DNA of 26,685 nucleotides from a virus: IMG/VR virus record IMGVR_UViG_3300042507_008775, positions 1-26,685 of that record, one strand, 5' to 3'. Below, in pieces: positions 1 through 26,685 of this stretch. The notes beneath the pieces are model-generated. The model saw only the letters and a list, made by a program, of their open reading frames with translations. It did not search any database and had not been told where the DNA came from. Made by a program: the position numbers and the translations under genes. How positions within the stretch are numbered: the stretch's first letter is position 1; each line of letters starts with the position of its first letter.

Positions 1-1905
1 AAATAGACCTATATTAAAATTAGTAAATGATTCAAAAGACTTTAAAGGTAATGCTAAATTTATATTTTCAGGTTCTTTTACTACCTCCTCTTCCATAGCT
101 TTACCTTTTTTAACGGCATAAGAATTTGCGATGACCTTCCATTCTTTTTGAATATTTCCCTTTTGATAAATGATACTTATAGAATCAGAATCATTTAACT
201 TACTATTCAATGTGACATCAAAGGGAAAACCATAATCACTTTTTACTTCTGCTTTAGCAACAAATTTAGGATTACTAAATCCAGTTATATCAGAAAGTTG
301 CAAATAATTTTGAGTTGTTTTAAGGTTAGCTATTGAACGAGAGAAAAATGTATCACCTTTAACTTCACTTATTTCAGTATCATTTAACTTATAAAGATTG
401 TATTTACCTTTTATGTAAAAAATTCTTTCTGATTCTCTTATAAGTTGAGAACTAGGGACTTTTACATTTCCTTCTAAATTCGCTACAATGGTTATTCCAT
501 CATTATTATAAATATCAAAATCAGATTGATTATCAATCTTAACTTTATTTTTTGGAACATCGGTATAAAGTTGTGAAAATCCTTCTTCATCAATAGTGAA
601 CTTTGACAATTCATTTTCATTTACATAGAAACCAAAATATCTTTTGACATCATATTCATAAGCATCATTATCATTAAATAAGAATTCAAGATTTAAGAGA
701 TTGTAACAAATAAGATTATTACGTTCAAATCCTTGTATAATTCTTTCTTCAAAATGCAATATTGGATTATCTTCTGTTAAAAAATCATCTATTAATTCAT
801 TCTTTTCAGTATAAATACCATTTTGAAAATCAATACCACGATAAGTAACAGATTTAAAATTTTCAAAATTTACCTTTAATGGAGAGGTATTATAGACATT
901 TGAATTTATTATAGAACGTAAATAAGTTCCAATGTTTGTGTTTTCTTTAAGAGAAAATACTTTTACTATTCTTGAATTTCTAATTACCGCTTCCTTGAAA
1001 TTTTCAACATCTGATTTTAAGTTATCAGAAATAAGAGATGTTGAAGAAAATATAACGAAATAATCAGGTAAAGTTTTTTCAATCCATAGGGGTGCTAAAC
1101 AAGAAAATTCCTCATTATAAAGAAGACTCGGTAGGTATTCACATCCACTCCAATAAAAAGTATTATATTGTTCAGATATATTTGTTTTTATAGAACTATC
1201 ATCTTTATTATTTAGAGTATAAAGCGTCTTAGAATCAACACGACCATCATCTAAAAGTTTTCTTATATCATAAGCATAAGAACCTTCTTTTGAAACTTTG
1301 AAGCGTTTAAAACGATTTGATGATAATTCAATATTAGCATCAATAGTATTCAACCAAACATCTTGGTTACTGTCAATAGTAATTTTAATATTACCAGTTA
1401 ATTTAGGATTTGTTCTTAATAATTGTTTTGTACCATCCGAACTTAAAGGGATATTATAATTAGGATTAATACTATAAATTTCATCTGATGTACTATGTGG
1501 ATTATAAGTAGATTGATAGTAAATAGTAGTTGAAATTTTTTCACTACTACTTTGATTCGTTAACCTACAATTTATTGTAAGAGATGTGGATTTTGGTAAA
1601 GTAACTCCTTGTTTTAGTGATATAGCTAAAGATACTTCTCGAAGTATAGCTACATCATTAGAGTTTTCGTTTTCTATCAGAACTTTTGATGTAGGAGCAG
1701 AAATAACAAATGCATCACTTTCTGTGGTATAATCTTGACATAAAAAATGCCTTTCAATATTCCAATATTCAGGCTCAGATGTATTTTCATCAAACCATAT
1801 AAGAATGTCATTATCACTTGAAATGTTTTTTTTCAATGAAATAAAAAAGACATCTGTGCTTGAAAATAAAATTGTATCTTTTGTTGTAAGTTCTAAAAAT
1901 GCCAT
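1..1905 (-). CDS. Large virion structural protein, C-terminus outside window
   Basis: The reading frame is open from an ATG at 1905 to the window edge, giving 635 visible residues with no stop, so the 3' end lies outside. It begins MAFLELTTKDTILF and has the Ser/Thr/Asn-rich, beta-rich composition usual for phage baseplate or fibre proteins, with no signal peptide or membrane segment. It lies 32 bp downstream of another very large structural gene on the same strand and is probably co-transcribed with it. I recognise no family. One segment (residues about 245-270, around WSGCEYLPSLLYNEEF) is rich in aromatic residues and cysteine and may be a compact folded domain. A baseplate wedge or tail-fibre role is inferred from size and context only. 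Confidence 0.75.
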   Translation of the reverse strand, partial: MAFLELTTKDTILFSSTDVFFISLKKNISSDNDILIWFDENTSEPEYWNIERHFLCQDYTTESDAFVISAPTSKVLIENENSNDVAILREVSLAISLKQGVTLPKSTSLTINCRLTNQSSSEKISTTIYYQSTYNPHSTSDEIYSINPNYNIPLSSDGTKQLLRTNPKLTGNIKITIDSNQDVWLNTIDANIELSSNRFKRFKVSKEGSYAYDIRKLLDDGRVDSKTLYTLNNKDDSSIKTNISEQYNTFYWSGCEYLPSLLYNEEFSCLAPLWIEKTLPDYFVIFSSTSLISDNLKSDVENFKEAVIRNSRIVKVFSLKENTNIGTYLRSIINSNVYNTSPLKVNFENFKSVTYRGIDFQNGIYTEKNELIDDFLTEDNPILHFEERIIQGFERNNLICYNLLNLEFLFNDNDAYEYDVKRYFGFYVNENELSKFTIDEEGFSQLYTDVPKNKVKIDNQSDFDIYNNDGITIVANLEGNVKVPSSQLIRESERIFYIKGKYNLYKLNDTEISEVKGDTFFSRSIANLKTTQNYLQLSDITGFSNPKFVAKAEVKSDYGFPFDVTLNSKLNDSDSISIIYQKGNIQKEWKVIANSYAVKKGKAMEEEVVKEPENINLALPLKSFESFTNFNIGLF

Positions 1906-1937
1906 AGTTAAGTTCTTTTATGGATTAGATGTCTAAA

Positions 1938-4900
1938 TTATGTTTTAAAAAAGTCTCGTACTGCTCTTCTTGTTCTATCAATAAATCCAGGTGCTTGAAC
2001 AACTTGTGTTAAACTTTCTCTTGCATAACTTGCTTTGACAAGAATATCAAAACTATACACACTATCATCTTTAACATATATGTCCATACCTATTTTTTTG
2101 CCATAAGTGATATTAGTTAACTCAACGGTAGAATTAGGATTATATCCACCTACTATACCTGTTCCTTTATTTCCAGTACCATGATAATCTGTCATTCTAA
2201 ATTGGAAAATAACAGGAATTCTAATTGCCTTATCTTCACCTTGTTCTAATAGATAATTTGATCTATAATCTGTTCCATTAACCATAAGTTGTTGTGTATT
2301 TGCAGGAGCAACAACTAAATATGATCCACAAGTTTTATTTCCAATTAAATATCTATCATTAGGTGCAAATCCAAGTTTATCTTGATAATTAGCATTTTTA
2401 ACAAAATCTTGACTATTAGTTAAACTTCCAGATGCTATTTGTTGCCAAATATTAGATCCTGCTAAATCCTTATAAGCTAATTGCACCATACCATCAGTTT
2501 CGCTCATTTGAAGATTGAAATATTTTGCATGACGAATTTTTGGATAAACCTGATTAGTTCCAGTTGGAACATTCGGTTGATAGATTTGATTTGGACTACC
2601 TGCAAATGCTTTACTTCTTACATCTGGGTGATCTATATGAATACAGAAATCAGATACATTACTTGTAGCACGTGGAACGCCTTCAGTATCATATACTCCT
2701 GCCCAAACAAATGCATCCCTATTTATATTTAGTTGATTAAAAGGATTTGGAATCAAATATCTGTTATCATCAGTAGGTCTTTTGTATAAATCTTCTCTTA
2801 AACCTAAAGCCTTTGCTCTTGAATAAGCAAATTGACTTGGAACTTGAGAACTCATAAATGGTGCTAACCAATATGGACTTGTTCTATTAAGTTTATCTGT
2901 AGATACATCATTATGTAATAATGGTGCTAAATGATAATTTCTATTCAGATATTCAGGATTATTATTTAGAGTGTATAAATATTCAATACTTTCATTAATT
3001 CCACCTGGAAATCTTGTTACTAATTCTAATGGCGTAGAATTTAGATTCTCAATTACAATACAATACTTTACTGTAATAATAGCACCCTTTCTTTCAGTTT
3101 CAGGGAATTGTTGAATTATCTCGTTATAGAAACCAGCATTAAGTTCAAGTATTCCACCATTAGATATAGTATAACGATTATTTGCATCATCCAAAAGATA
3201 AACATCCATTTTACCTTTTGTAGCAGTAACCATTTCTTGTAATGAAAGCATTTTACTTTCCATTTCTCTAAACTTATCAAAAACAGATAATGTTGTTCCT
3301 GCTGGAGTTATAAATCCAGATGCAACTACTTCTGCTTTTGTTGCATATACTTGGTCTCCCATAGTGAAAACATTTTCTAAAAGTACATCTAAACCTTGTG
3401 AATTAAGAGAAGAAATAACTTCAACTTTATTTAATTCTTGTTGAGCCTGTTGTAATAGTGATTTCTCATTTGTAGAAATGAGTTCAGTTGGGAAATCAAT
3501 AGTTACACTTGCAGAATAATCTGATTTTAAAGGATTATGTGGAAATCCTGCTTCACTAACTGAAGCAATTCGTATTTCAACTTTTTCATTTGGAGTAATA
3601 GGAACATCAACTTGATTGATATTTACAGCATCGGCATCATTAACATCTTCATTTGCCCAAACATATTTTTGAGTTGTGGTATCATAAATTTGTTTTCTTA
3701 CTGGACTTAATACTTCATTCCATTCAGAATAATATCCTTTTAAATTATTTCCAGTTGAGTCTATAAATTCAAACGACTTTGGACCATTTGCTGTACCATC
3801 AAGGCGCAAATATCTATACTGAATAATAAATTGAATAATGTTTTGAGCACCACTTTTTGATTCAATTTTAGGAGTAGGTATAGGGAAAAATCCTCTAATT
3901 CTATATTTAGGAGATTCATTAACTACTTCTGTAGTGCTCATTGCCCCCATTTCTCTTACGATTGTAGAATATAGTGTTGAAAGACTATTCTTTTGATCTA
4001 TGAGGTTTTTAAGTTTATTTGTAATAATACGATTATCTGCTGGATTTCCTAAATAGGATTTTTGAAGTTCCTCTTTTGTTTTAGCAATAGCTAATTCTAA
4101 TTGTTGAATTTCAGATTGTAATCTATTTTTTTCAGCAAATTTTAATCTTAAGGATTCAGCATCTTGTGATTGAATTTTATGCTCATTTGCTATAACAACT
4201 TTGAAATAATCTGCTCTAATAATTGGAGCATCAGGTTTTACACCAAGTGTAGTTGGTACTGGTTTATTTTTAGCAGCATCTAAAAGTTGAGCACCGAAAT
4301 CAATACAATATTTTCTATAATAATCATCCAAAGACATTTCAGAATCTGCTGTTCTAATTCTTAACTCATTAGAATAAATAGCAACGCCTGGTGACCATTT
4401 TGTTGAAGCAACCTGAGTGCTATCATTTACAGGTCTGAAAAATATAACTTGTCTTTCGTCATGTCCTAATGAAACCTCAACTTGTCTTAAAGTAAGAACT
4501 TCAGAATATATGTAAAGAACCTCTGTTCCAATAGGAATCAATTCATATCCTGATGTTAAAGTTAAACGAATTGTATTATCAGTTTTATTCAAATCATCTA
4601 CACGATAACGAGCACCACCTTTTGTTGAAAGAATGTCACCTATTTTTAATACTTCTGTATCAATAGTTTGACTTAAATTATTTGTATAAGTTAATTTATT
4701 CAATCTATAAACTTTTGAATTACCTGCACTTGCAGTATCAGAAGTTAAAATACTAATAACATCAAAAGTTCCAGTAAATTGACTAATTGAAGGTGGGAAG
4801 CGATATTCACCTTCATCAACAAAATGATTCATACCCCTACCATTTAAAAACAGCATAAGAGTTTCATATTCAATATCATTTCTACCTTTGATATTTTGAT

Positions 4901-5405
4901 CGAATATAGTTCTCTTTTCATCCGTGTCTGTATTTACAATAATTCTACGATACCAAACACTACGAACATCTGATGAAACATAATTAGTGACATCAAAAGT
5001 TACAACGAGCATCGGATTAATGAAATTATCAAAAAACCAATTATTTCTGCGATTAAATGAACTAGGGATAGTTACATTTCCAATTCTGTCTGGTTCTTTT
5101 GTACTTGCAGAAGCCATAATTCTTTTGTAAGTTCCATCTTCTAAACGAATTGTTGCACTCCCAGTATCAACACCAGCTAAGCCCTTGATATTTTCTTCCA
5201 AACGCTTGAGTTCGGAACTCAAATATCCGATAGATGGAATTTCATAAGTTGTTGTTTGACCTGTGGTATCAACAATATTGACAGATACGGAATCTGAAGT
5301 TGAAGTAAATGCTTCGGAAAATTTTGCCATAATTTCCAAAGAATTGGCGTGTGTTCGCATTAATTCTTGCAATACATCATGTAAACTGTTATCGGATGAT
5401 TTCAT
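1938..5405 (-). CDS. Giant baseplate/tail structural protein with coiled coil
   Basis: The frame extends to 5459, but I choose the ATG at 5405 (MKSSDNSLHDVLQ). It is preceded by an A/G-rich AAAAGAAAAAACA stretch, and the 18 extra residues are low-complexity and overlap the promoter-like region. This gives 1155 residues. Residues about 410-480 form a heptad-rich coiled coil (from QSQDAESLRLKFAEK). It is followed by a beta-rich segment (GFFPIPTPKIES to SASVTIDFP) that resembles a fibronectin III-like domain. The N-terminal 400 residues are beta-rich with repeated VxVxL patterns. No enzyme motif is visible. Size and position suggest a baseplate wedge component, perhaps filling the role of T4 gp7 or gp10, but I cannot show homology. 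It is the first gene of a minus-strand unit behind the 5450-5457 promoter-like element. Confidence 0.8.
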   Translation of the reverse strand: MKSSDNSLHDVLQELMRTHANSLEIMAKFSEAFTSTSDSVSVNIVDTTGQTTTYEIPSIGYLSSELKRLEENIKGLAGVDTGSATIRLEDGTYKRIMASASTKEPDRIGNVTIPSSFNRRNNWFFDNFINPMLVVTFDVTNYVSSDVRSVWYRRIIVNTDTDEKRTIFDQNIKGRNDIEYETLMLFLNGRGMNHFVDEGEYRFPPSISQFTGTFDVISILTSDTASAGNSKVYRLNKLTYTNNLSQTIDTEVLKIGDILSTKGGARYRVDDLNKTDNTIRLTLTSGYELIPIGTEVLYIYSEVLTLRQVEVSLGHDERQVIFFRPVNDSTQVASTKWSPGVAIYSNELRIRTADSEMSLDDYYRKYCIDFGAQLLDAAKNKPVPTTLGVKPDAPIIRADYFKVVIANEHKIQSQDAESLRLKFAEKNRLQSEIQQLELAIAKTKEELQKSYLGNPADNRIITNKLKNLIDQKNSLSTLYSTIVREMGAMSTTEVVNESPKYRIRGFFPIPTPKIESKSGAQNIIQFIIQYRYLRLDGTANGPKSFEFIDSTGNNLKGYYSEWNEVLSPVRKQIYDTTTQKYVWANEDVNDADAVNINQVDVPITPNEKVEIRIASVSEAGFPHNPLKSDYSASVTIDFPTELISTNEKSLLQQAQQELNKVEVISSLNSQGLDVLLENVFTMGDQVYATKAEVVASGFITPAGTTLSVFDKFREMESKMLSLQEMVTATKGKMDVYLLDDANNRYTISNGGILELNAGFYNEIIQQFPETERKGAIITVKYCIVIENLNSTPLELVTRFPGGINESIEYLYTLNNNPEYLNRNYHLAPLLHNDVSTDKLNRTSPYWLAPFMSSQVPSQFAYSRAKALGLREDLYKRPTDDNRYLIPNPFNQLNINRDAFVWAGVYDTEGVPRATSNVSDFCIHIDHPDVRSKAFAGSPNQIYQPNVPTGTNQVYPKIRHAKYFNLQMSETDGMVQLAYKDLAGSNIWQQIASGSLTNSQDFVKNANYQDKLGFAPNDRYLIGNKTCGSYLVVAPANTQQLMVNGTDYRSNYLLEQGEDKAIRIPVIFQFRMTDYHGTGNKGTGIVGGYNPNSTVELTNITYGKKIGMDIYVKDDSVYSFDILVKASYARESLTQVVQAPGFIDRTRRAVRDFFKT

Positions 5406-5546
5406 TGTTTTTTCTTTTGAAAATTTATTATTATATTTGTGCGATATTGTATATATCAAAAAAAATATAATGTTGAAAATAAACTAAATATTCCTTAACT
5501 TATAGAATGTTAAAAACAAATTGTTCATTGAATCAAAGGAAAACAA
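5406..5546. other. Divergent intergenic control region
   Basis: These 141 very A+T-rich bases separate minus-strand structural genes from the plus-strand replication operon. They contain the minus-strand GATATATA element and, reading right, an AAAGGA ribosome binding site 8-10 bases before the clamp ATG at 5547. A plus-strand promoter must exist here or nearby. TTG at about 5473 followed by TTAACTTATAGAAT is a weak candidate that only partly matches the Bacteroidota TTG/TANNTTTG pattern. Confidence 0.45.
5450..5457 (-). promoter_or_regulatory. GATATATA promoter-like element (site 1)
   Basis: On the minus strand this reads TTTGATATATAC, 44 bases before the ATG at 5405. A T-tract and TTATAT lie immediately upstream. 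It is one of six exact copies of the octamer in the window. The flanking block (about 5449-5495) is nearly repeated at 20053-20100. It sits in the 141-bp divergent region between this gene and the replication operon. I infer a phage-specific promoter; no transcription start is known. Confidence 0.5.
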
Positions 5547-6332
5547 ATGAAAGACAAATCCAAAAAACTTGACTTTGCCAATGTAAATGGCATAAAAATG
5601 TCAGAATTTTTAGACAGATTTACTCATTTTGATGAAAATCTTCTTTTAGAGATTACTCCAAATGAGTTTTATGCAAAAACCTACACTCCTGATAGAAGTG
5701 CTATCAAATATTCTGCTTTGAAGTTAGATGAAATACTTCAAATAAAAGATGAAACAATCCCTGATAACCTTAAAATAGGATTAATTGGTATTAGACAATA
5801 TCAGCAAGCCCTTAAATTCTTGGAAGGCTCCGAACAAGTATCTATGGCTGTTCAGTATATGACTATTGCAGGATTAGATACTGAAGAAGAAAATGTTTCC
5901 ATTAAAACTACATTTAATAATAATAAAGATTTGCAATTTTCCTTTGAAAATGGCTCTTTAACCATCTATGGAATCATTACAAATGATAAGTTTTTCAATG
6001 AGATAGCAAATATTGATAATCCTACCTTCTCTTTTGACCTTTCTTTAGAAGATTTGGTAAAAATCAAAAAATTTGCTAATATTGATAAATTAAATAATAA
6101 CTTAATTGCAGAATATAGAAAAGGAACGGTTATTTTGGGAAATCAGACCTTCAAATATAGACTCGCTTCTCAAAATAATGAGGGTGCAAGTGAAAGTATT
6201 GCAAGATTCCCTAAAAATTATTTGAATATGCTTGATAGTGAACCATATAGAGTTAAGGTAAGCGAATCAAGAATTGTATTTACTTCTGAAGATTCCCAAA
6301 CTATTTTGGTTGTAGGAAGAAACGATGCCTAA
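5547..6332 (+). CDS. 45: Sliding clamp (T4 gp45-like DNA polymerase processivity factor)
   Basis: This 261-residue protein shows the two-domain layout of PCNA/gp45 clamps. Residues about 14-100 (NGIKMSEFLDRFTHFDENLLLEI) match the pattern of a PCNA first domain, with a central YTPDRSAIKYSALKLDEIL segment. Residues about 155-175 (SFDLSLEDLVKIKKFANI) resemble the second-domain helix of gp45. The C-terminus SRIVFTSEDSQTILVVGR looks like the last clamp strand pair. T4 gp45 is 228 residues, so this one is slightly longer. It would encircle DNA as a trimer and tether the polymerase, and in T4 it also activates late transcription. The gene overlaps the polymerase gene by 8 bases, which supports coupling and the assignment. 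A good AAAGGA site precedes the ATG. The clamp loader genes (44/62) are not in the window. Confidence 0.7.
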   Translation: MKDKSKKLDFANVNGIKMSEFLDRFTHFDENLLLEITPNEFYAKTYTPDRSAIKYSALKLDEILQIKDETIPDNLKIGLIGIRQYQQALKFLEGSEQVSMAVQYMTIAGLDTEEENVSIKTTFNNNKDLQFSFENGSLTIYGIITNDKFFNEIANIDNPTFSFDLSLEDLVKIKKFANIDKLNNNLIAEYRKGTVILGNQTFKYRLASQNNEGASESIARFPKNYLNMLDSEPYRVKVSESRIVFTSEDSQTILVVGRNDA

Positions 6333-7557
6333 TGGACTAAAATATACGGATATAGACCTTGAAACCGCTACTTATGAAGAAATAAAGGCGGAAATAGATA
6401 GGTTGAAGAAATTGAATCATGATCTTTATAATGAAGAGCAAGGTATCAAAATCTTTATTAATTCCGTATATGGTGCATTTGGTAATACTCATTTCCTATG
6501 CTTTAATGTAAATGTAGCAGAAGCAATTACTCAGCAGAGTGTTGATATATCTTTACATGCTAAAAAAATATTTGATAATTATTTTACAAATCATTGGCAT
6601 AAAGATAAAAAACTACATAAACAACTTGGGATTGAATCTGATGTTAAACCTTTAGGTGAAGAAAGCCTTTTGATTCAAGGAGATACGGATTCTGCATATT
6701 TTCGGTTTGATAGAGTTATTGAATCTGCAAAATATGCAGGAGACTCTCCTGTTGACTTCATTCTTGATGTTTATAAATATCGGTTGCATAATTATATCGT
6801 AAATGCGTATGATATGTATGCAAAAAAGAGAAATACCCAAAATCTTATGGACTTTGAGTTTGAGAAGTTAATAAGAATTGGTATATTTATAGCCAAAAAG
6901 AATTATGCTATTGAACTTGCATTCAAAACTACTGCAATTAAAGTGGAAGGAGATGAAGTTTCAATAGAAGGAATCAAATACGATGGAGGAAAATTATCGG
7001 TAACAGGTCTTGAGGCAGTTAAACCTTCTCATCCATCGTGGTGTCGAGCAAAATTACAAGAAATGCTTAATCTTCTTCTTCATTCCTATAAGGATAGTGG
7101 TAAAATAAAATATGAAGATATTTTAGTTACCCTTAAAAAATGGCGTAAAGAGATGGAAATGAAAGATTTAGATGAAATTTCCGAAACCAAAAAAGTATCA
7201 GATTATGATAAATGGATTATTAATGATAGATCGGAAATAGTTGTTAAATCTAAATGTCCTATGCATGTTAGAGGTTCAGCTATTTACAATTATACATTGT
7301 CTCGTTCAAAGTATAATATGAAATATCATAGAATTAAGTCAGGTGATAAAATCAAACAATATTATGTTAAATCAAATACCAAAAAAGATGACATATTTTG
7401 TTATTTACCACAGAATCATCCAAAAGAATTTGCACCATTTATAGATTATGATAAACAATTTGCGAAAAAAATTATAGAACCTACTAATAGATTACTTGAA
7501 GTTATTGGTGTTCGAGCAATACCAGATACTTTAATTGTTATTAACTCTTTATTCTAA
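6325..7557 (+). CDS. 43: Family B DNA polymerase, C-terminal half (split gp43)
   Basis: The 410-residue product starts just before polymerase motif B (K42 to G50, KIFINSVYG) and contains motif C (GDTDS, D120 and D122, palm metal ligands). It also has the thumb KKxY motif (AKKNYAIEL), the KCPMHVRG motif seen in T4/RB69 gp43, and a short hydrophobic C-terminus (INSLF) in the place of the clamp-binding tail of T4-type polymerases. Missing are the 3'-5' exonuclease domain and palm motif A (DxxSLYP), which carries the other catalytic Asp. The protein therefore cannot work alone and must pair with an N-terminal half encoded elsewhere. The ATG is real: it overlaps the clamp stop by 8 bases, and the preceding 40 residues look like fingers-helix sequence, not a truncated remnant. 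Split gene 43 is known in some T4-like phages. The break here is in the fingers. Confidence 0.92.
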   Translation: MPNGLKYTDIDLETATYEEIKAEIDRLKKLNHDLYNEEQGIKIFINSVYGAFGNTHFLCFNVNVAEAITQQSVDISLHAKKIFDNYFTNHWHKDKKLHKQLGIESDVKPLGEESLLIQGDTDSAYFRFDRVIESAKYAGDSPVDFILDVYKYRLHNYIVNAYDMYAKKRNTQNLMDFEFEKLIRIGIFIAKKNYAIELAFKTTAIKVEGDEVSIEGIKYDGGKLSVTGLEAVKPSHPSWCRAKLQEMLNLLLHSYKDSGKIKYEDILVTLKKWRKEMEMKDLDEISETKKVSDYDKWIINDRSEIVVKSKCPMHVRGSAIYNYTLSRSKYNMKYHRIKSGDKIKQYYVKSNTKKDDIFCYLPQNHPKEFAPFIDYDKQFAKKIIEPTNRLLEVIGVRAIPDTLIVINSLF

Positions 7558-7570
7558 AATATAAAAACTT

Positions 7571-8860
7571 ATGGCAAAGCAAAAAGAACAATCGGAAGAA
7601 TCAGTAAAATCTGCAAAAGGTTCAATCCTTTCACGATTAAAAAAAATAAACCCAGATGCGGCACTTATTAGTGAATCAGCTTTTGGTGATATTAAAGAGT
7701 GGATTCCAACTGGAAACTATGCTTTGAATTGTCAAATATCAGGTTCATTGTATAAAGGGCTTCCATCCAATAGGATTATTGGTATTAGTGGTCCTTCGGG
7801 AACAGGTAAAACCTATTTGGCTTTGAATATGGCAAGAGAAGCACAAAAGATTGGTTATCATATTCTTTATTTTGATACCGAATTTGCTATTGATGAAAAT
7901 CATGTTTCAAAATTTGGTATTGACACTAATGAATTTACTTTAATACCTGAAGATGTTATTCATAATGTAAAACATCAGATTGTTGAGATATTTGAAGCAA
8001 TGAAAGATGCCATTTCTAGTAAAAAAGATCCAGGTAAGTTTATGATTATTATCGATTCTATTGGTAACTTAAAAACCGCCAAAGAAGATAATGATTCTAA
8101 ATCAGGTGATCATAAAAGAGATATGACAAGACCTTCTGAAATTAAATCTCTTTTCAGAACAATTACAGTTCCATCTGGTAAATTGAATGTTCCCATTCTT
8201 TTTGTAAACCACACTTATACTGATACAACCGCTTATGTCCCAACTGATAAAATTGCAGGTGGTTCAGGTGTTCAGTATAATCCATCTGTAAATATTATTC
8301 TTTCAAAAGCAAAACTCAAAGAAGAAACAAAAGCGTCAAAAGAAGCTAATATGACTCAAACTGGTATTATTGTAACTTCTAAACTTGAAAAGTCAAGATT
8401 TACAAGACCTATCCCAATTAAGTTTCATATTAATTTCTTTACTGGAATGAATAAGTATATTTTCCTTGAAAATTTCGTAGATTGGGAAACTTGTGGTATT
8501 CAAAGAGGTTCTTTAACTAAAAAAGTTATTAAAAACCCAGTATTAGATGAACAAGGTAATCAAGTCATTTATCGTGGCAAACCAAAATTTGAAGAAATTG
8601 AAACAGATGAAGTAGAATTTGTGGCCGATGATAATGCGAAAACTTATGCTGTAAGACATTTAGGTAAGAACATCAGAAGTGCAAAAGACCTTTTAACAAA
8701 AGAAGTTTTTACACCTGAAGTTTTAAAAGCATTGGATGAAAAAATGGCCAAAACATTTTTATTACCTGAAGCTGTTAATGATGATGAATTCTCCGTCCTT
8801 GATGAAGACCTTCAAGGTATGGGTTTAGATTTAGAAAACAATGATGAAGATTCGGAATAA
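7571..8860 (+). CDS. uvsX: UvsX-like RecA-family recombinase
   Basis: This 429-residue RecA-fold strand-exchange ATPase is of the T4 UvsX type. Visible motifs are Walker A GPSGTGKT (residues 74-81), the catalytic glutamate region DTEFA (E104), Walker B FMIIIDS (D162), and the SPSGK-to-NHTY stretch with a TDKIAGGSGVQYNPS L2-like loop. The C-terminus is strongly acidic (ENNDEDSE), as in UvsX and RecA, where such tails restrain DNA binding. T4 UvsX is about 390 residues, so it is slightly longer, with an insertion around residues 320-350. It would form filaments on single-stranded DNA for recombination-dependent replication and repair. It lies 13 bases after the polymerase gene in the replication operon. 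UvsY and gp32 partners are not in the window. Confidence 0.9.
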   Translation: MAKQKEQSEESVKSAKGSILSRLKKINPDAALISESAFGDIKEWIPTGNYALNCQISGSLYKGLPSNRIIGISGPSGTGKTYLALNMAREAQKIGYHILYFDTEFAIDENHVSKFGIDTNEFTLIPEDVIHNVKHQIVEIFEAMKDAISSKKDPGKFMIIIDSIGNLKTAKEDNDSKSGDHKRDMTRPSEIKSLFRTITVPSGKLNVPILFVNHTYTDTTAYVPTDKIAGGSGVQYNPSVNIILSKAKLKEETKASKEANMTQTGIIVTSKLEKSRFTRPIPIKFHINFFTGMNKYIFLENFVDWETCGIQRGSLTKKVIKNPVLDEQGNQVIYRGKPKFEEIETDEVEFVADDNAKTYAVRHLGKNIRSAKDLLTKEVFTPEVLKALDEKMAKTFLLPEAVNDDEFSVLDEDLQGMGLDLENNDEDSE

Positions 8861-8864
8861 TAAA

Positions 8865-9143
8865 ATGAGAATTAAAATTAACCCTGAAAAACTCCCCTTA
8901 AAATATGAATTGAAAGTTCATAGAAAAATGAAAAATTGGCCTGATGCCGAAGGAGTCTTGTATGAAATGGCTCGTTATTTAGAGTTTCAAGATTCAACAG
9001 AGATTAAAAAGAAAAAGTTATTAGAAATCGTTTCTAATGATGAAGATAAGTTAGATTTAATTATCAAAACTTTACAAAAAAAACAATTTATTGAACAAGT
9101 TGATGATTCAACTTTTAATTTATTAAAGCATGGTTGGGAATAA
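8865..9143 (+). CDS. Small protein between uvsX and helicase, possible winged helix
   Basis: I place the start at the ATG at 8865 (MRIKINPEKLPL), 4 bases after the uvsX stop, giving 92 residues. An upstream ATG pair at 8841 would overlap uvsX by 20 bases and is less likely. The protein is basic in its first half. It then has a helix-helix-hairpin pattern (KKKKLLEIVSNDEDKLDLIIKT..., then KKQFIEQVDDSTFNLL) like a winged-helix domain, in which the last helix and beta-wing end the chain. T4 has gene 40 in the equivalent place between uvsX and 41, but gp40 is a membrane-associated head-assembly factor and I see no resemblance. The position suggests an accessory factor for recombination or helicase loading. 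This is inference. Confidence 0.7.
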   Translation: MRIKINPEKLPLKYELKVHRKMKNWPDAEGVLYEMARYLEFQDSTEIKKKKLLEIVSNDEDKLDLIIKTLQKKQFIEQVDDSTFNLLKHGWE

Positions 9144-9149
9144 AAAATA

Positions 9150-10469
9150 ATGGAATCAACGCAGTTTGAACGCTTATATTTAAAATATGTTCTGGAGAAT
9201 CCAGATTATCTTACAAAAATTAAGATAGAGTTTTTCAGAATTAAAGAATATCAGAGGATGTTTTCCATCGTGAAAAGATTCTTTGAGCGTTTTAGTAAGA
9301 TTCCAACAAAAAAGCAATTTGAGCATTTGCTTATAGAAAAGAAACTTACGGATAAAGTAAGTTCTGAAGCAGTTGATTCAGTTTATGATACTGATATTAA
9401 TGAATACGACCAAGAATGGTTAAGAGTCAATTTTCATACATTCTTAGAATATAGGAATATATTGATTGCTCTTGAAAGTGGTGTTGAATATGCTCAAACC
9501 ACAGAAGTAAATAGTGAAAATGTAAATGATTTCGTTTTTACTATTAAGAAATTATTGATGGATAGTGAAAGTCTAGGACTTGACTTTAATGGAGGTCTTG
9601 ACTTTTATAATGCTGAATCTCATAAATCTAAAAGAATTGAAAGATTCTCTACAGGTTATCCATTCTTTGATGCTGTTCTTGGTGGTGGTTATGGCTATGG
9701 AAATTTAGTTGTATTACTTGGAGAGCCAAAAGTTGGAAAAAGCGTATGGCTTGTAAATTTAGCATGTAATGCTGTAAGAAATGGACATAATGTTTGCTAT
9801 ATAACACTAGAATTACAAGATTTTGAAATCACACAGCGATGTGGTGCTAATCTTTTGAATCTTTCTATGGATCAATATTCTGTTTCAGCAGAAGATCCAA
9901 TAGAAATGAAACAAAAATTGAAAGAATTCAAATTTGAAAATTCAACATCAGAATTTGTAGTTCCTGGTCAATTATTCATTAAAGAATTTCCAATGTCCAC
10001 TGCTGCTGTTCCTGACTTTGAAGCATATTTGAAAAAAGAACAAGAAGTGCATGGAATACAATTTGATGTTGTCATTATTGACTATATAGGTATCGTAAAG
10101 AATTGGAGAGTTCCAAATTCAGAAAATACTTATATGAAAATTAAACACATCTCAGAAGACCTAAGAGCAATGGGTCAAAAAAATAAATGGTGCGTTGTGA
10201 CTGCAATGCAAGTAAATAGAGGTGCATTTGCCGCTTCAAATATCAATATCACTAATATTGCAGAAGGTTCTTCTTTAGCTCATACTGTTGATTTTATGGG
10301 TGCGATTATTCAAGATCCATTAATGTATAGTGAAAATAGTTATGTCATTAAAGCACTTTTAACACGACATGCTCAAGCGAAAAATTATAGAAAGAAATTC
10401 AATGTCAGATACAATTTAATGAGAATTGAAGAAGATGCTGAATCTCCTATAACTCAGGATATAGAATAA
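9150..10469 (+). CDS. 41: Replicative DNA helicase (T4 gp41/DnaB family)
   Basis: This 439-residue RecA-fold hexameric helicase has Walker A GEPKVGKS (residues 191-198), the catalytic Glu in ITLEL (E221), Walker B VVIIDYIG (D311), and the DnaB-type motif VVTAMQVNR (about 349-357) followed by the EGSSLAHTVDF motif (residues 372-382). A C-terminal RHAQAKNYRKKF segment supplies basic DNA-binding residues. The N-terminal 150 residues are helical, like the DnaB N-terminal domain. T4 gp41 is 475 residues. It would move 5'-3' on the lagging strand and interact with primase. No primase is present in this window. The start is 6 bases after the previous stop, so it is the fifth gene of a tightly packed operon. 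Confidence 0.92.
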   Translation: MESTQFERLYLKYVLENPDYLTKIKIEFFRIKEYQRMFSIVKRFFERFSKIPTKKQFEHLLIEKKLTDKVSSEAVDSVYDTDINEYDQEWLRVNFHTFLEYRNILIALESGVEYAQTTEVNSENVNDFVFTIKKLLMDSESLGLDFNGGLDFYNAESHKSKRIERFSTGYPFFDAVLGGGYGYGNLVVLLGEPKVGKSVWLVNLACNAVRNGHNVCYITLELQDFEITQRCGANLLNLSMDQYSVSAEDPIEMKQKLKEFKFENSTSEFVVPGQLFIKEFPMSTAAVPDFEAYLKKEQEVHGIQFDVVIIDYIGIVKNWRVPNSENTYMKIKHISEDLRAMGQKNKWCVVTAMQVNRGAFAASNINITNIAEGSSLAHTVDFMGAIIQDPLMYSENSYVIKALLTRHAQAKNYRKKFNVRYNLMRIEEDAESPITQDIE

Positions 10470-10485
10470 AAATAAACAAAAAAAT

Positions 10486-10944
10486 ATGAGCAATTCACGA
10501 TATAAGCGTGGAGATAAAATATTAGATAATGATTTTAATCAAAATAATATTGAATTTAATGCTGTCCAAACTAATAATCTAGATGAAGTCTATGTAAGTC
10601 AATATTTAGATTATTGTAAAAATCCTCAAGAGTATGATCGTAGGTCAAGACTTGAAACTCATATTGTTGAAGTTTTAGAACATTCTGAATTTGCTCATTA
10701 TCTTATTGAGCAAAGGAAATTTCCTAAAAATTTCTTGTCAGACCTTTATGTTCTTGTTCACACAAATACATCTACTATGGAGTGGACAAGAGTTGAATTG
10801 ATTGATAAAACGGCAGAAATCCTTAAAATCAATCTTTCTCAATTTTTCAATGCTATACCTGTAAAATTCAAAGAAGAACTCCTTAATGAATTAAATGTTG
10901 ATTTTGAAATATTCAAGAGTAAAAAGATAGGAAGATTATTCTAA
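10486..10944 (+). CDS. Unknown protein ending in a possible clamp-binding tail
   Basis: The 152-residue protein has no recognised family. The first 45 residues are polar and Asn-rich. The rest is helical (THIVEVLEHSEFAHYLIEQ and TRVELIDKTAEILKINLSQFF), and it ends KKIGRLF at the extreme C-terminus. A short hydrophobic tail after a charged stretch is typical of proteins that bind T4-type sliding clamps (gp43, gp33, gp55). The polymerase two genes away from the clamp here ends INSLF. That invites comparison with gp33, the late-transcription co-activator, but size and overall sequence do not settle it. It is the last gene of the replication operon, 16 bases after the helicase stop. Confidence 0.75.
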   Translation: MSNSRYKRGDKILDNDFNQNNIEFNAVQTNNLDEVYVSQYLDYCKNPQEYDRRSRLETHIVEVLEHSEFAHYLIEQRKFPKNFLSDLYVLVHTNTSTMEWTRVELIDKTAEILKINLSQFFNAIPVKFKEELLNELNVDFEIFKSKKIGRLF

Positions 10945-10994
10945 ATAAGGACTATTTCGTTTTAATTTCAAATCTTGCTTTTTCCTTTCTAAAA

Positions 10995-11010
10995 TTGGAA
11001 TATATACCAA
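10995..11010 (+). promoter_or_regulatory. Imperfect palindrome with AATATATA, promoter or operator candidate
   Basis: The sequence TTGGAATATATACCAA sits in the 88-bp gap between the replication operon and the neck gene, 22 bases before the ATG at 11033. It is an inverted repeat with one mismatched pair. It also contains GGAATATATA, one base longer than the GGATATATA form found upstream of minus-strand genes. It could be the plus-strand version of that promoter or a regulator site. The gap has no terminator-like hairpin. Confidence 0.35.
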
Positions 11011-11032
11011 GATAATAATTAACGATAACTAC

Positions 11033-13006
11033 ATGAGTTCTTATTTATCTCTAAATGGTGATTATGCCATCATAAGTCAATCTATTACTAATTTATCAAG
11101 GGTTAGTAGTTATCAGATTGTAGAAAATGTTGATTATGATGATGTTGATAATACCACTGTTGAAAAAGTCTTTCGTTGGAGTTACGACCAAGAAACTTAT
11201 TCTTCATGGGTTGAGTTAAATCAAACTAATGTTGAAAATGTATCTTTAACTAATCAAACAATTCTTTATCTTCAAATAAGATACACTCTCATATCAGGTT
11301 CGCCTCTTACAATCAATAGCATTGAACCATTAATTATTACGATACCTGAAAGTACTGATGATAATGTAATTCAACCTCCATCTAACGCATATACATCTGG
11401 TAATCATAGGGGTGCAGCATTTTTAAATAATTTCTATTTTGATCCATATGCGGTTAATTTAGCCGTAGAACTACAAAGAAAACTCTCCTACAATGTAAAC
11501 CTCATATTTGGTCATAAAGCTGCTTATATCAGAGTTACACCACAAATGCGATCATTAGATGTCATTCTAAGAGAATATGGAATCTATGAATCATCAAAAG
11601 ATTACAAATGTGTTAAAATATTAGTCCCAAATAATCAATTCCCAGATTCAAAATTAAATTTCAATCCATTTAATATTGATTATGAAGAACCTTTTGAAGT
11701 CCATATAGATAAACGATATTTTGAATCATTCTTTGGAAAGGGAATTGGGCCTCAAAAGCGAGATATAATTTATTTACCGATAGCAAATAGATTGTTTGAA
11801 GTTGCATCTTCAACGCAACATAGAGATTTAATGTACAAAGACCTTTATTATAAAGTATCTTTGATTAAATATGCAGATAAAGCAAATGTTTTGAAAGATG
11901 AAACTATTATGAGTGAATTGGATGAATTATCAAATTCTACGGCAGAACTCTTTGATAATAAGATTGACCAAGAATTAAAGAAGATAAATAATACCCAACA
12001 ATTTACTGTTGCTACAAGAAAATCTGATAAAGTAAGAGATTATATTGATAGCAACCTTCTTATTGAAGAAAGAGATTTAGTAAATTATCATACACTTATA
12101 TCACATTATCGTTATGATTTGAGTGCTTCTATCACAGATAGCAATAATGTTGTAAGAACTATGGTTGATTATTTAGTTCCTGTAACATGGGATGAAACAA
12201 GTGAAAGAGCTTTAACATGTTGGTTCTTATTAAGAAATCCAACATCTCTAATTCGTTCTGTTACTATTCTTGAAGAATATGGAACAGAATTGGTAATAAC
12301 TACCAATGCTGATGTTGGGGCTTCTGTTGGAGATACGGTAACATTTTCTAAAACAAATTCTGAACTTACATTTTATGCGACAGTTTTGGAAAAAATAAAC
12401 GCTACAAAGATAAGAGTTCAGATAACTGATTCTGTGCAACAATATTTAAATAACACATATCCAGATTGGTCATGTAATTGTGTAGGTTTGAAAGTTAGAA
12501 AAAATTATCCAAGAATTTTTATAGATGGGTTGTATAATAGTCAAGGATTTCGTTTAGAAAACCATGATAGAAGATTCTTTAAGGCAACAGTCGGTAGTGA
12601 TATTTATGATTTTATTTTACCGAATAACTTAAATTTGGATACTTGGTATTGTTTGGTATTCAACTATTCTGCAAAATATAAGCAACTTTCTTTAACCATA
12701 TTAAAGAGAAAGTGGAATCCGAATACAAATACACCAACGACTACAGAAATGGATGTAGTTTATGAATATATCTATAATAATATTGAAATAAATGATGTAT
12801 CTCATCCATATAAATATAAAGTATTGGCTAGTTATATGAAGATGACTAATCTTCGTTTAATGTCTGTTACCATTGAACCTGAAAAAATGGTTAAATTTTT
12901 AAATGAATCAATAGTAGCAGATTCCGATCAATCAATTATTATTGATAATGCTATCCCAAGAATGCGACTACCTTATGTCGGTGGTCATCCAAACAAATTA
13001 TTGTAA
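11033..13006 (+). CDS. gp14-like neck domain fused to lectin-like C-terminal domain
   Basis: This is a 657-residue virion protein. Residues about 170-285 resemble the T4-type neck protein gp14: FEVHIDKRYFESFFG aligns with the usual VSRRRF strand, KRDIIYLPIANRLFEV with the GDIIYFP...LFEI motif, and MYKDLYYKVSLIKYAD with the following YKL...F strand pair. The first 120 residues form a separate beta-rich domain. Residues about 360-640 include WYCLVFNYSAKYKQLSLTIL, a jelly-roll/LamG-like strand pattern. T4 gp14 is 256 residues, so this one is far longer. Its partner in gene order is the small terminase 32 bases downstream, matching the T4 order 14-15-16 without gp15. Neck function is therefore moderately supported. 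An adhesive role for the C-terminal domain is inference. Confidence 0.6.
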   Translation: MSSYLSLNGDYAIISQSITNLSRVSSYQIVENVDYDDVDNTTVEKVFRWSYDQETYSSWVELNQTNVENVSLTNQTILYLQIRYTLISGSPLTINSIEPLIITIPESTDDNVIQPPSNAYTSGNHRGAAFLNNFYFDPYAVNLAVELQRKLSYNVNLIFGHKAAYIRVTPQMRSLDVILREYGIYESSKDYKCVKILVPNNQFPDSKLNFNPFNIDYEEPFEVHIDKRYFESFFGKGIGPQKRDIIYLPIANRLFEVASSTQHRDLMYKDLYYKVSLIKYADKANVLKDETIMSELDELSNSTAELFDNKIDQELKKINNTQQFTVATRKSDKVRDYIDSNLLIEERDLVNYHTLISHYRYDLSASITDSNNVVRTMVDYLVPVTWDETSERALTCWFLLRNPTSLIRSVTILEEYGTELVITTNADVGASVGDTVTFSKTNSELTFYATVLEKINATKIRVQITDSVQQYLNNTYPDWSCNCVGLKVRKNYPRIFIDGLYNSQGFRLENHDRRFFKATVGSDIYDFILPNNLNLDTWYCLVFNYSAKYKQLSLTILKRKWNPNTNTPTTTEMDVVYEYIYNNIEINDVSHPYKYKVLASYMKMTNLRLMSVTIEPEKMVKFLNESIVADSDQSIIIDNAIPRMRLPYVGGHPNKLL

Positions 13007-13038
13007 AATTCTATAATTTTATAATTTAGGAAATAATT

Positions 13039-13737
13039 ATGGATTCAAAGAGTCAAGATTTAGATATTCTAAGAGAACTTGAAAAAGTCAATAATGAGAT
13101 TCAAGGCAGAATACAAAATGATCCAAAAATACTTCAGTCTGTTACAAAGCCTAAAACTGGTTTTACAGATTTTCGTAAAATATTAGATGAAACCAATCAA
13201 AGTGTAAGACCCATAGTTGAAGCATTTTGTGAGTCATATGTTTCAACTGAAAATATGTTAAATCCAAGAGTTCAACAAAGACTTAATGTTGATTCAATTG
13301 CTCTTTCTGAAATATTATGGAAAAAAGCAGTAAGTGATGTTGCTTTAATTCAAATTATGGAAAGAATTGATTCTGGTGATGATGATTTCAAAATGTATAC
13401 AGCACTTGCTTCATTATTAGGTTCTAAAAATAATTTACCAAAAGAACTACTTCAGACAATTATGGTTCTTGAAAAAAACTATAAAGATTTGAAGAGTGAA
13501 CTATTTGAGCAGAGTAAGTTACCGATAGATGATATTGAAGGTGTTAATGCCAATTCTATGAAATTTAGGGGAACTCGTAATCTTCTTATGGCTATCAAAA
13601 ATGCCTCAGAAATAGAAGATAGTAGAAAAACTTTAGAGGAAGAAGAAAAACTCAAAGATACCACAGAAGAAAAAATTGATATTGTTAGGTTAAAATATCA
13701 AGAAAATAATAATTCAGATAACGAAAATTCTGTATAA
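13039..13737 (+). CDS. 16: Small terminase subunit (T4 gp16-like)
   Basis: This is a 232-residue helical protein. Residues about 119-155 (MYTALASLLGSKNNLPKELL and on) match the coiled-coil core of gp16 ([20 protein letters not shown]). Residues about 170-200 (NANSMKFRGTRNLLMAI...SRKTLEE) match the gp16 segment with FMGSPTEL and QEAREK in the same order and spacing. It would form a ring that regulates the large terminase and recognises DNA for packaging. T4 gp16 is 164 residues; the extra length here is mostly N-terminal (residues 1-100, charged and helical). An acidic, Asn-rich C-terminus follows. A TAGGAAAT site precedes the ATG. The large terminase gp17, normally next, is absent from the window, and an SDR-like gene takes its place. 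Confidence 0.7.
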   Translation: MDSKSQDLDILRELEKVNNEIQGRIQNDPKILQSVTKPKTGFTDFRKILDETNQSVRPIVEAFCESYVSTENMLNPRVQQRLNVDSIALSEILWKKAVSDVALIQIMERIDSGDDDFKMYTALASLLGSKNNLPKELLQTIMVLEKNYKDLKSELFEQSKLPIDDIEGVNANSMKFRGTRNLLMAIKNASEIEDSRKTLEEEEKLKDTTEEKIDIVRLKYQENNNSDNENSV

Positions 13738-13747
13738 ATTTCTTATA

Positions 13748-13763
13748 TTGTATTAGAATACAA
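13748..13763. promoter_or_regulatory. Perfect 7-bp inverted repeat upstream of the SDR-like gene
   Basis: TTGTATT-AG-AATACAA lies in the 49-bp gap after the small terminase, 23 bases before the ATG at 13787. The arms are perfect, and the left arm overlaps TATATTG, a partial match to the Bacteroidota -7 box. It may be an operator controlling separate expression of the downstream gene. An AAGGA ribosome binding site follows at about 13775. This is inference from symmetry and position. Confidence 0.35.
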
Positions 13764-13786
13764 ATAGATTTATTAAGGATTTTTTA

Positions 13787-14602
13787 ATGAAAACCGCTAC
13801 CTCTTTTCTCTTAACTAATAATGAAGAACGAGTTATTAAGAACTCTATAATTATGCTTGGTTTGAAAGATAAAGAATATAAAAATTCTGATTCTTCTAAT
13901 TCATTTATTGAATTTACAATTCATTTAATTGAAGATACCATTTCAAAACATAAAGATATAGAATGGTTTATCTTTGATGCTCAATTAGAAAGTGATAGTC
14001 AAGAGAATATGTTAATGTTCAATGCTTACCTCCCATTATATCTCCATAATAAATATCCAAATTTGAAATTTATACATATTACAAAAGGTAGTGTTTTTGG
14101 GAATGATAATTGGAACAATTCTTCTGAAATAGATAAACACTCTCCTGAAAATTATTTTTCAAAATCAATCTCTATTGGAGAACAAAAGAGTGATAGAACA
14201 TGGAATTTAAGATTTGATGTTTTTGACGATGAATTATTAAATAGAGAATTTTCCGAAGGTAAAGTATATTATGGAGAAATTGATAAAAAATACTCTTTAA
14301 TAACGAATAATGCTGCCAATAAAATAATAGAAGGAATTATTGATAATCATGCAGAATTAAAAGCAGATACATATCATATTATTCCAAATAATACACAGAC
14401 TGAATATGAGTTATTGCATTACATAGCATGGTCTAAAAATGCAAAAGGATATATTGAAAGATCATCTTCGATAGTTCCCATTAATAATGTTCTTAAAACT
14501 TGTAAAAAGAGAGAACTTTCTAAAATTTGGGATTTTGCTGGTTATCCTGAAATACCAAATTTCAAAGAATTATTTGATGAAATCACTCAAGAGTTAGTAT
14601 AA
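13787..14602 (+). CDS. RmlD-like short-chain dehydrogenase/reductase, degenerate
   Basis: The 271-residue protein follows the pattern of extended SDR sugar-nucleotide reductases such as dTDP-4-dehydrorhamnose reductase. WFIFDAQLESDSQENMLMFN (60-79) mirrors the usual NaaA...E...N stretch. KFIHITKGSVFGND (94-107) mirrors the ISTDYVFDG strand. SPENYFSKSISIGE (119-132) mirrors YGxSKxxGE, and the C-terminal NNVLKTC...GYPEIPNF mirrors RmlD ends. The nucleotide-binding GxxGxxG at the N-terminus is not visible, and the catalytic YxxxK is one residue short (Y123, K126). It may thus be catalytically altered or use only the fold. An AAGGA site and palindrome precede it, and a bidirectional terminator follows. 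If active, it could modify surface sugars; if not, a binding or structural role is possible. Confidence 0.55.
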   Translation: MKTATSFLLTNNEERVIKNSIIMLGLKDKEYKNSDSSNSFIEFTIHLIEDTISKHKDIEWFIFDAQLESDSQENMLMFNAYLPLYLHNKYPNLKFIHITKGSVFGNDNWNNSSEIDKHSPENYFSKSISIGEQKSDRTWNLRFDVFDDELLNREFSEGKVYYGEIDKKYSLITNNAANKIIEGIIDNHAELKADTYHIIPNNTQTEYELLHYIAWSKNAKGYIERSSSIVPINNVLKTCKKRELSKIWDFAGYPEIPNFKELFDEITQELV

Positions 14603-14603
14603 C

Positions 14604-14637
14604 AAAAAAGGGCAGAAATAATCTGCCCTTTTATTTT
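14604..14637. terminator. Bidirectional rho-independent terminator
   Basis: A perfect 7-bp stem (GGGCAGA/TCTGCCC, 14610-14616 and 14622-14628) with loop AATAA is flanked by an A-run on the left and a T-run on the right, so it can stop transcription from both sides. It lies between the convergent SDR-like gene (plus) and exonuclease gene (minus). Confidence 0.9.
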
Positions 14638-14652
14638 GATATGGATTGTAAA

Positions 14653-15363
14653 TTATACTGGCTCTGTTAATTTTTCAATAGTCCATGATAAAGCCAATCT
14701 AATTGATGCCTGAACATCTCTTCTACAATATTCAGTAATCTCATCAATTTTTCCATCATAATAAAATTCCTTAACGCTTTCACCTTTGACTTCACCTTGC
14801 TTCGGAGAAGGTACGCCCATTAATTGACAAACTACATCAAAATTACACATACCATTTATAGTATAGGCATCAGTCCAAACTCTATACAAATCATATGCAG
14901 CAATTTCCCAAGGCTTTTTATCAATAACATCAAAATGAGATGGTGGTAAAATATGATTTGCAAGCATTCTACGATAGACATAAGGTATATCAAATCGCTT
15001 TATATTATATCCTGATAAAATATGTTTATGAAACTTTGTATTACATAATTTTCCAAATTCCATAAGCATTTCTTTTTCACTCATTGTAGAATCATTCAAA
15101 GATTCAACCTTCCACTTTTTTGTATCTACATCAAAATATCCATAAGATATGCAAATAATCTTGCCATATTCAGGATATAGAGAGCCATATTTTTCAAGCA
15201 TAGATTCGGGCTCATTCTTATAGGCATCGTTCATTTTACATTTGTCTAACCAAATATTTGCCACTTCTGATTCATTCTCTTGATATTCGGCAAAAGTGTT
15301 GTGCCTAACTGTAGTTTCAATATCAAAAAATAAACAATTTTGCACATAATTTAGCGTTTGCAT
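14653..15363 (-). CDS. PolB-like 3'-5' exonuclease (DnaQ fold)
   Basis: I take the ATG at 15363 (MQTLNYVQ), which has AAGGA 7 bases upstream. A GTG two codons earlier lacks this spacing. The 236-residue product carries all DEDDy exonuclease motifs. Exo I is FFDIET (D14, E16), Exo II is GYNIKRFDIP (N120, D125) and Exo III is YCRRD (Y212, D216). The PWEIAAYDLYRVW segment is typical of the PolB-like exonuclease 2 group (Pfam DNA_pol_B_exo2). It should degrade single-stranded DNA or primer 3' ends. Since the polymerase in this window lacks its exonuclease half, this enzyme might proofread in trans, but that role is speculative; T4 DexA is a comparable stand-alone nuclease. It has its own promoter and ends at a terminator, so it is probably a single-gene unit. 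Confidence 0.88.
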   Translation of the reverse strand: MQTLNYVQNCLFFDIETTVRHNTFAEYQENESEVANIWLDKCKMNDAYKNEPESMLEKYGSLYPEYGKIICISYGYFDVDTKKWKVESLNDSTMSEKEMLMEFGKLCNTKFHKHILSGYNIKRFDIPYVYRRMLANHILPPSHFDVIDKKPWEIAAYDLYRVWTDAYTINGMCNFDVVCQLMGVPSPKQGEVKGESVKEFYYDGKIDEITEYCRRDVQASIRLALSWTIEKLTEPV

Positions 15364-15400
15364 AAACACATCCTTATAGTATTAAAAACTAATTATACTA

Positions 15401-15433
15401 CAAAGATAAGAAAAATTATTGATTTTCCTTCAA
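15401..15433 (-). promoter_or_regulatory. Bacteroidota-type promoter of the exonuclease gene
   Basis: On the minus strand the -7 box TATCTTTG (15401-15408) matches the Bacteroidota consensus TANNTTTG exactly. TTG at 15431-15433 sits 22 bases upstream, at the wide end of the normal spacing for the -33 box. Transcription would start about 30 bases before the ATG at 15363. The -33 region overlaps the end of the upstream tail gene. This suggests recognition by the host primary sigma factor. Confidence 0.6.
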
Positions 15434-15961
15434 TAATTCGAAAATATTGAAAGTAAAATCACAATTAAATGAGGTTTGTTGGGGTAAAGCAGATGTATAA
15501 CTCAATTCTAAAGTGCTCATAGTGGTCATAGTAATTTGTTGTAATTTAATGGCAACAAACTCCCTTCCACCATAATCCAAGAGTCTTAATCTACAAGTCG
15601 GTAGGTATTCAATCTCATTATCGTATTCTAAAAACAATCGTAATTGGTCGTAAAGAATAAAGTAATTTATGTATCCCTCTGTTAATTTGAAGGTTACTGT
15701 AAATTTTTGATTTGTAAGTAAATGTTGAGGTAAATGTCCTCTCCAAATAGTCTTTCTAGCACTCAAATATTGTTCACTTGAAGGAACACTTATTTCAGGC
15801 AAACGAAATGATTGTATGGTATGATTAATGAAATCTGAAACATTATCTATAGGTAAAGGCAGAGCTCTAATATATGCCCTATATTTTTCTTCAATTTGTG
15901 GAAAGAAGAATCCTTTTGGGAATCTGAAGTCAAATAAATTTTGTCTAGCATTTAATATCAT
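15416..15961 (-). CDS. Tail-tube-fold baseplate protein
   Basis: The 181-residue protein starts MILNARQNLFDFRFPKG and has the pattern of T4-type tail-tube-fold proteins. An INHTIQSFRLP segment (about 45-56) is followed by WRGHLPQHLLTNQKFTVTFK (about 73-92) and GYINYFILYDQLRLF, then strands ending LELSYTSALPQQTSFNCDFT. The FTVTFKLTEGYxNYF pattern resembles gp19 and its relatives gp48 and gp54. I cannot tell a major tube subunit from a baseplate-specific one. It is encoded directly beneath baseplate genes and is the last in its transcription unit, so a baseplate role is favoured. The start is 14 bases from the end of the preceding gene. No terminator is visible, and the exonuclease promoter overlaps its 3' end. 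Confidence 0.6.
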   Translation of the reverse strand: MILNARQNLFDFRFPKGFFFPQIEEKYRAYIRALPLPIDNVSDFINHTIQSFRLPEISVPSSEQYLSARKTIWRGHLPQHLLTNQKFTVTFKLTEGYINYFILYDQLRLFLEYDNEIEYLPTCRLRLLDYGGREFVAIKLQQITMTTMSTLELSYTSALPQQTSFNCDFTFNIFELLKENQ

Positions 15962-15975
15962 AATCTATAAGAATG

Positions 15976-18900
15976 TTATAATGGTATTCTTGTGCCACTA
16001 TTGCCACCACCACCACCAGTACCACCTGGAACAGCTTTCTTTATTATATCCCATTTATGTCTTTGTTCATAAGGATTAGTTTTTATGTTCAAAAATCGAT
16101 TGCTTCCTATTCCACCTGTATCTGTCATTAGATACACACCTTCTACTAAATTTGGTGCAATGATGTTTTTAATTTCTATTTTAACATATCTAATATCAAA
16201 AGTATTATTACCCCCACTCAAAAGAGATTGTCCTTTTTCAGTTAATTGTGAATAAATAATATCACCTACTACTAAATACTGAATTGTATCTACTTGAACA
16301 ATAACTCTTCTATTATTTGTCTTAAAACCATCGTATGTAAATGGTGTAAATTTATAGAACGATTCAGTTGTTCCGTTTGATAAATTCTTAAAAGTTAATT
16401 CATTTCTTACTTGACTATCCCAATCAATAACTTTACCGTATACAATTTTGTCCGTGTTTTCAGAAGGTGGGTTAGTACCTGTACCTGAATTAGATCCTGT
16501 ATTATTTCTTACATTTCTATTTCTTTCTCTAGCAATAGGAGTAAGATTATATTGTGGATCTGAAAAATTATTATTTCCACTTGCTGTATTTGTTGTACCA
16601 CCTATCAGTCTATTCAGTGTTGCATTAACATTTGAATTAGCATTAGTACCAACTGAAGAACCCGATCCAGCAAGTTGGAAACCTTTCTTTGAAGTATCTA
16701 GTCCAGCATCAATAGTTATTGGGTTAAAGCCAGTTGATGGCAATACGCCTAAATCATTACCTGATTTACCTGCGAAATCTACATAATTAATTTTACTTGC
16801 TAAATTTGTAATAGTCACATTGTTATTATTATTTATACCAATGTTTCTATTCAAAATATCAGATGCTCTAACTCTACTCCCTTGTGTTCCTTGTGTTCCT
16901 TGTGTACCAGTTCCTTGGTTACCTTGATTACCAGTTCCTTGATTACCAGTTCCTTGATTGCCTGTACCTTGATTACCAGTTCCTTGATTGCCCGTACCTT
17001 GATTACCAGTTCCTTGATTACCAGTTCCTTGATTACCTTGGTTTCCAGTTCCTGTATCTGTAGGTGTCGCATTTTCTAAATCTTCAATAGATTTTAATAT
17101 TTTATTAAGTTGGTCTTGAAATGCAGCTATATTAGCATTTTCTGCCTCAGCTGCTTTTTTAGCTTGATCTCTTAAATCTCTTTCTCTTTGATTGAGAATT
17201 TTTTCACGACTATTGACATCATTCTGTAATGTATTAAGTAAATTGGATTGATTTGTTTGAGCAAGTTTTTGAGCATTTAATCTTGCTTCAAGTGCCAACA
17301 ATTCAGACGCTCTTTGATCCAATTCAGATTGTCTTGAATTAAGAGATAATTGCCCAGTACGAATCTTATTAAGAATTCTTTCTAATTCAGCTTTTCTTAT
17401 ATTTTCAATATCATCTTTAACTTTATCAGCATCTTCCATTCTTCTCCATTTACCTGTATAAAGCGTTGTTTCACTTACACCTGAACCAGTTGGAATAACT
17501 TGAATAACTTGAAGCATACTTTTAGCTACAAAGTAACTTACACCATCAAAAATCAATTCAAAATTATCTGTATCCCCTTTTGAATAATATTCTTTTGAAA
17601 TAATATTAAATTCTTTATTTGCTACTGCTCCAACATAAGTATCGCTAACTTTTACTTTTATAAAGGAAGGTACTTTTGATGTGATGTAAAAAATACCCTT
17701 TTCGATAGCATAAATATTGGATGCTTCTTTTGCAGGTATTTTAAAAATAACTTCACCTTCTGCTAAATTAGTAGAGTAAAACCCTTCTATTTTTGAGAAT
17801 TTAACTCTTTTATTATCATATTCTATTACAAGGAATAAATCAACATCATATCGTAAATCAAGACTTGTTGTTTGATTTCCCTCTAAATATCTATGCATTT
17901 TGAATTTGACATAATTCTCATAAGGGTGAATGAGAAGAATTGCTTCACCTTGACCGAAAATAACATCCCAATTCCAAACAGATTCCGTTGTAAATGTTCC
18001 GTCACTTTTTAAAATAACATTAGATGTATTTACAGCAATTTCATTAAAATCAAAAAATGTAGGAGTGTATAGTTTTTCAATCTTCTTTTCTATATTAGAT
18101 TTATTAACTTGAAGTTTAGTCTCTTCTATAATTTTATTATAAATCTTAAAAGAACGTACATCGGTATTTAAATTAACCTTTTCAATTTTTCTGCCATAGC
18201 GTTTTGGTTCAAAAGAAGTTACTGATGCAGTTCTCACAATTTGTGAACCTGTATCTTTATCAGTAAGTCTCATCACATAATCTATACTAAAGGAATATGC
18301 AGAATCTGCATTTTTCAAGATGGGTCTAAATCTTTTTGGAGCATTAAAGTCTCCTTCCTGTATAGATACAAAATAATCACTCTGAACTTGACTAAAACCT
18401 ACTTGCTCGTAAATATACAATTCGTGGAAAACATAATAGTCTCCACCAATACCATTAAGATTAGTGACTAAATCTTCAACGAAACCACCTTGCCATGAAG
18501 GATAATATTCAAAACAATCTTCTTCATCATTCTCAACAATTACTGCATTAAGAAGACTAAAAGAATCTTGTTGTTTATAGGTAACATCGGTAACATTCCC
18601 AGTAGTTAAACTAAGAACAGTTCCATTATCATTACTTGTAGAAATTTCTCTAAGAGTAATAGAAATTAGACCATTCTTTTCAAAACCTTGATTATCAGAG
18701 GATAACCAATATGCTAAAGCTCCGCTTGTGGGATTAGAGTAATACTCTTCATTCAAATAGAAAAGGGAAGGGATTAAAACTTCAATATATCTATCATAAC
18801 TTCTTCCTGCAATTACTATAGGACGAGCATTGAATTTAATATATTCATCGCCCTTTAAATATGCTATTTGAGCTATTGTACATTTTTTACCTGAAACCTC

Positions 18901-19296
18901 AGGATATTCAACACTCAAAAGCAAACCATCTAAATCTTCTAAATTATATCCTGATAAAAGATGAAGTTTTAAAGTTTCATATTCAACTGGCCATTGCGTA
19001 GAAGTTAAATTCCCTAAAAGTTCTTGAGAAAGATTTGAAGCATCATATACATTATATGGAATGGCTCTATCTTGGTCTAAATGTGCCCAAGACCTTATAT
19101 CAGTTAATCTAACGGCAGATCTATCTAAAATATTAGAAGTAGGATTATTTCCTTTGGTTACATTTAATATCTGTCTTTCATTTGTATAAGAAGAATCTAT
19201 TAACAAAAAAGACTGAGTATTTGTAGATATAGTTGTTACATCGTAATCTAATTCTACTAATGCATAGTTTGATATTTGAAGTAAAGATTTTGCCAT
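15976..19296 (-). CDS. Large baseplate/tail protein with coiled coil and GTGNQ repeats
   Basis: This 1106-residue protein has four regions. Residues 1-620 form several beta-rich domains of unknown family. Residues about 622-745 are a long, Arg/Glu/Gln-rich coiled coil (IRKAELERILNKIRTGQL to LKSIEDLENA). Residues about 748-805 are a pentapeptide repeat, GTGNQ (eight copies plus GNQ and GTQ variants). Residues 806-1106 are low-complexity Asn/Gly/Thr followed by a beta-rich C-terminal domain (GKVIDWDSQVRNELTFKN to RHKWDIIKKAVPGG) and a Gly-rich tail. The layout (domain, trimerising coil, flexible rod, C-terminal domain) suggests an elongated oligomeric tail component. The ATG is 1 base from the stop of the gp5-like gene, indicating translational coupling with the spike. 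No enzymatic motif is visible. Confidence 0.8.
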   Translation of the reverse strand: MAKSLLQISNYALVELDYDVTTISTNTQSFLLIDSSYTNERQILNVTKGNNPTSNILDRSAVRLTDIRSWAHLDQDRAIPYNVYDASNLSQELLGNLTSTQWPVEYETLKLHLLSGYNLEDLDGLLLSVEYPEVSGKKCTIAQIAYLKGDEYIKFNARPIVIAGRSYDRYIEVLIPSLFYLNEEYYSNPTSGALAYWLSSDNQGFEKNGLISITLREISTSNDNGTVLSLTTGNVTDVTYKQQDSFSLLNAVIVENDEEDCFEYYPSWQGGFVEDLVTNLNGIGGDYYVFHELYIYEQVGFSQVQSDYFVSIQEGDFNAPKRFRPILKNADSAYSFSIDYVMRLTDKDTGSQIVRTASVTSFEPKRYGRKIEKVNLNTDVRSFKIYNKIIEETKLQVNKSNIEKKIEKLYTPTFFDFNEIAVNTSNVILKSDGTFTTESVWNWDVIFGQGEAILLIHPYENYVKFKMHRYLEGNQTTSLDLRYDVDLFLVIEYDNKRVKFSKIEGFYSTNLAEGEVIFKIPAKEASNIYAIEKGIFYITSKVPSFIKVKVSDTYVGAVANKEFNIISKEYYSKGDTDNFELIFDGVSYFVAKSMLQVIQVIPTGSGVSETTLYTGKWRRMEDADKVKDDIENIRKAELERILNKIRTGQLSLNSRQSELDQRASELLALEARLNAQKLAQTNQSNLLNTLQNDVNSREKILNQRERDLRDQAKKAAEAENANIAAFQDQLNKILKSIEDLENATPTDTGTGNQGNQGTGNQGTGNQGTGNQGTGNQGTGNQGTGNQGTGNQGNQGTGTQGTQGTQGSRVRASDILNRNIGINNNNNVTITNLASKINYVDFAGKSGNDLGVLPSTGFNPITIDAGLDTSKKGFQLAGSGSSVGTNANSNVNATLNRLIGGTTNTASGNNNFSDPQYNLTPIARERNRNVRNNTGSNSGTGTNPPSENTDKIVYGKVIDWDSQVRNELTFKNLSNGTTESFYKFTPFTYDGFKTNNRRVIVQVDTIQYLVVGDIIYSQLTEKGQSLLSGGNNTFDIRYVKIEIKNIIAPNLVEGVYLMTDTGGIGSNRFLNIKTNPYEQRHKWDIIKKAVPGGTGGGGGNSGTRIPL
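16881..17052 (-). repeat. 15-bp tandem repeat encoding GTGNQ
   Basis: A 15-bp unit (plus-strand form CCTTGATTACCAGTT) is repeated with few substitutions and occasional 9-bp units. It encodes the GTGNQ/GNQ array of the large baseplate protein. The near-identity at DNA level, including synonymous positions, points to recent expansion by slippage or recombination. All units are multiples of three, so the frame is kept. Confidence 0.9.
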
Positions 19297-19297
19297 T

Positions 19298-20047
19298 TTA
19301 GAGTGAAGTTTTTACTGTTTTTGATGTACTTGCAACCTCTGCCGTTGCAGCGAGACTAGTCAACACACCTGGTGAAGGTGGCCACTTAGCATCTGTTGCA
19401 GCAGCGAGTGCTTTTAGAAATACCCACAATGGTTCTGCACATATATTAGAAAATACAGGTGCTGCACCCAATTCAGTCTTTACGCCATTTACATGGACAT
19501 TAGAACTATTAATTTCAATTTTAGTAGGAGCAGTTGCTTCTATCTTATTATTTGCTACAATAGTTATATTTGAGCCGTTTAATTCGATTACAGACTGCGT
19601 AGCGTCATGTTCTATCGTTATAGACTTATCTGGATTTATCGTTAAATGTGAGCCATTTAAGTGGTATTTAAGACCAATTGATGGACTATAGAGGAGTTTC
19701 ATCTTCTCATCTTCATCATAAGTAACGACATGTGAATTCAAGTACGAAGCATCTAATTCAGCACTCATTGCCTGATTTGCTATTGGGATGCTCCAATAAA
19801 CAGGACTATAAGAATCTCCATTCTCAAATTTAACCCTAACTATCGTATCAATTTTAGGAATACTTATAGAACCAAACCCCTTAGATTCACCGCCTGCAAA
19901 TGTCGTATTATAAGCAGGAAATGCCCATGGTAATTCTTCATCAAGTAGTTCATCGAACACACCTAAAATCCGAATTTTGCAACGACCTATCCTTTCAGGA
20001 TCATCGTTAATCACAACTTTTCCAAAATAAGTTTGAGTTCTTTCCAT
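19298..20047 (-). CDS. 5: gp5-like baseplate hub/spike protein without lysozyme domain
   Basis: This is a 249-residue protein. Residues 1-95 match the gp5/VgrG N-terminal OB-fold: TYFGKVVINDDPERIGRCKI, then LPWAFPAYNTTFAGG, then GSISIPKIDTIVRVKFENGD and PVYWSIP. Residues about 130-190 are repetitive beta strands (SITIEHDATQSVIELNGSNI, ATAPTKIEINSSNVHVNG), typical of the trimeric beta-helix needle. The C-terminus AEPLWVFLKALAAATDAKWP resembles spike ends of other myophages. T4 gp5 has a lysozyme domain between OB-fold and helix; here none is present, so cell-wall digestion must come from another protein. Upstream lies a promoter-like element only 6 bases before the ATG (with AGGACTT as ribosome binding site), and the next gene follows 1 base after its stop. 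Confidence 0.85.
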   Translation of the reverse strand: MERTQTYFGKVVINDDPERIGRCKIRILGVFDELLDEELPWAFPAYNTTFAGGESKGFGSISIPKIDTIVRVKFENGDSYSPVYWSIPIANQAMSAELDASYLNSHVVTYDEDEKMKLLYSPSIGLKYHLNGSHLTINPDKSITIEHDATQSVIELNGSNITIVANNKIEATAPTKIEINSSNVHVNGVKTELGAAPVFSNICAEPLWVFLKALAAATDAKWPPSPGVLTSLAATAEVASTSKTVKTSL

Positions 20048-20052
20048 AAGTC

Positions 20053-20100
20053 CTATATATCAAAAAAAATATAACTTGAAAATTTTATCTAAATATTACC
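20053..20100 (-). promoter_or_regulatory. GATATATA element (site 2) within conserved 47-bp block
   Basis: On the minus strand the octamer (20054-20061) follows TTATAT and a T-run, and ends 6 bases before the ATG at 20047. The surrounding block, from the stop codon region of the upstream gene to the octamer, is nearly identical to 5449-5495. If the octamer is a -10 box, transcripts would be almost leaderless. Otherwise it acts at another level. Confidence 0.5.
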
Positions 20101-23100
20101 TCAATCCTATATTTTTAGGACTTGCTGTATTATTAATATTAGGTTCTTCCAATTCAATTCTAGTTTGAATTGTATTTCTATTTGTAGAACCTTCTAATTC
20201 TATTTTAGTTTGTGTAGATTGATTTCTTATAACTCCTATTGTAGGCTTTTCTACTAATCCTATATTTTTCAATGGAGTATTAGTTAAAGGAGAAGAACCT
20301 TGTAATTCAACATTTTTCACATCAAATGATCCTTTACTTCCTTGTCCTGTTAAATTAACATTACCAAAAGATGTTGAATTAACTTCACTTCCTTGTAAAT
20401 TTACGTTTTTATCCATAGAAGTTTGTGGTGTTTTACCAGATAATTCTACATTCTTTTGCATAGTTATAGAATTTTGAACACCTTTTAGTTCAACATTTTG
20501 AGTAGAAATATTAGTTTGAGGAACACTACCTTGAAGTTTTACATTTGTTTCAGTTAAATCACGAAGTGGATTTGCTCCTAATAAAGTTTCTTTTCCTAAA
20601 TCTTTAACATCAGATTGTGTTGATGTCATATTACCAACATTAGGAGATGAAAAATTTCTCATAGGTTCTTTACCTTCAAGTGTCTCAACACCCAAATTAT
20701 TATTAGGACGAGTAGTAAATCCTTGTAAATTGGCATTAGTTTCTATTAAATCTCTTTGTGGAGAAGAACCTTCGAGTTCAATATTAGCATCCATTTTATT
20801 TACAGGGGTATTCCCTTCTAAATTAGCATTCGTTTCTGTCAATGTTCTTTGTATAGAAGGTGATGCTAAATCAATAGTTTTTTCATCAAAAGAGCGAATC
20901 GGAGAAATTCCAACTAAATCTACATTTGGACTTTCAAAAGATGTAGCAACATTTGGAGATATAAGATTTTCTTTTTGAGAATTAAAAGATGTTTGAGGTG
21001 ATGCTCCAACTAAATCAATACCTGAAGGGTTTAATTCTTTTAAAGATTCATTACCAGTTAAAGATACATTATTGTTATTAAATCTATTTAGAGAAGATGT
21101 ACCTACTAAATTAGCATTACTTGGAATCAAATCCTTTAGAGCTTCTGCTCCTGTCAAATCAGCATTACTTGGAACTAAATCCTTTAAAGGTTGTGCTCCT
21201 TGTAAATTGGCTTGATTTGGAACTAAGTCCTTTAAAGGTTGTGCCCCTGTTAAATCAGCATTACTTGGAACTAAATCCTTTAGAGGTTGTGCCCCTGTTA
21301 AATCAGCATTACTTGGAACTAAATCCTTTAAAGGTTGTGCCCCTGTTAAATCAGCATTACTTGGAACTAAATCCTTTAAAGGTTGTGCCCCTGTTAAATC
21401 AGCATTACTTGGTGTTAAATCTGTTTTCTTTCCAGCTCCTTGTAAATTAGCATTCGTTTCATCAAACGAAGTTTTAGGAGTGGAGCCAGTCAGATTTTCT
21501 TTTATTGGATTTAGTTTTGTTTCTTTCCGAACTTCTGAAAATTCAACATTATCAGGCATTGTTGTTTCTACTCTTGGCTTTTCAAGTTCTATATTTTTTT
21601 GGTCAAATAATTTATTTAAAGGATCAGGATTTAAGAATAAACTTTGTCCAGGTCTACCGATAGCTTGGAATCTAGGATCAGATCCTTCTCCTGTTAAATT
21701 TGCTTGAACATCACTTAAAGAACGTTGAACACTTGGAGCGGATAGTTGAATATTAGAAGGAATACCATCTCTTAAATTAGGAGGAGTAGGTCTTCCTGAT
21801 GTTTCAACATTAATACCTAATGCACCAGCCAAAGCAGGATTTGAAAAGTTTTGAGCAACTTGATTCAAGTCACCATTTAATATACCTAACCCTACTCCAG
21901 CTGCGGAACGATATAGTTCGTTTCCGTAAACATTTTTTGCTATATTTTCAGTAGCCATACTTAATGCTTCTTGAGCAAGTTCAGATGCTGTATCTCCAAA
22001 GAAATCACCTACTGAACCTAAAAATCCATCACTAGTTGTTCCACCTGATAATACCCCACCTATTCCAAATGGTAAAGCACTCACACCTTCGCTAATACCA
22101 GCACCCAAAACATTTCCAAAACCATTATCTTCTAAAATAACACGCTTATTATCACCTTTCTCTCTTTCAAGATTTTGAAATTCTTTCCAAGAAGGAAGTA
22201 TAGGTTTAGCAACATTCTTCAAATTTTCTGATAATTTTGCTACTCCATTTTCATCACTAGATTTTAAAAGGTTTTCTAAAAGATTATCACTTAAAGCATA
22301 TTTTAACAAACTATATGTGTTTGTTTCTAAAACTCTACCGATATTTATAGTAAATTCAGAGTCAAATGCTTTTATATTTGAATGACTAAGATTTGAAATA
22401 CTAGAACTATTGTACATATCAAATTCACAATCTTGACAATCAAATAATAGGCATGAATAATGATTGTCCCACCATTGTAGTCGTTTTACGAAAGAAAGAG
22501 CACCATCATTAACTCTACCTAATAGTTTACCACCAATATTACTACCATTGAAAACATCTATATCTCTTAAAGCATCAAGTGCTTGTCTTGGATTTATAGA
22601 GTAATTGTCTTCTGTGACTGCAAGTTGTCTGAAATCTCCAATTAAAATGCTCATTCTAAATCTACGCATATTAATTGGTAAAATCCATCTTCTATATTTC
22701 CTATCGTATGCGGCCTTACGATATAAATCCTTCAAAGCGTGGATTTTATAATCTATACTTTCAAGAGTTTTAATAGTAATAGTTGCTTCTGATCCTCCTC
22801 TAGAGGAAAATTTTGATGGATATCCTTGAGAATATAAACTTCCTAAACCATCTACACTTTGAAAATACCATGGAGTTTTTTCACTAATTGATTTGAGCAT
22901 TTCGATGAATTTTTCCATCATTCTTGCTCTTTCAGGTTCTCCAACAGAATAAAGAAATTGAACAGCAGATTCAGGACCACTTGTTAAAAGTCTATTAGAT
23001 ACATAATCAGGATGTTTTGAATCTCTTGGAACAAATTCAAACTTCAAATGAAATATAGGATATGTAGGGTCTTCATAATTATAATTATTAAGAATACCTG

Positions 23101-23161
23101 GGTCTCTAACACTTGATATCCCTAAAAATTTTCTTAAAAAAGCATCTGCTGCGTATACCAT
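20096..23161 (-). CDS. Tube-initiator-like baseplate protein with ~35 16-residue repeats
   Basis: This 1021-residue protein has two halves. Residues 1-290 contain YRRWILPINMRRFRMSILIG (156-175) and LLFDCQDCEFDMYNSSSISN (238-257), patterns seen in T4-like tube-initiator and baseplate proteins of the gp48/gp54 type, and they have a folded-domain composition. Residues 350-450 are Gly/Ala-rich. From about 460 to the end it is a repeat array with a period close to 16 residues and consensus xxxxNxxLxGxxPxxx. Residues 581-676 contain near-identical copies of LVPSNADLTGAQPLKD; outer copies are divergent. No coiled coil is visible. The N-terminal half should sit at the tail-tube/baseplate junction, and the repeat half is probably an extended or solenoid-like chain. 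Position between gp13-like and gp5-like genes supports a central tail role. Confidence 0.75.
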   Translation of the reverse strand: MVYAADAFLRKFLGISSVRDPGILNNYNYEDPTYPIFHLKFEFVPRDSKHPDYVSNRLLTSGPESAVQFLYSVGEPERARMMEKFIEMLKSISEKTPWYFQSVDGLGSLYSQGYPSKFSSRGGSEATITIKTLESIDYKIHALKDLYRKAAYDRKYRRWILPINMRRFRMSILIGDFRQLAVTEDNYSINPRQALDALRDIDVFNGSNIGGKLLGRVNDGALSFVKRLQWWDNHYSCLLFDCQDCEFDMYNSSSISNLSHSNIKAFDSEFTINIGRVLETNTYSLLKYALSDNLLENLLKSSDENGVAKLSENLKNVAKPILPSWKEFQNLEREKGDNKRVILEDNGFGNVLGAGISEGVSALPFGIGGVLSGGTTSDGFLGSVGDFFGDTASELAQEALSMATENIAKNVYGNELYRSAAGVGLGILNGDLNQVAQNFSNPALAGALGINVETSGRPTPPNLRDGIPSNIQLSAPSVQRSLSDVQANLTGEGSDPRFQAIGRPGQSLFLNPDPLNKLFDQKNIELEKPRVETTMPDNVEFSEVRKETKLNPIKENLTGSTPKTSFDETNANLQGAGKKTDLTPSNADLTGAQPLKDLVPSNADLTGAQPLKDLVPSNADLTGAQPLKDLVPSNADLTGAQPLKDLVPNQANLQGAQPLKDLVPSNADLTGAEALKDLIPSNANLVGTSSLNRFNNNNVSLTGNESLKELNPSGIDLVGASPQTSFNSQKENLISPNVATSFESPNVDLVGISPIRSFDEKTIDLASPSIQRTLTETNANLEGNTPVNKMDANIELEGSSPQRDLIETNANLQGFTTRPNNNLGVETLEGKEPMRNFSSPNVGNMTSTQSDVKDLGKETLLGANPLRDLTETNVKLQGSVPQTNISTQNVELKGVQNSITMQKNVELSGKTPQTSMDKNVNLQGSEVNSTSFGNVNLTGQGSKGSFDVKNVELQGSSPLTNTPLKNIGLVEKPTIGVIRNQSTQTKIELEGSTNRNTIQTRIELEEPNINNTASPKNIGLR
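21134..21421 (-). repeat. 48-bp tandem repeats encoding a 16-residue unit
   Basis: Six consecutive 48-bp units in this stretch encode LxPSNADLTGAxxLKD-type repeats. Several are identical or differ by one or two bases. Divergent repeats of the same period extend on both sides across roughly 20096-21785. Near-identity in the centre and divergence at the edges is the expected signature of unequal recombination within an older array. Confidence 0.92.
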
Positions 23162-23179
23162 AAATTACTTTTTGTTACT

Positions 23180-23746
23180 TTATTCGCCACCATCTCCACC
23201 ATCCATACTACCATCAAGAGTAAATGGTGCTTCGTAGCGACCCATAGAAGTTATGCTACCTTCACTATCCTTTGTATCATTATGATCGCTAAATTGATCG
23301 TGATTTTTTAATTGAAGGTTTTTAATAAAATCTTCAAAATGCAGAATTGTTCCATGAGGTTGGAAATGGGTTATACCTTTTTCAGGATGATAATGCTTCA
23401 TTGGATCGGTTTTCTTTGCCTTTCTATCTTTTTTAGCCTTTTTGAGAAAACCTTGAGTAAACACTCCATAAGCATTAAACACATCTCCACTTCCAGCAGA
23501 TGTTGCAGTTGGTGGAGTAACAGCACCCATTCCAGGTGTAGAACTTAAAGTTGAAAATTGCTCATCAACATGTTTTGGAAGTTTCTTTCCTTTCGGGGTT
23601 TTAACATAATCTTCCAATTCTTTATAAGTCATTGATTTGGCAATATCTTTAACATCTTGAGATACTTCCTCGCTTTTAATATAACCTTTCTTATAAGCGA
23701 GGGCTAGTCTCATTAGATTTAATTGAGCTTGAGATTTTGCAGGCAT
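23180..23746 (-). CDS. DUF3008-like phage protein with His/Asp-rich tail
   Basis: The frame is open to 23827, but the start is placed at the ATG at 23746 because residues 1-60 from there (MPAKSQAQLNLMRLALAYKKG, then DVKDIAKSMTYKELEDYVKT and KGKKLPKHV) match the DUF3008-type start MPAKSKAQ found in many phage proteins. The longer start would overlap the neck gene by 44 bases. This gives 188 residues. The C-terminal part is low-complexity: a Lys-rich stretch (FLKKAKKDRKAKK, about 101-113), then HYHPEKGITHFQPHGTILHF, and an acidic, Gly-rich end. The family's function is unknown. Here it lies between neck and tail genes, so a virion or assembly role is plausible. Confidence 0.72.
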   Translation of the reverse strand: MPAKSQAQLNLMRLALAYKKGYIKSEEVSQDVKDIAKSMTYKELEDYVKTPKGKKLPKHVDEQFSTLSSTPGMGAVTPPTATSAGSGDVFNAYGVFTQGFLKKAKKDRKAKKTDPMKHYHPEKGITHFQPHGTILHFEDFIKNLQLKNHDQFSDHNDTKDSEGSITSMGRYEAPFTLDGSMDGGDGGE

Positions 23747-23761
23747 AATTTTGATTTTTTT

Positions 23762-23770
23762 TATATATCC
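23762..23770 (-). promoter_or_regulatory. GGATATATA element (site 3)
   Basis: On the minus strand this reads AAGGATATATAAAAAAAATC, 15 bases before the ATG at 23746. It lies just after the end of the gp13-like coding sequence (stop near 23784). It is an exact octamer match to the other sites. The location supports the internal ATG over the longer start. Confidence 0.45.
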
Positions 23771-23783
23771 TTGATATTTTACA

Positions 23784-24515
23784 TCAATTAAATTGGATAA
23801 ACCAACTTGGTGGTGCTTCTTTATCAATCTGTTCTTTTACTTCTTGAAGTTCTCTTTCACCAGCATCTTTTAACAGACTACCATTTATTGTTACTCCTGA
23901 TGGGAGTTGGTAGGTATACAAACTATACATAAATCCTAACTGAATTTTGCTTTTAGCAAAAACCCATCTAATAAATAAATCGTCATCATAAAGACTATCT
24001 TGTGAAACCTTTGAATAGCATTTAACAATAGAACTAGTTCTTGGATTACGACCTGTTACTTTAATTCTTTTGCTATTAGGGTTAAAAGAATAAGCGATGG
24101 TATCCAAAAAGTATGCTTTTGTTATATCCCAATAAGCATATTGAGCAGTTCTTAATACCAAATCATCACCAATAATAGGCGAAAGAAAGAGTTCAGATGC
24201 TATAATTTTATTTTCTGTAATATCTCGGTCAACTATACCAATTCTTGAACCACCACGGATTTCTCTAAAATCCTGAATAGTCATCACACAGTCTGGCATC
24301 TGAATATATCTTCTATCTGTAAATTCTTTAGTTCCGAAATAAGAATGAGGTATGATATAATAATCAGATTCAACTGCAAATTTATAATTGATATAAAACC
24401 ATCTTTCAGCATTTTTTATGATACGCTCAATTTCTCTTGGGGATATAGAATTTGGCAAACCACTTGAAACTGTCAATTCATCTTGTGTGAGTTCTACAAG
24501 TTCATCGAGTGTCAT
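23784..24515 (-). CDS. 13: Neck protein (T4 gp13-like)
   Basis: The 243-residue protein ends with the hallmark of gp13-type neck proteins. YQLPSGVTINGSLLKDAGERE (202-222) is followed by EAPPSWFIQF, aligning with QLPGGVTLNG..., the dA..E helix and the PP.FFIG end of cyanophage and T4 gp13. A helical ITKAYFLDTIAYSFNP segment (131-146) and YDDDLFIRWVFAKSKIQLG (176-194) match the preceding helices. T4 gp13 is 309 residues. It would join the head portal to the neck with gp14. The gp14-like protein is encoded far away on the opposite strand in this genome. The ATG at 24515 is 25 bases below a promoter-like element, and the gene is the first of the minus-strand tail cluster. Confidence 0.75.
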   Translation of the reverse strand: MTLDELVELTQDELTVSSGLPNSISPREIERIIKNAERWFYINYKFAVESDYYIIPHSYFGTKEFTDRRYIQMPDCVMTIQDFREIRGGSRIGIVDRDITENKIIASELFLSPIIGDDLVLRTAQYAYWDITKAYFLDTIAYSFNPNSKRIKVTGRNPRTSSIVKCYSKVSQDSLYDDDLFIRWVFAKSKIQLGFMYSLYTYQLPSGVTINGSLLKDAGERELQEVKEQIDKEAPPSWFIQFN

Positions 24516-24540
24516 AGTTAAAGATTATGTTAATTTATTC

Positions 24541-24548
24541 TATATATC
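24541..24548 (-). promoter_or_regulatory. GATATATA element (site 4)
   Basis: Minus-strand TTAGGATATATAGAAT lies 25 bases before the gp13-like ATG at 24515. The terminator of the preceding gene sits just upstream (24572-24597), so this position is the natural start of the tail transcription unit. This is the best-placed copy for a promoter role. Confidence 0.55.
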
Positions 24549-24571
24549 CTAATTAAATAAAGAATGGAAAT

Positions 24572-24597
24572 AAAAAAGCCCCTTATCGGGGCATTTT
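24572..24597 (-). terminator. Rho-independent terminator of the 24596-24973 gene
   Basis: On the minus strand a 5-bp GC stem (GCCCC/GGGGC) with a 5-base loop is followed by TTTTTTA. It immediately follows the stop codon at 24596 and precedes the gp13 promoter-like element. Confidence 0.85.
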
Positions 24598-24973
24598 AAC
24601 TATAAAGATTTATGAGGATTTTTTGTAGTTCCAAGTATTCTTCAAATACTTCTCCTTGTTCTTCGCATATTTCAATCAAAGTTGAAGAATCTTGAGTTGT
24701 TCTGAGGGTTGTGTTTTGAAAATCTAATTCAACGAAAATATTGTATAAATCCACAAAGTCTGGGAGTTTTTCAACTTCTTTTTTAAATTTTTCAGATAAA
24801 ATAAAAACGAAGGTCTTATCTTTATCCATCATTTTATCATACATTTCATTAAGAAGCGTATCAAAGTTGAATTTTATATTTTCAATTTTTTCAGTAGAAC
24901 TTGTAATAACATTTGTTAATTCTTCAATATTAGTCCTATCCTCAAAAGATTCAGAAGCTGCTAAAGCAACCAT
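24596..24973 (-). CDS. Acidic helical protein of unknown function
   Basis: This 125-residue protein begins MVALAASESFEDRTNIEEL and is acidic and mostly helical, with a long amphipathic stretch (NVITSSTEKIENIKFNF, and LSEKFKKEVEKLPDFVDLYN). No family is recognised. The region just upstream of the ATG is open in the same frame for 12 codons and would read ERKKLLKLLVMVALAAS, a basic-then-hydrophobic helix. It has no ATG of its own and is preceded by a TGA. A short ORF from 25037 ends at a CCT-TGA directly before it in another frame, so the true N-terminus may be longer by frameshift. It is followed at once by a terminator. Upstream lie a 270-bp leader with repeats and a promoter-like element. 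Confidence 0.7.
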   Translation of the reverse strand: MVALAASESFEDRTNIEELTNVITSSTEKIENIKFNFDTLLNEMYDKMMDKDKTFVFILSEKFKKEVEKLPDFVDLYNIFVELDFQNTTLRTTQDSSTLIEICEEQGEVFEEYLELQKILINLYS

Positions 24974-25063
24974 AACAAGTAATTTTAATAATTTTTTACG
25001 CTCAAGGATTCAAGAAAATACTCTTATTCATATACATAATTAAATCTACTAACTTTCTGAATA

Positions 25064-25102
25064 AAATCCTCAAGTTGATTTTGTAATCAACTATGAGGAT
25101 TT
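25064..25102. repeat. Large hairpin (17-bp stem, one bulge, 4-base loop)
   Basis: The left arm is AAATCCTCA plus AGTTGATT and the right arm is AATCAACT, a bulged A, then TGAGGATTT; the loop is TTGT. All 17 stem pairs are perfect. The right arm belongs to a 24-bp direct repeat that recurs at 25161-25184, where only the outer CCTCA/TGAGG pairing survives. It is not followed by a U-run long enough to be a standard terminator. Confidence 0.85.
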
Positions 25103-25160
25103 AAATTTTCTTTAATGTAATATGAAATTCAACCATCTTTAATATTAAACCCTCAAAAAA

Positions 25161-25184
25161 TTTGTAATCAACTATGAGGATTTA
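25161..25184. repeat. Second copy of the 24-bp direct repeat
   Basis: The 24 bases beginning TTTGTAATCAACTATGAGG are identical to 25080-25103, 81 bp away. Similarity continues on both sides at lower identity (TTAAACCCTCAA against TAAAATCCTCAA on the left, and a shared TTTAA to the right). Two copies only, so it is not a CRISPR array. Confidence 0.85.
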
Positions 25185-25210
25185 GATTTCCCTTTAAGCA
25201 AATAGAAAAT

Positions 25211-25218
25211 TATATATC
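25211..25218 (-). promoter_or_regulatory. GATATATA element (site 5)
   Basis: Minus-strand ATTTTTGATATATAATTTT, preceded by a T-rich run like sites 1 and 2. The nearest complete minus-strand gene begins only at 24973, so a transcript from here would have a leader of about 240 bases containing both direct repeats and the hairpin. Confidence 0.45.
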
Positions 25219-25244
25219 AAAAATAATTATTATTTTTTAGTCAT

Positions 25245-25421
25245 TTAGCAAAATATACCTAAAACTGTAATCATAGATAAAATAATAATGATGCAATATG
25301 AGATATAGGTATACTTTTTACTTGGTAAAAGATATTTCCAATATGTGACTAAAGTATTGAGAATAAAATGCAACCCAACAAGACATAATACAATAAAAAT
25401 GGGGATTATAAAGTTTTTCAT
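25245..25421 (-). CDS. Small two-segment membrane protein
   Basis: The ATG at 25421 opens a 58-residue frame. The protein reads MKNFIIPIFIVLCLVGLHFI, then a short polar stretch with YWKYLLPSKKYTY, then a second hydrophobic segment (YCIIIILSMITVLGIFC). Two predicted membrane helices (about 4-22 and 40-57) are joined by a Lys-rich loop. It has no family I recognise. It starts 4 bases after the stop of a 25-residue hydrophobic ORF, so the two may be translated together. Small two-helix phage proteins can be holins, superinfection-exclusion or host-takeover factors; none is supported specifically. Confidence 0.6.
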   Translation of the reverse strand: MKNFIIPIFIVLCLVGLHFILNTLVTYWKYLLPSKKYTYISYCIIIILSMITVLGIFC

Positions 25422-25425
25422 AGTA

Positions 25426-25503
25426 TTAGATGAAAATGTGAATAATAGACAAAATAATGCTAATTGAAATAATTAAATCAGATATTGATTTTTTAGTTTT
25501 CAT
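25426..25503 (-). CDS. 25-residue single-span membrane peptide
   Basis: The frame MKTKKSISDLIISISIILSI runs from the ATG at 25503 and ends IHIFI, with a basic N-terminus and one hydrophobic helix. It lies 22 bases after the 25526 gene stop and 4 bases before the two-helix protein. At this length it could occur by chance in A+T-rich DNA. The clean basic-then-hydrophobic pattern and tight packing favour a real gene, weakly. Confidence 0.4.
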   Translation of the reverse strand: MKTKKSISDLIISISIILSIIHIFI

Positions 25504-25525
25504 AGTGGATTTAAAGTAAATTAAA

Positions 25526-25768
25526 TTAAATATCGGAATCAGTTTCATCATCTTCATGGCTGAGAAGATTATTATTAAAAAAATCCCATCCATCTTCATC
25601 TAAAAATACACCTTCCTGATTTTCTTCATCGATGTATAAAGTTGTTATAGGATAATCTAAAAAAAGAACATTGTCTTCTTCATCTTCAAATCTTCTGTAT
25701 ACGATTTGAAACTCATCCATAGATTCAGGTACTTTGTTAAAAAAATCTCGTAGTTCTTTAATTCTCAT
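25526..25768 (-). CDS. Small acidic protein, unknown
   Basis: This 80-residue, very acidic protein starts MRIKELRDFFNKVPESMDEF and continues with two strand-like segments (QIVYRRFEDEEDNVLFLDYP, ITTLYIDEEN) and an Asp/Glu-rich tail (SHEDDETDSDI). The helix-then-hairpin pattern with PITTLYIDEEN is familiar from small hypothetical phage proteins. The high acidity would allow DNA mimicry or binding of a basic partner, but that is only a possibility. It follows the HTH gene by 2 bases and is presumably co-transcribed with it. Confidence 0.75.
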   Translation of the reverse strand: MRIKELRDFFNKVPESMDEFQIVYRRFEDEEDNVLFLDYPITTLYIDEENQEGVFLDEDGWDFFNNNLLSHEDDETDSDI

Positions 25769-25770
25769 AG

Positions 25771-25992
25771 TTATTGTTTTTTTAATTCTTCAATATTCAA
25801 CTGACTTACATCCTGAAATTTCAAACCATGCCCTAAAAGAAAAGTTTGTATTAACTCACTTTCTTTGATAGATAGTTCTGTCTTTCTTTGGATTTTCGCC
25901 ATGATTGTTGAATAGTTGATATTACACTCTTCGCAAATCTTTTTAATCTTGACGATATCACTTAACCGAATTAAATCTTCGATTGTAATCAT
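25771..25992 (-). CDS. Small helix-turn-helix DNA-binding protein
   Basis: This is a 73-residue protein. Residues about 14-47 (KIKKICEECNINYSTIMAKI followed by QRKTELSIKESELI) form a helix-turn-helix pattern like that of small Cro/XRE-type regulators: helix, CNINYSTI turn and recognition helix. The C-terminus (LNIEELKKQ) is a further short helix. It may regulate its own promoter; an inverted repeat at 26015-26033 lies 23 bases upstream of the ATG. The overall function is inferred. It starts a two- to four-gene minus-strand unit. Confidence 0.7.
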   Translation of the reverse strand: MITIEDLIRLSDIVKIKKICEECNINYSTIMAKIQRKTELSIKESELIQTFLLGHGLKFQDVSQLNIEELKKQ

Positions 25993-26014
25993 TGGATTTC
26001 TTTGTTACGAATTT

Positions 26015-26033
26015 TTGCAATTATTATATGCAA
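26015..26033. promoter_or_regulatory. TTGCA inverted repeat, possible operator of the HTH gene
   Basis: TTGCA (26015-26019) and TGCAA (26029-26033) form an inverted repeat with a 9-base spacer. On the minus strand this reads TTGCATATAATAATTGCAA and contains a TATAAT-like box, 23-41 bases before the ATG at 25992. A third partial TTGCGG half-site lies upstream. A repressor bound here would cover the promoter. Confidence 0.35.
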
Positions 26034-26065
26034 TTCCGCAAATTTGTTCAAAAAACAAAGTAATC

Positions 26066-26091
26066 AAAAAAATGCCCTCAAAAGAGGGCAT
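26066..26091 (-). terminator. Rho-independent terminator of the 26096-26452 gene
   Basis: An 8-bp stem (ATGCCCTC/GAGGGCAT, loop AAAA) is followed on the minus strand by a T-run. It lies 4 bases after the stop codon at 26096 and separates this gene from the HTH unit. Confidence 0.9.
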
Positions 26092-26095
26092 TCTA

Positions 26096-26452
26096 TTACT
26101 TCTTTTTATTGCCTCTTTTTGATGGTTTTGTATCACCATCGGTAGATTTAGGTAAAGCAGATGCGGGTTTTCTTCCTCTCTTCTTTACAGTTATTTCTTT
26201 TTCTGTTGATACTTTTTTAGCACTTTTTTTACCAACAGTTTCAACTTCTTTCAAAAATTTAACAGGTGATTTCTCTTTTTTAGTCTTTTTAGTTTTTGAA
26301 GTTTTTTCTTCAACGACTGGAACACTTGAAGCAGGAGTTGATTCTGCATTTGAAATCTCTGATGCCTTTGAAAAGATATGAAGATAATCTTTTAAAAAGA
26401 AATAAATTGAACCAATTATAAAAATTGATATAGTAAATACGAAAAATGACAT
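26096..26452 (-). CDS. Membrane-anchored Lys-rich protein with AT-hook-like motif
   Basis: This is a 118-residue protein. Residues 2-22 (SFFVFTISIFIIGSIYFF) form a single N-terminal membrane helix. A Ser/Thr/Ala linker follows, then a strongly basic C-terminal tail with KKTKKEK, KKSAKK and VKKRGRKPAS. The RGRK(P) core resembles an AT-hook (core RGRP) flanked by Lys, as in H1-like tails. The N-terminal span with no charged residue before it suggests an Nout-Cin or Nin-Cout anchor; orientation is undecided. A cytoplasmic tail could hold DNA at the membrane. An ATG at 26452 lies 29 bases below a promoter-like element, and a terminator follows. Confidence 0.72.
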   Translation of the reverse strand: MSFFVFTISIFIIGSIYFFLKDYLHIFSKASEISNAESTPASSVPVVEEKTSKTKKTKKEKSPVKFLKEVETVGKKSAKKVSTEKEITVKKRGRKPASALPKSTDGDTKPSKRGNKKK

Positions 26453-26481
26453 AAATATATCGTTATTTTTAAGGTAAAAAG

Positions 26482-26489
26482 TATATATC
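26482..26489 (-). promoter_or_regulatory. GATATATA element (site 6)
   Basis: Minus-strand TCGGGATATATACTTTTT, 29 bases before the ATG at 26452, in the 53-bp gap between two minus-strand genes. Spacing to the ATG is close to sites 4 and 10995-11010. Confidence 0.45.
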
Positions 26490-26505
26490 CCGATTAAAAT
26501 GCGAT

Positions 26506-26685
26506 TTAATCAATATGTTTTTTTCTTTTGTATGCTTCTAATCGTACCAAAATATTATTTTCTTCAAGCATAAATCCTTCTTTATTCATATTATCAATAA
26601 GTTTTTTTAGAATAGGATTTATACTATCTTCTTTAAGATCAATTTTAGGTTGCTTCATAGGTCTAAAGGCATTTTTATTTTCCAT
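26506..26685 (-). CDS. Small charged protein at the window edge
   Basis: The frame reads MENKNAFRPMKQPKIDLKED and ends with AYKRKKHID, 59 residues with the ATG exactly at the last base of the window. An earlier start outside cannot be excluded. The protein is short, charged and helical (ILKKLIDNMNKEGFMLEE) and has no recognised family. It precedes the membrane/AT-hook-like gene on the same strand, separated by site 6. Confidence 0.55.
   Translation of the reverse strand: MENKNAFRPMKQPKIDLKEDSINPILKKLIDNMNKEGFMLEENNILVRLEAYKRKKHID

Follow-up and report, generated by a model that had tools for sequence, protein, structure and literature searches.

An octamer upstream of structural genes as the probable core of a T4-type late promoter in a phage clade

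The octamer GATATATA, found in a 26.7-kb virus record described as linear (the window, i.e., the whole stretch of DNA that was analysed) and in its relatives, very probably marks the places where a phage-made sigma starts late transcription, and we consider it likely that it belongs to a late promoter of the T4 type, recognized by a gp55-like sigma. The observations behind this reading are the placement, rigidity and conservation of the octamer, the class of genes that it precedes, gp55-family matches in relatives and the clamp fold of a modelled protein. The first-pass annotation had proposed a phage-specific promoter, which is supported by the density of the octamer upstream of genes, its rigidity, its placement before structural genes and the gp55-family matches in related phages. 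The accompanying comparison with T4 late promoters, made for their role, also holds and can be refined to what looks like the same kind of system rather than role alone. If true, T4-type and possibly replication-coupled late transcription would extend to giant phages that have not been cultured; according to a review of 2010, the coupling of replication to late transcription is confined to T4 and, perhaps, phages related to it (PMC2988020). Additionally, a natural series of sigma-octamer pairs would offer a way to ask how gp55 reads DNA, a short string would let late genes be called in AT-rich genomes of huge phages, and a leaderless class of late mRNAs would be predicted.

Placement of the octamer in the window

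The six reported copies of GATATATA were recovered at their coordinates (Table 1), every one on the minus strand and within the 1,558 bases of the window that are noncoding when genes are called from the first ATG. Sites 5450 and 23762 fall inside ORFs if TTG starts are allowed; the ATG starts adopted for the genes there are those matched by relatives. Five sites lie, as described, 6-44 bases before an ATG, and the sixth (25211) is more distant. In dinucleotide-preserving shuffles of the noncoding DNA, GATATATA occurred 0.28 times on average and three times at most, so that none of 2,000 shuffles reached six copies, and a second set of this kind gave 0 of 500. The comparison with shuffled controls that the annotation had called for thus places the noncoding copies far above expectation. 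Dinucleotide shuffling of the whole window gave a mean of 2.41 copies, with 8 of 100 shuffles reaching six; this control was set aside in favour of the noncoding shuffles because it is too blunt for a window that is mostly coding. The count alone is weak evidence, whereas the placement is strong.

Table 1. Features of the window. Distances run from the end of the octamer or element to the ATG.
Feature	Coordinates	Strand	Match or comparison
Large late-type gene that follows the 5450 octamer	1938..5405	-	phrog_29329 (unknown function), E 8.5e-134
GATATATA, 44 nt before the 1938 gene	5450..5457	-	GATATATA at 39-43 nt in relatives G001, G002, G003, G005
Sliding-clamp-like protein, 261 aa, beside polymerase	5547..6332	+	Structure model, pLDDT 75
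DNA polymerase B, C-part, C-terminus NSLF	6325..7557	+	phrog_262, E 6.5e-58
152-aa protein, C-terminus GRLF	10486..10944	+	No informative family match
AATATATA, 26 nt before the 11033 gene	10999..11006	+	AATATATA or GATATATA at the matching site in orthologues
Head-closure Hc2-like structural gene	11033..13006	+	phrog_679, E 8.8e-9
TATCTTTG, TAnnTTTG-type, 37 nt before exonuclease gene	15401..15408	-	
Baseplate-hub-like gene	19298..20047	-	phrog_37871, E 2.8e-13; phrog_430, E 2.1e-11
GATATATA, 6 nt before the hub gene	20054..20061	-	Gap kept in clade
DUF3008 gene	23180..23746	-	PF11450, E 6.3e-8
GATATATA, 15 nt before the DUF3008 gene	23762..23769	-	AATATATA in G005
Head-tail adaptor Ad2-like gene	23784..24515	-	phrog_211, E 1.8e-6
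GATATATA, 25 nt before the Ad2-like gene	24541..24548	-	
Gene after the 25211 octamer	24596..24973	-	No PHROG match
GATATATA, 237 nt before the 24596 gene	25211..25218	-	62-84 nt in relatives
Gene after the 26482 octamer	26096..26452	-	No PHROG match
GATATATA, 29 nt before the 26096 gene	26482..26489	-	G002, G005 matched by position, not BLAST

Conservation, rigidity and gene class in relatives

Since the window is only a 26.7-kb linear record, the genome-wide count was run in relatives instead; G004, G006 and G007, which nearly duplicate stretches of other records, are left out of the statistics, as is G001 from some of them. In four relatives GATATATA is the 8-mer most enriched upstream of genes (35 upstream versus 3 coding copies), which goes against an equal frequency within genes, and across the clade it occurs 47 times upstream and 4 times in coding DNA. 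Its density upstream of genes is ~125 times that in coding DNA. Orientation is likewise unequal, with 43 sense and 12 antisense copies upstream of genes. Places matching the six window sites in the four relatives carry GATATATA in 23 of 24 cases and AATATATA in the remaining one. Among the 24 single-base variants only AATATATA exceeds four upstream copies (11, versus 8 coding), and these counts show the G of the octamer to be nearly invariant. Column composition over 52 aligned octamer sites reveals no conserved -35, the octamer being the sole conserved element. A tree of the helicase, in which the clade sat on a long separate branch, was set aside.

The annotation had the octamer marking minus-strand genes, and this stands in part: all six copies of GATATATA are on that strand, but the plus-strand structural gene at 11033 is preceded by AATATATA, the only copy in the window, and the matching site is GATATATA in G003, G005 and LR756500. 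The octamer precedes structural genes, this plus-strand one included, and was not found before the clamp, polymerase, UvsX or helicase genes when the window and relatives were compared; it follows gene function rather than strand. Many late-type genes of the window have no octamer of their own, which is carried by only some late genes.

The host-like promoter noted at 15401-15433 does differ from the octamer, as it holds TATCTTTG, a TAnnTTTG form that we take to be a Bacteroidota host promoter. TAnnTTTG at -7 is the housekeeping (sigma-A) promoter of Bacteroidota. A TAnnTTTG stands before the exonuclease gene in 8 clade rows among the matches listed. In these phages TAnnTTTG stands before other genes, is unlike the octamer in sequence and rarely shares a gene with it: it occurs within 70 nt before only 3 of 58 octamer-led genes, which speaks against the octamer being a Bacteroidota sigma-A promoter, and before 31 of 180 others. 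This separation also bears on the possibility that the octamer is an extended -10 (TGnTATA-like) for the host housekeeping sigma, which would make a phage sigma unnecessary. A T does precede the octamer at several sites, giving TGATATATA; however, it does so in only 38% of the 52 sites, with A in another 38%, the G of the octamer is nearly fixed, and replication genes go without the octamer. We judge this explanation very unlikely.

gp55-like sigma and the sliding clamp

A gp55-like sigma, for which the annotation had advised a search, was found in related large phages but in none of nine fragments of the window's own clade by profile searches. Of five related large phages chosen through other genes, all five have a gp55-family match, one of them weak (E 1.7e-12 in LR756500, 1.4e-9 in Lak-C1 and Lak-A2, 1.9e-5 in LR756502 and 0.0018 in MaF61). 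PAU, MA9V-1, PTm1, XacN1 and LR756501 were selected through a gp55 match and so are not independent tests; in LR756501 the match came from tblastn, while the phrog_234 profile gave none up to an E of 1. The phrog_234 profile also matches 7 of 14 control genomes and thus marks sigma domain 2 broadly. In a scan of gp55 relatives limited to the best 80 of 479, ordered by similarity to the LR756500 protein, GATATATA is the top octamer of the 80 viral loci so selected (266 upstream versus 32 coding). For the clade itself, a local HMM search of the nine fragments (E cut-off 10) gave no gp55, and neither did two scans in which clade proteins were compared with bacterial genomes; extending outward from the end of one contig returned only that same contig. 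As only the best 80 of 479 relatives were covered, a diverged clade gp55 may sit among the rest, and such a protein of this very phage would be the one that recognizes the octamer.

The same data bear on the possibility that the phage encodes its own RNA polymerase, in the manner of phiKZ-like or AR9-like phages, and that the octamer is the promoter for that enzyme. Giant phages with their own polymerases do carry short late motifs, for example AACA-6N-TA/G in AR9 (PMC5312081), but the octamer accompanies gp55-bearing contigs (among the best 80 of 479) and its frame is common with that of T4, making this explanation slightly less probable still. Least probable is a regulator site or a by-product of AT-rich spacers rather than a promoter, since, although noncoding DNA is AT-rich here and the octamers lie near start codons, the dinucleotide-preserving noncoding shuffles, the sense bias upstream of genes and the fixed gap before the hub gene all argue against it.

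Returning to the T4-type late promoter, this phage probably has a gp45-type sliding clamp. Sequence searches of the 261-aa protein gave no gp45 family match, and its structure model resembles PCNA, 9-1-1, bacterial clamps and gp45. The pLDDT of the model was 41 at first and reached its final value after four rows were added (one full-length, three partial). Chains of gp45 match it at Z 10.0-10.2 over ~100 residues of the C-terminal half; across the whole chain TM-scores are near 0.3 and full-length alignments have an rmsd of ~14, so the assignment is made per domain only. A scan with the LR756500 clamp returned one near-identical contig. The 152-aa protein is a candidate clamp-binding protein, an LF C-terminus being present in 25 of 27 distinct tails of its family; that it might be a gp33 co-activator is only a guess.

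Comparison with T4 and a possible mechanism

In a T4-type late promoter the octamer spans positions -13 to -6 relative to the transcript start. The clade shares with T4 a single octamer of the frame xATAyATA without a conserved -35, its location before virion genes on either strand and, with regard to the gp55/gp33/gp45 system, a gp55-family sigma in relatives and a clamp-like protein beside the polymerase. Unlike TATAAATA of T4, which is not among the five best 8-mers of the clade, the octamer has G at its first and T at its fifth position, and some gaps to the ATG are 4-9 nt here versus 14-28 nt in 11 of 12 T4 sites. A published precedent for a diverged octamer paired with a diverged gp55 is Aeromonas phage Aeh1, whose late promoter is given as CTAAATA from -12 (PMC1524935); the change there is at -13/-12 and here at -13 and -9. 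Because the exact letters, on that account, are not common to all T4-like phages, GATATATA is filed as a T4-type variant (see also PMC12619734, PMC5780444, PMC7892883, PMC7162821, PMC9958956 and PMC5694885).

We propose that GATATATA would serve as the -10-like octamer of such a promoter. A small phage-encoded gp55-like sigma, comprising little beyond sigma domain 2, would dock on host RNA polymerase and read the octamer without a -35, ahead of late genes, those of the virion among them, on either strand. The sliding clamp of the replisome, probably the 5547-6332 protein, may activate the promoter as in T4, which may couple late transcription to replication. The remaining genes would be served by other promoters, e.g., host ones of the TAnnTTTG type.

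Octamers of other lineages and short gaps

At 24 loci, chosen by hand with the per-locus counts already known and with roughly one locus for each gp55 tail, lineages favour different octamers within the one frame xATAyATA: TATAAATA in T4, GATAAATA in MaF61, AATAAATA in Lak, TATACATA in PAU, AATATATA in LR756502 and GATATATA in this clade. The counts cover the first 400 kb of Lak-C1 and LR756502 and 60-160 kb of MA9V-1, PTm1 and LR756501, and leave out XacN1 and Lak-A2. As a positive control, the same script placed TATAAATA among the two top 8-mers of T4 (11 versus 5); on two crAss-like phages, used as controls without a gp55 search, it found nothing. The octamer is weaker in LR756500 (GATATATA 26 upstream versus 14 coding, AATATATA 49 versus 61), where other motifs are enriched too, and PTm1 and MA9V-1 have gp55-like genes, yet their top 8-mer gave no clear octamer.

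All 9 clade records, representing five distinct sequences, have the same 6-nt gap before the hub gene; this predicts a leaderless late mRNA. A wider reading, to which we give an even chance, is that one late-promoter frame, xATAyATA, is common to T4, large aquatic phages and the megaphages (Lak, LR7565xx), that the bases at -13 and -9 are reset per lineage along with gp55, and that certain lineages have a large class of promoters 4-9 nt before the AUG, which yields leaderless late mRNAs, including those for proteins with a common capsid-targeting-like N-terminus. Octamer-led genes showed no enrichment of this N-terminal pattern in PAU (1/43 versus 5/240), Lak-C1 (0/71 versus 8/339) or T4 (0/11 versus 1/39). 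Other AT-rich 8-mers of LR756502 are likewise found near the ATG, e.g., AAAAATAA, 34 of whose 69 copies lie at 0-9 nt, although their peaks fall elsewhere.

Placement of the octamer in the window and its relatives

All six minus-strand copies of GATATATA reported in the first-pass annotation were recovered at the same positions in the window, a whole IMG/VR record of 26,685 bases typed as 'linear'. The count by itself is weak evidence, since 8 of 100 whole-window dinucleotide shuffles (mean 2.41 copies) reach six or more. Unlike the bare count, the noncoding placement is strong evidence: all six copies are intergenic, as claimed, within only 1,558 noncoding bases, where shuffles yield a mean of 0.28 copies and never six (0/2,000). 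Five sites had been placed 6-44 bases before an ATG, and the measured gaps are 6, 15, 25, 29 and 44 nt, with 237 nt at the sixth. Inspection by eye shows, between the octamer at 25211 and its gene, a hairpin-like repeat (AAATCCTC...GAGGATTT) and part of a second copy; the shorter spacers of relatives lack it.

Scans with the clamp, UvsX and structural proteins gathered eight more fragments of the clade (G001-G008). In the 70 nt preceding genes of G001, G002, G003 and G005, the most enriched 8-mer is GATATATA (35 upstream copies, 0.22 expected), with three same-strand coding copies. When the window is added and 100-nt stretches are taken, 43 sense upstream copies stand against 3 coding and 12 antisense upstream copies. 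Equal frequency inside genes or in the opposite orientation, named in the annotation as a refuting result, is not seen. Among the 24 single-base variants, only AATATATA exceeds four upstream copies (11, versus 8 coding). Likewise, 52 of the 60 copies in G002, G003, G005 and G008 are entirely noncoding (shuffle mean 3.45; 52 reached in 0/500). The six window sites correspond to 24 places in G001, G002, G003 and G005; GATATATA occurs at 23 of these and AATATATA at one, the 26096-gene places in G002 and G005 having been matched by position. The 25 bases preceding the octamer, aligned on it, share a mean pairwise identity of 48%.

Features of the window
Feature	Position	Strand
Clamp-like gene	5547-6332	+
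DNA polymerase C-part	6325-7557	+
152-aa family gene, adjoining the helicase gene	10486-10944	
Hc2-like structural protein (11033 gene)	11033-13006	+
Polymerase exonuclease part	14653-15369	-
Large late-type protein	15976-19296	
Baseplate-hub-like protein (hub gene)	19298-20047	-
Large late-type protein	20096-23161	
Hairpin-like repeat	~25064-25183	-
Tail-tube-like protein		-
Adaptor Ad2-like protein		-
UvsX-like recombinase		+
DnaB-like helicase		+

A probable T4-type late promoter in variant form

The phage-specific, late-type promoter reading of the annotation is supported: the octamer is very probably a T4-type late promoter with altered letters. Counts of the 16 octamers of the frame xATAyATA, phage by phage, show different lineages favouring different members of it. 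The T4 late octamer is described as spanning -13 to -6 (PMC1524935), which would put the variable positions at -13 and -9. As a precedent, both the octamer and gp55, the late sigma factor, are described as having diverged in phage Aeh1 (PMC1524935; PMC2988020).

Octamers of the xATAyATA frame (copies before genes/copies in coding DNA)
Phage	Octamer	Copies
T4	TATAAATA	11/5
MaF61	GATAAATA	15/4
PAU	TATACATA	40/9
Lak-C1	AATAAATA	70/32
LR756502	AATATATA	157/45
LR756501	AATATATA + TATATATA	19/10 + 14/3
LR756500	GATATATA + AATATATA	26/14 + 49/61
Window clade	GATATATA	47/4
MA9V-1	TATACATA	7/4 (weak)
PTm1	AATACATA	5/2 (weak)

Judging from sequence, a gp55-like sigma is the likely reader of the octamer. 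The gp55-like sigma that the annotation had suggested seeking in the genome itself was not found: phrog_234, the profile that includes T4 gp55, has no match in G000-G005 among 10 records searched, nor in LR756501 and G006-G008 among nine further ones. In the first set it matches LR756500 (1.7e-12), Lak-C1 and Lak-A2 (1.4e-9) and LR756502 (1.9e-5); in the second, XacN1, MA9V-1, PAU, MaF61 (0.0018) and PTm1 (0.0056). Sigma domain 2 being widespread, the profile also matches 7 of the 14 control genomes; size is a further gp55-like trait of these proteins (121-161 aa in three of them). The MaF61 ORF has 245 aa. All five related phages picked by other genes (LR756500, Lak-C1, Lak-A2, LR756502, MaF61) have a gp55-family match; XacN1, MA9V-1, PAU, PTm1 and LR756501 had been chosen through gp55.

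Three gp55-like sequences, used as scan queries, yielded 479 confirmed relatives. In the best 80 of these loci, picked for gp55 independently of the octamer and redundant among themselves, the top 8-mer is GATATATA (266 upstream, 32 coding, 2.3 expected); 24 gp55 loci picked by hand give 88 upstream versus 10 coding. The same script ranks TTATAAAT (8 versus 1) and TATAAATA (11 versus 5) first in the T4 late region, and finds no octamer enrichment in 50 kb each of crAss001 and phi14:2 (GATATATA 1 versus 2 and 0 versus 2). No report of GATATATA was found in an open-licence library, a scope that excludes subscription papers and preprints.

Genes led by the octamer

The proposed link to minus-strand genes holds for all six GATATATA copies but not for the lone AATATATA, which lies on the plus strand 26 nt ahead of the structural 11033 gene. 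Clade rows covering the start of this gene (G001-G006) carry either GATATATA or AATATATA at the site; the LR756500 orthologue (28% identical) has GATATATA. The octamer goes with gene function rather than strand. It is absent from the 75 nt before genes in the clamp, polymerase, UvsX and helicase rows. The late-type genes 1, 15976 and 20096 lack an octamer of their own in clade rows, so co-transcription would be needed.

A TAnnTTTG element precedes the exonuclease gene in the 8 clade rows listed. Across five clade records its upstream density is just 2.8x, and it precedes 3/58 octamer-led versus 31/180 other genes. TAnnTTTG-type 8-mers are strongly enriched upstream in Lak-C1 (TATCTTTG, 30 versus 9 coding) and PTm1 (TATATTTG, 25 versus 6). 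Another family of upstream motifs occurs in PAU (AGTATAAT, 26 versus 5; TTCGTAGT, 14 versus 0), and LR756500 has a second upstream motif, TTATTATATTTA (TATTATATT, 50 upstream versus 41 coding), perhaps another promoter class.

MKYIKLFEEF-like N-termini are a second sign of late function. They begin 31/154 octamer-led versus 9/404 other proteins in LR756502 (P 1e-11), 12/81 versus 21/542 in LR756500 (P 4e-4), and 14/66 versus 7/172 in five clade records (P 1e-4), this last figure being non-independent because the pattern was composed after clade examples. PAU, Lak-C1 and T4 show no such excess. The N-terminus is common to octamer-led genes of G005, G008, G002 and LR756502. T4 internal head proteins are described as bearing short capsid-targeting N-termini (PMC5694885), which this peptide may resemble in role; its octamer-led bearers are candidates for packing in the head.

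LR756502 has 151 AATATATA copies no more than 52 nt from an ATG; the gap is 0-9 nt for 91 of them (72 at 4-6) and 17-30 nt for 55, whereas T4 late region gaps are 14-28 nt in 11/12 cases and 73 nt in one. The short-gap ATGs are supported as real starts because M[KRN][HYFIL][LIV] is enriched there (43/91, versus 6/54 at longer gaps and 53/413 without an octamer in 40 nt). The hub gene gap is 6 nt in all nine clade records (five distinct sequences). By T4 geometry, short-gap transcripts, including that of the hub gene, are predicted to start at or beside the AUG and would form a leaderless class.

Clamp, tails and nearest phages

The clamp-like protein has no match by sequence to the family of gp45, the T4 sliding clamp. 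Its model (pLDDT 75) retrieves almost exclusively PCNA, 9-1-1 and bacterial clamps among the 50 Foldseek matches listed (E 1.4e-7 to 3.2e-6; whole-chain TM near 0.3), and aligns with T4 or RB69 gp45 at Z 10.0-10.2 across 99-103 residues. T4 polymerase, gp55 and the co-activator gp33 are described as gripping the clamp through hydrophobic, acidic C-termini (PMC2988020). Distinct C-termini end in LF in 15/22 cases for the polymerase C-part and 25/27 for the 152-aa family, an end common to both proteins and possibly clamp-binding; gp55-like proteins carry C-terminal stretches such as GGMFNI. By analogy with T4, clamp activation of late transcription is plausible in the window phage.

The nearest named phages for the window UvsX and helicase are Lak megaphages and LR756500 (35-38% identity). 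The family B polymerase is in two pieces, its exonuclease part lying apart from the C-part. Tandem repeats (GTGNQ and PSNADLTGAQPLKDLV types) occur in the two large late-type proteins.

What the first reader, a model, noticed from the sequence alone, without database searches (positions are those of the whole stretch)
6325..7557. DNA polymerase split in the fingers, with palm motif A missing from this half
The gene begins right before motif B and carries motif C, thumb and C-terminus, while the exonuclease domain and motif A are missing. It is intact, expressed as part of an operon (8-base overlap with the clamp) and ends with a clamp-binding-like tail. It must therefore assemble with a separately encoded N-terminal half to make an active site. 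The palm is divided between two chains. Split gene 43 has been reported in some T4-like phages; how close this break point is to those needs alignment.
Basis: partly seen in the sequence, partly recalled or inferred. Interest (0 to 1): 0.62.

Follow-up and report, generated by a model that had tools for sequence, protein, structure and literature searches.

The report
C-terminal half of split phage replicase
This gene makes only the back half of a phage's DNA-copying enzyme; close relatives encode the front half about 30 kb away, so the working enzyme should be a two-part complex, an arrangement already known from a few T4-like phages but found here across a large, old group of giant phages.

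Summary
ORF 6325-7557 is the intact C-terminal half of a T4 gp43-like family B DNA polymerase. It starts at the fingertip, just before motif B, carries motif C, KKxY, thumb and tail, and lacks exonuclease and motif A. Four relatives (77-85% identical) start at the same place behind the same clamp-like gene, with dN/dS about 0.1.

The missing half was found. Contigs G032 and G055, overlapping or abutting the G003 contig that carries the C-half, encode a 473-476-aa protein with exonuclease and motif A that stops after the first fingers helix. It lies about 32 kb upstream on the same strand. G055 (200 kb) has no other PolB.

The same split pair recurs in dozens of viral contigs, the Lak megaphages and cultured jumbo phages (PAU, PTm1, MA9V-1). 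The halves co-evolve (r=0.94). No intein or intron sits at the break, so non-covalent assembly is most likely; it was not tested here. For Aeromonas phage 25's split gp43, co-purification and activity have been reported.

The break point is that of the Aeromonas gp43A/B, but its origin is independent (AU p=2e-10). One intact member (G005) nests inside the split clade, suggesting re-fusion. Known kind, new large lineage.

The parts
6325..7557 (+). C-terminal half of the split gp43-like family B DNA polymerase (410 aa)
   Evidence: PHROG 262 positions 489-840 and PHROG 1918; fold match to RB69 519-893; conserved in 4 close contigs
6325..6447 (+). N-terminal leader and start of the second fingers helix (41 residues before the motif B lysine); the break point
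   Evidence: Aligned with RB69 fingers; the N-half partner of the group ends at about RB69 residue 507; model helix 17-53
6448..6474 (+). Motif B, KIFINSVYG (K42-G50; RB69 K560, N564, Y567, G568)
6679..6693 (+). Motif C, GDTDS (second catalytic aspartate pair; RB69 D621, D623); no intein here
6895..6906 (+). KKNY, the KKxY motif (RB69 K705, K706)
7519..7554 (+). C-terminal tail IPDTLIVINSLF, clamp-binding-like (not tested)
   Evidence: SLF/LF end conserved in most relatives, compare RB69 SLFDMFDF; model pLDDT under 50 at 406-410
6314..6319 (+). AGGAAG, ribosome binding site-like, 5 bases before the ATG
   Evidence: Read from the sequence
5547..6332 (+). Sliding-clamp gene (gp45-like by position), overlaps the polymerase half by 8 bases
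   Evidence: orthologues in front of the C-half in L005, L004, G006 and in front of the intact polymerase in G005; no Pfam match
7571..8860 (+). UvsX-like recombinase, next gene of the replication operon
   Evidence: PHROG 97, E=3e-61

Best explanation
The gene encodes the C-terminal subunit of the phage's own replicative family B DNA polymerase. The enzyme is a heterodimer. The N-terminal subunit (about 475 aa: N-terminal domain, 3'-5' exonuclease, first part of the palm with motif A, and the first fingers helix) is encoded about 32 kb upstream on the same strand. The C-terminal subunit (this gene) supplies the second fingers helix with motif B, the rest of the palm with motif C, the thumb and the tail. 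The two chains meet at the tip of the fingers and pair across the palm, so that the catalytic aspartate of motif A and those of motif C come from different proteins. Shown by sequence: both halves exist, are complete and conserved, share the break point, co-evolve and co-occur. Inferred: that they assemble without covalent joining and form the main replicase.
For: C-half identity and break point. N-half in the window's own group: PHROG 2062, E=2e-76, residues 44-472, all catalytic residues present, on G032, whose genes 31.3-44.5 kb are collinear with G003 0.3-14.7 kb at 71% weighted identity; G003 carries the C-half at 19.2 kb and is 75.5% identical to the window. G055 and G003 come from one metagenome sample, have equal G+C (0.302) and abut in a repetitive gene that is continuous in G032. 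No second PolB in 200 kb of G055. Co-occurrence: 20 of 23 N-anchored and 19 of 22 C-anchored long contigs carry the partner, none an intact enzyme; in 37 of those 39 pairs N lies upstream of C on the same strand, and the other two fit after circular permutation. Distances in the two halves correlate at r=0.94, 0 of 10,000 permutations as high. dN/dS about 0.1 in both halves. Precedent: 43A and 43B of Aeromonas phage 25 co-purify and have polymerase activity (PMC2988022), with the same break in 44RR.
Against: The N-half of the window's own genome is off the contig, so it is inferred from relatives. No single contig of the group carries both halves. The G055-G003 join rests on gene continuity and a 20-base end overlap within repeats, not proven. 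No experiment shows assembly or activity for this lineage. The lone C-half model has moderate confidence (pLDDT 77, pTM 0.58). The trees have long branches.
Confidence: 0.9

Rival explanations
1. A redundant or decaying fragment: the phage uses another complete polymerase and this gene is a remnant.
For: Only the C-half is on the window contig; the N-half is not within 18-19 kb upstream in G003 or G004.
Against: dN/dS 0.07-0.12 over five contigs; every catalytic residue kept; embedded in the replication operon; no other PolB in 200 kb of G055 or in 45 other contigs.
Confidence: 0.02
2. The halves are joined into one chain after transcription or translation, by a split intein or by trans-splicing RNA.
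For: Split inteins exist in this protein family: PTm1, Lak-A2 and LR756500 carry an intein at motif C whose halves lie on separate ORFs.
Against: Neither the end of the N-half nor the start of the C-half carries intein sequence in the window's group; Rfam finds no group I or II intron in the window or at the N-half loci; the C-half has its own ribosome binding site and start. The known split inteins sit at motif C, not at this break.
Confidence: 0.02
3. The C-half works with a different partner, the stand-alone exonuclease encoded at 14653-15369, so that the enzyme is divided differently.
For: A separate PolB-type exonuclease gene (PF10108) is in the window and in relatives.
Against: That gene lacks motif A and the palm. 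G006 has both the stand-alone exonuclease (88.2 kb) and an N-half with its own exonuclease and motif A (124.7 kb). The N-half of the window's group also has all exonuclease acids. The exonuclease gene may still assist.
Confidence: 0.02
4. The heterodimer exists but is not the main replicase (repair or accessory polymerase).
For: Not excluded by sequence; jumbo phages of a related group are reported to carry additional split PolIII-like parts (PMC7824862).
Against: Position with clamp-like, UvsX and helicase genes, and the T4 gene-order pattern, favour the replicase role; no other replicase was seen, but only PolB was searched for.
Confidence: 0.04

Closest known systems
Split gene 43 (43A/43B) of Aeromonas phages 44RR2.8t and 25 (T4-like)
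   Same: Same enzyme family, same break at the fingertip between the two fingers helices (44RR 43A ends near RB69 512, 43B starts 46 residues before the motif B lysine); exonuclease and motif A in one chain, motifs B and C in the other.
   Different: There the halves are neighbouring genes, with an untranslated spacer or a seg homing endonuclease between (PMC2988022); here they are about 32 kb apart in different gene groups with no mobile element. Independent origin: joining 44RR to the other splits is rejected (AU p=1.9e-10).
Split polymerase genes of jumbo phages PAU (gp105/gp110), PTm1 (ORF-236 and ORF-239/241) and MA9V-1 (MA9V1_135/138), and the Lak and LR7452xx/LR7565xx megaphages
   Same: Same clade and same break point; PHROGs already holds the halves as separate families 2062 and 1918.
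   Different: The window's C-half is at most about 34% identical to these by tblastn; PTm1, Lak-A2 and LR756500 have a further break at motif C inside an intein; the window's gene does not.
RB69 / T4 gp43
   Same: Closest solved structures; all catalytic residues match.
   Different: One chain; fingertip continuous.
Archaeal split PolB (Methanothermobacter PolB1/PolB2; Nanoarchaeum with a split intein), from general knowledge
   Same: Family B polymerase made from two genes.
   Different: Not compared here; as I recall, the archaeal break points and, in Nanoarchaeum, intein joining differ.

Membership tests
T4 gp43-like family B DNA polymerase | Motif B (Kx3NSxYG), motif C (DTDS), KKxY and thumb | tested here: met
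   fold match to RB69 519-893, Z 18-20
T4 gp43-like family B DNA polymerase | Exonuclease and motif A (DxxSLYP) in the enzyme | tested here: met
   Absent from this chain; present in the N-half of the window's group on G032/L118
Split gp43A/gp43B arrangement | Two separate complete ORFs broken between the two fingers helices | tested here: met
   N-half of the group ends at RB69 about 507, C-half starts 41 residues before K560
Split gp43A/gp43B arrangement | The two proteins co-assemble and have polymerase activity | not testable with these tools
   Reported for phage 25 (PMC2988022); only co-occurrence and co-evolution tested here
Split gp43A/gp43B of Aeromonas phages as a lineage | Common descent of the split | tested here: not met
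   44RR nests with T4 and RB69; AU p=1.9e-10 against one split clade
Gene broken by a homing endonuclease or intron | Endonuclease gene or intron at the break | tested here: not met
   Clamp-like gene overlaps by 8 bases, UvsX 13 bases downstream; Rfam empty
Split-intein polymerase (trans-spliced) | Intein N- and C-fragments at the junction | tested here: not met
   No extra sequence at the junction ends

The most novel reading that the evidence does not exclude
A heterodimeric family B replicase, split at the fingertip, is the ancestral and vertically inherited state of a large clade of jumbo and megaphages (most cultured members infect Bacteroidota). It arose independently of the Aeromonas split, has been kept with its halves tens to hundreds of kilobases apart, and was undone at least once by re-fusion (G005), whose single chain still carries the C-half leader in its fingertip.
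Probability: 0.75. Interest if true: 0.6.

Novelty: new variant of a known kind. Interest (0 to 1): 0.5.

Why it matters
A replicative polymerase whose catalytic carboxylates sit on two chains encoded far apart must be matched and assembled during infection. That the state is old, widespread and apparently reversible makes testable how fingers closing, proofreading and processivity tolerate a break at the fingertip. It also matters for annotation: the halves are scored as partial or hypothetical genes in many genomes, and surveys that discard short PolB fragments will miss the clade. The natural intact/split pair G005 and G006 is a ready comparison.

Tried and rejected
The stand-alone exonuclease as the missing half: it lacks the palm, and G006 has both. 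L059/G031 and L066/G014 as the window's N-half: G031 carries its own C-half, and G014 shares only about 30-40% with the window's group over most genes and has G+C 0.43. One contig carrying both halves of the window's group: none was found. Close intact relatives of G005: none in viral contigs; the next intact enzymes are 30% identical and from another lineage. The place of intact Flavobacterium phage MaF61: inside or at the base of the split clade, unresolved (AU p=0.30 for outside). RB69 start positions printed for C-halves, and the N-half end printed for PAU, are alignment artefacts and were not used; the count of residues before K560 was. Fingertip spans are rough: intact rows were cut 45 residues before motif B and some split rows begin at a stop rather than a start. 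The structure of G005 is of low confidence outside the N-terminal part and was used only for the low-confidence loop between helices 441-482 and 499-535. Literature searches for a description of this clade's split found none in the held library; many subscription papers are missing.

Full report
What is there. The window is a 26,685-base fragment of an uncultured phage (IMG/VR record). ORF 6325-7557 encodes 410 aa. It follows a clamp-like gene with an 8-base overlap and precedes UvsX, a small gene and a gp41-like helicase. The protein matches the gp43-like polymerase family only from position 489 of 856 to the end. A predicted structure aligns to RB69 gp43 from about residue 519-525 to 893 with Z 18-20. 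Motifs B and C and KKxY are complete; motif A and the exonuclease are absent.

It is a real gene with a real start. Four other contigs, 77-85% identical, begin within a few codons of the same column behind the same clamp-like gene. dN/dS is 0.07-0.12.

The other half. None of these five contigs (up to 79.6 kb) has an N-half. A profile of N-halves from G006 and the megaphages found 529 relatives, of which 80 were kept. One of these, G032 (L097), proved to belong to the window's group: its genes at 31.3-44.5 kb are collinear with the left end of G003, 71% identical overall, 91% over 760 aa and 81% over 950 aa; G003 is 75.5% identical to the window and carries the C-half at 19.2 kb. G032 encodes at about 17.6-19.0 kb a 473-aa protein with FFCDIEVEI (exonuclease), DFASLYPS (motif A) and the first fingers helix, ending in ...YEVEKEIEILKKHLESKK. 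Its relatives L397-L402 are 77-88% identical. L398 lies in G055, a 199,927-base contig of the same sample as G003, with equal G+C. Its right end runs into a repetitive gene that continues at the left end of G003 and is whole in G032, with a 20-base exact end overlap. If they are joined there, the N-half lies about 32 kb upstream of the C-half on the same strand. G055 has no other PolB.

How general it is. In 45 long contigs, 20 of 23 with an N-half had the C-half and 19 of 22 with a C-half had the N-half; none had an intact enzyme; 37 of the 39 pairs had N upstream of C on the same strand, 2.6 to 58 kb apart, and two more fit if the contig is circularly permuted. In Lak-A2, LR745206 and LR756504 the halves are 100-280 kb apart and on opposite strands. 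In the cultured phages PAU, PTm1 and MA9V-1 the halves are annotated separately, in PTm1 even as 'split DNA polymerase'. All catalytic residues are kept in both halves of every pair examined, apart from a glutamine for RB69 K486 in PAU and MA9V-1. N- and C-half distances correlate at 0.94.

Origin. Trees of the C-halves, the N-halves and both joined place 44RR with T4 and RB69, and all other split enzymes in one well-supported clade. Joining 44RR to that clade is rejected (AU p=1.9e-10), so the fingertip was broken at least twice. The intact enzyme of G005 lies inside the clade as the nearest relative of split G006 (100/97; 87/94 with more rows). Keeping G005 out is rejected (AU p=0.008; the group was named after the tree was seen). 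G005's gene sits directly behind the clamp-like gene, where the C-half sits in split relatives, and its fingertip holds a stretch (LTYSNINTNKIDSSMLKEEIERL) that aligns with the C-half leader. Ordinary single-chain relatives have about 40 residues between the two fingers anchors, split ones and G005 roughly 60-85, T4 and RB69 77 (rough). The simplest reading is a re-fusion, known from one contig only. The position of intact MaF61 is unresolved.

Mechanism. Shown: two complete, conserved, co-inherited genes whose products together make up every part of a gp43-like polymerase, with the break in a loop at the fingertip. Inferred: the chains bind each other non-covalently through the palm and fingers and act as the replicase. 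Support by precedent: 43A and 43B of Aeromonas phage 25 co-purify with polymerase activity (PMC2988022). No intein, intron or homing endonuclease lies at the break in this group.

Novelty. The kind (fingertip-split gp43) is known and biochemically supported in T4-like phages, and the halves of cultured members of this clade are in databases. New here, as far as the held literature shows, are the extent and age of the clade, its independence from the Aeromonas case, the wide separation of the halves, and the likely re-fusion.

Noticed in passing
window 14653-15369 (-): Stand-alone PolB-type 3'-5' exonuclease gene (PF10108, PHROG 25228), kept in all close relatives and in G006 beside the polymerase's own exonuclease; role unknown.
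   Followed up: partly
L210 (PTm1) 11522-14328; L022 (Lak-A2) 5974-8122; L218 (LR756500) 31706-35118: Polymerase C-half broken again at motif C: the intein's two parts lie on separate ORFs (VSR endonuclease between them in PTm1), so these polymerases come in three pieces.
   Followed up: partly
L033 / L316 (contig IMGVR_UViG_3300000563_000024): Single-chain polymerase nested inside the split clade: probable re-fusion.
   Followed up: yes
window 21107-21454, inside ORF 20096-23161 (-): 48-base tandem repeats (about 6 copies) coding for repeated NADLTGAQPLKDLVPS units in a large protein of the structural gene block.
   Followed up: no
window 16880-17037, inside ORF 15976-19296 (-): 15- to 24-base tandem repeats coding for a GNQGT-rich stretch in a 1106-aa protein next to the tail tube gene.
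   Followed up: no
L306 1-2478 and L408 19155-19927 (ends of G003 and G055): Both contigs end in one repetitive gene, which probably broke the assembly of a single genome of about 243 kb.
   Followed up: partly
G026:C1:92892-94535 and G031:C1:19559-21208: C-half ORFs of 563 and 579 aa with an insert inside the family match, possibly in-frame inteins at motif C; not read.
   Followed up: no
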